In this document: positions 1 to 64,000 of the stretch, piece by piece | Numbering within the stretch: position 1 is the first letter of the stretch | Layout: each line of letters opens with the position of its first letter | NCBI GenBank assembly: GCA_022414725.1 | Contig: CM039465.1 | Span: 18,186,495 to 18,250,494, forward strand | Length of the DNA stretch: 64,000 bases | Direction of reading: 5' to 3' | Source of the DNA: Microglena sp. YARC | Lineage: Eukaryota; Chlorophyta; Chlorophyceae; Chlamydomonadales; Chlamydomonadaceae | Translations under genes and position numbers: made by a program | The notes under the pieces: generated by a model | Seen by the model: only the letters and a program-made list of their open reading frames with translations | Told to the model about the DNA's origin: nothing | Database searches by the model: none

Positions 1-107
1 TTCTCTCCCTCCCACCTCCCCCCTTCCCGCCCTCCCCCCCCTACCTCACCCTCCCTCTCCCTTCTCCCCCTTTCTTCCCTCTCTCCCTCCCTCCCTTTCC
101 CTCCCTT

Positions 108-189
<82 letters not shown>

Positions 190-255
190 CTTTCTTCTCC
201 GCCCTTCCCTCCCTCCTTCCCTATCTCCCTCCTTTCCTCCCTCCCTTCGACCTTC

Positions 256-307
<52 letters not shown>

Positions 308-510
308 TCTCTCTCTCCCTCCTGTCTTCTCTCCCTACCCCCTTCCCTCTCTCTCTCTCTCTCTCCCTCCTTTCTTCCATCCCTCCTCCCTCCCTTCCCC
401 CTCTCTCTATCTCTCCCTCTCTCTCTCTCTCCATCCCTCCCATCCTTCCCTCCTTTTCCCCTTCCCTCCTCCCTTCCTTCCCTCCTTCCCCCCTTCCCTC
501 CAGGGAATCC
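1..510. repeat. CT-rich microsatellite block
   Basis: The sequence is almost pure C and T, with long (CT)n runs at about 112-184, 260-318 and 346-364, separated by CCTCCCTTC-type motifs. Glu/Arg-rich open frames on the minus strand here are by-products of the repeat. Confidence 0.95.
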
Positions 511-541
511 AGGGACATTTTGTGTGGGCCACAAGGTTTAC

Positions 542-736
542 CTGTCTTGCAGAGATGGATTCACGCACAAATGTGCCTAACTTCTCCCATAGCAGCTTGA
601 TATAGTCCAATCTTATCCGATTCTTGAAGGCAGCTGATCCATCCCTTGAGACTTGTGTCAGTAGCTCTATCGAGGTCAATGGATTACGGTAGTCCTGAGG
701 CTTGCACAGGCATGCCATGGCTGATTGGCCGGCTGG
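542..736 (-). CDS. Internal or first coding exon of a minus-strand gene, possibly CCDC81-like
   Basis: On the minus strand a CTTTCAG acceptor precedes base 736 and a GACAG/GTAAAC donor follows base 542. The 195-nt exon is open, with phase 0 at both ends. It encodes 65 residues, including LTSIELLTQVSRDG, FKNRIRLDYIKLLWEKLGTF and VRESISARQ. The pattern LW..L..FV...I before an exon end resembles the start of the HU-like domain of CCDC81 proteins, where a KGV motif would follow; that assignment is weak. A methionine at 718 (MACLCKPQDYR) could be the start if the acceptor serves a 5' UTR exon. A possible upstream exon lies at 882-919. The next exon should lie left of the window or beyond the CT block. 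The exon is probably real; the family is uncertain. Confidence 0.5.
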
Positions 737-765
737 CTGAAAGGAAGGCGTCAAGGGAGGAGTGT

Positions 766-1000
766 AGTGTTGTGTAGTGTCGTGTCGTGTAGTGAAGTGG
801 AGAGGAGTGGAGTGGAGGGCCGAGGAGGGGCCCTTGGGTAGTGGAGGGCAGGGGTAGGGGAGGTGGAAGGGAATGGCTCACTTGTCGCGCTTTTGAAGTC
901 TCTGCTTGAATCGTGTTCCCTTATAGGAGGGCAGGGTGGGGTAGGGTAGGATAGGGGTGCTTAGGGTAGGGTAGGGTAGGGTAGGGCAAGGGCCCTTGCT
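766..1000. repeat. GTAGT / GGGTA short tandem repeats
   Basis: GTGTAGT and GTGGA iterations give way to (GGGTA)n near 962-990. The unit resembles a telomere-like motif, but it is short and internal, so I treat it as a microsatellite. Confidence 0.8.
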
Positions 1001-2475
1001 ACCCTGTGCTGGAAGGGTGGAGGTGGGAAGGATGGAGCAAGGTAGAGGTTGGATGCAAGAGTATGGGTGCGGGCTTGCCGTGGGTCAACACTGACCTGCC
1101 TATGCCTAGGTGGAGAAAAATAGGAGACTGGTGGTGGGCATAGGAGTTGGACGAGCGGAAGGTATAGGAATGAGCCACAAGGCAGAGGTTAGAAGGTGGT
1201 TACGAGAGGATAGGAAAGAGGGTTCGAGGCATGAGGAAGTAAGGCACGAGGCGCGATGGTGTAAGGCACGAGAAAGAAAAAGAGATCCGACGGGACTTGG
1301 CGTCAGGAGCGATACAGAGTGGGGGAGTGGGGATTGGCTGGGTCGATTGGTTTTCTTAACCGAATCGGCAGATATAGATGTACTATACTGCTGGGAGGAT
1401 GGTGCGAGTTATGCGCGGCGGGGGGAGCAGAGCGTCGCAAGCCCAGGCGAAATCAATGCAAGACCAGGCGAGAACGCCAACCTGGCGCTGGCGCCAGCCA
1501 CATCTTCGAAGGTTTGTAAGTTACTCACCGTAAGTTACTCGGGTTGATTGAGGTTGGCAAGCTACGCCAAGTCACCCTCAACCAACTACCAGTTGCAACC
1601 AGAGTCTCTGGTTGCAACTGCCCAACCCCCTCTGGCCCAACCGAACCTACCCAACAGCCCTGGGCTGGGATGGGCCGGTAGGGTGCGGCATGGGCGTGGG
1701 CTGTTGGGGTGTGGGTGTGAGGGAAGTTGTTGCTATTAATTTCACTGAAGGAAACTCTCTGCCTGTCCGTCTGTACAACAAAAGCTGCGCAGAGCATATT
1801 CGTCTGTACCACCTCTCCCAATTTGAATCCCCGTTCCAGTCTGTCTCTAGGCTTGCGCTTAATTCGAGGTCGACGAATACTGGCATATTCGTTTCTGCTA
1901 CTGCATCCCTCGAATTTGCGCATCACGCCGGGTAGTTTGGGCCAGCTAAGCACTTCGGCAGAATCGAGGTATTTGGAAACCGCCGGTGGACTCAGACCCG
2001 GCCATTGTTTGGGTTTTGTTTTGATTTCATGGGCAACCAGTCTTCATTCTGCTCACAGTCTGCGAAAGACGGGAACCACTTATGATGTTCATACGTCCCC
2101 CTTGACTCCGTCAGGCCGCGGGCACATCTGGAGTCCAATAGGGCACCAGGGAATCATCATCATCATTGCTTGCATGCATATATTTATGTTACTCAGACGA
2201 CTGATGCAAGGTCTGACCAACACGAGCACCTCAAGAATCGCTCATCTTTGTTAGGCTCACTAGCACTGCTTACCGTTTTTAGTCCTGCCTAAGTATGTAT
2301 TTATGTCACAGTCCAGGGGCAGCCTCGTAGGCTACAGGGACTTGCCCAGCCTCGGATAATCAAGATAATTATGTACAGTCTAGAGGGCTGGATTAACAAC
2401 CTCGGATAATCAAGGTAATTGTATACTATCTGGAGGGCTGGATTGGCCTGCACTCCATCACATGGACCCATAGCT
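1001..2475. other. Region without a recognisable gene
   Basis: There are several open frames of 60-175 codons on both strands. None shows a known motif or a coherent chain of splice sites. A local direct repeat (CAACCAGAGTCTCTGGTTGCAACTG) lies near 1595-1620. Non-repetitive sequence at 1100-1520 could be the upstream region of the minus-strand gene at the left end. Confidence 0.5.
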
Positions 2476-2478
2476 TTT

Positions 2479-2661
2479 CTTTTCAGCTACCAGCAGCAGC
2501 TTCTAGGCAGCTCCCTGACTCATCCACTGGGCTATGCACAAATATTTCAATAGTCTAGAATACTGGTGGCGTCAGCGTCCAGGTGCGATAGACTGCCTTT
2601 GGTTTGGCTGCATAGGCAGACAGGGGAGCTGCTGAGAAGCTGCTGCTCATAGCTGAAAAGG
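2479..2661. mobile_element. MITE family H, full copy
   Basis: Imperfect terminal inverted repeats of about 37 bp: the left end reads CTTTTCAGCTA then AGCAGCAGCTTCTAGGCAGC, and the right end is its inverse, ending GCTCATAGCTGAAAAGG. Related copies lie at 53806-54012 and 55340-55522 and share the core motifs GTCTAGAAT and AACGTCCAGGTGC (the latter as CAGCGTCCAGGTGC here). Confidence 0.75.
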
Positions 2662-3177
2662 AAGGCTCTGCATGGTCCCAGACAAATCGCAAGAACACGA
2701 ACATGACGGAGGACCTGAGATCTAGTTCCATGCTGCATCAGAAAATAGCAAAAAGAAAAACAGACCAGTAAGCTGCCTCTACTTGACTTGGTGTGTGTTG
2801 GGGGCAGGGGGCTGTGTGCGTGTGGTGGTGGTGGTGGTGGTGGTGGGGTGTGTGTGATGAGGTCTGACCCCGGAGCTGGTCAAAAGTTGACTAGAAGAAC
2901 ACCTTCAGGGTTTTTGACTTTCAACTCCTAACACACCACCGGCGTTATACCCAGTGTGTTTTATTCCAGATTTATGTACGCCAGTTTGAGTAGCTACGTG
3001 GGCTGCACAAGCCTGGTTTCAGGATTGTTGCTTAGCCATCGCATGGCGGAGCGCAAAGCATAGAGGGGGGTCAGGGGGTTCATGCGTCTCCATGCAACAA
3101 CAGAATGGCGATGCAGTGGCAACGCGTCAACGGAAGAAAACAACTGGTGATACCCCCAATCAGTGATGATACCCCCA

Positions 3178-3223
3178 AACACACACACACCACACACACA
3201 CACCCAAACACACATTCCCCCCC

Positions 3224-3262
<39 letters not shown>

Positions 3263-3296
3263 ACATACACACTCACACACACACTCACTCACACAG
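3178..3296. repeat. (CA)n microsatellite
   Basis: CACACA dinucleotide runs interrupted by CCCCCC and CAAA. A (GGT)n run lies upstream near 2826-2845. Confidence 0.95.
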
Positions 3297-3359
3297 AAAC
3301 TGGTGAAACCCCCAATCAAAAAGGGAATATGCTGATATGGATGACCCATCGAACACTGT

Positions 3360-3465
3360 TCCTTTTTGGGGCTACTTGTAGTAGCTTCTAGGCAGCTCCC
3401 TTCCCCCGTCCTTGGGCCGAACCAAAAGCTATCTAGTCCGCCTGAAAGCTGACATGAAAGGTTTT
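3360..3465. mobile_element. Short element H' (MITE H relative)
   Basis: This segment contains AGTAGCTTCTAGGCAGCTCCC and GTCCTTGGGCCGAACC. The reverse complement matches 33826-33907. Its GAGCTGCCTAGAAGCTGCTAC end is the unit amplified in the 35.8-36.1 kb array. Confidence 0.6.
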
Positions 3466-3551
3466 CCAATAAAGCTGAAAGCTTTGGGCTTTACCTAGTG
3501 GCTGGCTGATGGAGCTCGTGGGAAGCTCCCATGAGGCATTCATTGATTTGC

Positions 3552-3554
3552 TTT

Positions 3555-3588
<34 letters not shown>

Positions 3589-3607
3589 TTCGGGCTTGCT
3601 TGCTTGC

Positions 3608-3692
<85 letters not shown>

Positions 3693-3935
3693 GGCTTGCT
3701 TGCTTTCTGGCCTGCTGGTTAGTTTGCTTGCTAGCTGACTGGCTGGCTGGCTGGCATGCTTGCTTTCTGGCTTGCTGTTTTGCTGGCTGGCTGGCATGCT
3801 GGCTTGCTTGCTGGTTTGCTTGCTGGCTGGCTGGCTGACTGGCTGGCTTTGAAACTTGCTTGCTGGCTTGCTTGCTTTCTGGCTTTCTGGCTTTCTGGCC
3901 TGCTGGCTGGCTGGCTTGCTTGCTTGTCTGCTTAT
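3552..3935. repeat. (GGCT)n / (TTGC)n microsatellite
   Basis: A long block of GGCT then TTGC tetranucleotides with mixed variants. It creates Leu/Ala/Cys and Lys/Gln/Ser open frames on the two strands that are not genes. (TCTG)n follows near 3978-4000. Confidence 0.95.
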
Positions 3936-4137
3936 TCATGCCTGCGTGCATTCATTTATTCATGTATTCGTTGTTATGTCTGTCTGTCTGTCTGTCTGTC
4001 TGTTTGCTTGTTTGTTACCAGAACTAAACAAGAACACCAACACCAACACCAGCACCATGACCCTACACAAACACCCCTGACGCCATTACAAACAACAGCA
4101 ACACTTTCTTCAACTGCGCCCATCACCTTCAGGCAGC

Positions 4138-4171
4138 ATGGGGAAGAAAAATAAGAGCAAGAAGCCCACAG
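4138..4171 (+). CDS. Candidate first exon of the F-BAR/PH gene
   Basis: ATG after GGCAGC opens MGKKNKSKKPT, a typical short basic N terminus, and is followed by CACAG/GTGTAG. With this donor the exon ends in phase 1, which does not join cleanly to exon 2. A donor two bases later (phase 0) would fit an exon 2 acceptor at 5816. The start is therefore tentative. The bases AGAAGTGAGAGC shortly after the donor recur at the start of exon 2, which may be another edge copy. Confidence 0.45.
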
Positions 4172-7100
4172 GTGTAGAGAGAAGTGAGAGCCATAATGCA
4201 TGTGGGGAAGTGGTTGGGGAGGTTGCCAGGTTGGGCTTGGTTGGGGTGGGGGGTGTGGGGGGGGCTGATGCTCACACCAAGGTATCTGTACAGACCTTGT
4301 AAATTAGAATACATAATCCCGTTTCGGCGAGTTCAATGGATGATCATTTTGTGGACTGACGAAGGTGCTGGGTTTGAATCCTTACAGGTGCGCTTTAGTG
4401 TCCGCGGTCGCCGTCAACCGCCATGGTAGCTTTGCCCAGGTAAATTAGCAGACCGTTCTCTACCGCCATAATCCGGGGCTCCCTTAATACCACGCCCAAT
4501 CAGGCGTTCTTATAAGGATACATAATTTTAGGGACCGGCATATCATATAATGTTGACCAAAGGCGAGTATGATATCATATGATTAGGGTTGGGAAGCAAA
4601 CGTATATTTTTATTTTTATAAGCCGTATAAACGTATAAACGTATGCATAAAAACGTATATAAAAATTAGGTACTTCTTGAGAAAATACTTTTACATGGGT
4701 TTAAAGGTATTGCCGTGTAGCTAATTTCATTGGCATCACATATCAACTCTCAGACAAATAATCTGACAAGTTTAGGTTGTCCAAATCTCAGAAAAGAAAT
4801 CACGACCAGAAAGCGCGTCGGCCAAGAGGTGCGGCGGTGCCAATCTAAGGAAGCCATTAAATGCCAGTTGGTCTATTATATAACTGTATAAGTGTATAAT
4901 AATATAATAATATAAGTACATAACGGTATTGCAATATTTTCCATGTTCACATTGCACTAGGCTTGCACCATCAATCCTTCAAGCCCACATACGAGCACAG
5001 CTTGTGGAATGGAAGGCTAGGTGGCGCTCTGATATGTGTGCCATCCTGGCTATCTAGATCAACCTTTAGGCCAATTTTTTATAAAATTGTGCACGTGAAC
5101 GGTGATTTTTATTGCATATTGTGATATAGGAGATAAAAAGCTTTCCAATGAGCTATCTAAATCAAAAATATAATGAAAACCAAGAAAGTTAAGTGCCGGG
5201 ACGTGTGCTGTAATCCTCGAAGAACAGACTAAACGTTTTGTATACGACGTATGTAAGGTCGATTTGAGAAAAACTATACGGCGTATTTATATGTATAAAC
5301 GTATATTATACATTTATATGTCGGCCCAACCCTACATATGGTATCATACAAATTACATCATACGATATTGTTTATAAATGGTAACTTTAGCCTAGTTAGA
5401 CTGCCGACATCAAGGGACGCGGAACATTGGTGGAGTGTGTTGGCAACGGAACGACAGGTGGCAACGAAAATGGAGCTGATCGAAGCCAGTTAGTCACGAG
5501 ACAGTTGGCTGACGTGTAAGGCTTCAATTTTTCGGTCTGTTGGTCGGCCGGACAGACGCTCAGACGGACAAAGGGGTGAATCTAGGGGCTCCCGCCCCCA
5601 AGGAGGGGGGGCTCCGCAAAAAAAGTGAATGATAATATATTTTGCACCCAGGTAAGGAACAGCAGGGAAAGATGTGTGCAGAAGTGATTTTACGGTGGGC
5701 AAATGTCATTTTTTAGTTGTTTATGTACGGTAATATCTTTAAAAAGTATGAAACAAAAGTATGAAGATATTAATATCGTGATACTACGATTCGTAGCCTG
5801 TCAAGATACACGCCAGCACGCCAAAACCACCATGCTAACACGCCAACGCCAAAACCGCAACCCCAAAACGCCAACACGCCAAAATGTGTGCAGAAGTGAG
5901 AGCACCGAGGAGGAGCCCCGCAGTCCTGCCAGTGGCTCCGAATCCGCCCCCGACATTGACGACGTGGATGAGCCTGAACCCAGACAGCCTGGCGCTGCTG
6001 ACATGGCACATGATGCTGATGTTGCAAGCGAGGTCATCCAGGAGGCTGGACAGCCTGGCGCTGCTGACATGACACATGATGCTGAGGTTGCAAGCGAGGT
6101 CATCCAGGAGGCCGGACAGCCTGGCGCTGCTGACATGGCACATGATGCTGATGTTGCAAACGAGTTCACCCAGGATACTGCTGGGGCGCAGGCAAGCACA
6201 GAGCCTCCTGTTGACAATCCACTAAACGCCCTGATGGGCAGTGCTGATCAGCTTACAGCTCATATAGACCTCACAGAGGACCCCTTGGGCTCCCTACCCC
6301 TCCCTGCGGCTGACGCCCCGCCAGGTGGAGGGGGGCCTAGCCCAGTGGACCCCTTGCCCCCCTTGGGTGGCCCCCCACTGCTCGTCCAAGACCACTCACC
6401 AGAGGGTCCTGGGAGCCCGCCCCCTTTGGACTCTTCCTTTGTAGACCAATGGAGCACACACACAGCACATGGATACCCTCCAGAGAGAGACCATGACCCT
6501 CTACAGGGAGAGGGGGGGTCTAGCCCATTGCAGGAAGGTGTGGAAGAAGGTGCCACTAGACACGGGGAAGCTGGCCTGCTTGGAGCAAGCCAGGAGGAGT
6601 CAGATCTGCTGGGTACAGCACAGGGAGACACATATCTGATCAGTTCAAACCCCTTGGATGCTCTTACCTCTGATGGCAGTGCAGAAGTTTATGAACTTGA
6701 AGTTGAAGCATTTGTCCCTGTTGCTGACGATTCCCAGGAACCTGATGCTGTTGGCAGTACAGAAGTACCTGTTGCTGTTGACAGTACAGAAGTGCCTGTT
6801 GCTGTTGACAGAACAGAAGTACCTGTTGCTGTTGACAGTGCTGATGTACATGTTGCTGGTGGCAGTACAGGAGAAGCACATCTCTCTGATGCCCAGACTC
6901 TGAGTGGGGATATGGACCCGCTTGGGTGGGCAACATGTCAGGTGCAGGCCCCGCCCCTTGAGGACCCCCTTAGTCCCAGTAGCTCCTCCTGCCCTTTCAG
7001 CCCTATCAGCGATGCTGGAAGAGAGCTGCCACCCAGCCACCCTGAGGACCCCCTTAGTCCCAGTAGCCCCCCCTGCCCATTCAGCCCTATCAGTGATGCT

Positions 7101-10100
7101 GGCAGAGGACCGCCACCCACCCCCCCGGGCATGTCACTAGATGAGGCGACATTGCAGAAGCTGCGGCTACAGCAGCAGGTGAGAAATGCATTACATTATG
7201 TTGGATTACATTGCATCACATCACATTACATCACATCGCATTACATTACATTGTCATAGGTAGGCCATTGTTGGGTCCGAAGACAAGCCTGTGGCTACAG
7301 TAGCAGGTGAGAAATGCACTTCATTATGTTGGATTGCATTGCATCACATTACATTGCATCACATTGCATCGCATTGCATTACATTGCATTACATTGCATT
7401 GTCATCGAAAGGCCATTGTTGGTCCAAGAGAAGCCCTGAGGCTACAGCAGCAGGTGAGAAATGCATTACATTACGTTGCATTACATTACATTGCATTAAG
7501 TTACATTGCATTACATTACACTTCATTGCATTACATCACATTACATCATATCACATCACATCACATTACGTTACATTATATCACATGAGAATGACTGCTA
7601 TGACTGCTATACTGTGCTAGGCCACAATCTTAAAAACAAGCTTGCGTTGGAACTGTGGTGGGCCGGTGGTTGGAGGTGGTGGGCTGGTGTTTTTAGGTTG
7701 TGGGATGATGTGTGGAGGTGGTGGGGTGGTTGGGGGAGGTCTCAGACTTTGTATGAGCTCCAGTGTGCACATTGTGAAGAGTGTCGACACCACCAGAATG
7801 GCTCCACCCACCCTTGAAAACAAGCTCGCGTTGCAACTGTTGCTACACAACTGGAAAAAGTAATGAGAACGACTGGTGGAGCGTGGTATTTAGGGAACCC
7901 GTTGTACACGGGCAGAGAACGGTCTACCACCTTGACTGGACAAGCTACCATTGCGGTTTGCAGCGACCGTAGGGGGAATCGAACCCCCGACCCTTCGTCG
8001 GTTAAGCGATTTGGTGTACCACTGGACCAATTACACAACTGAACCTACAGAGAGCCGAAGAAGAAAAACAGTGCCCAGTAGAAGCATACAAACAGTATAT
8101 GCATACATACATATACATACATCTATACATACATATACATACATCTATACATACATATACAAACATCTATACATACATACATACATACATACATATACAT
8201 ACATCTATACATACATACATCTATACATACATACATACATACACACATACATACATACATACATACATACATACATACATACATACATACATACGTACAG
8301 TATAAGCATACATTGTTTTTTGTTGTCAAAGGTATTTCACCCCAGGAGGTGGGTGTCCTACACAAACCAGCGACATCAAGGATTCAGTTCGGTTGGCGTT
8401 GCCACTCCTAGAAAAGAGGAGGCGCAGTATGAAATATACGGCATCATGTTTTCTGAATATTAAAATACACATAAAGTACCCCTGTAAATACACGGTTAAT
8501 GTTACAATGTATTGGATTGGATAACATACGTGCACATACATGGGTAGTGTTTCGCTGTATTTGATAGCAGGCCTCCATATGCATAGGTTAGCTTGGCAAA
8601 TGTGTTTCATGGCAGGCTTCAACATGTACATAGGTTGGTAAAGAAATTTGATTTGATAGCAGGCTTAAACATACATGGTTTAGCACATGAGATCACCATA
8701 ATTTAGAATTTGAATTTGCATTCAGGTTCCTGAGACCCACTTCTGCATGTCTGAGTTCACCAACATTCAAAATTTGAATGTGTGATCAGGTTGCTGATAT
8801 CCGCTTCTGCATGTCTGAGATCACCATCATTCAAAAATTGAATTTGTAATCAGGTTCCTGAGACCCGCTTCTGCATGTCTGAGATCACCAACAATAAGAT
8901 GTTTGAGGAGGCGGCCAGGCGTGAACTGGAGCAGGCTAGTGGCATCAAGCCAGAAGCGGATAAAAACAAAGTTTCAAGTGAAGGTAAGGGACTTTGAGCC
9001 CAGTGTTTGTTTTTGGCAGAGCCCCCCCTTCTGGGCGGCAGGAGCCCCCAATGTTACCCTGTTGTCCGTTTGTTCGGCGACGAGACGAAGCCTGACGCGT
9101 CAGCCAACGGTCTCGTAACTATCTCGCTTCTGTTGCCACCTGTCACTCCGCTGCGAACACTCTCCGCTATTTTTTGCGTCGCATGCGACGCTGCATAGAA
9201 CTTGTCGACGATGCGTCGCCATTCTGTTGCTGCATGGTGACGCATGGGTCTGGCTAAAGTGTTCCTCGAACCCCTTGGGCTCTGTTCTCTGCCAGGGTAC
9301 TTCAAATGGCCAAATTGGCCAGCGCTTTAGTGCACTTGAAAACAAAAAAACTGCGCTTTGTAGTGCAAAAAGCGCAAAAATTGCTTGCTGCGCCCACGGG
9401 GGGTTGCAAAAAACTGCGCTTAAAGCGCAGAGGGGGTCAAAAAGTCAGCGCTCAAAAGCGCAAAAGCGCGCGCTTTGAATTACCCTGTTCTCTGCCATGC
9501 GATGGCTACACAACAATCCTGAAATCAGGCTAGAGTAGGCCAATTTGCTACTCAACCTGGCCTACATAAATCTGAATAAACAGCACTGAAGGGACAGTGA
9601 GACAGACAGTGAGCTTTTGAGTTTAAAGACTGTTTTGAAGTTGTAAGTTTAATTTTTTTTAAGTTTAAGACTGGAGCAGCCCCTACTAGTGGATTTCATC
9701 GAATTTTTGTTTCACCTAAAATTTGGTAAGCAGGCAGATTCCTCAAGGCTTTACCGGGAAGAAGAAGAATTGTCACAAGGTTCTATACGCCAAGTTTGGC
9801 GTCTTACTGTCTGCACATTGCAGTGAACAAGAACAACCCGTGTGAGGACCCCGGAAGCCAGGGATTTCTAGTTCACATGTCTCGGTGCAGATTCAAACCG
9901 GGGACTCCTACGGTTGTGGTGACCATTCTAACCCGTACACCTCTCGGGTAATGGGAAGCGGCCCATTATTCATGAGTGTAATATGCGGTATAGCCTTATA
10001 AGGTCTATTGTAAGGTAACAGTAGCATGGAACTGGGAATGGAAGTATGCTTCTGGATAATCAGCTTTTATATCCCGTTTAAGAATAATGCAGAAAGTAGT

Positions 10101-13100
10101 TGTAACGTAATCGCGTGTGGCAGTTGACTATTTTTTCAGCTGGAGCATTTTACAGTTGAAGCAGTTTTTCAGCTGGAGCAGCCTAGAGGGATCTAAGAGG
10201 AAGTGGGCCGATAAAGCTTCACGAAGGTGAAAGTGTGACACAATGGGTGAGATTGTGAGTTGACTGTGTTTTGTAGCCAAGCTGCTTTTAAATCTCTTGT
10301 TAACCTCGACCTCACCTTTTACACATATTTTGTATGTATTTATTTTATTATTCATATGTTATTGCATCTTCGACAATGACTAGGGACTGGCATATCATAT
10401 GATGTAGGACAGAGGCGAGTTTGATATGATATGATATGAAACAAACTGCATCATATGATATTGTTTATACATGGTAACTTTAGCCTAGTCAGACTGCCGG
10501 CATCATATGATATCATATTGTCGTTCCCTGAGCATTAGTATAAATGGCAGGCTCTGAACTTGTGTAAGTGGGATTCAAGCATTAGCAGGGTCCGAGGTTG
10601 TGGGGACAGGCATTCAATAATATTCATATGATATCATATTGCTGTTCCCTATCAATAACACATAAACACTGAGCAAAAAAACAGAAGCAAAACTGAACCA
10701 AGACAAACTGGAAAAGAAAAAAAAAACTGATCCAAGAAAATAAACTGAAAAAAAAAAAAAAATGAACCAAAAAAACTGAACCAAGAACACTTAACCTAAA
10801 ATGAACCAAAGAACCAAACCAAACTGAAAAGGAAAAAACTAAACCAAACTGAAAAAAAACTGAACAAAAAACGCTGAACAAAAAAACACTGAACCCAAAA
10901 TGCAGAACCAAAAAACACTGAACCCAAAATGCAGAACCAAAAAACACTGAACCAAAAATGCAGAACCAAAAAGAAACTGAACCAAAAATGCAGGCAACAA
11001 GAGCAGCGCTAGTGCATTAGCAAAGGGGATGGTCCATAAACGCTGAACACAAAAACAACAACAAAACTGAACCAAAAAAACGAACCAAAACGAACCGAAC
11101 AAAATATGCAGGCAAAAGGAGCAGCGCTAGTGCACCAGTAAAGGGGATGGTCCATAAACGCTGAAGACAAAAACAACAACAAAACAGAAAGAAAGAAAAA
11201 ACTAACTGAACAAAAAACTAAACTGAACCAAACTGAACTAAATAACATAACCGAACCAAACCAAAAAAACTAACTGAACCAAACTGAACCAAAAAAACAA
11301 AATGACAAAAAAAACTGAATCGAAAGATACTGAACCAAAAATGCAGGCAACAAGAGAAGCGCTAGTGCCCCAGCAAAGGGGATCGACCATAAACGCTGAA
11401 CACAAGAACAACAACAAACTGTACCAACAAACCGAACCAAACCAAAATGCAGGCAAAGGGGATGGTCCAAGTGCCTGGTGGCAGATTTTGATTCCATTTT
11501 TTTAACCTTCATTCTTGGTGATAGCTCCCTCGTACTCAGACGCCTGCAGCGCTATCGTTGTGCTTAGGTGGCAGATTTAAATTTTATTTTTGTTTTGATC
11601 CTGTCAATTGGCTGGTAGCTAATGAAAAGGAACATCTATCATAAATGCAGGCAGCGCTGGTGCACCAGCGAAGGGGATGGCCCAAGTGCCTGCCCCGCAG
11701 AAGTCAAGCGAGATACCTGGCGACCCCAGCTGGTGTTTGGTCCCCAAGGAGGTACCCAGTACAAGAGGCGAGGCCGGTGCCAAGGAGGGTGAATCTGAAA
11801 GCGTGCATGAGTCGGAACTGCAGCTCCAAGCTCGAGCGGTAATGGCTATTGACCGTGAGGTTGGGCAAGAGAGCTCTCTCATTCGTGAGGCGATTGAGAG
11901 TCTGACAACAAGGCTGGAGACAAGCAAACGGTAGGCTGTTTTTGGAGATTGTGGGCGCTAGGGGTGTTTGATATGAAGTAATGGCTATTGACCATAAGAT
12001 TGGGCGACAAAACTCTCTCATTCGTGAGGTGACAGTGAGTCTGACAACAAGGCTGGAGACAAGCAAACGGTAGTCTGTTTTTGGAGAATGTGGGCGCTAG
12101 GTGGTGTTTGTTATGAAGTAATGGCTATTGAATGTGAGCTTGGGCGACAGAGCTCTCTCATTCGTGAGGCGATTGAGAGTCTACGACAAGGATAGTGACA
12201 AGCAAACGGTAGGCTGGTTTGGGAAATTGTGGGCTCTAGTGGGTGTTTGTATTGTCGTGAAGTGAGGGTTATCGTCCGTGATAACAAGTTCTGTCCTACG
12301 TAAATGCATCTCAAATCTAGTAGACAGAGCATTACCCCCCCCTCTCATATTATACGGTGCAATATATATACATCAGTGCCAAGGTGCAAATTTTTGATTT
12401 TGCGAATTGGGATGCTTAGATGTGCTCTTGTGAGAATGTGACCTGGGTCTGCCTGGGTATATAATATGTATAATTTTAAGTACAATGAATGCTTAAATGT
12501 ACTCTCAAAGGCTTCATATCGTGACAAAAAGCATCAAATGACCGATTTGGTGCTATAAATACACATTTTTTTCACCACGCCGTGAAATAATTAGAACGGC
12601 AATTTGCTATGCTCATATGATGTCCAAATATTTTTTCAGTGCGACAACTATACCATGCAATCTTTAAAGGAATCTGAATTTTTACTATTATTTTGACATT
12701 TATCTAGAAATCTAACGTTTGTTTTTTATTTATTTCGTTTTGTTTCTTCCAGGTGTACACTCTTTCATGTAATACCAATGAACATGAACACGATTTTGGC
12801 TCGCGAAAATGAACACGATTTTCTGGGTGAAAAAGGCAAAAAAAGCCGACACACACACACACTCACACTGATACACTCACACTGATCTGCTGACACACAC
12901 GAATTAGGATGTTTATATGTTTCGAAATGGATGTTTTAAGAACATTTCTATTCCCAAACATATGTTACCACTCGTGTTGGTATACTTCTCATTTGCAATA
13001 TAAGCTTGTGGCACCCTTGAGTCGAATTCTTACCCGTGAATTGTTACGTTTTGGCCCAAAATACCCCAATACATATATAGTTACTCGTCCTGTAACCCAG

Positions 13101-13208
13101 ACCCGATGGTGGGCAGGCTGGGTGGGCGGACGCGGGGGTGGCTAACAGCCACATGGGCTACCTACTTGTGTGTGTGTATAATCTATATTATCAGAAATAT
13201 GTGTATAT

Positions 13209-13262
<54 letters not shown>

Positions 13263-15019
13263 ATATAATATATATATATTATATATATATATATTCTCCT
13301 CGAATACTGATGCTTCAGCGCACACTAGGGGAAGTTTTGCAAGATATAGCCAGAAGGCCTTACTGTGGATAATTAAAAATCGGGTAGCCATCTCCAAGAA
13401 TCCATGTATCGTATTTGATCATTTTAATAATCACCCTCGATATGCCTGGGCTTGAACGCAGGGCGTTAGAAGGTTTGCTCAGGCTCCTGCAGGGTATATG
13501 TCATTTAATGTATACCGGTAAATATTAAATATAAAAGCACATGCAATCTAAATATATGTATACAATATCGTATTTGATGATCTTAATAATCACCCTCCTT
13601 ATGCCTTGGCTTGATCGCAGGGCGCTTGAAGGTTTGCTCAGGCTCCTGCAGAGTATATGTCACACAATGTATACAATATAAATGTACATGCAGTATAAAT
13701 ATTTGTATACAATATTGTATTTGATGGTCAAAATAATCACCCTGCTTATGCCTTGGCTTGAACACAGGGCGCTTGAAGGTTTGCTCAGGCTCCTGCAGAG
13801 TATATGTCACACAATGTATACAATATAAACGTACATGCAGCATAAATATTTGTATACAATATTGTATTTGATGGTCAAAATTATCACCCTGCTTATGCCT
13901 TGGCTTGAACACAGGGCGCTTGAAGGTTTGCTCAGGCTCCTGCAGAGTATATGTCACACAATGTATACAATATAAATGTACATGCAGTATAAATATTTGT
14001 ATACAATATTGTATTTGATGGTCAAAATAATCACCCTGCTTATGCCTTGGCTTGAACACAGGGCGCTTGAAGGTTTGCTCAGGCTCCTGCAGAGTATATG
14101 TCACACAATGTATACAATATAAATGTACATGCAGTATAAATATTTGTATACAATATTGTATTTGATGGTCAAAATAATCACCCTGCTTATGCCTTGGCTT
14201 GAACACAGGGCGCTTGAAGGTTTGCTCAGGCTTCTGCAGAGTATATGTCACACAATGTATACAATATAAATGTACATGCAGTATAAATATTTGTATACAG
14301 TATTGTATTTGATGATCTCAATCATCACCCTGCTTGTGCCTTGGCTTGAATGCAGGGCGCTTAAAGGTTTGCTCAGGCTCCTGCAGAGTATATGTCACAC
14401 AATGTATACAATATAAATGTACATGCAGTATAAATATTTTGTATACAATTTGTATTGATGGTCAAAATTATTACCCTGCTTATGCCTTGGCTTGAACACA
14501 GGGCGCTTGAAGGTTTGCTCAGGCTCCTGCAGAGTATATGTCACACAATGTATACAATATAAATGTACATGCAGTATAAATATTTGTATACAATATTGTA
14601 TTTGATGGTCAAAATAATCACCCTGCTTATGCCTTGGCTTGAACACAGGGCGCTTGAAGGTTTGCTCAGGCTCCTGCAGAGTATATGTCACACAATGTAT
14701 ACAATATAAATGTACATGCAGTATAAATATTTGTATACAGTATTGTATTTGATGATCTTAATCATCACCCTGCTTGTGCCTTGGCTTGAATGCAGGGCGC
14801 TTGAAGGTTTGCTCAGGCTCCTGCAGGGTATGGCTGCTGCTGAGTCTACCTATGCTACCGCTATGCTCAACGCCTCTAAGCTCAACATCGGAGACCAAGG
14901 TTATGGTCCGAACTTGACGGTGAGTTAGTATGAATGTAGGAAACCATCCGTCTGTCCATATGTCCATATGTCTACTCATTCATTTGTTACTTGACACGTG
15001 CATCCCTTCATATCCCCAG

Positions 15020-15056
<37 letters not shown>

Positions 15057-18000
15057 GGGGGGGGGCTGAGAGACAGATTTCGGACGCATGTTCAATATGG
15101 TGTCCGATTCAGATGGGAGTTGGAATTGTGGAAGTTTCATACAAAAAGAGGAGGGGAATAAAGTAGGGAAAAAGTCCCCCCCCCCCCCCCCCCCCCCCCC
15201 CTCCTAAAACCCGATTGCCTCACCCTAGCCCTCTAAAATGGGGGTCATTCGACAGATTCTTTTCGTGCCGCATTCAGTTATGCTCTTACTCTTTCGTAAG
15301 TTTGCTCAAACGTGATTTATCGCGAAGTTAAGATTTCGGCCGCTTAGATGAAAAAAAACTTTGGACCCCCTCTAACTTTTGTACAACTTTATATTTGGCT
15401 AAAAAAAACTTTTTTTTTATAGCTTTGAGGATAAGCTCTATCCAAAGCGAAGATGCGGTATTGCAGCTTTTTTCTTGCCCCCCCCTCATATATGTATATA
15501 TATATACTAGTATAGGCCCGTGTGGCCGGGTGGCCGCACAGACACACATCACCCCCACCCCAATCATAATAGGGTGCCCGTAGGGCTGGGTTACAGAATG
15601 GGCTACACAGTCATCATCTTTCCCCCACTTCAAATGCTGACGCATCTGCCCCACCCCCACCTCCCCCACCCCACACACCCCCCCCACACACACACACAGT
15701 CCCCACTCTGCCAAACCTCAACCCCAGGCCAAATCTCAAATTTGCCTCACCCCTTTACCAGCCAAGACACACGTACTTCCCTGCTTCTCCGTTCCCATTA
15801 ATCTGATCTTCTGTGGCTTAGGCAGATGGGTTTAACAGAAGAGATTATGATGTTTCCAGCTGAGCTCGAAATCGCGCAGACGTTTGGACGTTTCATCAGA
15901 CGACGCGGAAATGCGAAGACTTTTGGAAATTGCAAACGAACGTCTGCCCAGTTTCAGACTCAGCTTGAAACATCGGAATTGCGCGAGAGCAAACCTGCTT
16001 ACCTGTAGCTTCCTCCTCGCGCATAGATACCTGGTTGGGCGTGCAAGCTGTTTCCCGAAAGGGCCTTCGTTCGGTAAACTCTGTCACGCACTCGCTACAG
16101 CTCAGCGCGGAAATAACCTTATCGTTGCAGGGTTGCAGGGAGTGGTGTGGGGTGGGGGGGAAGATCTTGAAGAGCTATTGCACGCGGTGCAAGGAGCACG
16201 CAGCAAGAAGGAAGTCGGGAGTTGGAAGAACGCCGCAGGGTTGCAGGGACTATGATCGTGCAGAGATAACATGAGCCGTGCGAGTGTCTTAGCTCGCAGC
16301 AAGATGAATGTATCAATAGAGCCTGCAGAAAGGCTGGAGAATGCTCAGGCATGGCAGCTCTTTCCCTTCTCCTTGCGAGATTATGAGCATGACGTAGCTC
16401 CTCTGGCTGGGCAGCTCGTTCCCTACTCCTTGCGAGATCATGAGCATGACGTAGGTCCTCTGGCTGGGCAGCATAGTCTTCACGCCTGGCTTGGTTAGTA
16501 GCTTCGCGTTCCTCCTCAGGCAAGGCAGCACGTTCCTGATGCTTGCGAGATTATCAGCATGACGTTGCTCCTCGGATCGGGCAGCGCGGGCATCAAGTCG
16601 ACGCTTGTTGGCTATGTCCCTGTCTTCCTTGCTCAGGCAAGCTCGCTTTGAGCGCTGGCTGGCGGTATTGCGGGCCCTACAGTCCATTAGGACCGTTGGC
16701 GTGCATCATGGTCGCATGCTCCGTGAAGAAGCAATGAAATGAAACAATTATTCTGAGTGCCATACAAAGCGAGGGTCAGCAGATGACCTCCGAGGAGAGG
16801 ATCTTCTGGATCTAAATTGCTTGCAGTCATAGTATGGGAGGCAAATGTGGGGATGGAATGAGCGCGCGCGCTTAGCTTTGCGCATCTGCAGTTTCGGTAG
16901 CTGAAAATTTCGCTGGGCGGGGTGTTGCGAGTTGGGTTTGACGGAAAGTCGGTTGCAAGTCGGTTACACTTTTCACGCCCATGGCACGTGGGTACGCGAT
17001 GATGACACCACCACGGCCACCATGACCACGACCATGATTTCTTTATATATATATATATATATAATATATATATATAAAAATGGCTGCTGCTGAGTCTATG
17101 TATGCTACCGCTATGCACAAGCTCAACATCAGAGACCAAGGTTATGGTCCGAACTTGACGGTGAGTTGAGTATGATGTAGGAACCATCCGTCTGTCCATA
17201 TGTCCGTATGTCTACTCATTCATTTGTTAATTGACACGTGCATCCATAGAGACCAAGGTGGTGGTCTGAACTTTACGGTGAGTTTTGTAAAAAGGTAATG
17301 ATAACGCCTGGTGGGGCGTTGTGTTAAGGGAGCCCGTCGTACGCGGGTGGGGAGCGGTCTCCTACCTCAACTGGACAAGCTACCATCGCGGTTGACGACG
17401 ACCTGCAACGCCAAGAGCGACCGAAGGGGGAGTCGAACCCCCGAATCTTCATCCTCAAGCAATCTGGTCTACCACTAGACCATTGTATATCACTAAAAGG
17501 GGCTGTGAGTTTTATATGATGTAGGAGCCGTCTGTTCATACATCCGTGTTCATTTGTTCGTTCATTGTCACGTGCTTCCATACTCCATACGCGATGCAAA
17601 ACTCCTGTGTCCGCCCAAGCGCCGATTCTCTACGTTGGTGGATGCCATGTCAACCCTAGCTGGCTTGCCGGGCGTGGTGAGCCAGTTGCACCACAGCCTG
17701 CATGCCCAGCACACCACCCAGGCTATGACCTGCACCCAGCTGGTGCATCGCTTCAAGTGTCCGCCCAAGCACCAATGATCTACTTCCCATCACAATTCAC
17801 CCCTTCCTCCCTCTCTACTCAATTCCCTCCTCCCTCCCTCCCTCATCACCATTCCCTCCCTCCCTCCTCCCTCCCTCCTCACTACTAAATTACCTCCTCC
17901 CTCCCTCCTTACTACTCAATTCCCTCCCCCCTCCTCCCTCCCTCACTACTTAATTCCCTCCTCCCTCCCTTCCTCCCTCCCTCCCTCCTCCCCCCTCCTC

Positions 18001-21000
18001 CCTCCCTCCCTCCCTCCCTACTAAATTCCCTCCTCCTCCCTCCCTACTAAATTCCCTCCCTCCCTCCCCCCTCCCTCCCTCCTCCCTCCCTCCCCCTACT
18101 ACTCAATTCCTCCCTCCTCCCTCCCTCCCTCACGAATCAATTCCCTCCCCTCCCTCCCTCACTACTTAATTCCCTCCTCCCTCCCCCCCTCCCTCCCTCC
18201 CTCACTACTCGATTCCCTCCTTCCTCCCTCCCTCACCACTCAATTCCCTCCTTCCTCCCTCCCTCACTACTAAATTCCTCCGTCCTCTCCCTCCCTCACT
18301 ACTTAATTTCCTCCCTCCTCCCTCCCTCCCTCACGACTCAATTCCTCCCCCTCCCTCCTCACTACTTAATTCCCTCATCCCTCAGTCCCTCCCTCCCTCC
18401 CTCCCTAACTACTCAATTCCCTCCTTCCTCCCTCCCTCATTACTCGATTCCCTCCCTCCCTCCTCCTCCCTCCCTCACCACTAAATTCCCTCCTTCCTCC
18501 CTCCCTCACTACTAAATTCTCTCCCTCCTCCCTTCCCTCCCTCACTACTTAATTCCCTCCTCCTCCCTCCCTCCCTCACGACTCAATTCTCCTCCCCCTC
18601 CTCCCTCACTTACTTAATTCCCTCCTCCCTCCCTCCCTCCCTCCCTAACTACTCAATTCCCTCCTTCCTCCCTCCCTCACTACTCGATTCCCTCCTCCCT
18701 CCCTCCTCCCTCCCTCACTCACTCACTCACTCACTCACTCACTACTTAATTCCCTCCTTCCTCTCCTCACTACTAAATTCCCTCCCTCCTCCCTCCCTCC
18801 CTCCCTCACTACTCAATTCCCTCCCTCCTCCCTCCCTCCTCACGACTCAATTCCCTCCCCCTCCCCCCCCCATTACTTAATTCCCTCCTCCCTCACTCCC
18901 TCACTACAATTCCCTCCTTCCTCCTCCCTCACTACTCGATTCCCTCTCCTCCTCCCTCCCTCACTCACTCACTCACTCACTCATCGCTTCACTACTTAAT
19001 TCCCTCCTTCCTCCCTCCCTCACTACTAAATCCCTCCCAACTCCCTCCCTCCCTCACTACTCAATTCCTCCCTCCTCCCTCCTCCCTCATGACTCAATTC
19101 CCTCCTCCATCCCTCCCTCCCTGCCTCCCTCACTACTCAATTCCCTCCTTCCTCCCTCCCTCACGACTCAATTCCCTCCTCCTTCCCTCCCTCAAGACTC
19201 AATTCCCTCCTCCCTACCTTCCTCACTACTCAATTCCCTCCCTCCCCCCTCCCTACCTCCCTCCCTACTCAATTCCCTCCTCCCTCCTTCACCCTCCAGG
19301 ATGCCATGTCAACCCTAGCTGGCTTGCCGGCGTGGTGAGCCAGTCGCACCGCTGCCTGCATGCCCAGCTCACCACCCAGGCTATGACCTGCACCCAGCTG
19401 GTGCATCGCTTCAAGTGCCCGCCTCAGCGCCAATGCACTACTTCTCATTACAATTCCCTCCTCTCTCCCTCACTACTCAATTCCCTCCTCCCTTCCTCCC
19501 TCACTACCTAATTCCCTCCTCCCTCCCTCCCTCTCTCACTACTCAAGTCCCTCCTCCCTCCCTCCCTCCCTCACTACTCAATTCCCTCCTTCCTCCCCTC
19601 CCTCACTACTAAATTCCCTCCTCCTCCTCCCTCCTCTCTCATCACAATTCCTCCTCCCTCCTCACGCTGCAGGTTGCCATGTCAACCCTACCTGGCTTGC
19701 TGGGCGTGGTGAGCCAGTCGCACCGCTGCGTGCATGCCCAGCTAACCTCCCAGGCTATGACCTGCACCCAGCTGGTGCATCGCTTCAAGTGTTTGCCCAA
19801 GTGCCCATGCTCTACTTTTCATCACAATTCCCTGCCCTCCCTCGCTACTCATCCTTCTCATTCCCTTCCTCATCACAATGCCTCCTCCTCCCTCCCTCCC
19901 TCCACAACACAATTCCCTCCTCCCTCCCTCCCTCACTACTCAATCCCTCCCCCCTCCCTCCCTCCGTCACTACTCAATTCCCTCCTTCCTCCCTCCCTCC
20001 CTACTCAATTCCCTCCTCCCTCACTCCCTCCCTACTCAATTCCCTCCTCCCTCCTTCACCCTCCAGGATGCCATGTCAACCCTAACTGGCTTGCCGGGCG
20101 TGGTGAGCCAGTCGCACCGCTGCCTGCATGCCCAGCTCACCACCCAGGCTATGACCTGCACCCAGCTGGTGCAACGCTTCAAGGCAGCCGCCAGCAACTC
20201 TCCCACTGAGGCGGCTAAGCTGAGGAAGGCTGTTGAGTCAGGGCGCAGTGCCATGACTTCCGCTTTCAGAGAGCATGCAGCAGCCTGCAGGTGAATGGGT
20301 TATACACTTTATAAATGTGGTGCCATGACTCCAGCATTCAGAAAGCATGCATCAGCCTGCAGGTGAATGGATTTTAAAGTTATTAACTGGTGCTGGGGCT
20401 GTAAAGGCATGCTAAGGTCAGGAAGGCTGTCGAGTCTGGGCGCAGTGCCGTGACTTCCGCATTCAGAGAGCATACATCAGCCTGCAGGTGAATGGATTAC
20501 GAATTAAATTTAAAGATTAGCACAGAGACATAGTGAAATAACTCCAGCATTCTGGGAGCATGCATCAGCCTGCAGGTGAATGGATTATGAATTAAATTTT
20601 AAAATTGGCCTAGACACATAGTGAAATAACTCCAGCATTTAGGGAGCATGCATCAGCCTGCAGGTGAATGGATTATGAATTAAATTTAAAAAATTGACAG
20701 ACACATAGTGAAATAACTCCAGCATTTCGGAAGCATGCATCAGCCTGCAGGTGAATGGATTATGAATTAAATTTAAAAAATTGACAGACACATAGTGAAA
20801 TAACTCCAGCATTTCGGAAGCATGCATCAGCCTGCAGGTGAATGGATTATGAATTAAATTTAAAAAAGTGACAGACACATAGTGAAATAACTCCAGCATT
20901 TCGGAAGCATGCATCAGCTTGCAGGTTAGTGGGGTATAGACTTCATTAATGTGGTGCCATGACTTCCGCATTCATGGAGCATACAGCAGCCTGCAGGTAA

Positions 21001-24000
21001 ATGGGTCATAAGCTTTAAATGTGTGGTGCCATGACTTCCGCATTCATGGAGCATACAGCAGCCAGCAGGTTATTGAGGTATAAACTTTATTAATGTGGTG
21101 CCATGACTTCCGCATTCATGCAGCATACAGCAGCCTGCAGGTAAGTGGGTCCTAGTGTTGGGGATGTAAAGGTATGCCCCAAATTGATTGGGGCACGTCG
21201 CCGGGCGTGGTGCACCAGTCGCACCGCTGCATGCATGCCATGTCAACCCTAGCTGGCTTGCCGGGCGTGGTGCACCAGTCGCACCACTGCATGCATGCCA
21301 TGTCAAACCTAGCTGGCTTGCCGGGCGTGGTGCACCAGTCGCACCGCTGCATGCATGCCATGTCAACCCTAGCTGGCTTGCCGGGCGTGGTGCACCAGTC
21401 GCACCGCTGCATGCATGCCCAGCGCATCACCCAGGCTTTATGACCTGCACCCAGCTGAGCCCCTTTCAGTGATATGCAATGGTCAGGTGGTAGACCAGAC
21501 TGCTTGAGGATGAAGAGTCGGGGGTTCGACTCCCCCTTCAGTCGCTCTTGGCGTTGCAGGTTGTCGTGAACCACGATGGTAGCTTGTCCAGTTGAGGTAG
21601 GAGACTGCTCCCCACCCGCGTACGACGGGCTCCCTTAACACCACGCCCCACCAGGCGTTATCATTACCTTTTGCACCCAGCTGGTGCAGTGCTTCAAGGC
21701 AGCCGCCAGCAACATTCCCACTGAGGCTGGAGAGACATGCCTGTGATTGATTAGGGGGGCCACCACTCAACTTGGGCTACCACACTGATGTCAATAAACA
21801 TGGCGCCATTCAAAGGACAAGAACAAACTAACCAAACTAACCAAACAGGACAGCCAAACAAACCAGACTAACCAAACAGGACAATCAAACAAACTAAACT
21901 AACCAAACAGGACAGCCAAACAAACCAGACTAACCAAACAGGACAATCAAACAAACTAAACTAACCAAACAGGACAATCAAACAAACCAGACTAACCAAA
22001 CAGGACAATCAAACAAGCTAAACTAACCAAACAGGACAACCAAACCAACCAAACAGGACAAGGCGTGCTAAGTAAAATTATGAAACACACATAGGAACAG
22101 ACATATTTTATGTAAACGATATATGTTGAAGATACAATACAATTATAAGACATGTATAAAAAAAGGCAGACAGACAGAAAGACAAGCTAGCTAGCAAGCA
22201 AACGAACAGAAAACCAACAAGATCACTTGTCTCTCTCCACGCTGTTAGACTCATATTGCCTTTCCCTACGTATATAAGACACACAGAAACAGGCAGGCAG
22301 ATAGACAGCCAAACAGACAGAAAGACGAACAGACAAGCTAGCTAGCAAGCAAGCTAACAGAATGGCAGGCAAGCAACAGCAAAGGAACCCCCAACAAGAG
22401 CACTTGTCCCTCTCCAGGCTGTTAGACACCGTGCTGGCTGTGTAACCATGGTACCATAGAAACAGACAGGCAGATGGACAGCCAAACAGACAGAAAGATA
22501 GATTAACAGGCAAGCTAGCTAGCAATCAAGCTAGTAGAATGGCAGGCAAGCAAACAAACAAAAAACTCACATCACGTTTCTCTCCCTAGGCTGTTAGACA
22601 CCGTGCTGGATTCAATGACTTCAGCATTCAGGTACAGACAACCAGACAAGCTAGCTAGCAAGCAAGCAAGCTAGTAGAATGGCAGGCAAGCAAACAAACA
22701 AACAAAAACAAAACTCACAAGATCACGTTTCCTTCTTTAGGCTGTTAGACACCGTGCTGGCTGACCGGTCTAGTGGCCGCACCTCAGGTGGGCCCCAGCT
22801 GGACCCTTGGTCCACCGAGGGCAAGCTGGTGCACGGTCCACAAAGAGCCTGGTTATGACCTGGAGGCAAGAGCGAGCCTTCCTCAAGCGCACTGCCCTGT
22901 TGGTGGAGAACCTGGAGCTCACCAGGCTGCGGGCGGGAAAGCAAGTGGCTAGCGTGGGCACAGACAGCTACCTGGCATGCATGATGCCTATCCAGCAAGT
23001 AAGTCTGTGTGTGTATGTGTGTATGCATGTTACAGTCCAGGGGGTGGACAATTAGGCCAATAGGAGGCAGAGCGTGACTTCCTCAAGCGCACTGCCCTGC
23101 TGGTGGAGGATCTGGAGCTCACCAGGCTGCGAGCTGGGAAGCAAGTGGCAAGCGTGGGCACGGACAGCTACCTGGCATGCATGATCCCCATCCAGCAAGT
23201 AAGTAAGTGTGCGTGTGTATGTATGTTACAGTCCAAGGGGTAGCCAACAAGGCTAAAGGGTCTTGCCCAAGCTTGAAAGTCATGATGGGTGTCCATGCAG
23301 TTCGTTGGAGAGCAATGTTTGGGCATGGACGGCTACCTGGCGTCCATCATGCCCATGCAGCAAGTAACATGTGTGTTCCAGTCCAGGGGTAGTCAACTAG
23401 GTTGTGTATTTCTTGCACTCCTCAACTCCTCAGGACCCACCCCTTATCAAGTCTTTTCCTTAGCAAATCAAGGCCAATTTGTTGGCAGTGCAAAACCAAA
23501 AGAGTGATTGCAAACCAAAGAGTGGTCATGACATCTTAAAGGTCTTGCACTCCTCAACCATCCCCAACCAACCCCAACCAACGACAGCTTGAAGGTCTTG
23601 CACTCCTCAACCAACCCCAACCAACCCCAACCAACCCCAACCAAAGACATCTTGAAGGTCTTGCACTCCTCAACCAACCCCAACCAACCCCAACCAAAGA
23701 CATCTTGAAGGTCTTGCACTCCTCAACCAACCCCAACCAACCCCAACCAACCCCAACCAAAGACATCTTGAAGGTCTTGCACTCCTCACCCAACCCAACC
23801 AACCCAACCAACCCCAACCAACCCCAACCAACCCCAACCAAAGACATCTTGAAGGTCTTGCACTCCTCAACCAACCCCAACCAACCCCAACCAAAGACAT
23901 CTTGAAGGTCTTGCACTCCTCAACCAACCCCAACCAACCCAACCAACCCCAACCAACCCCAACCAAAGACATCTTGAAGGTCTTGCACTCCTCAACCAAC

Positions 24001-27000
24001 CCCAACCAACCCCAACCAAAGACATCTTGAAGGTCTTGCACTCCTCAACCAACCCCAACCAACCCCAACCGAAGACATCTTGAAGGTCTTGCACTCCTCA
24101 ACCAACCCCAACCAACCCAACCAAAGACATCTTGAAGGTCTTGCACTCCTCAACCAACCCCAACCAACCCCAACCAACCCCAACCAAAGACATCTTGAAG
24201 GTCTTGCACTCCTCAACTCTTCATGAACCACCCTTTGTCAAAGTTTAGGTGCAAATGCCCTTAAACTATGCTATACTGTATGTACGTTAGTACAGTCCAG
24301 AGGTAGCCAAATAGGTTAAAGGGACTTGACCAACCATGATATCAGGAGGGTCTAAGAATGATGGGGGAAACACTGATGAAACTGAACCCCCAAACAAGCA
24401 TTTTACTGCCGAGGGCCGGAGTCCTTGCTAGCCGGCGTGATAATTTAATTGTACTATAGATTTTTGAAGGTTAGACAAGGTAGCCTAGCTGGCTACCCCT
24501 GAGCTGTAACATGCATACATACATACATCTCATGTTTATTTATTTATATATTTGTGTATTTTTTTATCTATTTATGTATTTATTTATGGTAGCCTGTGTC
24601 TCCCTCAACATCACGCCCCGTCTCAAGGTGTAACATTTCTGTATTTGTTTATTTATTTATCCATTTGTGTATTTATTCACGAGCCGGTATCCCCCTCAAC
24701 ATCAATCCCCGTAACATTTATTTATTCATTTATTTATTTGTTTGTTTGTTTGTTTGTTTGCTTGTTTTCGAGCCTGTGTTTCCCTCTGCCTGCAGGAGCT
24801 TGGGGCCATTTCAACACAAGCGTACTCCACAGATATCCAGATCAACCTGTTTGACATCCTTATGTGAGTTCCAAGGTGCCAGTGTTCTGTGCTGAAGTGG
24901 GTGGGTGGGTGAATGCTTATGTGGGTGGGTGGGTGGATGCTTAAATGGGTGGGGGTGTGTGGGTGTGCTATGGACTAGCAGGAGCTTGGGCCATTTCAAC
25001 GCAAGCGCACAGATATCAGCTCAACCTGTTTGACATCCTGATGTGAGTTCAAGTGCTGTGTATTGCGCTTTCGTGGGTGGGTGGGTAGGTGGGTGGATGC
25101 TTATATGGGTGCATGGGTGGGTGGGTGCATGCTTATATGGGTGAATGCTTATATGGTGTGTGCATGGTTGTATGTGTGGGTGGGTGGATGAATGCTTATA
25201 TTGGTGGGTGGGTTGGGTGGATGGATGCTTTATATGGGTGGGGGATGTAGGTGCACTATGGACCTGGGCAGGAACTTGGTCATTTCAACACAGCGCACTC
25301 CACAGTTTAGTCAGCCAACTGGTTTGAATCCGTGTGGTGAGTTTCAAGGTGCCAGTGTTATGCGCAAATACATGCGTGGGTGGGCGGTGAGTACGGTGGG
25401 TGTGCTATGGCATATCGTATCGTCGTCTTGACTAACTTTGATTTTGTTGCGGTATGTGAGAGGGATAACTGCCAAGGCATAGTTAGTTGTGTGAGAGTCA
25501 ACGCAGATAGTGTGAGAGAGTGTGAGTAAGTTGTGTGAGAGTCAACACAGATAGTGTGTGTGAGAATAGAGTGTGAGTGGAGGTGTGGGAGTATTTGTGT
25601 GAGAGTCAAAACAGATAGTGTGATAGTGTGAGAGTGTGGAAGTAGTTGTGTGAGAGTCAACAGATATTGTGATAGTGTGTTGTGTGAAATAACAAGTGTG
25701 GAGTAGTGTGTGAGAGTCCACACAGATATGTGAAGTTTGAGTGTTGAGTAGTTGTGTGAGAGTCAACACAGATAGTGTGAGAGTGTGAGAGTAGTTGTGT
25801 GAGAGTCAACACAGATAGTGTGAGAGTGTGGGAGTAGTTGTGTGAGAGTCAACACAGATATTGGATAGTGTGAGAGAGTGTAGGAGTAAGTTGTGTGAGA
25901 GTCAACACAGATAGGTGTGAGAGTGTGAGAGTAAGTTTGTGTGAGATTCAACACAGATAGTGTGAGCAGTGTGAGAGTGCTGAGAGTCTCACACAGATAG
26001 GTGTGAGTGTGGGACAGTGTTGTGTGAGACAATCAGAAGTGTGAGAGTGTGAACACAGAGTAAGGTGTGTGAGAGTGGGTGGAGTAGTTGTGTGAGAGTC
26101 AACACAGATAGTGTTGAGAGTGTGGGAGTAGTTGTGTGAGAGTACACAGATATTGTGATTAGTGTGAGAATGTAGGAGTGTAGTTGTGTGATGAGTTGTG
26201 TGAGAGTCAACACAGATAGTTGTGAGAGTGAGAGTAAGTTGAAGTCAAACAGATAGTGTGAGAGTTGTGAGAGGTGTGAGAGTAGTTGGTGTGAGAGTCA
26301 ACACCAGATAGTGTGAGAGTGTGAGAGGTTGTGAGTAGTTGTGTGAAAGTGAGAGTCAGTGTGTGAGAGCACAGATAGTGTGAGTGTGAGTAGTGTGAGA
26401 GTGTGAGAGTAGTTGCTTGAGTACACAGATAGTGTTGAGAGTGGAGTAGTGTGTGAGAGTCAAACACAGATAGTGTGACGAGAGTGTGGGAGAGTAAGTT
26501 GTGTGAGAGTCAACACAGATAGTGTGAGAGTTGTGGGTAGAGTAGTTGTGTGAGAGTCATCCACAGATAGTGTGAGAGTGTTGAGTGAGTGTCGTTTAGT
26601 TCAACACAGATAGTCTGAGTAGTGTGAGTAGTTGTGTGTCAGAGTCAACACAGATAGTGTGAGAGTGTCGGGAGAAGTTTGTGTGAAGTTCAACACAGAT
26701 AGTGTGAGAGTGTGGGAGTAGTTGTGTGAGAGTCAACACAGATAGTGTGAGAGTGTGGGAGTAGTTGTGTGAGAGTCAACACAGATAGTGTGAGAGATGG
26801 GGAGGAGTTGTTGTGTCAACACAGATAGTGTGAGAGTGTGGGAGTAGTTGTGTGAGAGTCAACACAGATAGTGTGAGAGTGTGGGAGTAGTTGTGTGAGA
26901 GTCAACACAGATAGTGTGAGAGTGTGGGAGTAGTTGTGTGAGAGTCAATCTACAGAAATAGTGTGAGAGTGTGGGAGTAGTTGTGTGAGAGTCAACACAG

Positions 27001-29116
27001 ATAGTGTGAGAGTGTGGGAGTAGTTGTGTGAGAGTCAACACAGATAGTGTGAGAGTGTGGGAGTAGTTGTGTGAGAGTCAACACAGATAGTGTGAGAGTG
27101 TGGGAACGAGTAAGTTGTGTGAGAGTCAACACCAGTTTCTCCAGATAGTGAGAGTCAACACAGATAGTGTTGAGAGTGGTGGGAGTGTTTATACCCCGAG
27201 TCTCCGTGTGAGAGTGTGAAGGTTGAAGTCATACACAGCATATTGTGCATGAAGGGTGAGAGTAGTTTTGTTGTGAGAGTCAACACAGTTTTCCAGATTA
27301 ACCTGATTTGACCATCCCTATGGTGTGTTCCAAGGGTGCCAGTATCGTTGCTTACGTGGGTTGGGCGAATGCTTATATGCGGTGGCGGGATGGATGCCCT
27401 ATATAAGAGGGGGTTTGGGCGGTGAATGGCTTATATGTTGGGTAGTCCATGGCATGGTCTATATGGGAGGGGGGTGGAGGGGCATGTGAATGCTCTCTAT
27501 AGGGTGGGTGGGGTATGCTTATATGGGTGGGTGGTGCGCATGGTTATATAGTGGCGTGGGTGGTGAATGCTTCTCATGGTGTGCGATATGATGGGTGGGT
27601 GAAAGCTTGTATGGGTGGCAGTGTAAGTGGGTTGCTGTATAAGTTGGTATTTGTGGTGAAGCTTGTATGGGTGGGTGGTTGTGATGCTTATATGTGTGTG
27701 TGTGAGTGGGGGGGGGGGGGGGGGGGGCTATGGACCTGCAGGACCTTTGGGCCATTTGAACACAGGCCACACTCATCAAATATCGCAGCTCAACCTGTTT
27801 GGCATTCCTCGGGTGAGTTCCAAGGTGCCAGAGTCCTGTGCATGCTATGGTGTGGGTGGTGTGAGTGGGATGAACATGTGCAATCAGTACGGTGTGCGCG
27901 CATGGTTATATGGGTGTGGTGTGGTGAATGGTTAATATGATGTGGGGGCATGGTTTGTATGGCCGTGGGTGAGGTGGTGTTGGTGGGGTGGTGGACGCAA
28001 TGATTTATATGGGTGGGTGGCGCTGGCGTTGGTATCTTTGAAGCTGACTGACTCACTGTCTGACCCATTCAATCTCTCAGTGACTAACTGACTAACCGCC
28101 TGAATGAATGAATGAATGAATGTCTCACCCATCCACACACTCACTCACTTACTCACTCACTCACTCACTCACTGTACCCACTTTTTCTAAACTTGCATCG
28201 CCAGCATCTGCAGCCACCCAGGCAGCTGAGTCCGTTGCCAAGCAGCCCCCCCCCCCCCCCCCCGCCCCCCCCCCCCCCCCCTCCACCCCCCCCCCCCCCC
28301 CCCACCCTCTCCCCCCAGTGACTGACTGACACACTCACCCTCACTCAACCCTCCTTTTCTAACCATGCAGACCCTTCCTTTGCAGCCACCAGGCCCGCAG
28401 CTGAGTTCGTGGCAAGCAGCACCCCCCCCCCCTCACCCCCCCCCCCCCTCTCCCCCCCCCCCCTCCCCCCCACCCCCCCCCCACCCCCACCCCCCCCCCC
28501 CCCCCCCCCTTCCAGATTGACTGACACTCACTCACTCACTCACTCACTCACTCACTCACTCACTCACTGGACCCACCTTTTCTAAACATGCAGGCCGCTT
28601 CCTCTGCAGCCACCCGCGGCAGTCCTGAATCCAATGGCCAAGCAGCACCCCCCCCACCCCACCCCACCCACCCCACCCAGATTGACTGACTGCAAACTCA
28701 CTTACTCACTCTCTCACTCTCTCTCACTTACTCTCTCTCTCTCACTTACTCACTCTCTCACTCTCTCTCACTTAGTCACTCTCTCTCACTAACTCAATCT
28801 CTCTCAATTACTCACTCTCTCTCTCACTTACTCACTTACTCCACTCAATCTTACTCTCTCTCTCTACTTACTTACTCACTCTCTCTCACTTACTCACTCT
28901 CTCACTCTCTCTCACTTACTCACTCTCTCTCACTTACTCACTCTCTCACTTACTCACTCTCTCTCACTTACTCACTCTCTCACTTACTCACTCTCTCTCA
29001 CTTACTCACTCTCTCTCACTTACTCACTCTCTCTCACTCTCTCTCTGGACCCACCTTTTCTAAACATGCAGGCCTTCCTCTGCCGCCACCAGGCAGCTGA
29101 GTCCATGGCCAGCAGC

Positions 29117-29161
<45 letters not shown>

Positions 29162-31557
29162 CAGATTGACTGACTGACACACTCACTCACTCACTCACTT
29201 ACTCACTCACTCACTCACTCACTCACTCACTCACTCACTCACTCACTCACTCACTCACTCACTCTCTCTCTCACTGGACCCACCTTTTCTAAACATGCAG
29301 GCCTCCTCTGCCGCCACCCAGGCCGCTGAATCCATGGCCAAGCAACACCCCCCCCCTGATTGACGGCTTGTGCCAGGAGCCCCTGTGCAGCTCCGAAATC
29401 ATCCGCCAGTCTGGCATGCAGTACTGGCACAACAAGAGCAGCAGCTTGATGACCCCCTTCAAGCAGGGGGCCTCATGGGTGGAGGCGCACTTTGTTCTCA
29501 CTAGGGCTGGCTTCTTGTATTGGTTCAAAACCATGGAAGACGTGGTCCCACAGGGGATGCTCAGCCTGTCCAGGTGCGCCTAAGTATAGCATAGTATAGG
29601 ATAGCAAAGGATAGCAAAGGATAGCGTAGTATAGTATGTATAGTATAGTATAGTATAAGTATAGTTATGTATAGTATAGTATAGTATATAGTATAGTACA
29701 GTATAGTATAGAATAGTACAGTGAAGTATAGTATAGTTCAGTGTAGCATAGCATGGCATAGTATAGAGTAGTATAGTATAGTATAGTATAGTATTGTATT
29801 GTATTGTTTAGTTTAGTTTAGTATAGCATAGTATCGTACGATATAGTATAGCATAGTACAGTATTGTATAGTATAGTATAGTATAGTATAGCATAGCATA
29901 GCATAGCATAGCATAGTACAATATAGTAGAGTGGAGTAGAGTAGAGTACAGTAGAGTATGTTAGCCAAGGGGGGCTCATGGTGGCGGCACCTTTGTCCTA
30001 CTAGGGCTGGCTTCTTGCATTGGGTCAAACCATGGAAGTCGTGGTCCACAGGGGGATGCTCAGCCTGTCCAAGGTGCGCAATACTGTCTGTACTGGCCCA
30101 TGGCCATGTACAAGTGCAAGTACGCTCATATTCACACATGTGCTAGTATAGTGCAAGTATGCCTGGTACGTCTGCGCAAGTATGCCTGCACAATACTGTC
30201 TGTACTGGCCCATGTGGTCATGTACGAGTGCAAGTATGCTCATATTCACTCATGTGCTAGTATAGTGTGTATTTATGCAAGTATGTATGTATGTGCGTAT
30301 GAATAGTATGTATGTATGAATGCTGAGCCTGTCCAGGTGCACAATACTGCCTGTACTGGCCCATGTGCCCATGAACAAGTGCAAGTATGCTCATATTCAC
30401 ACATGTGCTAGTATAGTGTGTGTGTATGTATGTATGTATTTATGTATGTATTTATGTATGTATGTATGTATGTATGTATGTATGTATGTATGTATGTATG
30501 CTTGCATGCATGCATGCATACATGCATGCATGCATGTATGTTTACGTTATGAATAGTATGAATGTATGAAATGCTGATCCTGTCCAGTTGTGTAGTACTG
30601 TTGTGCTAGCAATGTGCAAAAATCAAGTATGCTCGTATGCAAATCTGTGATCATAGTATAGTGTGTAAATATATAAATAGTACGCCTTATTATGAGGCGT
30701 GATGTTGAGGGGGCCAGCCCGTTGGCTTGCACTGGGGCCAACCACCAACCAACCACCAACCAACACCAACGAGGCGTGAGGTTGAGGGAGCCAGCCCGTT
30801 GGCTTGCACTGGGTGCCCAACCACCAACCAACCACCAACCAACACCAACGAGGGCGTGAGGTTGAGGGAGCCAGCCCGTTAATGGCTTGCACTTGGGTGT
30901 CAACCACCAAGCAACCACCAACCAACACCAACGAGGCGTGAGGTTGAGGGGGCCAGCCCGTTGGCTTGCACTGGGGGCAATCACCAATTATAAGAATAAA
31001 GTACCCTCTAAGAACGCCATTTCACTGACAGATGCAAATATATTACCCTCTAAGCACGGTATTTCACTCCCAACCCAACCCAACCCAACCCAACCCAACC
31101 ACTACCCATACACTACCCAACCCAACTACGTACCCACCCCCGCTACCCCACTACCACACAGCTGCGGGAGTTTGAGACGGGCAGCCCCTCCTTTGCTTCA
31201 ACATTATGGATGATGCTAGCCATCGTGTCAAACATGGGCAAGGCACTCCCACCCCACCCTAAACCCAGGCCAAACCACCCACTGCACCCCACTACCCACC
31301 CCCACTTACCCACCCCCGCTACCCCCCACTACCACAGATGTGAGTTTGAGACGGGCACACCCCCTTGCTTCAACATTGTTGAGGATGCAGCCATCGCGTC
31401 AAACATGGGCAAGGCTGGAGGCTGGCTGGGTGGTGTGCTGCAACGCAAGATGACTTTCCAAGCGCCGGATGTAGACGAGTGCTGTGAGTGGGCTCTGGCA
31501 ATTCGAGAGGCCATCTCGGTGGCACATGGCCGGGCACTGGCCTTCGAAGACAACTAG
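4138..31557 (+). CDS. F-BAR domain and PH domain protein, ten-exon gene model
   Basis: Exons: 4138-4171 (tentative), about 5817/5894-7178, 8899-8983, 11651-11930, 14796-14919, 20067-20290, 22741-22998, 24796-24863, 29301-29573, 31338-31557. All junctions from exon 2 to 10 have matching phases except for a frame break inside exon 7. The product is about 950 residues: a basic start, a long acidic Pro-rich disordered region (exon 2), a linker, an F-BAR-like helical domain (exons 4-8: TTRLETSKRALEGLLRLLQG, AAAESTYATAM), a Pro-rich linker, then a PH domain (exons 9-10: WVEAHFVLTRAGFLYWFK, late-helix WALAIREAI). Families with this layout bind phosphoinositides and shape membranes; here that is inference. 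The introns hold tandem copies of nearly every exon edge. Confidence 0.8.
4330..4512 (+). mobile_element. SINE family A, diverged copy
   Basis: It contains a pol III B-box-like GGGTTTGAATCC, then the family tail (ACCGCCATGGTAGCTTTGCC, CTCCCTTAATACCACGCCC, CAGGCGTTCTTAT). It matches the SINEs at 7854, 17287 and 21458 and is older by divergence. Confidence 0.7.
4526..5415. mobile_element. MITE family E interrupted by element F
   Basis: The left part (4526-4588, GGGACCGGCATATCATATAA) and right part (5332-5415, TATTGTTTATAAATGGTAAC) together match the intact MITE E at 10382-10529. Between them lies element F (about 4589-5331) with inverted ends TTAGGGTTGGG and GGCCCAACCCTA and an AT-rich body of ACGTATA motifs. 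CATATG occurs on both sides of F, as expected for a target duplication. Confidence 0.75.
5416..5690. repeat. Dispersed repeat I, shared in inverse orientation with 9005-9290
   Basis: Segments GACAGTTGGCTGACGTG, GACAGGTGGCAACG and GGGGCTCCCGCCCCCAAG have reverse-complement counterparts at 9005-9150. The right end (ATGTGTGCAGAAGTGA, 5670-5686) repeats the acceptor and start of F-BAR/PH exon 2. Confidence 0.55.
5817..7178 (+). CDS. F-BAR/PH gene exon 2: acidic, Pro-rich disordered region
   Basis: The exon is open to CAGCAG/GTGAGA at 7178 (phase 0). The acceptor could be CCAG at 5816 or TGTGTGCAG at 5893. The product is rich in Asp, Glu, Pro and Ser. It carries three in-frame 66-nt copies (QPGAADMAHDADVASEVIQ-type, 5985-6175), 24-nt copies of STEVPVAVD (6755-6850) and two 84-nt copies of EDPLSPSS..CPFSPISDAGR (6958-7110). 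It ends MSLDEATLQKLRLQQQ, predicted helical. No enzyme motif is visible; it looks like a flexible tether or a docking region, by inference only. Confidence 0.8.
7179..7610. repeat. Donor-side echoes of exon 2 within a CATTA-rich array
   Basis: CTACAGCAGCAGGTGAGAAA at the real donor recurs as CTACAGTAGCAGGTGAGAAA near 7296 and as CTACAGCAGCAGGTGAGAAA near 7441. Each is followed by variable ACATTGCATTACATCACATT repeats. Confidence 0.85.
7854..8032 (-). mobile_element. SINE family A, tRNA-derived, with target-site duplication
   Basis: On the minus strand an A-box-like GGTCCAGTGGTACACC and a B-box in GGGGGTTCGATTCCCCC resemble a tRNA, followed by the family tail. ACACAACTG flanks both sides (7845-7853 and 8033-8041), a 9-bp target duplication that marks retroposition. 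Confidence 0.85.
8090..8302. repeat. (CATA)n microsatellite
   Basis: Long CATA/CATACATC tetranucleotide run. It generates spurious Tyr/Ile/His/Thr frames. Confidence 0.95.
8690..8898. repeat. Acceptor-side echoes of exon 3
   Basis: About 68-bp units containing CTTCTGCATGTCTGAGATCACC are repeated three to four times. The last unit runs into the real acceptor (ACAATAAG/ATGTTTGAGG). Earlier units carry ACATTCAAAATTTGA at the corresponding place. Confidence 0.75.
8899..8983 (+). CDS. F-BAR/PH gene exon 3
   Basis: An 85-nt exon between AATAAG and GTAAGG, phase 0 in and phase 1 out. It encodes MFEEAARRELEQASGIKPEA and more, continuing the helix begun at the end of exon 2. Phases agree with exons 2 and 4. 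Confidence 0.7.
9005..9290. repeat. Dispersed repeat I
   Basis: GC-rich segment with GAGCCCCCCCTTCTGGGCGG and TTGCTGCATGGTGACGCATG. Matching pieces lie inverted at 5416-5690, and related pieces at 55585-55650 and 59865-60055. Confidence 0.55.
9293..9487. mobile_element. hAT-type MITE, family D, copy 1
   Basis: Ends CAGGGTAC and TACCCTG, flanked by 8-bp TTCTCTGC on both sides (9285-9292, 9488-9495). TIR form and 8-bp duplication are as in hAT elements. The interior has GCGCTTTAGTGCACTTGAAA and a CGCCCACGGGGGGTTGC core shared with 32535-32720. Confidence 0.9.
9760..9960 (-). mobile_element. SINE family B, copy 1
   Basis: On the minus strand GAGAGGTGTACGGGTTAGAA and CCGGTTTGAATCTGC resemble pol III A and B boxes. 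The whole block, including TCTATACGCCAAGTTTGGCG and CAGGGATTTCTAGT, recurs at 60355-60537. Confidence 0.75.
10382..10529. mobile_element. MITE family E, intact copy
   Basis: Bounded by AGGGACTGGCATATCATATG and GATATCATATTGTCGTTCCC, imperfectly inverted. The internal landmarks TAACTTTAGCCTAGTCAGAC and CTGCCGGCATC are shared with 38390, 44632 and 58245. A terminal fragment lies near 10625-10650. Confidence 0.85.
10660..11475. repeat. AAACTGAACC array with acceptor-side echoes of exon 4
   Basis: A purine-rich (AAACTGAACCAAAA)n array encloses four copies of the exon 4 start: ATGCAGGCAACAAGAGCAGC then GCTAGTGC..CAGC/TAAAGGGGATGG (near 10988, 11106, 11340 and a short one at 11446). Each carries the acceptor ATGCAG. 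Confidence 0.85.
11651..11930 (+). CDS. F-BAR/PH gene exon 4: linker and start of the F-BAR helix
   Basis: Acceptor AAATGCAG, donor CAAACG/GTAGGC, phase 1 in and phase 2 out. It encodes SAGAPAKGMAQVPAPQ, an acidic linker, then EVGQESSLIREAIESL and TTRLETSK, which leads into RALEGLLRLL of exon 5. This spacing fits the first helix of an FCH/F-BAR domain. Confidence 0.8.
11955..12215. repeat. Donor-side echoes of exon 4
   Basis: TAATGGCTATTGACC.. through GACAAGCAAACGGTAGTCTG is repeated at about 11980-12085 and 12119-12225, each with a GGTAG donor and the following intron sequence (TGGGCGCTAGG). The copies have drifted from the coding frame. Confidence 0.9.
12226..13430. other. Intron sequence, AT-rich, no gene seen
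   Basis: Low-complexity AT-rich DNA with a short (CA)n run at 12848-12870, a doubled AATGAACACGATTTT near 12780-12825, and (TA)n at 13209-13294. Confidence 0.7.
13430..14795. repeat. Acceptor ladder: about 147-bp tandem array of the exon 5 edge
   Basis: Nine copies precede the real acceptor. Each unit has GCTTATGCCTTGGCTTGAAC, then CAG, then the exon start GGCGCTTGAAGGTTTGCTCA and GGCTCCTGCAG. After that it diverges (AGTATATGTCACACAATG) where the true exon continues GGTATGGCTGC. Copy starts are near 13461, 13619, 13767, 13915, 14060, 14208, 14356, 14502, 14649 and the real one at 14796. Long minus-strand open frames here are repeat products. Confidence 0.95.
14796..14919 (+). CDS. F-BAR/PH gene exon 5: F-BAR helix 1
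   Basis: Acceptor GAATGCAG, donor TTGACG/GTGAGT, phase 2 in and 0 out. It encodes RALEGLLRLLQG, MAAAESTYATAMLNAS and KLNIGDQGYGPNLT. The alternation of Leu with AAAESTYATAM matches the start of F-BAR domains, where a ..EE.YAK.L.. stretch is usual. Confidence 0.85.
14920..15506. other. Intron: TA tract, poly-G, poly-C and unassigned sequence
   Basis: (TA)n at 15022-15052 is followed by a G run. A C run of about 26 lies at 15175-15200. No gene is seen between. Confidence 0.7.
15507..17045 (-). mobile_element. Helitron-like element H1 with decayed 23-residue repeat coding region
   Basis: On the minus strand the element ends in a GC hairpin (GGCC..GGCC) followed by CTATACTAG and a T, as in Helitron 3' ends. 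The 5' side shares AAAGAAATCATGGTCGTGG with H2. Minus-strand frames at 16313-16687 and 16390-16523 encode degenerate units of about 22-23 residues (AARSEEQRHADNLASIR; AAQPEELRHAHNLARRRER), interrupted by frameshifts. Such Arg/Ala-rich repeats resemble STPR-type repeats often found near Helitron proteins. No Rep or helicase motif is present, so it is non-autonomous. The 5' boundary is blurred by (TA)n. Confidence 0.7.
17079..17290. repeat. Donor-side echoes of exon 5
   Basis: A nearly whole copy of exon 5 (ATGGCTGCTGCTGAGTCTAT to TTGACGGTGAGTTG, missing 12 nt) is followed by the same intron start. A third, shorter copy lies at 17249-17290 (GAGACCAAGGTGGTGGTCTG). H1 lies between the real exon and the first copy. 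Confidence 0.9.
17287..17504 (-). mobile_element. SINE family A inside an exon 5 echo
   Basis: GTGAGTTTT flanks the element on both sides (17278-17286, 17505-17513). Minus-strand internal promoter: GGTCTAGTGGTAGACCAGA and GGGGGTTCGACTCCCCC. The duplicated target is itself the donor sequence of the echo, so the echo predates the insertion. Confidence 0.9.
17640..17775. repeat. Echo 1 of exon 6
   Basis: GATGCCATGTCAACCCTAGC through GTGCATCGCTTCAAGTG copies the first 118 nt or so of exon 6. No acceptor precedes it here. Confidence 0.9.
17795..20060. repeat. CTCC-rich array with two acceptor-side echoes of exon 6
   Basis: About 2.2 kb of (CCCTCCCTCC ACTACTCAATT) variants, an exaggerated polypyrimidine tract. 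Embedded copies of acceptor plus exon 6 start lie at 19288-19425 (CTCCAG/GATGCCATG, one G missing from GGGCG) and 19670-19800 (CTGCAG/GTTGCCATG). Open frames rich in Pro/Ser/Leu are artefacts. Confidence 0.9.
20067..20290 (+). CDS. F-BAR/PH gene exon 6
   Basis: Acceptor CCCTCCAG, donor CCTGCAG/GTGAAT, phase 0 in and 2 out. It encodes DAMSTLTGLPGVVSQSHRCL, HAQLTTQAMTCTQLVQRFK, AAASNSPTEAAKLRKAVE and SAMTSAFREHAAACR, a helical stretch as expected of the F-BAR core. Only this copy of four continues past TTCAAG into coding sequence with a donor, so it is the functional one. Confidence 0.85.
20291..21160. repeat. Donor ladder: about ten echoes of the exon 6 end
   Basis: Units of about 80-95 bp carry ..CTCCAGCATTC..GGAGCATGCATCAGCC then TGCAGGTGAATGGATTATGA, that is, exon 6 end, donor and intron start. 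They recur at roughly 20350, 20480, 20570, 20660, 20750, 20840, 20925, 20995, 21065 and 21140. Confidence 0.95.
21190..21445. repeat. 60-bp tandem repeat of the exon 6 core
   Basis: Four copies of CATGTCAACCCTAGCTGGCT..GTGCACCAGTCGCACC..CATGCATGC, each 60 bp, so 20 codons (STLAGLPGVV HQSHRCMHAM). All are open in the exon frame, although this is intron sequence in the model. Confidence 0.9.
21458..21671 (+). mobile_element. SINE family A with 12-bp target duplication, inside an exon 6 echo
   Basis: TGCACCCAGCTG lies at 21446-21457 and again at 21672-21683. The 214-bp insert has GGTCAGGTGGTAGACCAGAC (A-box region) and GGGGGTTCGACTCCCCC (B box). Exon 6 echo sequence continues on the far side (GTGCAGTGCTTCAAGGCAGC), so the SINE jumped into an existing echo. 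Confidence 0.95.
21790..22070. repeat. AACCAAACAGGACA minisatellite
   Basis: Units of about 15-30 bp (AAACCAGACTAACCAAACAG GACAATC) in about ten copies. Confidence 0.9.
22160..22740. repeat. Acceptor-side echoes of exon 7
   Basis: AGGCTGTTAGACACCGTGCT, the acceptor plus start of exon 7, also occurs at about 22416 and 22588, with a shorter CGCTGTTAGACTC at 22241. Between them lie CAGACAGACAAGCTAGCTAG-type repeats. Confidence 0.9.
22741..22998 (+). CDS. F-BAR/PH gene exon 7, with a frame break
   Basis: Acceptor TTCTTTAG, donor CAGCAA/GTAAGT. The frame entering from exon 6 gives LLDTVLADRSSGRTSGGPQL, DPWSTEGKLVHGPQRAWL then TGA. The downstream frame gives ERAFLKRTALLVENLEL, TRLRAGKQVASVGTDSYLA and CMMPIQQ. 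One missing base near 22840-22850 would join them. The echo at 23066-23198 keeps the downstream part open (AERDFLKRTALLVEDLELT), so the break may be a sequence error, an undetected micro-intron or a real lesion. Confidence 0.7.
22999..23400. repeat. Donor-side echoes of exon 7
   Basis: A long copy at 23066-23198 ends ATCCAGCAAGTAAGTAAGTG. A shorter copy at 23281-23365 ends CATGCAGCAAGTAACATG. Fragments of dispersed repeat G (TTACAGTCCAGGGG) lie in between. Confidence 0.9.
23520..24225. repeat. CCAACCCCAA / TCTTGAAGGTCTTGCACTCC minisatellite
   Basis: About fourteen units of 40-75 bp: ACATCTTGAAGGTCTTGCAC, TCCTCAACCAACCCC, then a variable number of CAACCAACCCC. The C-rich strand could form i-motif or G-quadruplex-like structures. 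Confidence 0.95.
24510..24775. repeat. (ATTT)n microsatellite
   Basis: TTTATTTATTTG/TTTG tetranucleotides interrupted by two copies of GCCTGTGT/GCCGGTATC..CCCTCAACATCA..CCCCG. Confidence 0.9.
24796..24863 (+). CDS. F-BAR/PH gene exon 8
   Basis: A 68-nt exon, acceptor CCTGCAG, donor CTTAT/GTGAGT, phase 0 in and 2 out. It encodes ELGAISTQAYSTDIQINLFD and IL, with the next codon completed as ATG by exon 9. Confidence 0.8.
24870..25470. repeat. GGTGGGTG array with two whole-exon echoes of exon 8
   Basis: GGGTGGGTGGATGCTTATAT repeats enclose copies of exon 8 with both splice sites: 24975-25060 (AGGAGCTTGGGCCATTTCAA .. GACATCCTGATGTGAGTTC) and about 25262-25355. Small deletions disrupt their frames. 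Confidence 0.9.
25490..27290. repeat. 43-bp GTGTGAGAGTCAACACAGAT satellite
   Basis: About 1.8 kb of AGTTGTGTGAGAGTCAACAC / AGATAGTGTGAGAGTGTGGG units, roughly 35-40 copies, most regular at 26690-27110 and ragged elsewhere. No coding potential. Confidence 0.95.
27290..27850. repeat. Further echoes of exon 8 and GGGTGG repeats
   Basis: A decayed copy at 27292-27345 (CCAGATTAACCTGATTTGAC) and a better one at 27728-27835 (CTGCAGGACCTTTGGGCC .. GGCATTCCTCGGGTGAGTTC). GGTGGGTG repeats and a G run (27711-27727) surround them. Confidence 0.85.
28085..29300. repeat. (CTCA)n, poly-C and acceptor-side echoes of exon 9
   Basis: Four echoes of ..GCAGCCACC.AGGC.GCTGAGTCC..GCCAAGCAGC followed by C runs lie near 28200, 28370, 28590 and 29068. 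The true exon at 29301 has the same stretch with only nine C. Between them are (CTCA)n and (CT)n tracts; C runs reach tens of bases at 28245-28315 and 28420-28510. Confidence 0.95.
29301..29573 (+). CDS. F-BAR/PH gene exon 9: Pro-rich linker and first half of the PH domain
   Basis: Acceptor AACATGCAG, donor CTGTCCAG/GTGCGC, phase 2 in and 2 out. It encodes PPLPPPRPLNPWPSNTPP, LIDGLCQEPLCSSEIIRQSG, MQYWHNKSSSLMTPFKQ, GASWVEAHFVLTRAGFLYWF and KTMEDVVPQGMLSLS. The order 'G.L..W.K, W.E..FVLT..GFLYWF' is the beta-1 to beta-4 pattern of PH domains. The frame passes through the nine-C run intact. Confidence 0.85.
29580..29960. repeat. (TATAG)n microsatellite
   Basis: Pentanucleotide AGTAT/TATAG runs with GCATA and GAGTA variants. 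Confidence 0.95.
29965..30610. repeat. Donor-side echoes of exon 9 and (GTAT)n
   Basis: Copy at 29965-30085 (CTAGGGCTGGCTTCTTGCAT .. GCTCAGCCTGTCC). Shorter copies at 30322-30350 and 30570-30600 end CTGTCCAGGTGCACAATACT and CTGTCCAGTTGTGTAGTACT. (GTAT)n lies at 30280-30310 and 30420-30545. TACTGGCCCATG blocks recur. Confidence 0.9.
30668..30990. repeat. Dispersed repeat J amplified in tandem (four copies)
   Basis: Units of 70-85 bp: GAGGCGTGAGGTTGAGGGAG, CCAGCCCGTTGGCTTGCACT, GGG..CAACCACCAACCAACC. Single copies lie at 41390-41455 and, inverted, at 54274-54350. Confidence 0.9.
31060..31337. repeat. CCAAC repeat and acceptor-side echo of exon 10
   Basis: (CAACC)n at 31070-31110. An echo at 31158-31245 runs from CCACACAG/CTGCGGGAGTTTGAGACG to AACATGGGCAAGG, with frame-breaking differences from the true exon start at 31338. 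Confidence 0.9.
31338..31557 (+). CDS. F-BAR/PH gene exon 10: end of the PH domain, stop codon
   Basis: Acceptor TACCACAG, phase 2 in. It encodes CEFETGTPPCFNIVEDAAIA, SNMGKAGGWLGGVLQRKMTF, QAPDVDECCEWALAIREAIS and VAHGRALAFEDN, then TAG at 31555-31557. The CF.IV strand and the Trp in ..EWALAIREAI fit the last strands and C-terminal helix of a PH domain. Confidence 0.85.
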
Positions 31558-31735
31558 AGAGGCTGGTGGTAACGATAACGTCTGGTAGGGCGTGGTATTA
31601 AGGGAGCCCCGTCTTTCGGCGGTGGGGAACATGTGGCACATGGCCGGGCACTGGCCTTAGAAGACAACTAGGGAGGCTGGTGGTTCTCTTGCATTTCAAA
31701 TTGCCATGGGGAGGCCAGTGCTGACTGTTGAGTAT
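31558..31735. repeat. Duplicated gene end with a SINE A fragment
   Basis: GTGGCACATGGCCGGGCACT..GACAACTAG occurs at 31519-31557 and again at 31631-31672. Between them is an inverted SINE A 3' fragment (GATAACGTCTGGTAGGGCGT, 31571-31625). Confidence 0.85.
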
Positions 31736-32345
31736 TGGCCAAGAATTGAAGTTGAATTATTGTTGAATTAATGGCTATTAATTGAAGTTGAATTTGAATT
31801 GTTGCATAGCTCTTCAGCCAACTCTGGGCTGCTCACCGCCTGGTACTACTTTCGAATTTGAATTTGAATTGTTACACAACCACCGCTCTTCAGCCAACTC
31901 TGGGCTGCTCACCGTCTGGTACTACTTTCGAATTTGAATTTGAATTGTTACACACCGCTCTTCAGCCAACTCTGGCTGCTCACGCGTCTGTACTACTTTC
32001 GAATTTGAAATGTGAATTGTTGCCTGGCTCTTCAGCCAACTCTGGGCTGCTCACGCCTGCGAACACTTTCGAATTTGAATTTTGAATTGTTGCATAGCTC
32101 TCTTCAGCCAACTTGGCTGCTCACCGTCTGGTACTACTTTCGAATTTGAATTTGAATTATTGCCTGGCTCTCCAGCCAACTCTGGGCTGCTCACCGCCTG
32201 GAACTACTATCGAATTTGAATTTGAATTATTGCCTGGCTCTCCAGCCAACTCTGGGCTGCTCACCGTCTGGTACTACTTTCGAATTTGAATTTGAATTGT
32301 TGCCTGGCTCTCCAGCCAACTCTGGGCTGCTCACTGTCTGCCAAT
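31736..32345. repeat. Family K satellite (about 70 bp)
   Basis: About eight units of TTTCGAATTTGAATTTGAAT, TGTTGCCTGGCTC and TTCAGCCAACTCTGGGCTGC TCACCGTCTGG. Single dispersed copies lie near 33318, 35365 and 35690. Confidence 0.95.
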
Positions 32346-32534
32346 TCCAAGTCCTCCCGTGCGATACCCACAGAAAGCACACCAACCCACAGAAAGCACA
32401 CCAACCCACAGAAAGCACCCACAGAAAGCACACGAAGCGGATTAGACAGTTTACAGACTTGTCCTAGTCAAGGCCAGGTGTTGGTCAAGGCTATTGTGTT
32501 GTGGTTGAGCAAGTCAAGTGTGCTGTGTTGTGAC

Positions 32535-32720
32535 CAGGGTACTTCCATTGACCAAGTTGGCCAGCGCTTCAGCGCACTTGAAAAAAAAAAAAAATGCATA
32601 GTGCAAAAACGCAAAAATTGCTTGCTGCACCCACAGGGGGTTGCAAAAAACTGTGCGAAACGCGCCAGTGGGGGCTCAAAAGGCAGCGGCGCGAAAAGCA
32701 CGTGCTTGGTTGGCACCCTG
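32535..32720. mobile_element. hAT-type MITE, family D, copy 2
   Basis: Ends CAGGGTAC and GCACCCTG, flanked by GTTGTGAC on both sides (32527-32534, 32721-32728). The interior matches 9293-9487 (GGCCAGCGCTT, AATTGCTTGCTGC, GGGGGTTGCAAAAAACTG). Confidence 0.9.
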
Positions 32721-32744
32721 GTTGTGACTGGATTCTAGCGATCC

Positions 32745-33420
32745 AGAAAGGCATCCTCGTGTTCTGAATAGGCTCTGGCAATTTGGGCAGCCATGTCTGT
32801 GTTGTGAATGGGCTCTGGCGTTTCGGCCAGCCTTGTCGGTGATGTGAATGGACTCAGGCAACTCGGGAAGCCACGTCTGTCTTGTGAATGGACTCGGGCA
32901 ATTCGGGCAGCCATGTCTGTGTTGTGAATCGGCTCTGGAAATTCGGGAAGCCATCCTCAGGTTGTGAATGGGCTTGGGCACTTCGGGGAGCCTAGTCCAG
33001 GGCACTCCACATGGGTGTATTGGGTCAACGATGGCCTGTCGTTCATAGTGTATTGTAGTGTAACATTGTCGTGGGCAGGCCAGTGTTGATCCTTGGAATG
33101 CGGCAGGTGTGTTGTGTTTCACTATTTCTTTGGGGGCTTAGACATGGCAGCTTCCAGCCATCTCCATAGCCAGTTATTGGGTCAACGATGGCCTGTCGTC
33201 CACAATGTATTGTTGTATAACATAGTCGTGGGCAGGCCAGTGTTGATTCTTGGAAACGGTAGGTGTGTTGTGTTTCACTTTCTTTTGGGGGCTAGATATG
33301 GCAGCTTTCAGCCAGCTTGCAACTTCAATTCGTTACATAGCTTCAGCCAGGGCAATTTGGCTGCCCGCCGTTTCTCGGCAGATAAAAACAATTATACCAG
33401 GAAGTTAATGTAAACGCGAA
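32745..33420. repeat. Decayed echoes of exon 10 and a 155-bp doublet
   Basis: Five 55-60-bp units at 32750-33000 (TTGTGAATGGGCTCTGGCAA, TTCGGGAAGCCATGTCTGTG) copy the exon 10 segment for EWALAIREAIS. A doublet with GGTCAACGATGGCCTGTCGT follows at 33020-33330. Confidence 0.8.
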
Positions 33421-34230
33421 TAAATCACTGTCTTTCTTCCAGCCAGCTCCAATAGCCAGTTTATTGGGTCATTTAAATTTATCGTCTCATATAAATGCAC
33501 AATTAAAATGATCGTCCCTAATATACTGGTAAGAGATGATGATTTATTTATTATATTGTATAATTAAATTCCATAAATGATCAATGAAGCTAGAACTCAG
33601 GTAGCCCCCCAGTTGGTAAAACGATTGTTGGGTTCAGTTGTGGCCCTTCCTGTCACGGTTGGGCAAGTCCTGTTAGCCTATTTGGCCTACCCCGCCCTGG
33701 ACTGTCGCATACAGATACCTTTTAATACAGATACCTTTTAATACAGATACAGATACAGATACAGATACAGATACAGATACAGATACAGATACAGATACAG
33801 ATACAGATGCCTGATAGATCAGCTTTCAGACGTACTTGGTAGCTCTAGGTTTGGCCCAAGGACAAGGTAAGGGAGCTGCCTAGAAGCTGCTACCCGTAGC
33901 CCCCAAAAGATGCAGTGTTGTGTTTGTTAATCAGATGTGGACGAGTGCTATGATTGGCCCTGGCGAAAAGCTGGGAGCGCACTAAGCGAATTAGACAGTT
34001 TACAGACGTGTCCAGGTTAGGGGCCAGTTGTTTGGCCATCCCAAAGGTTAGTGTTGGTGGATTGGGCAAGACAAGTTTTGTTGTATTGTGGATTGGCCCT
34101 GCGCGATTCGGTAAGCCATTTCGGCGGCACGCGGCCGGGCATCTGTCTTTTGAGGAGATTGCTATGGAGGGGGATGCGAAGGGCACTGACATTTTGAACT
34201 TGACCAGAGATTTGTTTAGCTAGTCGTTAG
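33421..34230. repeat. Dispersed repeats G and H', ACAGAT repeat and another decayed exon 10 echo
   Basis: Repeat G at 33600-33710; (ACAGAT)n at 33716-33808; H' at 33826-33907; an exon 10 copy at 33932-34160 (GATGTGGACGAGTGCTATGA; CGCGATTCGGTAAGCCATTT) with in-frame stops. Confidence 0.75.
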
Positions 34231-35827
34231 CTTTTTTTTGCTTTGTGGGGGTGCTTTTCTTTTTGTTTATAAGCACAGAGTCTCATACACCCTCGCGGTG
34301 TCAAGTAGACTTTAACATGTAATGTAATGTAATGTAATGTAATGTTAGGGCTGCTCGCCGTCTTCAGCAGTAACAATAAATTCGGCAGTAACATTTATGG
34401 TGCTTTGCATTGAAATCTGAGATAGGAACTACGACAGATTTCAAAGAATCGATTCCCAAATATAGTCGCTGAAATGGCTACAATTGTTGTTCAATTGCAC
34501 ACATGTTTTATGCATAGTTGTTTACTTATTTGTGGTTTGTTGACAGTTCCCTTGACCCCAAAATGGTGACTCCCCAAAGTCTGAAGGTGCGGAGATGCCC
34601 CCAAGTCTGACACGAGAATGTAGAATGACTAAAAACAGTAGATAATATACAGAATGTTGAAACGTTGCTTTGCTTTTTCTTGCTTTTCTTTGCCATTGTT
34701 GGCCCAAGACAAGCTCGCTCTGCAATATCCTGCAGGGGTCTTACAACAAATCCTCAGAAAAGAAATGAAATATTGCAGCAAGCAAGCATTATTATCAGCA
34801 CTAATCCCATATTAGATGACCCCAGCAGATAACGATTGTGTACATTGCGTGGTTGTACCGCCGACAGCTAAACTGGAACTGGAAGTTTGCTATAGAAAAG
34901 TTGCCGGAGTTCCTATACGGTATGCATTATACCTGGAAATACTCAAAAGGAGCTCAGAGACCTCATCCAACCCTTCATAATCCTGTTGGGAGTCGTAAGT
35001 AAAACATCCACGGAAACAAGGGAGCAAGGCAAGCTGCTCGGAACATTCAATCAGATCCCGTAGTTGAAGAGAATGCAAGGAAAGCGTATAGATGCAGAGT
35101 GAAGAAAGATACACGGATTAATTACATTGCATTAAATTTCCACACGCAGTCCAGCGTTAACATCATAAGGTTTGACACACATGGATGTACTATGCATACA
35201 TATCGCCAAATCGTGTCAAATGAAACCTATGCTAGGTTCCAACGCTCTTACTCGGACAAATATAAAAATGAAGCACGAAAGCATGTCGGTCTATTCCAGT
35301 CCGAGGGTGGCCAATGGGGCTAAAGGGACATTAAATTGTCTAATACACTTAGAATGCTCCCTGGTTGCTGTGGTATCGCACGGGGGGACTTCTAATTTGA
35401 AGACGATGAGCAGCCCAGAGTTGGCTGAAAACCGTTAAACAACCATACAAGAACTTGCCGTACAAAAAATCGTCACCAGAAACTTTGAGTCGCATGAGGA
35501 CAATTCGGTCTGACCCACTTAAAGAGTTTTGCAGTTACGATGGCCACTAGTGTTTCAAGGTTGCGAATCTCGAGGTGAGGTCCACATGGGTCGAGGGTTT
35601 TCCCCCTGTATTAGCAGTACATTCGCTACCTGTTAGGGACACAGGTGACCATCATAAATGCAAACCGATACAATATGCTCCCTAAATCCCTGGTTCCCGT
35701 GGGTATCACACGGGGGGCCTTGGAATTGGCATAAGGTAAGCAGCCCAGAGTTGGCTGAAGAACCATGTAACAATACAAAATCAAATCCAATTCAGTCTCG
35801 GCGAATGAAACGCTGATTGCAGGTCCA
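34231..35827. other. No recognisable gene
   Basis: Mixed sequence with (GTAAT)n at 34318-34345 and single copies of repeats K and G (35290-35440, 35690-35775). Short open frames only. Confidence 0.6.
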
Positions 35828-36125
35828 TAAAGAAAGCTGCTACGTGTAGGCTCAATGACAAGGACAGGGAGCTGCCTAGAAGCTGCTACGTGTAGCCCTA
35901 AGGATGGAGACAGGGAGCTGCATAGAAGCTGCTACGTGTAGCCCCAAGGATAAGGACAGGGAGCTGCATAGAAGCTGCCACGTGTAGCCCCAAGGATGGG
36001 GACAGGGAGCTGCATAGAAGCTGCTACGTGTAGCCCCAAGGTCAGGTCAGGGAGCTGCATAGAAGCTGCTATGTGTAGCCCCAAGGTCGGGTCAGGGAGC
36101 TGCATAGAAGCTGCTGTGTGTAGCT
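35828..36125. repeat. Tandem array grown from the end of element H'
   Basis: About six units of 42-48 bp: GGGAGCTGCATAGAAGCTGC, TACGTGTAGCCCCAAGGA. The same motif forms one end of H' (33870-33905) and of MITE H. Confidence 0.9.
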
Positions 36126-36337
36126 GGAAAAAGGAAACAGTGAATGCAACAAGGGTACTACATTTTGTCATTTTGGTTTGCGCTTATTTTACGCATAAGA
36201 TAGGATGCATATATAGAAATAGCTGTCCGCATTCACGAGGATGGTGAAGTGCTTGGATCGCCACAAAGATTCATAGTTACGGAGCAGTTATGGAGTGCTG
36301 GCGAATATGTACTGCTTGCATGCTCCTTTCTCTGTAT

Positions 36338-36534
36338 CAGGGTACTACATTTTGTCATGTTGGGTTGCGCTTTTAACACAACTACCTCCTTTTGCGTTGC
36401 GCTATTGACGCAACTGAAAATGGAAATCTGCGCCCTGCGCCCAGAGGGAGTTAAAAAATTTGCGTCAATCGTGCAGTCGGGCTCCAAAACCTTGCGCGCT
36501 ACCACGCAATAGCGTGCGTCATGTAGTACCCTGC
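36338..36534. mobile_element. hAT-like MITE, family C, copy 1
   Basis: Ends CAGGGTACTACAT and ATGTAGTACCCTG. The core has CGCAACTGAAAATGGAAATC and CGCCCAGAGGGAGTT. A second partial 5' end lies at 36150-36200. Confidence 0.85.
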
Positions 36535-36729
36535 TGCCCACATCCTCTGCGGACTTCTCACACTAATCTCACTCACAATCGCCCCTCTTCAATTTTCAAC
36601 GAATTTACTTCAAAATTGAAGGCAATTTAATGAGAAACCAGAGAAAACCTGGCCCTCCCTATAAAGCCCCCCCAAAACCTGGTCCTCCGTACAAAGCCCC
36701 CCCCAAAACCTGGTCCTCCCTCTTGCAAG

Positions 36730-36903
36730 ATGTCTAGAGAGCACTCGCATCCGTGTCGTTCAACAACAATTCATGTCCCGAGAGGGGAGTCGATGATTAC
36801 CCAGCGGTCCCATCCACAGCCACAGCGGGTCGCCTATGGTGGCGACTTAGTACTCGCCAAGATTCCGCTACCGACCTGGGGGAAGTATTGCATTCTGCAG
36901 AAG
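36730..36903 (+). CDS. Candidate coding exon, unknown protein
   Basis: ATG after TTGCAAG opens 58 codons to a CAGAAG/GTTAGA donor (MSREHSHPCRSTTIHV .. DLVLAKIPLPTWGKYCILQK). The sequence is not repetitive, unlike its neighbours. I find no partner exon with a matching phase and no known motif, so it may be a chance frame. Confidence 0.2.
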
Positions 36904-37174
36904 GTTAGATGCGGAATTGCAACACACATGCATATATAACCTTGTCCTAATTCTTCTTCTTCTTCTTCCTCCCCTCCACCACCACCTCGCACAAACAGCA
37001 CCACCTTGTGTAAATGGGCGGGGCTGCCTGATTAAATGACCCAATGCGTGACCCTTGTTAGGAGCTTGTGTCTCATAGGGGCTCAACCTTGAATGATCAC
37101 ATTGCCCTGGACTTGAAGGCATACCGGGTATATACAACCCACTCTCCTCATGCAGGCCTGTAGCACGAACTCAG

Positions 37175-37300
37175 GGCCCCCGTCGGTAAAACGATTGTTT
37201 GGGGTTCAGTTCATCAATGCTTTTTCTTTGTAAGCCCTTCCTATCATGGTTGGGCAAGTCCCTTTAGCCTATTTGGCCTGCCCCTGGACTGTACATACAT
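37175..37300. repeat. Dispersed repeat G
   Basis: GTTTGGGGTTCAGTTCATCA through CATGGTTGGGCAAGTCCCTT and GCCCCTGGACTGTA. Other copies: 33600, 41620, 53170, 60640 and fragments at 2317, 23030, 23230, 24293, 35292, 49640. Confidence 0.85.
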
Positions 37301-37737
37301 ACATACAACCCATACATACAACCCTAATTATAAACATCTAATTAAGATGGTAAGGGGCGTTAATTCATAACAGGTTTATGAATGGGCGCTCGCCACGCAT
37401 GACCTCCAACTTAAACGCAAGGTCTCATGAAGTCATGGGTGCTCACCACTGTTTTGTTTTCTGCGACGCGTCATAAATTGAACGCTTAATTGCGACCTGC
37501 CAAGTGCGACAACGAGCTGCCCCTGAACCCCGCAGAGCTCAAAAAACAAAAGGCGGGGGTTCGGGGGGGGGGGGCGGGGGGTCGGGTGGGTGGAGGGCAA
37601 ATTTCTGACAAGTTTAGATGGACCCACCTGCGCCCGCACATGCAGTCACAGAATGGCTACACGTCACACAGTGGTGCTCGCTAAGTATGACCTCAACCCT
37701 AATCATAAACGCCTACTTACGGCCTGAGTGCTCGCCA

Positions 37738-38388
37738 CATGACCAGGGAACGGCAATGAACCAGGGAACGCACTGACATGACCAGGGAACGGCACTGACA
37801 TGACAGGGAACGGCAACTGATATGACTAGGGAACGGCACTGATATGACCAGGGAACGGCACTGATATGACCAGGGAACGGACTGACATGACCAGCGGAAC
37901 GGCACTGATATGACCAGGGAACGGCACTGATATGACCAGGGAACGGCACTGATATGACCAGGGAACGGCACTGATATGACCAGGGAACGGCACTGACATG
38001 ACCAGGGAACGGCACTGACATGACCAGGGAACGGCACTGATATGACCAGGGAACGGCACTGATATGACCAGGGAACGGCACTGACATGACCAGGGAACGG
38101 CACTGATATGACCAGGGAACGGCACTGATATGACCAGGAAACGGCACTGATATGACCAGGGAACGGCACTGACATGACCAGGGAACGGCACTGATATGAC
38201 CAGGGAACGGCACTGATATGACCAGGGAACGGCACTGATATGACCAGGGAACGGCACTGATATGACCAGGGAACTGCACTGACATGACTAGGGAACGGCA
38301 CTGATATGACCAGGGAACGGCACTGATATGACCAGGGAACGGCACTGATATGACCAGGGAACGGCACTGACATGACTAGGGAACGGCA
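37738..38388. repeat. 22-bp satellite grown from a MITE E end
   Basis: About 29 copies of GACCAGGGAACGGCACTGAT AT with C/T variants. The last unit (TAGGGAACGGCACTATGATA) is continuous with the terminus of MITE E, whose own end is AGGGA..GGCA.TATGATATC. Both long minus-strand frames over it (210 and 218 codons) are repeat products. Confidence 0.95.
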
Positions 38389-38540
38389 CTATGATATCGT
38401 ATGATATCATGTCATCATATGATATCATATGATGCCGGCAGTCTGACTTGGCTTGAGTTACCATTTAAATACAATATCATATGATGCATTTTTAATGATA
38501 TCAAACTGGCTTTGGTCAAAATTTGGACCATATTACCATT
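38380..38540. mobile_element. MITE family E, copy 3 (right end degraded)
   Basis: GATATCATATGATGCCGGCA, GTTACCATTTAAATACAATA and ATCATATGATGC match the other E copies in order. Confidence 0.8.
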
Positions 38541-38569
38541 AAGATAATCATTTACATAATTAAATGATG

Positions 38570-39215
38570 AAGGGGGGCAGTGATGAAGGGGGGTAGTGAT
38601 GAAGGGGGGTAGTGATGAAGTTCAGGAAGAAAGCAAGGTAGCTTTTTAGTTAACGCAGCTAAGGTAATGCCGCAGTACAGGTGGTTATGCGGTGCATGTG
38701 ATAATTCAACCACAGACATATTTGGACTATTTTGCTTACCGTATTTTGGTGTCGCAGCATAGGTCGTCCGCCTACAGGCCAACCAACCACACAGACGCAT
38801 GGACTAAAGGATTGCCATAAGGGAAACACTGCCACCCCCCTCCTCCCACCCCCATACTCCCCAAGGCTTCATTGAGCTGTGTGGGGTCTCTTGATCCGCT
38901 GATTACCGCCCCTGATTGAGGGAGCAAAGTAAGTATGACAGATGTACAGCAGGGCGGGCAAATTGGAGGCGGAGGAGGAGGGGGGGGAGGAGGAAAAGAA
39001 GGAGGGGAGGGGGAGGAGAAGTGGGAGGAGGAGGGGGAGGAGAAGTGGGAGGAGGAGTAGGAGGAGGGGGAGTCACATAAACCTGGTTTCAGGCTGACAT
39101 CCAACGCCACTCATTGTTCACATACATCACACCAAGCCACATCGCACCACGCCATGCCACACCACATCGCACCACAGCATGCAACTCCACGTCACACCAA
39201 ACATCACCACGCCAA
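38570..39215. repeat. Short G-rich and CAC-rich tandem repeats
   Basis: GATGAAGGGGGGTAGT (38571-38620), GGAGGAGGAGGGGGAG (38960-39070) and CACACCACATCGCACCACGC (39128-39210). No gene seen. Confidence 0.85.
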
Positions 39216-39429
39216 AACCTGCAGAGGGAGGCCGACCTCTAGTTACCGCCCTCAATGTAGCAGAGGCTCCACTGTTACAGTGGTCACACCGGATGCTGTC
39301 CCACTTTTACCTAAGGGTTTGGCGTCGACCCAGCCCTTCGTCCCACACCACCTGAGAATGAACCTGTGACATGAGCCGGTCACCACCAGTCACATCAGGC
39401 TGATACGGGTGGCTAGCCAGTCTGCGCTC

Positions 39430-39720
39430 ATCTGCCCCATGGCCAGCCTGTCCATGGCCCATCCATCACAAAACACGCAGGACACGCCTGTTCATAGCGA
39501 GTGTGCAGGACACGCCTGTTCATGGCCTGTTCACGCAGAACATGCCTGTTCATGCCCCTGTCCATTCATCACAACACACAGGACACAGGGCAGCGGGGCT
39601 GAACAACGTCCAGCCCCATATCTCAGCACAAGCACAGAGCATATGGAGTCAGGGCCGACCAGCATCTGAGACAAGTATAAGAACACACACAGGACATGTG
39701 GCAGCGGGGCTCAACTCCAT
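39430..39720. repeat. GGACACGCCTGTTCATGGCC repeat
   Basis: CAGGACACGCCTGTTCAT recurs four times at 39477-39565. A doublet with ACACACAGGACA..GGCAGCGGGGCT lies at 39575-39720. Confidence 0.8.
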
Positions 39721-40184
39721 CCAACACCCTATCCATCCATCACCAGCTTTCGCAGGTCGACTTCACAAAGCTGTGTGTGGTCTCTGATCAGCTTATTCAC
39801 ACTCATCTGGCCAGCAACCTGGCCTGCAACCTGGCCTTATCTGGCCACCATTTTTCTCTTGTTCTGGAGCCCCACCCTATCCATCACCAGCGTAGGCGGG
39901 GCTACTTCACAAAGCTGTGTGGGGCCTCTTGATCAGTTAATTCACACTCATCTGGCCAGCAACCTGGCCTGCAACCTGGCCTAATCTGGCCACCATTTTT
40001 CTCTTGTTCTGGAGCCTCACCCTATCCATCACCAGCGTACGCAGGGCGACTTTATGAAGCAGTGTGTGGCCTCTTGATCAGCTAATTCACACTCACATGG
40101 CCTGCAACCGGGCCTAATCTGGCCAACATTTTTCTCTTGTTCTGGAGCCCCACCCTATCCATCACCAGCGTACGCAGGGCGACT
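39720..40184. repeat. Downstream echoes of the last coiled-coil exon
   Basis: Three to four units of about 130 bp, containing GCAGGGCGACTTCATGAAGC, AGTGTGTGGCCTCTTGATCA and GCTAATTCACACTCA, copy the stop-codon end of exon 9 (40185-40260) and its 3' flank. Confidence 0.9.
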
Positions 40185-42003
40185 TCATGAAGCAGTGTGT
40201 GGCCTCTTGATGAGCTGATTCACACTCATCTGCCCACTGGCCAGCATCTGGATGTCCTTGCCCTTGATGTGGTCCATGGCTGAGCTTAGCTGCTGCCTTC
40301 GCATCGATGCTTCCATGTTTGCCATCTTGCGCTTGTCCTGGAGCCTCGCCCTGTCCATCATCAAGTATAAGACTTGGTTATACCAGTCAGATTCACAAGA
40401 GAGCACATACGAGCATTGCAATTCACGAGAAGGACGTTTTGAAGCCTTTTTTGGGCCTCTAGATATGATTAGCGCGTCGAAAATTCAAATTGCAACATTG
40501 CAAAATGCAACCATAAAAACACATTCGTACATGAAATATAATACTAATCCTGTCCAGCATAAAATGCAATACAATACTATACTATACCTGTCCATCATGA
40601 GCTTTCGCGAGGACTCATACTCTCCCATGATCTTGTCTAGCTGCCGCTGGCGCTCATACAGCTGCTGCTTCTGGAGGGAGTCAACCTGTGAAAGGTGTTT
40701 GGGGGGTGTTTGAGTGAGCAGGGTGTTTGAGTGAGGAGTTCCACATACCCTCGATCACCCACATCACCACCACCACCACCACCATTAATGCGCACCTTGT
40801 CCTGCCGCAGCTTCAGCTCAAATTCTGTATTGACCTGTTTGATGGCATTCTCCTTCTTTCTCTGCAGGTGCAGTTCCATCAACGCTTGATCCTTCGCTGC
40901 CGCCTTCTGCTTAATCATCTGCTTTCGCTGCTCCTCCAGGTCCGCGGCATGCTGGAACTTAGCGAGTCTCTCTTGCTCTTTGCGAATGTCACTCAGCCGC
41001 TTAGCTTCCTCATCACGCTTGCGCTGCTTCTCAAGTTTCATCTTGCGCTGCTCATTGGCCACCTCCTTCTGACGCATTGCTTGCCTCCTAGCCTCCACCA
41101 CCTGGAAACACGAGAAAAACAGAATGTTACATGATCTGCATAGTGCGAACTCACGCTGCTTCTCAAATTTCAACTTGCGCTGCTCATTGGCCTCCTCCTT
41201 CTGGCGCATTGCTTGCCTCTTAGCCTCCACCACCTGTAAACACGTAAAGAAACATTATGTTAAATTATTTGCATAGCATATACTCCCGCTGCTTCTCAAG
41301 TTTCATCTCGCGCTGCTCATTGGCCTCCTCTTTCTGACGCAACGCTTGCCTCTTAGCCCCCATCACCTGGAAATAAATAAAATAAATAGTACGCCGTATT
41401 ACGAGGCGTGAGGTTGAGGGGTCCACACCATTTGTTTGCACTGGGGCCAGCCACCATCACCTCGACATGTGTACAGTTTGGAAGCAAACGTATATTCAAA
41501 CAAACATACAGCCCATAAATATGTATGAACGTATATGCGTAAGGTCTTACATTCATAAGTCGACCCAAACATAGAAATGTGACAATAAATGTTATGTTCA
41601 ATGATCTGCACAGCACGAACTCTGGTCCCCCGAAATTTGCACTGTGTTTGGGTTCATTTCACCAGTGCTTGTTTTTTTGACTGCCTTTCCTGTTTTGAAG
41701 GTTGGGAAAGTCCCTTTAGCCTATTTGGCTACCCCTGGACTGGAAAATAGTCTTCATCACCTTGGCATTCACAGACATTGAGTGAGTGAGTGAGTGAGTG
41801 AGTGAGTGAGTCAGCCAGTCATTCATTCAGTCACTCAGCCAGCCAGCCATTCAGTCAATCAGTAAGTGAGTCAATCAGCCAGTCAGTCATGCAGCTAGCT
41901 AGCCAGCCAGTCAGTCAGTCAGCTAACCAGCCAGCCAGCCAGACAGCGAGTCAGTGAGTCTATGAATCGGTGAGTCAATCAGTCAGTCAGTCAGTCAGTC
42001 ATG

Positions 42004-42038
<35 letters not shown>

Positions 42039-45000
42039 TCAGTCAGTCAGCCAGCTAACCAGCCAGACAGCCAGACAGCGAGTCAGTGAATCTATGAATC
42101 GGTAAGTCAATCAGGCAGCCAGTCAATCAGTGAGTCAACTTGGCATTCGCAGACAGGGCGCTTGCAATCCGCTCCTCCGCCTTCTTCTTCTTCTTCTCCT
42201 TCTCTGCATTAATGCTACACCTGGGCATCAGGCGCCACAAATTTTAATGTTTCCATCTTCCAAATATCACACCTTGGCATTCGCAGACAGGGCGCTTGCA
42301 ATACGCTCCTCCGCCTTCTTCTTTTTCTCTGCATTGACCAACGCCATGTGCTTCTGCTCCTCCAAGAGCCTCTTGGCCCTCTCCTCATCCTTCCTCTCCA
42401 TATCTGCCTTCCGTAGTCGCACCTGGTGGTTGGGGGGGGGGGGGGGTAGGGTTTAGGGGGTGACCGTGAGGTTGAAAGATAATTTTATATGTTATTTAAA
42501 CAAAAAATAATGTTATTGTTTGTTTATATGTGTCATCAAAGTTGAGTCGGAGGGATTTGAACTCCCGACCTCAACATTCTGCTCCTCTAATACTCTCTCA
42601 GCCCGCTCCTCATCCTTCTTCTCCATCGCTGCCTTCAGGACCCGCAACTGATGGTTGGTTGGTTGGTTGGTTGGGGTTTGTCAGGGACGTGTTTTCAAGT
42701 CAAAAAGAGGAAATCTGATTACAATTTACGTTGTGCCTCCTCCCAGAACAGGATCCTTATTACGATTTTAGCGCTGAGCAAAGCGAAGCAAGGCGGGAAG
42801 CTCGGAAGCTCCTTTCAGCCTTTCTTAGGGGGGGTCCTTCAGGAAACATGGAATTATGGACGTCATATGTTACACACGTTTGTAACAACTTTGTCAAGCC
42901 TTTGAGCAACAAGTCTTGTACTAAAAGATTAGCTTAAATGACCTAAGTCAGAATTTTTGACATCATATTTTGCACATGGAATTATGGATGCCATATGTTA
43001 CACACGTTTGTAACAACTTTGTCAAGCCTTTCAAGTCAAGTCAGAATTGTTGACATCATATAGGTTAGCCAGCGGCATTCATGCATAGCGAGGCAAATAG
43101 ACCAGGCCACACACATTCAAGTGCTTCTCTAGCAGCCTGCTGCATGCATAGCACTGCAATGATATCAGATTAGCATCATAGGTGCATTCTAGCTCCTGGC
43201 AGCACCATGCCAAGTCTCCAAGTGGCTTCCGCGGGAACGTGGTCTGGGCGCCCCGCGCGGTTCGAGTTGCAGTATGGGAGTGGCAAAATAGGATGGCTCG
43301 TGAAGTTCTATGCAAAGTAGACTGGTGGCTGAGCCCAACCTCCTCTGCCTGCGCCCCATACATGTGTGTGTGTGTGTGTGTGTGTGTTGTGTGGTGGGGG
43401 GGGGGGGGGGGGGGGAGGGGTCTGTGTGTGTATATGTGTGTGTGTGCGTGTGTGACCCCGTCACTTTCCATCATCATGTCTGGAAGGTGAGTGAAGGGAG
43501 TGTGTGTGTGTGTGGAGGGGGTCTGTGTACATGTGTGTGCATTGTGGCTCAGTCAGTCAGTCAGTGTGTGTGTGTAGGAAAGGGGGGGGGGGGGGGGGGG
43601 GGGTCTGTGTATGTGTAGGTGTGGGTGTGGCTCAGTCAGTAAGAGGGTGTGGGTGTGGGTGCGCAGCCTCACCTCCTCTGCCTGCGCCTCTAAGATTGCT
43701 TCAGTCTCGAGCCTGGCCTGGTCAGACTTGTGCCTGCGCTCCATTTCGCGTGCATAGGCCTCCTTCTTCCTCCGCTTCTCCTCTTCCGCCTCATGCGCTG
43801 CCCTCTCCTTCTCACGACGGTGCCTTTCTTCCATCAAACGCTTCATCTGGCGCTCAAGCTCCTCCTCCTCCCGTGCCTTCTGCAGCTCAATGTCGCGTTG
43901 GCGAGCTTGCCATGCAACTTCACTCTCAAGCTTCTGGCGGGTTAAGGCTTTCGACCGCTTCTCAAGCTCGGCCATCTTCTGAGCCTGCTTGTCTGCTAGC
44001 TCCTTTCGGGAGATCTCAAACTGGACCATCTGTAGGTTTGAGTGCATGTGGGGTAGGATTGGTTTGAGTTATGAGTGTGTGACCAGTTATAACAGTTATT
44101 ATTTGGATTTATTGGGGGTAGTTGAAGGCTGATTGGGGCCTTGCACCTGCCTCTCAAGCTCAGCCATCTTTTGAGCTTGCTTGTCTGCTAGCTCCTTTCG
44201 GGAGATCTCAAACTGGACCATCTGTGGGGTTCGAGTGCATGTGGGGTTGGATTAGTTTTGGCTTATGAGTGTATGATTCTGCAGCTCAATGTCGTGTTGG
44301 CGAGCTTGCCATGCAACTTTACTCTCTAGCTTTTGGCGGGTTAATGCTTTCGACCGCTTTTCAAGCTTGGCCATCTTTTGAGCCTGCTTGTCTGCTAGCT
44401 CTTTTGGGGAGATCTCAAGCTGGACCATCTGTGGGGCGTGTGAGTGCACGTTAGGTTTGGGATGATTGGAGGCTGATTGGGGCCACAAATTGATTGCACC
44501 TTCCTCTCAAGCTCAGCATCTTTTGAGCCTGCTTGTCTGCTAGCTCCTTTCGTGAAATCTCAAACTGGACCACCTGTGTGGCGTTCGAGTGCATGTTAGA
44601 TTATATGATGTACGAGTTTTGAACAGCAATATGATATCATATAATATCATGTCATCATATGATATCATATGATGCCGGCAGTTTGACTAGGCTAAAGGTA
44701 CCATTTATATACAATATTGCGTGATGCAATTTGTAAGATTTGGGGTGATTGGATGCTGATTGGGGCCTTGCACTCACTCCTTAACCTTTGCCATCTTGCC
44801 AGCCTGCTTGATTTCTACCTTCTTTCAGGAGATCTGAAACTTAAGCATCTGTGGGTTATGAGTATGATATCATATGATATCATAATTGCCTTAGGTCATC
44901 ATACGATATGCCGGTCCCTGATTATCAGAAGCACACAAGAATAAAGGGGCTATCATCACGAAGAGGGAGTGTTATAGCCAAGGTACTAGCGCGCAAGGTT

Positions 45001-48000
45001 TGGGAGCCCAACTGCGCGATTGACACAGCTTTTTAAACCCCCTCTGGGCGCAGCGCGCAGATTTACTTTTTCAGTTGAGTCCAAAGCGCAACCCAAAAGG
45101 AGGCAGTTGCGTAAAAAGCGCAACCCCAAACGACAAAATGTAGTACGCTGGTTGTAGCCTATCATCACGAAGAGGGAGTGGTCAAGGCTTTTTTTTCAAA
45201 ATCTGAAAGTGGGTTTTTTCTAGCTTAATGGTTTTAGGCCTCCTCCAGAGACATCGCTTTCGTGCTTTTATAGTTTTTAAAGCTTTTATAGCCTTTAATA
45301 GCTTTTGGCGGCCATTTAGGGCACACACAAAAAACTGGAAGTAGTGTAGCCTTTCATCAAGGAGAGGGAGTGGTGTCGCCTATCAAACAGACCTACTGCA
45401 GATCCTTCTCCTGCCCCTTCTGAAGCGCTTCAAGCCTCATACTCTCCTACTCAACCATCGAGCTCTCTTGTGCCTCCTTTACCACCACTACTGCCATCAT
45501 AACCACCACACCAACACCAACACCAACACCAAACAAACACCTGCTGCAGATCCTTCTCCTGCCTCTTCTGAAGCGCTTCAAGCCTCATACTCTCCTACTC
45601 AACCATCGAGCTCTCTTGTGCCTCCTCTACCACCACCATCACCACCACACCAACACCAACAAAAACACACACCTGCTGCAGATCCTCTCTCTTTTGTTCA
45701 GATTATTCTCTGTCTCTCATGCTCAACCATCGAGCTCTGTTGTGCCTCCTCTACCACCACTACCACCATCATCACCACCACACCAACACCAACAAAAACA
45801 CACACCTGCTGCAGATCCTCCTTTCTCTTTCGTTCAGATTCTTCTCTGTCTCTCATGCTCAACCATCAAGCCTTCTTGTGCCTCGTCTACCACCACTACC
45901 ACCATCATCACCACAACACCAACACCAACACCAACAAAAACACACACCTGCTGAAGATCCTTCTCCTGCCTCCTCTGAAGCGCTTCCAGCCTCATCCTCT
46001 CCTGCTCAACCATCGAGCTCTCTTGTGCTTCCTCTTCAGAGCTCTTTTTCTTCATGTTGCTCTTTCCGTCAGGTCCATCTGTCCAGCCTGAATCAACCAG
46101 GTTCTTACGCTGGTCGATCAACGCCATCATCCGTTCCTGCAGGCGGACAAGTCAGTTGTATTGATTTATTTATGTAGCTCTGTCCGTCAGGTCTGTCAGT
46201 CCATCCTGAATCAACCGGGTTCTTACGCTGGTCGATCAACGCCATCATCCGTTCCTGCAGGCGGACAAGTCAGTGTTGTTGTTCATTTCAGGGTACTACT
46301 AAGCGCGCGCGGATGGCAAGGTACAACCCAGCACAGCACAGCATGTAGGGCTCACCTGGCGTACACCCTCGCTCAGTTCTTAACGCAGCTTGCTGAGGTC
46401 CTCATCCTCAACAGGACATGCGTACCAGGAAGCTGGGTGGTACTGTAACTATTTGGGGTTGATGCCCAGCTTGAAGCACGATTGGACAAAACACAGCACA
46501 GCATAGCACGGCACAGAAAAGCAAAGCACAGCATGTAGGTCTCACCTGGCGTAAACCTTTGCTCAATTCATAACGCAGCTTGCTGACGTCCTCATCCTCC
46601 GCAGGGCGTGCGTACAAGGAAGCTGGATGGTACTGTAACTATATGGGGTTGATGCCCAGCTCGAAGCACGATTGAAAAAAACACAGCACAGCACAGCATG
46701 TAGGGCTCACCTGGCGAACACCCTCGCTCAGTTCATAACGCAGCTTGCTGAGGTCCTCGTCCTCTGCAGGGCGTGCGTACCAGGAAGCTGGATGGTACTG
46801 TAATTCTATGGGGTCGATGCCCAGATTGAAGCATGCCTGAACAGAGCGTGGGCTCGTCGGAATCAAGGAAGTCTCGTCCGAGTTAGGATCTGGAAACAAC
46901 ATGGGATAAAAGCATGTTTCAGTGACTATTAGACTAAATGGAACTAAATATGTCAGTAACCAGTGGACTTAATTGGACTTAGTGGGACCAGTGATTTATT
47001 TTTCAAATCTGAAAGTGGGTTTCTCCTAGCTATTTTGTTTTAAGCCTCCTCCAGGGACGGCGTTTTAGTGCTTTCTATAGCTTTTTGTAGCTTTTTAGGG
47101 TAAAAAAAAAAACTTTTTTTGTTTTTACTTTTTTTACAGCGATAATTTCGCTAAAACGGGGTCAAAACTAGCGATTGCTATATATAGCGGTAAAAAAAAT
47201 CACTGAGTGAGACTTCATGGGACTTAATATTATCGGACTAAATATTTCAGTAACTAATTGACTAAATTGGACTTACTTGGAATACAAAATATCGGACTAA
47301 ATATTTCTGTAACTATTGGACTAAATTGGACTTCATGGGACTTCATATTATCGGACTAAATATATCAGTGACTATTGGACTAAATGGGACTACATCGGAC
47401 TAACTGAGGGGGGAAAAGTTGTCAGGACTTGACGAACCTCAATCAAACTAAATGTTGGCACTTGTTGGACAGAACAAGATAAGCAGAGTTGTGAGGACTA
47501 GCTGGGCCGAAATAAAATTAAAATAGCCAAAGCTAGTTGGGTAGAGCAGGGTAAGCAGAGAAGTGAGGACTAGCTGGGCCATAATAAGATGAACAAATAG
47601 CCAAAACTAGTAGGACAGAACAGAACGGAAAGATTTGTCGGACGAGTTGGACCAACATATAATAAAAGCATTGCCGGCACTTGTTGTGCAGAGCAGGATA
47701 AGCAGCGTTGTGAAGACTAGTCGAGCCCAAATAGGAAAAAACATTATTTGCACTAGCTGGGTAGAACAGAACAGAAGAGTTGTCAGGACTAGTTGGACCA
47801 TCACAGAATGAAAGCATTGTTGGCACTTGCTAGACAGAACAAGATAAGCAGCGTAGTGAGGACTAGCTGGGCCCAAATAGGACGCACCCATTATTAGCAC
47901 TAGCAGGGCAGAACAGAAAGAGTTGTGAGGACTAGTTGGACCATCGCAGAATGAAAGCGTTGATGGCGCTTGCTGGACAGAGCAGGATAAGTTGAGTAGT

Positions 48001-50027
48001 GAGGACTAGCTGGGCCAAAGGACAAAACCATTTTTGCACTAGCTGGGCAGAAGAGAAAGAGTTGTCAAGACTAGTTGGACCATCACAGAATGAAAGCGTT
48101 GTTGGCACTTGCTGGACAGAGCAGGATAAGTTGAGTAGTGAGGACAAGTCGGGCCCAAATAGGACAAAACTATTATTAGCACTTGCTTGACAGAACAGAA
48201 CAGAAAGAGTTGTGAGGACTAGTTGGACCATCACAGAATGAAAGCGTTGTTGGCACTTGCTAGACGGAACAAGATAAGCAGCGCAGTGAGGACTAGCTGG
48301 GCCCAAATAGGACAAAACCATTATTACTTTATTAGCACTAGCTGGGCAGAAGAGAACAGAAGAATTGTCAGGACTAGTTGGACAATAGCAGAATTAAAGC
48401 ATTGTTGGCGCTTGCTGGACAGCAGGATAAGCAGAGTTGTGAGGACTAGCTGGGCCAAAATAGGACGAAACCATTATTACTTTATTAGCACTAGCTGGGC
48501 AGAACAGAACAGAAGAGTTGTCAGGACAAGTTGGACCATCACAGAATGAAAGCATTGTTGGCACCTGCTGGACAGAACAGGATAAGCAGCGCTGTGAGGA
48601 CTAGCTGGGCCAAAAAAGGACAAAACCATTATTAGCACTAGCTGGGCAGAACAGAACAGAAAGAGTTGTCAGGACTAGTTGGACCATCACAGAATGAAAG
48701 AATTGTTGGCCCTTGCTGGACAGAACAGGATAAGCAGCGCTGTGAGGACTAGCTGGGCCAAAATAAGATGAACAAATAGCCAAAGCTAGTTGGGTAGAAC
48801 AGAATATGCAGAGTAGTGAGGACTAGCTGGGCCATAATTAGGGTTGGGCTGACATATGAACGCATGACCGTAAGATTATACATTCAAGCATATATATACG
48901 CAGTACATTATTTATCGGAACGTATACTCATAGGTCGTATCAATTTGTATGGACTGTACTTCAAAAAGTACAGCACGCATCCCGGCACTTGACTTTCTTG
49001 GGTTTCATTCAAATTCGATTTATATCAATTGGTTTTCATTCACGTTTGGATGTAGATCAATTGGTTTTCATTCAAGTTTCATTGGTTTTCATTCACGTTT
49101 GGATGTAGATCAATTGGTTTTCATTCAAGTTTCATCGGTTTTCATTCACGTTTGGATGTAGATCAATTGGTTTTTATTCAAGTTTCATTGGTTTTCATTC
49201 AAATTTCTTGGTTTTCATTCAAGTTTTGATTTAGATTGCTCATTAAAAATCTGTTGAACTCCTCAATCACAATATGCAATACAATTAACCTTTCACAGGT
49301 ACCATATCCTTTAAATTCTGCCTAAATTTTGGTTTTAGATAGCCAGGATGGCACACATATCGGCGCGCCACCTAGCCTTCCATTCCACAAATGAGGACAG
49401 GTTAAAATCAGCACAGGTTGAAATCAGCACAGCTTGAAATCAGCACAGGTTGAAATCAGCACAGCTTGAAATCAGCACAGGTTGAAATCAGCACAGCTTG
49501 AAATCAGCACAGGTTGAAATCAGCACAGGTTGAAATCAGCACAGCTTGAAATCAGCACAGCTTGAAATCAGCACAGGTTGAAAACAGAGAGGCCTTATGA
49601 CTAGGTTCCGAAGTTAAAATTAAGGAATTGTTTGTTTGTTACAGTCCAGGGGGTAGCGAATTAGGCTACGAGAACTTAGACGTGCAAAGGGAACCAACCA
49701 ACCAACCAACTCACCAAGCCAAGCCACCACCACAAATCCACACACACACACACCACCGCACACACCACTGGATGCTGGATGGATAGTTGTTTGGGGATGG
49801 TGGTGGCGGTGGTTGCTCAAATCCATGGCTGGGTGGATGCTGGATGGATGTTGGATGGATGCTGGATGAATTGTTGTTTGGGGATGGGGGTGGTGGCGGC
49901 GGTGGTTGCTTCAATCCATGGCTGGATGGATGCTGGATGGATTAAAAAAAAACTTGCTGGATAGATTGTTTGAACGCCAAATGAATTGCTTAATTATGCC
50001 TATTTTAAACTTGAGAATGGTTGGCAG

Positions 50028-50071
<44 letters not shown>

Positions 50072-50874
50072 ATCCCCAGATTTGAGGAGCGGGCTTGTTT
50101 TGGCCCGACAAAGGCCTGCCTATGACAATGCAAAGTGATGAAACCAAGAATAGAAGCCCATAGGCAAGCTAGGAGCAACTACTTGAGAGCGGCTATGTAG
50201 GTTCTAGGTGATTGTACTTCGATTTCTTGGTGAAGACCAGGATAGATGCCTTGGCCCCGAGCCACCTCCTCTACCACGGCCTTAAACCCCCCACCTCACC
50301 CCACCCCACCAATACACATGACCACCAACACCAACAACACTTCACCACCCAGCCATCCCACCCCCGCCACCCAAAACACTACCACCACCACCGCCTTCCC
50401 ATAATCGAGCGATTGTGAGTTTCCAGGATGTGGGAGCGAATGAGAAGGCCCGGTCACGCTTTCGGCACGGCTTGACATGTTTACAATCCAAATAGCAGTT
50501 AGCCGTTTGCCAAATCGGGCATTCGCCTTACCATTTATGCGCTCCTGCAAGTCCTGCAGCGTAACCTTGGGCCGCATACCATGGTTCGAGTTCTGCGAGT
50601 GGGAAAGATGGGCAGATAGGAAGAGTAAACCGGGCTGATCCGAGGATTCCAGCAATTTGGCTGCGAACTATTTCAGTTTTCCACGGGTAAGGACAGAGTG
50701 ACCGGATGTTAGCGATATCAGCCCAAGAATCGTTGGTATCCAGAAGTTTTTCATTGCGGAGGGGGTATGAAGTTGCGTACAGCGTCAAGCAGTTCGCGTA
50801 TCTTCTCTAACCTTGGCTTTCGAAAGGTCTGCGAGCCACTCCTCGGCGGGTCGATGTGTATTATTGAGCGCCAT
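40185..50874 (-). CDS. CCDC177-like coiled-coil protein, nine exons
   Basis: Exons in coding order: 50812-50874, 50532-50592, 46711-46889, 45948-46136, 43673-44029, 42273-42422, 40796-41101, 40588-40685, 40185-40350. They total 1,569 nt, that is 522 codons plus stop, and every junction phase agrees. The start MALNNTHRPAEEWLADLSKA is followed by exon 3 with LIPTSPRSVQACFNLGIDPI, which resembles the (L)TSPRS.EAC...G..P.EL motif near the N terminus of CCDC177. The rest is Lys/Glu/Arg/Gln-rich coiled coil (ELADKQAQKMAELEKRSKAL; EQRKQMIKQKAAAKDQALM), ending NQLIKRPHTAS. A ciliary or axonemal role is inference. Introns contain edge echoes of most exons; intron 2 (3.6 kb) is satellite DNA. Confidence 0.8.
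41102..41372. repeat. Acceptor-side echoes of coiled-coil exon 7
   Basis: Two copies upstream of the exon on the minus strand, starting near 41234 and 41372. They translate as VVEAKRQAMRQKEEANEQRK and KRQALRQKEEANEQREMK, against VVEARRQAMRQKEVANEQRK in the exon. Each keeps an acceptor-like CAG. Confidence 0.9.
41375..41770. repeat. Dispersed repeats J, F fragment and G in series
   Basis: J at 41390-41455, an ACGTATA-rich F fragment at 41475-41580, G at 41620-41745. Confidence 0.75.
41778..42235. repeat. (CAGT/CAGC)n array and donor-side echo of coiled-coil exon 6
   Basis: GAGTGAGT and CAGTCAGTCAGCCAGC tetranucleotides to 42125, then 42126-42225 copies the 3' part of exon 6 (CTTGGCATTCGCAGACAGGG, CGCTTGCAAT). 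Confidence 0.9.
42555..42655 (-). pseudogene. Diverged but open copy of coiled-coil exon 6 start
   Basis: On the minus strand, after AACCATCAG, the copy reads LRVLKAAMEKKDEERAERVL EEQN, against VRLRKADMERKDEERAKRLL EEQK in exon 6. It is diverged in DNA yet has no stop. It could be a relic or an optional exon. Confidence 0.6.
42656..43672. other. Intron: 110-bp doublet, GT microsatellite and G runs
   Basis: GGAATTATGGA.G.CATATGTTACACACGTTTG occurs at 42850 and 42978. (GT)n and G runs occupy 43360-43640. A GC-rich piece at 43215-43350 is unassigned. Confidence 0.7.
44140..44590. repeat. Acceptor-side echoes of coiled-coil exon 5
   Basis: Three copies of CTTGTCTGCTAGCTCCTTTC, GGGAGATCTCAAACTGGACC, ATCTG (acceptor side) at 44150-44225, 44280-44432 and 44500-44580. 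The second includes more of the exon (KRSKALTRQKLESKVAWQAR). Confidence 0.9.
44632..44922. mobile_element. MITE family E split by an exon 5 echo
   Basis: Left half 44632-44733 (GATGCCGGCAGTTTGACTAG), then an exon 5 echo (about 44735-44860, AACTTAAGCATCTGTGGG), then the right half 44862-44922 (GATATGCCGGTCCCTGA). Confidence 0.75.
44980..45151. mobile_element. hAT-like MITE, family C, inverted copy
   Basis: Reverse orientation to 36338: AAGGTACTAGCGCGCAAGG at the left, ACAAAATGTAGTACGCTGG at the right. TATCATCACGAAGAGGGAGT flanks both sides. Confidence 0.8.
45185..45335. repeat. Dispersed repeat M
   Basis: ATCTGAAAGTGGGTTTTTTC, TAGCTTAATGGTTTTAGGCC, TCCTCCAGAGAC. Similar pieces lie at 46995-47195 and, inverted, 58090-58205 and 53795-53920 (in part). 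Confidence 0.7.
45390..45947. repeat. Donor-side echoes of coiled-coil exon 4
   Basis: Four copies of CACACCTGCTGCAGATCC (donor and exon end, minus strand), with CTCAACCATCGAGCTCTCTT from further inside the exon, separated by CCACCACTACCACCATCATC repeats. Confidence 0.9.
46200..46690. repeat. Echoes of coiled-coil exons 4 (acceptor side) and 3 (donor side)
   Basis: 46203-46275 copies the exon 4 start (CTTACGCTGGTCGATCAACG, CCATCATCCGTTCCTGCAGG). 46346-46480 and 46533-46675 each copy the exon 3 donor half (CTCACCTGGCGTA.ACC, GTACGCACG side), so exon 3 is present one and two halves. Confidence 0.9.
46900..48840. repeat. GGACTAAAT repeat and AGGACTAGCTGGGCC satellite in intron 2
   Basis: 47210-47400: GGACTAAATATTTCAGTAAC units. 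47430-48835: units of about 120-190 bp with GTGAGGACTAGCTGGGCCAA, GACTAGTTGGACCATCACAG and AATGAAAGCGTTGTTGGCAC, about ten copies. Confidence 0.9.
48840..49390. mobile_element. Element F, inverted and internally expanded copy
   Basis: Starts TTAGGGTTGGGCTGACATAT and ends with TATCGGCGCGCCACCTAGCC TTCCATTCCACAA, the reverse complement of part of 4995-5045. ATCAATTGGTTTTCATTCAA repeats have expanded inside it (49015-49230). Confidence 0.7.
49393..49595. repeat. 17-bp GAAATCAGCACAGGTT satellite
   Basis: Twelve or so units alternating CACAGGTTGAAATCAG and CACAGCTTGAAATCAG. Confidence 0.95.
49770..50071. repeat. GGATGGATGCT repeat and a 43-base poly-C run
   Basis: ATGCTGGATGGATGTTGGAT units and a doublet with GTTGTTTGGGGATGG, then an uninterrupted run of 43 C at 50029-50071. 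Confidence 0.9.
50205..50480. other. Non-repetitive segments inside intron 2, possible unassigned exons
   Basis: 50210-50290 is open on both strands (minus: AVVEEVARGQGIYPGLHQEI). 50405-50470 is also open on both strands (minus: RDRAFSFAPTSWKLTIARLW). The phase of exon 2 joins directly to exon 3, so neither is needed. They could be alternative exons or relics. Confidence 0.3.
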
Positions 50875-52119
50875 CGCTAGTGCGCTTGCGACTCAGACTC
50901 TCCCACGACAAAGCTCTATGGTGTGTCGGAGCTTCTACGTTCTAGAATGTTATTACGTCAGAGGAAGAATCAAGTAGCATAGAGCAATAATCAAGCGTTG
51001 ATAACTACAATGCAGTTAAACAGCCAAGCAGGGAATGGTCCTGTAAGAAGCAGGGACGGGCAGTTCCGTTGAAGGTCGGACAAAGGTTTGTCCCTGAAGT
51101 CAGGTGGCCCAACTCAAGGTCCGGAGTTGGTCGAGTAATGAGGTACATGCCCCACGCCGCCCCACGCGCTGAGCAGGCGGATGGGCGGTTGGCGGATTAG
51201 TACCGGGCGCGTTCGGGCGCGTCCCACGCACGGTAACTTCACAGGAAATTCCCTTGTATCAACTTGTTGAGCATCTGTTGACAAAACGCGCGAAAAATAA
51301 TTATTGAATTCGGACGCTGATGCTGCATGTTCAAAGGCTTCTTCTTGGAGGCAGCCAATTCGGAGAACTGGACGCCCCCACGTGCGCTGCCTTCCTGGTG
51401 CTATCAGGTCAGGGCATGGTAGGTTCCGAGACAGTCGAAATGCTCGGTTTCAGTACTCTGGAATTTCCTGTGCAACTTGTCGAGACTGCATTTTAACTCA
51501 TCATGTCCATTTTAACTTCGCCAGCGTGTCAATAATCCGCTCTTCAAGTGAAGGGTTCCCACCTCTCTGGTTCCCACCCACAGATCACAACCCTGCTCCA
51601 CACCCTGCTCCAGACCCGTCCCAGCTCCCTGTACGACAGCGTGCCCAGGAGCGTGCGCGTGGTATGCAGGAGGTAGGCAGGAGGGCGAAGACCGCGAGTC
51701 CCATTTCAGCTCTCTAGAGACACGATTCTGCCGAGATACAGTTCCACTCCGCCGACGCCCGCTTCAGTTCGCTTAGAGAGAGCGAGTGACTTCACATACC
51801 TGCCTTATCTTTCTTCCGAATAATGTTTTGAAGGCGACCAAAATAGTTCGCATCATCAGAGACCCTTGGCATAGGTGCGAATAACTACCTAGAATCAAAA
51901 CGCAGCAACTCAAATTGTTTTGTTGGTAAGGCTATCAATCTTCAAATGCCAGTCTGAGTAGGGGGAGACGTGCTAGCTTTTAGGCCTCATGACTTGCGCA
52001 CATATCACAGTAGATGCTCTGCGACGACGATTCAAGCTGCCCTTGAAGGTACACCATCTATGCTACTTGACTGGAAGCTCGCGCCTCACATGTCTTCCTT
52101 GCCCTTCCTTCTCTGCCAG
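50875..52119. promoter_or_regulatory. Divergent intergenic region between the coiled-coil and SHIPPO genes
   Basis: About 1.25 kb with fewer tandem repeats than the surroundings lies between two genes transcribed away from each other. GC-rich patches occur at 51150-51240. Possible 5' exons lie at 51304-51408 and 51584-51672 (CCCACAG/ATCACAACC to GCAGGAG/GTAGGC), but their phases are unresolved. Promoter function is inferred from the arrangement only. Confidence 0.5.
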
Positions 52120-52130
52120 GGCTTGTCGCA

Positions 52131-54443
52131 ATGGCTATCCAGGAAGACAGCGAGAATCCCTTCGTGCCTATGCACGGAGGGAAGAAAAGGATGGGTAGAA
52201 GCAGCTTTGGGCAGCAAACTCTAAGTGCTAAGACCACAGCGCCGAATTTCTCCTACGGGCACTCAACGAGGGAGACCAGGGGCAAGGAGTTCCTGTCCGC
52301 TGACCATATGAAGGTGCGTGAACATGGTAGTGCCTGCTCAGCTGATTGAATGTGCACTTGGACCTTGCGCTTGTGGTTGGGTATGACCCCCCCCCACACA
52401 CACAACAAACACCACCCATAGTACTACGAGCAACACCCTACCAACAAAGACAACACCTCTAACACCAATTCCAGCACCCCGATCACCAGCAGCATGCCTC
52501 AGCAGCCTACAGCCAAAAATCCAGTGATAGGTCCTGCTGATGCTCCATATCGTCCATCACACCAAATTTTCTACTGCTCTCAAACATCAGGGCCTCACTG
52601 TGTTCGTACTGTGTTTGTACTGCTATCAAACATCAGGGCCTCACTGTGTTTGTACTGTGTATGCACTGTGTTCTACTGCTCTATAACATTACAGCCTCAC
52701 TGTGTTCGTACCTTGGCTGATGGTCTTCTTTGCAGCTTACTAACCTCATCCCTCCCCCCCACATCCACGCACCCACACCCACAGCCACCCACCCACCCGC
52801 ATCCACCCACCCCTCCAGGTTGAGAATCGGTGTAGAGAGGGACCTGGGCACATCTATCATCTACCCTCATCTATAGACAAGCAGCCATCAGCTCAGAAAC
52901 CGAATGCTCCTCTTTTCTCTTTCGGCAAGAACGAACGCATGAAGGTGAGATCCTGGCGTACCGCTTCACACACACACACACACACAGGTTTCTCCCGCTG
53001 ACCCTAAGTGCGCCCACTTGTTTGAAGGAGTGACAATGCCATTCAAACTGAATCCTTGCCGCCACTGGTTTGTGCCGGGAAACCCACCTTCTGGGGTGAA
53101 ATTCCTGTCAAATAAAAGAAAATGAGAAAGCATACTCACACAAATGTGTAGCATTCAATTATCTCTGTAGATTGAACCCAGGGCCTCCGTTGGTATAACG
53201 ATTGTTCGGGGTTCAGTTCATCAGGTATTTTTCCGTTTATGCCCTCCTGATATCATGGCTGGGCAAGTCCCTTTAACCTGTTTGTTTTCCGTTCAAGCCC
53301 CTCCTGATATCATGGCTGGGCAAGTCCCTTCAACCTATTTGTTTTTCGTTCAAGCCCCTCCTGATATTATGGCTGGGCAAGTCCCTTCAACCTATTTGTT
53401 TTCCGTTCAAGCCCCTCCTGATATTATGGCTGGGCAAGTCCCTTCAACCTATTTGTTTTCCGTTCAAGCCCCTCCTAATATAATGGCTGGGCAAGTCCTG
53501 TTAACCTATTTGTTTTCTGTTTAAGCCCCTCCTGATATTATGGCTGGGCAAGTCCCGTCAACCTATTTGTTTTCTGTTTAAGCCCTTCCTGATATTATGG
53601 CTGGGCAAGTCCCTTCAACCTATTTGTTTTCTGTTTAAGCCCCTCCTGATATCATGGCTGGGCAAGTCCCTTAAGCCTATTTGGCTACCCCTGGACTGTA
53701 ACAACATACACACAGGGAACTCACAAATTCATACAACCACAGCGCTCCTAATAACCTGGCGGTGATCTTGATTATTTGAGGTTAGGCAGATCAGTGATTT
53801 TTTTCAGACCACAGGCAGCAGCTTCTAGGCAGCTCCTTGACTTATCCACTGAGCCATACGCCAAGATTTCAACAGGTGTAGATCTAGCGATCGCTATATA
53901 TAGCTGGGGAAAAAAGCTCTGGTGTAGAATGCTGATGGTATCAACGTCCAGGTGCACTAGACTGCTTTAGGTTTTGCTGGATAGGCAGGCAGAGGAGCTG
54001 CCATTTAAAGTCTTGCCCCCCCCCCCACCACCACCACCACCACCACCACCACCAAGTTTGCATTCAGTGCAGCCAGTGGGCTGATGGGGCCCATGTATGG
54101 CCTCGTGATGGCTGCACCCAGGTCTAGTGTGGTGCGGTTGTTGCTGGGTCCTCTGTCTGTTGTTGGCTACAAACTGCTGCTGGTAGTTAAAACAAAAGAA
54201 ACTGGTCAATATTTGTGTGCTTTCAGTACGTAGGAAGCCAAGGATAGATGGGACCATGCAAATAATTAAATACATAGTATGCCTCAGGGTGGGCCCGATG
54301 CAAGCAAACAGGCTGGCCCCCTCAACCTCACGCCTCGTAAAAAGGCGTTCCATATTTTTTTAATGTATTTATCTCATATTTATTTATTCCTTGATTCATT
54401 GATTCATTTAATCACTTATTCATTTACTCATTTATTCATTTGT

Positions 54444-54510
<67 letters not shown>

Positions 54511-55553
54511 TTGCTTCACCATGCCTCCCTGCAGGATGAAGATGACTGGGTACCAGGGCCTGAAGTGTCCAATAGACTAGCGCCTTCAGCAGCCTAGCGA
54601 TGTTTTCCAATGAATTAACAGAATTAATGAATGAATCATTAACAACTACTTCACTGTTCCCCCCTGCAGGATGAGGATGATTGTGAACCAGGACCTGGAA
54701 TGTACAAGAAGAATAGTGCCCTCCAGCCAACCAGGCAGCCAAGCAATGAATGAACGAATGAATCAATAAGAACTGCTTCACTGTTCCCCCTCGCAGGATG
54801 AAGATGATTGGGTACCAGGACCTGGTTTGTACAAAAAGACTAGCACCTTCAGCAGCCAAGCATTATCTTCCAATGAATGAAGTGAACGAATGAATCAATC
54901 AGAACTGCTTCATTGTTCCCCTCTGCAGGATGAGGATGATTGGGTACCAGGCCCTGGAATGTACAAGAAGACTAGCGCCTTCGGCAGCCAAGCTTCGCCT
55001 TCCAATTCATGAACTGAATGAACAATGAATAAATAAGAAGTGCTTCACTGTTCTCCCCTGCAGGATGAGGATGATTGGGTACCAGGACCTGGAATGTACA
55101 AGAAGACTAGCGCCTTCGGCAGCCAAGCAATGTCCTCCAAGACAAGTTTCCCAAACTACCGATTTGGAACCTCAGACAGAGATCAGGTGTGGCCTCAACA
55201 TCCAGGACTGCTGCAATATAGTTTTCAGTATATTTACAGTTATGTAGATTATTATTTGCAGTTTTTAAGCCTTGTTTGGAACCTCTGATAGAGAGCACGT
55301 GTGACCTCAACATCCAGGACTGCTGCACCATAGTTTGGTTTGTTAGCTATGATCATCAGCTTCTAGGCAGCTCCCAGAGCCAGCCACTGGGCTAAGCCCC
55401 AGGGATTCTACAGTTCTTGGCAGCTAATTCTGTTAGCTTCCAGACACTTTAGTTTGCATTAGCTTCGGCTGAATAGCCAATCAGAGAAGCTGCCTAGAAG
55501 CTGCTGCCCATAGCTTAAAAGGAATACACTCAACTGATTCATCACGATTTCAG

Positions 55554-55584
<31 letters not shown>

Positions 55585-56322
55585 TTTCTGACAATATAGG
55601 CGGCCCATGCGTCGCCATGCAGCGACAGAATGGTGACGCGTCGCACAAAAAAACCCAGTCTCCGTAGACTTGTGAGAACCTGCGATCCCATATTGCTCTG
55701 TATTGTATGTGTACTGTACTGCTGCGTGTTACATTGCTGTGTATTGTATGTGAGTCTTAACCTAGTGAGTGCTTGTTTAGAGTCAATCTCCATGCTGAAC
55801 TTTTATGACCACTACTCCTGCAGGCTGACAAGGTTTACCTCAGCAACGCTCACGTGAGGGGTAATAAAGGCATGGCGGGTGCCGACCCCGGGACCTACAA
55901 TCCCCCGGAGGCCTTCGGCTCCCAAGCCCTCTCGGGCAAACGCAATGGGCCGTCTTTCTCACAGGGTAAGGTGGATCGGCTAAAAAACGACTACGAGAAA
56001 ATGAGCGCATCTCTGCCGCCTGTGGGTCGGTACGAGACCTGGGGCACCTTTGGTAAAATGGCTTTGTCCACGGCCCAAACCATGCCCGCAGCCAGCTTTG
56101 GCAAGGCCTCCAGAAGTGGCGAGGAGAATCGTTTCCTCAGCCCCAACCACGCAGTGAAAACCAACATGGGTACCTTCAGCCCCGGTAACTACGACCACCA
56201 GAATGAGAGCTCCCTCTCATCCGTTGGGAGGCAGGGTCTGAGCCAACGGTCCAACTCACCGATGACCAAATTCTCTAGAGCTCCAAAGAGGGTGTTCCAG
56301 ACAGCTAATACCCCCGGACCAG
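52131..56322 (+). CDS. SHIPPO/STPG-repeat (ODF3-like) protein
   Basis: Exons 52131-52313, 52819-52944, 55064-55186, 55824-56322; phases 0, 0, 0, then 1. It encodes at least 310 residues with repeats of the Pro-Gly-Pro type: VPGPGMYKKTSAFGSQAMSS, GPGHIYHLPSSIDKQPSAQK, ADPGTYNPPEAFGSQALSGK, PPVGRYETWGTFGKMALSTA, FSPGNYDHQNESSL and ANTPGPG at the exon 4 end. Each is followed by a K/S-rich ..PSFSFG.. or ASFGKASRSGE segment. Such proteins decorate axonemal or sperm-tail microtubules in other eukaryotes; here that is by homology. An acceptor at 52119 leaves room for an upstream exon. The last exon is not clear: the nearest candidate, 56966-57006 (CTTCAG acceptor, AVGFAIAERQTGR then stop), lies inside a Helitron. 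Confidence 0.8.
53170..53705. repeat. Dispersed repeat G with internal tandem expansion
   Basis: The ends match single copies of G (ACGATTGTTCGGGGTTCAGT .. TTTGGCTACCCCTGGACTGT). The middle segment TTCAAGCCCCTCCTGATATC, ATGGCTGGGCAAGTCCCTTC, AACCTATTTG is repeated eight times at about 58 bp. Confidence 0.95.
53806..54012. mobile_element. MITE family H, copy 2
   Basis: GCAGCAGCTTCTAGGCAGCT at the left, GGCAGAGGAGCTGCC at the right, and the family core AACGTCCAGGTGCACTAGAC. It is followed by a C run and (CCA)n. Confidence 0.75.
54270..54515. repeat. Repeat J (inverted) and (TTTA)n
   Basis: GGCTGGCCCCCTCAACCTCA CGCCTCGT is the reverse of repeat J. (TTTA)n covers 54380-54512. Confidence 0.9.
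54530..55063. repeat. Acceptor-side echoes of SHIPPO exon 3
   Basis: Four units of about 130 bp: TTCCCCCCTGCAG, GATGAGGATGATTG.., CCAGGACCTGGAATGTACAA, GAAGACTAGCGCCTTC.GCAG, then AATGAATGAA filler. Starts near 54535, 54670, 54798, 54930; the real exon is at 55064. The proximal copies are closest to the real exon. Confidence 0.95.
55340..55650. mobile_element. MITE family H copy 3, poly-G run, repeat I fragment
   Basis: H at 55340-55522 (ends CATCAGCTTCTAGGCAGCTC and GCTGCTGCCCATAGCTTAAA), about 30 G at 55553-55582, then CGGCCCATGCGTCGCCATGC AGCGACAGAATGG of family I. Confidence 0.8.
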
Positions 56323-56382
56323 GTATGTGCTTGGAGTCTCCTTGTATGAAGACTGTTATTTTATTTATTATTATTATTATCA

Positions 56383-56430
56383 CTAGTACGGTAGCCCGTG
56401 TGGCCGGTGGCCACATCTACTCTCACGAAG

Positions 56431-56470
<40 letters not shown>

Positions 56471-57901
56471 CATAGCATGGTGCCCGTTTTGCCTTTGGCC
56501 ACACCTATTTGGGGCTGGTTACATAATGGTTTACACTTGAAGCCCCCACCCATTCACACTTCACCACCACCAAACCATTATCCGCCCCCTCCCCCCTTCC
56601 CTCCCGTTGGCCACACCTGTTTTGGGCTGGGTTGCAAAACGGTTTTCTCTGCAGTACATGCAACTTAAAACATTGACGGACGCGTATCCCTTGCGATGGT
56701 CTCCCTTGTGCACCCACAAGCACAACAACACCGCCGTACTCCCGCCCCCCCCCCTAGTTATCTCCACCCCCACCCCCACCCAACCATGTACCCCCGCCCA
56801 CAAACATACTCCCTTACTCTTCCTGACATATTTCCTGACTCCATCCCTTCCCCCACCCCAGCCATCCCACCAGCCCCCACCCTCTCCCCACTCTCATCCC
56901 TCCCCTCCCTCCTACACGCACCCACCAGCACACACATACTCCATATCTGGCCCCCTCCACTTCAGCTGTGGGCTTTGCCATAGCTGAAAGGCAAACGGGA
57001 CGATGAGCATCGACAACGTTTGCGCATCATCCGACTCCGCTGAAAGCATCGGACCTGCTTCCCTGCCACCTCAGCTGTGATCGATAGTCGACCCCTCTGA
57101 AAAGGCTGAACCTGCGCAATCGCAACTGTATATAACTAAAGCTTCTTCTTAGCGAGTATGTATTCAGTTCGGCCGAAGAACAATCCTGTTCACCGCAACT
57201 GCTCTCGAAGTCAACTCGATCTGGGACTCGGAAACATCGCTAGGTTCATCCATTCAACTTTGCCGCGTGCTCGCTATAGCACAACGCACAGCGACGACAT
57301 GTTTCTCGATGCAGTGGGAAGAAGTTACAGTCAAGTTGCTGATTTGAGATGTTCGGTCAAGTTAGGGCGAGAATGGTCAGCGAGATTTTTCATTCGGTCA
57401 ACTTTGATGCGTAGTTGCTATGGCACAATACGGTGCGACATGTTTCTCAATACAGTGGGAAGAATTTGCAGTCAAGTTTGTGACATGGGATGGATGCGAT
57501 TCGGACATTTCTGACAGGTCCGCTGACTCACCACGTCACCTCCCGTTGTGCGCAGCGACAGGTCTCTTGACGCAAGGGAAAGGTCTTGCAGAGATGCAGG
57601 GGAAAAAGCTTGTAGGAAGACGAACTGTAGCGCTACCGAAATCAGGTGGATGAACTCAGGCGGGAAAAGGAGAAATCGGGCGGGATGCGCAACAGGTAGA
57701 ATACGCAGGAGGCGAAGGTTGCATAAGGCAGAATTCGCAGGAGGCCAATCCGGCAGAAGTTGAAGCAGGAGGGATTAAAAGCGTGAATTGGCTGAGCGGG
57801 AATTGGCTGGGCGGGAAATGGCTGGGCAGGAAGTCGGTTAAGTCGGTTACGCGATGACACAACCACGACCACCACGACCATGATTTCTTTATATATATAG
57901 A
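56383..57901 (-). mobile_element. Helitron-like element H2
   Basis: On the minus strand it starts TCTATATATATAAAGAAATC after an A and ends GGCCACCGGCCACACGGGCT ACCGTACTAG before a T. That is the Helitron arrangement: TC start, 3' hairpin, CTAG end, insertion between A and T. It is 1,519 bp with no Rep/helicase. Internally it has a 36-base poly-C run (56432-56467), an internal doublet (CGATGCAGTGGGAAGAAG and CAATACAGTGGGAAGAA, 57305 and 57445) and GGCGGGA repeats. Ends match H1 at 15.5-17.0 kb. Confidence 0.8.
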
Positions 57902-58530
57902 TTATTATCATTATTATTATTATCATCATTATTATTATCATTGTCAATATTATTACTGTACTTTTACTTCATATTATTATTATTATTATTAGTTAGTATT
58001 GAAACTGCGCTCGGAGCCTTTCAAAGTTCCCATCCCTGTCTGTTAAGTTGTTTCCTACATGGCCGACAGGGTTTCTTCCCCCCCTATATACAGCGATTGC
58101 TAGTTCTGCCCCCGTTTTGGCGAAATTATCGCTATGTGAAGAAGAAGGAAAAAGGAGGCCTAAAACCATAAAGCTAGAAAAAACATTTCAGATTTGAAAA
58201 AAGCCCTGGTGGTTGAGTTATAATGCCATAGCCTCATATATATTGGGAATGGCAATATGATATCATTTGATATCATGTCATTGTATGATCATATTATATC
58301 ATATGGAGCCGGCAGTCTGACTATCAAATTACCATTTATATACAATATCAAATGATGTAGTTTGTATGATATCATACAATATCATACTCGCCTTTGGCCA
58401 ATATCATATGATATTCCGGTCTATACATATGACCTTATAAGGATATTATACCCCTCCAAATATTATACCCCTCAAAAAATCATACCCTTCAAAATAGTTA
58501 GGGAGAGGCATCGATCTATATAGAGATAGA

Positions 58531-58568
<38 letters not shown>

Positions 58569-59300
58569 CGAAGCTGGATTTTTGAAAATCGGCATAGGGC
58601 ACCTTACAAAAATCAAAAACTGGTTTTACAATTATGGCATATGGCACCATATCATATTGCAGGCGCTTCGACTGGATCTTCCGGTGTCTATCTGATGTAA
58701 CTGCATATGTTGTAGATTTACACAATATATCTATTTGCTATATATAGATATATATAGATCTATATTTTGGGGCAATATAGATATATTTGCCGCCCCCTAA
58801 AAATAGTATAACCCTCCAAATATGATGCCCCTAAAAATATATCATGTACTGGGTAAGTTCACCTGCCATACCAGGGTACCACATATTGTCATTTTGGGTT
58901 GCGCTTTTGACGCAAATGCCTCCATTTGGGCTGCACTTCGACGCAACTGAAAATGGAAATCCGCGCATTTCGCCCAGGGGAGTTTTTAAATGTGTGTCAA
59001 TCTCGCAGTCGGGCTCCCAAACCTTGCGCAGTAGCCAGTCATGTAGTACCCTGCACCATACTGCATATCCTGCACATGCCCTTCCTCCCAACATAAATAG
59101 CAGTTTGAGTTCCGGGGGCATTTTGCTCTTTCCTCTGCACTTGTTGTTCAAATAGTTGCTCAAATATTGTATCATAATCATGAAGAGTATGACGCACATA
59201 TATCCCAGAAGAAGTAACTTTAAATTGATATCGCCCGCTGCTGTCTGTGTCTTCATTAAACTCAGGTATATTCAGAGCTTTTTTAATTTATATCAATTTT
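57902..59300. repeat. AT-rich block with MITE E (58245-58430) and MITE C (58872-59053)
   Basis: E: GGGAATGGCAATATGATATC .. CCAATATCATATGATATTCC. C: CAGGGTACCACATATTGTC .. CATGTAGTACCCTG with near-identical flanks (TGCCATAC / CACCATAC). (ATT)n, (TA)n and ATAGATC runs fill the rest. Confidence 0.8.
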
Positions 59301-61464
59301 GATACATTTAAATGATAACAATCGGGTGAACAATTGTGTAATTAATATCAGAGCTTTTTAAATTGATATATCGCCCGCTGTCTGTGTCCTCGCTAAACCC
59401 AGCATATTCATAGTTTTTTCCGCTTCCAGTAGCTATCGCTACCTGGGACCCCTTTTGGCATAACCTGACGCTACCCTGAGAATCCCCCGACCCGGCCCAG
59501 CAGGAGGGCCTCTGGGTCACCTACCCAAGTCGCTACCAGGAGCCCAGCCTTGGAAGACACCAAATCCCTGATCGCTACCATAAGACCTTTCTTTCTAAAA
59601 CAAAAAAGCTCTGGGCACATTCCTTATGCTAACCTTCTATCTCCCTTTCTAAAGGATTGTATTTCTCCAATTGTTTACAGGTGCCTACGACTAATGCATT
59701 GGACCTAGGACCTGACCTCATTGGATTTCTGGGTGTATGACTGAGCGGCAAGCTCCGTCTCTCTCTGAGTTTTTTTCTTGATTCGATTACATGCTGGCCA
59801 GGCTAATAATACTAATGACGATACTATGAAGAACATTCATGGGGGGTACCTACTTGTTTTGATAGTGATGCATCGCCATTCCATCGCTGCATGGCGATGC
59901 ATGGGTCCGGCTAAACTAGTCAGAAATTCCCCCCTAACCCCCCCTGGGCTTCGCGCCTCGGGCCCCGTGAGGTTTGGGGGGCAGTGCGTCGCATTGGGGT
60001 CGCACCGAGTCGCTCACACCAAGTCGCTCAATTTGCGACGCATCGCACAGGGAAAAAACAGTTTATTATATTTACAATCTATCTTGGGCGTTAGGCCACG
60101 TTAGAGTAGCAAGTTCCAGTGTGGCTAACATACTACAGGCCTCAATGTCATAAGGGGTTTGTTTACCATCCCCTTATGAGGGCCCAAGTCCTGTACGACA
60201 CCCGTACTACTAGAGGAGGAGGAGAGAAACTTGCCGATCCCTGAGAGTCTGGCGTTGACGCCGATCGTGGATTTGTCCCACCCCAATCGACTGAGGCCTA
60301 TGGCCCACGCCAATCGCGAATTCCGCCGCACTCACTCAGGAACCCATTGCTAAAGAGTTGTTACGAGGTTCTATACGCCAGGTTTGGCGTCTAATCATCT
60401 GCGCATTGCAGCGAACAATACCCCCCCGTGCAAGAACCACGGAAACCAGGGATTTCTAGTGCACATGTCTTGTGCAGATTCGAACCGGGGACTCCTCCGG
60501 TTGTGATGCCCATTCTAACCCGTACACCTCTCGGGATTTACTCATTGCTACCAACAGCTTCAGTCACCCTCCAAACGCTTCAAACTGCTTGCAGCCCGTG
60601 CGACATGATGCAACCGCCTTCCAACCAAAAAAAAACGATTGTTTGGGGTTCAGTCCATCAATGCCTTTTCTTTTTAGCCCTTCCTATCACGGCTGGGCAT
60701 GTCCCTTTAGCCTGTTTTGCGTACCCCTGGACTGTAACAAACATGTTCATCAGGGGGGAAGAGCTGCAGAAATCTCCGACGAGACAAGCCTGAAGTCTGA
60801 TAGAAGATTGGACCCAAGTCTCTTTTGATATGAATACTCTGCTTTTACTTCATTATGTTACTTAAGACTGTGAGCAGCCTTCAAGGCTGGAGCCATATAA
60901 CCAAGTTCAAGTTCTCGAAGACAGGTGTTAAAAAATCACAACCTATATACCGGTAGCTGATGGCCGACAAATACTGCAATACATGAGTGCGCCACCACCA
61001 CAGCGCACTCCAGAAAAAAATGCTGTGCAAATCTAAACCCCAACACCAGCGAGCCTCAACATCATGCTTTACCATCCAGCAGCACCACACCACCCTCCAG
61101 CAGCACTAAACTACCATCCAGCAGCACGCATCACAGAGCGCGCAAAACAATGCAGAATAATTAAAATGTTAAATTAGCGGCGTGTCAAGCCATGACAACA
61201 ACGCTGTCCTAGGGGAACGCCGCCAAGCTTCTTGACTCGGCTCCATAACTGTAACCCATGTAACTCTTCGATCCTGTACAGCCTCAATGCAATGTCAAGT
61301 TTAGCAATCGCATAAGTAATGCTTATGTCGACTAATGCAATCACCTGGCCATGAAAATGACAGCTAGGGTTGATAGCAATGGATTTGACTCATGACATCA
61401 CAGGAGGTACCTGGCCATGACAGCTAGGGCCGATAGCCATGGGCTCAGGAGTGCAGATGGGGAC
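59301..61464. other. Repeats downstream of actin; no gene recognised
   Basis: A doublet of TTGATATCGCCCGCTG..GTCTGTGTC (59225, 59361), repeat I pieces (59865-60055), SINE B copy 2 (60355-60537, minus strand) and repeat G (60640-60735). Sequence 60840-61380 holds no evident coding exon. Confidence 0.7.
60355..60537 (-). mobile_element. SINE family B, copy 2
   Basis: GTTCTATACGCCAGGTTTGG, GGGATTTCTAGTGCACATGT and CCCGTACACCTCTCGGG match 9760-9960. Pol III boxes read on the minus strand (CCCGGTTCGAATCTGC). Confidence 0.8.

Positions 61465-64000
<2,536 letters not shown>

Follow-up and report, generated by a model that had tools for sequence, protein, structure and literature searches.

A gene of Microglena sp. 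YARC raises the question of why partial copies of its exon edges should lie in tandem beside the intact exons, and whether such copies originate from a process acting at splice junctions or from local duplications placed without regard to them. The window is the whole stretch of 64,000 nucleotides that was analyzed (bases 18186495-18250494 of contig C4), taken from a nuclear genome of 568 Mb whose contigs C1-C6 measure 19-195 Mb. The copies of exon edges are called echoes below.

The window gene and its echoes

The predicted gene model spans positions 5894-31557, where ten exons (E2-E11) are joined into 915 open codons followed by a stop. A putative first exon at 4138 offered no in-frame join and was excluded from the model; no echo of the ATG at this position was found in the window. 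The predicted protein contains a PH domain (31.3 bits, above the curated cut-off of 25.1), and its match to the F-BAR (FCH) domain scores 14.7 bits, below the curated cut-off of 27.8. Nine homologs were retrieved for the part of the protein encoded at 14796-31557, and all six of those carrying an organism name belong to green algae (Astrephomene, Tetrabaena, Monoraphidium, Tetradesmus and two Trebouxia), which makes a chlorophyte host very probable.

Each edge was represented by a 60-bp segment centered on it, and an echo was recorded when a local match with a score of at least 20 and at least 8 bp matched on each side was present within 3 kb. The exons of the gene model and the echoes are as follows.

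5894-7178, plus strand: exon E2, long N-terminal exon
7179-7470, plus strand: two E2 donor-edge echoes, exon part 21-23 bp
8688-8883, plus strand: 64-bp array of E3 acceptor-edge echoes
8884-8983, plus strand: exon E3, donor without echo
10969-11480, plus strand: E4 acceptor-edge echoes
11651-11930, plus strand: exon E4
11931-12249, plus strand: 139-bp array with two E4 donor-edge echoes, exon part 92 bp
13432-14795, plus strand: 147-bp array with nine E5 acceptor-edge echoes, exon part 36 bp
14796-14919, plus strand: exon E5
17080-17290, plus strand: distant E5 echoes, including the donor edge
17646-19800, plus strand: copies of E6 sequence amid TCCC-rich simple repeats, the copy at 17646 seen by eye only
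20067-20290, plus strand: exon E6
20291-21151, plus strand: 87-bp then 72-bp array with ten E6 donor-edge echoes
22211-22640, plus strand: three E7 acceptor-edge echoes
22741-22787, plus strand: exon E7, donor without echo
22871-22998, plus strand: exon E8
23071-23198, plus strand: whole-exon echo of E8, in-frame and open, 3 amino-acid changes in 43 codons
24796-24863, plus strand: exon E9
24980-27850, plus strand: E9 echoes, whole-exon and donor-edge
28169-29150, plus strand: four E10 acceptor-edge echoes, exon part up to 56 bp
29301-29573, plus strand: exon E10, first part of the PH domain
29970-30090, plus strand: E10 donor-edge echo, seen only when the limit is relaxed to 6 bp per side
31132-31240, plus strand: E11 acceptor-edge echo
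31338-31557, plus strand: exon E11, end of the PH domain and stop codon
31633-31690, plus strand: echo of the stop-codon edge, without splice site

When both orientations were tested, direct echoes were found at 15 of the 19 internal exon edges and inverted ones at none (0/19). Looser limits (score 18, 6 bp per side) raised the count to 17/19 by adding the E2 acceptor and the E10 donor, and even then no echo was detected for the E3 and E7 donors. The copies of E6 at about 19270 and 19645 contain its acceptor edge. The original prediction, which had announced echoes at 14 or more of some 17 internal splice sites and one to ten copies per edge, is thereby confirmed, the number of copies per edge ranging from 1 to 10.

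Local direct copies are also frequent away from the edges: they were detected at 52% of the complex intron positions of the gene (n=614; inverted 1.3%), at 50% of its exon-interior positions (n=111; inverted 0%) and at 38% of 1269 positions of the window outside the gene. Direct echoes lie far beyond chance: the inverted orientation, which serves as an internal control with identical composition, gives matches at only 0-2% of the complex exon-interior, intron and outside positions. Tandem repeats are present inside E2 as well (5983-7126), the three listed having periods of 66, 27 and 84, each a multiple of three. The periods of intron arrays, such as 64, 139 and 147, do not share this restriction, unlike the E2 repeats. 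Dispersed tRNA-like sequence was seen by eye at 7870-8040, 17300-17500, 21460-21680 and about 31570 and is perhaps a SINE; tRNA genes were rejected as an identity for these stretches, since ARAGORN calls none in the window.

Exon edges of other genes

The TCP1/HSP60 chaperonin genes were located in the genome, 12 stretches were taken and the actin gene of the window was added. Splice sites were modeled with a purpose-written protein-to-genome aligner, using guides from the PDB or from algal relatives. Edges with an uncertain model were dropped, together with one acceptor of stretch L017 that lacks AG, and L015 yielded no internal edges. Echoes were found at 28 of 65 usable edges in the 11 gene models besides the window gene, which contradicts the idea of a single exceptional gene. 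Pooling of all 12 gene models gives 43 echoed edges out of 83, a count from which 5 of 88 edges are excluded for low complexity; most intron rates likewise exclude low-complexity positions (about a third). The echo rate depends on the gene: 6 of 8 usable edges are echoed in each CCT1 gene and none of 6 in the CCT gamma stretch, and among the models in which at least two edges were tested, the window gene shows the highest echoed share. In the PRP8 gene, for which only the match table was used, two partial copies of an exon start lie upstream of the exon.

Among 2706 complex intron positions of the 12 gene models, 52% have a direct copy and 3% an inverted one; in 17% the direct copy contains exon sequence, which suggests that introns enlarge by taking up copies of their own exon edges. 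A further nine stretches were scanned, two adjacent to the window and seven elsewhere: eight of them contain complex positions, with direct copies at 3%-95% in individual stretches and at 41% of the 1118 positions overall. Positions 1-10000 of L009 (contig C6) consist almost entirely of a 36-bp satellite. On the minus strand of the window, at 40637-41254, a coiled-coil gene displays an exon start, VVEA.RQAMRQKE, repeated in one open frame, which is probably another acceptor-edge echo.

The CCT1 paralogs L010 and L012, whose exons are mostly 78-83% identical (70% for one exon), provide six homologous edges for comparison. Three are echoed in one paralog only (the E2 acceptor in L010, the E2 donor in L012 and the L010 exon 4 acceptor); both paralogs are echoed at two edges and neither at one. 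At least the three single-paralog echoes were gained or lost after the gene duplication, and the two common ones may be older. As half of the six edges differ, the turnover of echoes is fast. An additional intron is present in L012 (3008-5067) and missing at the same place in L010, and the L012 model includes an in-frame stop; the intron may have been gained or lost, or the gene may be decaying.

These data also bear on the trustworthiness of the assembly. An artefactual origin of the arrays is practically negligible in our estimation: the copies are diverged, with a mean identity over 111 alignments of 0.88 in exon parts and 0.86 in intron parts, the echo pattern is repeated on five large contigs, and the two CCT1 paralogs differ in their echoed edges.

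Array structure and position relative to splice junctions

Direct head-to-tail copies, with units mostly of about 100-200 bp, are very numerous and are found in introns and at stop codons as well as at exon edges. Successive copies are 100-199 bp apart in 72 of 125 spacings, and the spacing is near-constant in several arrays (147 bp for E5), other edges having a single echo. The nearest spacing has a median of 172 bp in edge arrays (n 43) and 142 bp in intron-only arrays (n 105; Mann-Whitney P 0.06), so that unit lengths are broadly alike in both. The exon part, measured at 41 partial-exon edges, is evenly spread from 11 to 117 bp (Kolmogorov-Smirnov test against uniform, P 0.56). The inner breakpoint is often common to an array, with 36 bp of exon in 9/9 E5 echoes and 43 bp in 5/6 echoes of one L012 edge; such arrays are therefore probably expansions of one founding event. 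The 147-bp E5 unit, the one unit searched genome-wide, gave 10 matches, all within its own array. A transposon or introner origin was rejected for this unit, which has no dispersed copies at other loci. Microhomology at unit ends was also checked, but clean two-copy cases were too few, and many matches overran the unit by 10-20 bp. The arrays are direct and head-to-tail, confined to their locus (for the unit searched) and in several cases regular in unit length, as are local tandem duplications and minisatellites.

The original prediction had offered two readings, namely very frequent local tandem duplication with selection, or a process starting at splice junctions. In the latter, the duplications would be started or favored at junctions or near exons, for instance by RNA-DNA hybrids or by spliceosome-linked transcriptional breaks. 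The window gene, with 15 of 19 edges echoed, speaks for it; this gene was chosen as striking and has to be kept out of estimates of edge excess, and the detection, copy-weighted and founder values below are given without it. Detection at -91, -61, -31, the edge and +31 bp is 0.46, 0.49, 0.39, 0.43 and 0.36, respectively. No peak appears at the junction, and neighboring segments that are purely intronic show no more duplication than the junction does. Echoes also occur at 3 of 9 stop-codon edges, where there is no splice site; each stop was located by extending the reading frame past the last aligned codon, and 7 of the 9 have only 330-630 bases downstream in the locus. L012, without a trusted stop downstream, was excluded from this test. 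The stop-codon edges of L017 (8375) and L020 (4677, both on the gene strand) are echoed downstream even though the trusted splice edges of these stretches are not (0/2 and 0/6).

Raw echo coverage is 0.43-0.52 for edges and 0.52 for introns, the intron rate being inflated because every array is counted many times. When weighted by copy number, coverage is 0.43 for edges and 0.20 for intron interiors (0.23 with dispersed repeats masked), with a bootstrap interval of 0.06-0.38 for the difference. This excess survives both the masking of dispersed repeats and a split by intron length. The corresponding edge/interior ratio is 1.9-2.6 for scores from 20 to 45 and 1.4 at score 50, where 3 of 65 edges remain, and simulations without junction preference give 0.57-1.66. 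In these simulations duplications were placed at random, exons were kept fixed and detection was unchanged; they contained no low-complexity DNA and only crude insertions. The conclusion drawn is therefore that random duplication with selection accounts for the pattern, an excess near exons that reaches about twofold being possible. Founder positions occur at a rate of 0.40 at 30-60 bp from the edge, 0.15-0.16 at 100-420 bp and 0.34 at 420-1200 bp.

Counting of array families was the second measure, comparing edge overlap with random placement as the original prediction had proposed. The observed/expected ratio is 0.68-1.13 (0.82-1.13 for scores 20-35, and 0.82-1.12 with other complexity limits), and the same pipeline applied to simulations returns 0.51-0.73 under the null and 1.44-1.64 when 30% of the events are junction-directed. 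The ratio taken at face value indicates no enrichment, but the measure reads low under random placement and a mild edge excess thus stays possible. For scores 20-35 the ratio is higher than the simulated null and lower than the junction-directed model, and the simulations place the truth between the copy-weighted and the family-count results.

A process at junctions is unlikely on this evidence. The roughly twofold copy-weighted excess above the simulated null and the founder rate, which drops between 0-60 bp and 100-420 bp from the edge, do favor it. Against it stand the flat detection profile, the uniform exon breakpoints, the similar unit lengths inside introns and the echoed stop-codon edges, even in gene models whose trusted splice edges are not echoed; the original alternative finds no support on these points. 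Random placement leaves over a possible excess near exons, at most about twofold. One could speculate, though we think it rather improbable, that exon-flanking stretches reaching about 100 bp from coding edges, whether splice or stop, undergo duplication at up to twice the rate of intron interiors, which would link the 100-200 bp units to transcription, nucleosome phasing or Okazaki-fragment-sized replication intermediates at exons, with the spliceosome routinely ignoring up to ten near-copies of the true junction.

The explanation that we hold with good confidence is frequent random local tandem duplication combined with selection keeping one working junction, to which a process started at junctions need not be added; the simpler reading of the original prediction is thus upheld. 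The proposed mechanism can be summarized as follows. Local segments would be duplicated at random, whether by replication slippage, by microhomology-mediated copying or by unequal exchange, and many arrays would expand after the first duplication. When a duplication spans a donor, the intact exon would keep the first copy; when it spans an acceptor, the last. The remaining copies would land in the intron, be spliced out and drift. Duplications internal to an exon would mostly disrupt the protein and be lost, in-frame ones excepted. Selection would in this manner turn random duplications into tidy echoes beside intact exons, and introns would grow. The E2 repeat periods, as multiples of three, are counted in favor of random duplication with selection; the copy-weighted edge excess, the founder profile and a family-count ratio above the simulated null count against it.

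Fate of the copies and comparison with known systems

Retention of the copies as alternative exons or alternative splice sites would be a different fate. Its best case is E8, whose copy at 23071-23198 differs by 3 nonsynonymous and 9 synonymous changes and is open. As E8 measures 128 bases, both copies together break the frame and one is usable at a time; the pair is therefore a candidate for mutually exclusive exons. Among whole-exon copies, the open frame was checked for this pair, which fits such a pattern. The original claim that only the copy beside the intact exon stays in frame needs correcting for this copy. Of the 45 echoed edges, 41 have partial-exon copies only, and 55 of 58 indels in the exon parts are not multiples of three and break the frame. 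Mismatches at the three codon positions (0.109, 0.085 and 0.157) show positions 1 and 2 varying almost equally freely, the profile that a freely changing copy should give when set against a constrained exon whose own changes fall mostly at third positions. On sequence grounds, the echo copies are unconstrained.

The splice dinucleotide had been expected in every echo. It is not universal: over all gene models GT is kept in 43/55 and AG in 59/68 aligned echoes (102/123 together). This is above the retention of nearby intron dinucleotides (258/385 for GT, 321/473 for AG) and could be taken as a sign of alternative use; however, the conserved reference splice site inflates the apparent retention. 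Because the true site is itself conserved, these values indicate neither upkeep nor purging of echo sites. Overall, alternative use is very improbable as a general account of the copies.

It could also be proposed that the introns were born from tandem duplication of exon segments, the echoes being birth marks. A mechanism of this type is already known, as described in PMC3443670. Within the present data, the in-frame sequence AGAAGTGAGAGC flanks the doubtful first exon on both sides (by eye), and the additional L012 intron is absent from its paralog. Nevertheless, in introns with two trusted edges, the heads and tails do not resemble the head of the next exon or the tail of the previous one (best scores 9 and 10, shuffled maximum 12), and we give this proposal hardly any credence.

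This genome is a natural laboratory for splice-site choice: in many introns the true junction has 1-10 close copies as competitors, the majority with its GT or AG and a portion of its exon. Gene finders and short-read aligners are probably led astray by such copies.

Several known systems resemble the arrays in part. Internal gene duplication, reportedly treated by Gao and Lynch in 2009, is a tandem genomic duplication within genes and likewise yields tandem copies of segments containing exon sequence and splice sites. In contrast, the copies described here are partial-exon edges, for the most part intronic debris; they accompany roughly one tested edge in two and form multi-copy arrays in housekeeping genes. 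Minisatellites consist of local head-to-tail units of variable copy number. All of these properties are shared by the arrays, whose units in addition often contain coding sequence and a splice-site dinucleotide. A further known system of tandem exon copies is that of mutually exclusive exon arrays (cf. PMC6071210). E8 and its copy are alike to these, whereas the large majority of echoed edges have partial-exon copies with mostly frame-breaking indels. Intron gain by tandem genomic duplication, as presented in PMC3443670 and PMC4974935, also duplicates segments with splice-like sequence, but the introns tested here bear no sign of such an origin. Tandem duplication of exon segments carrying splice sites is by itself established (PMC3443670). 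A literature search, whose coverage left out most subscription papers, returned no description of a pattern such as this one. The unusual aspect is the density: roughly every second exon edge tested is echoed, in genes with housekeeping functions and often by multi-copy arrays.
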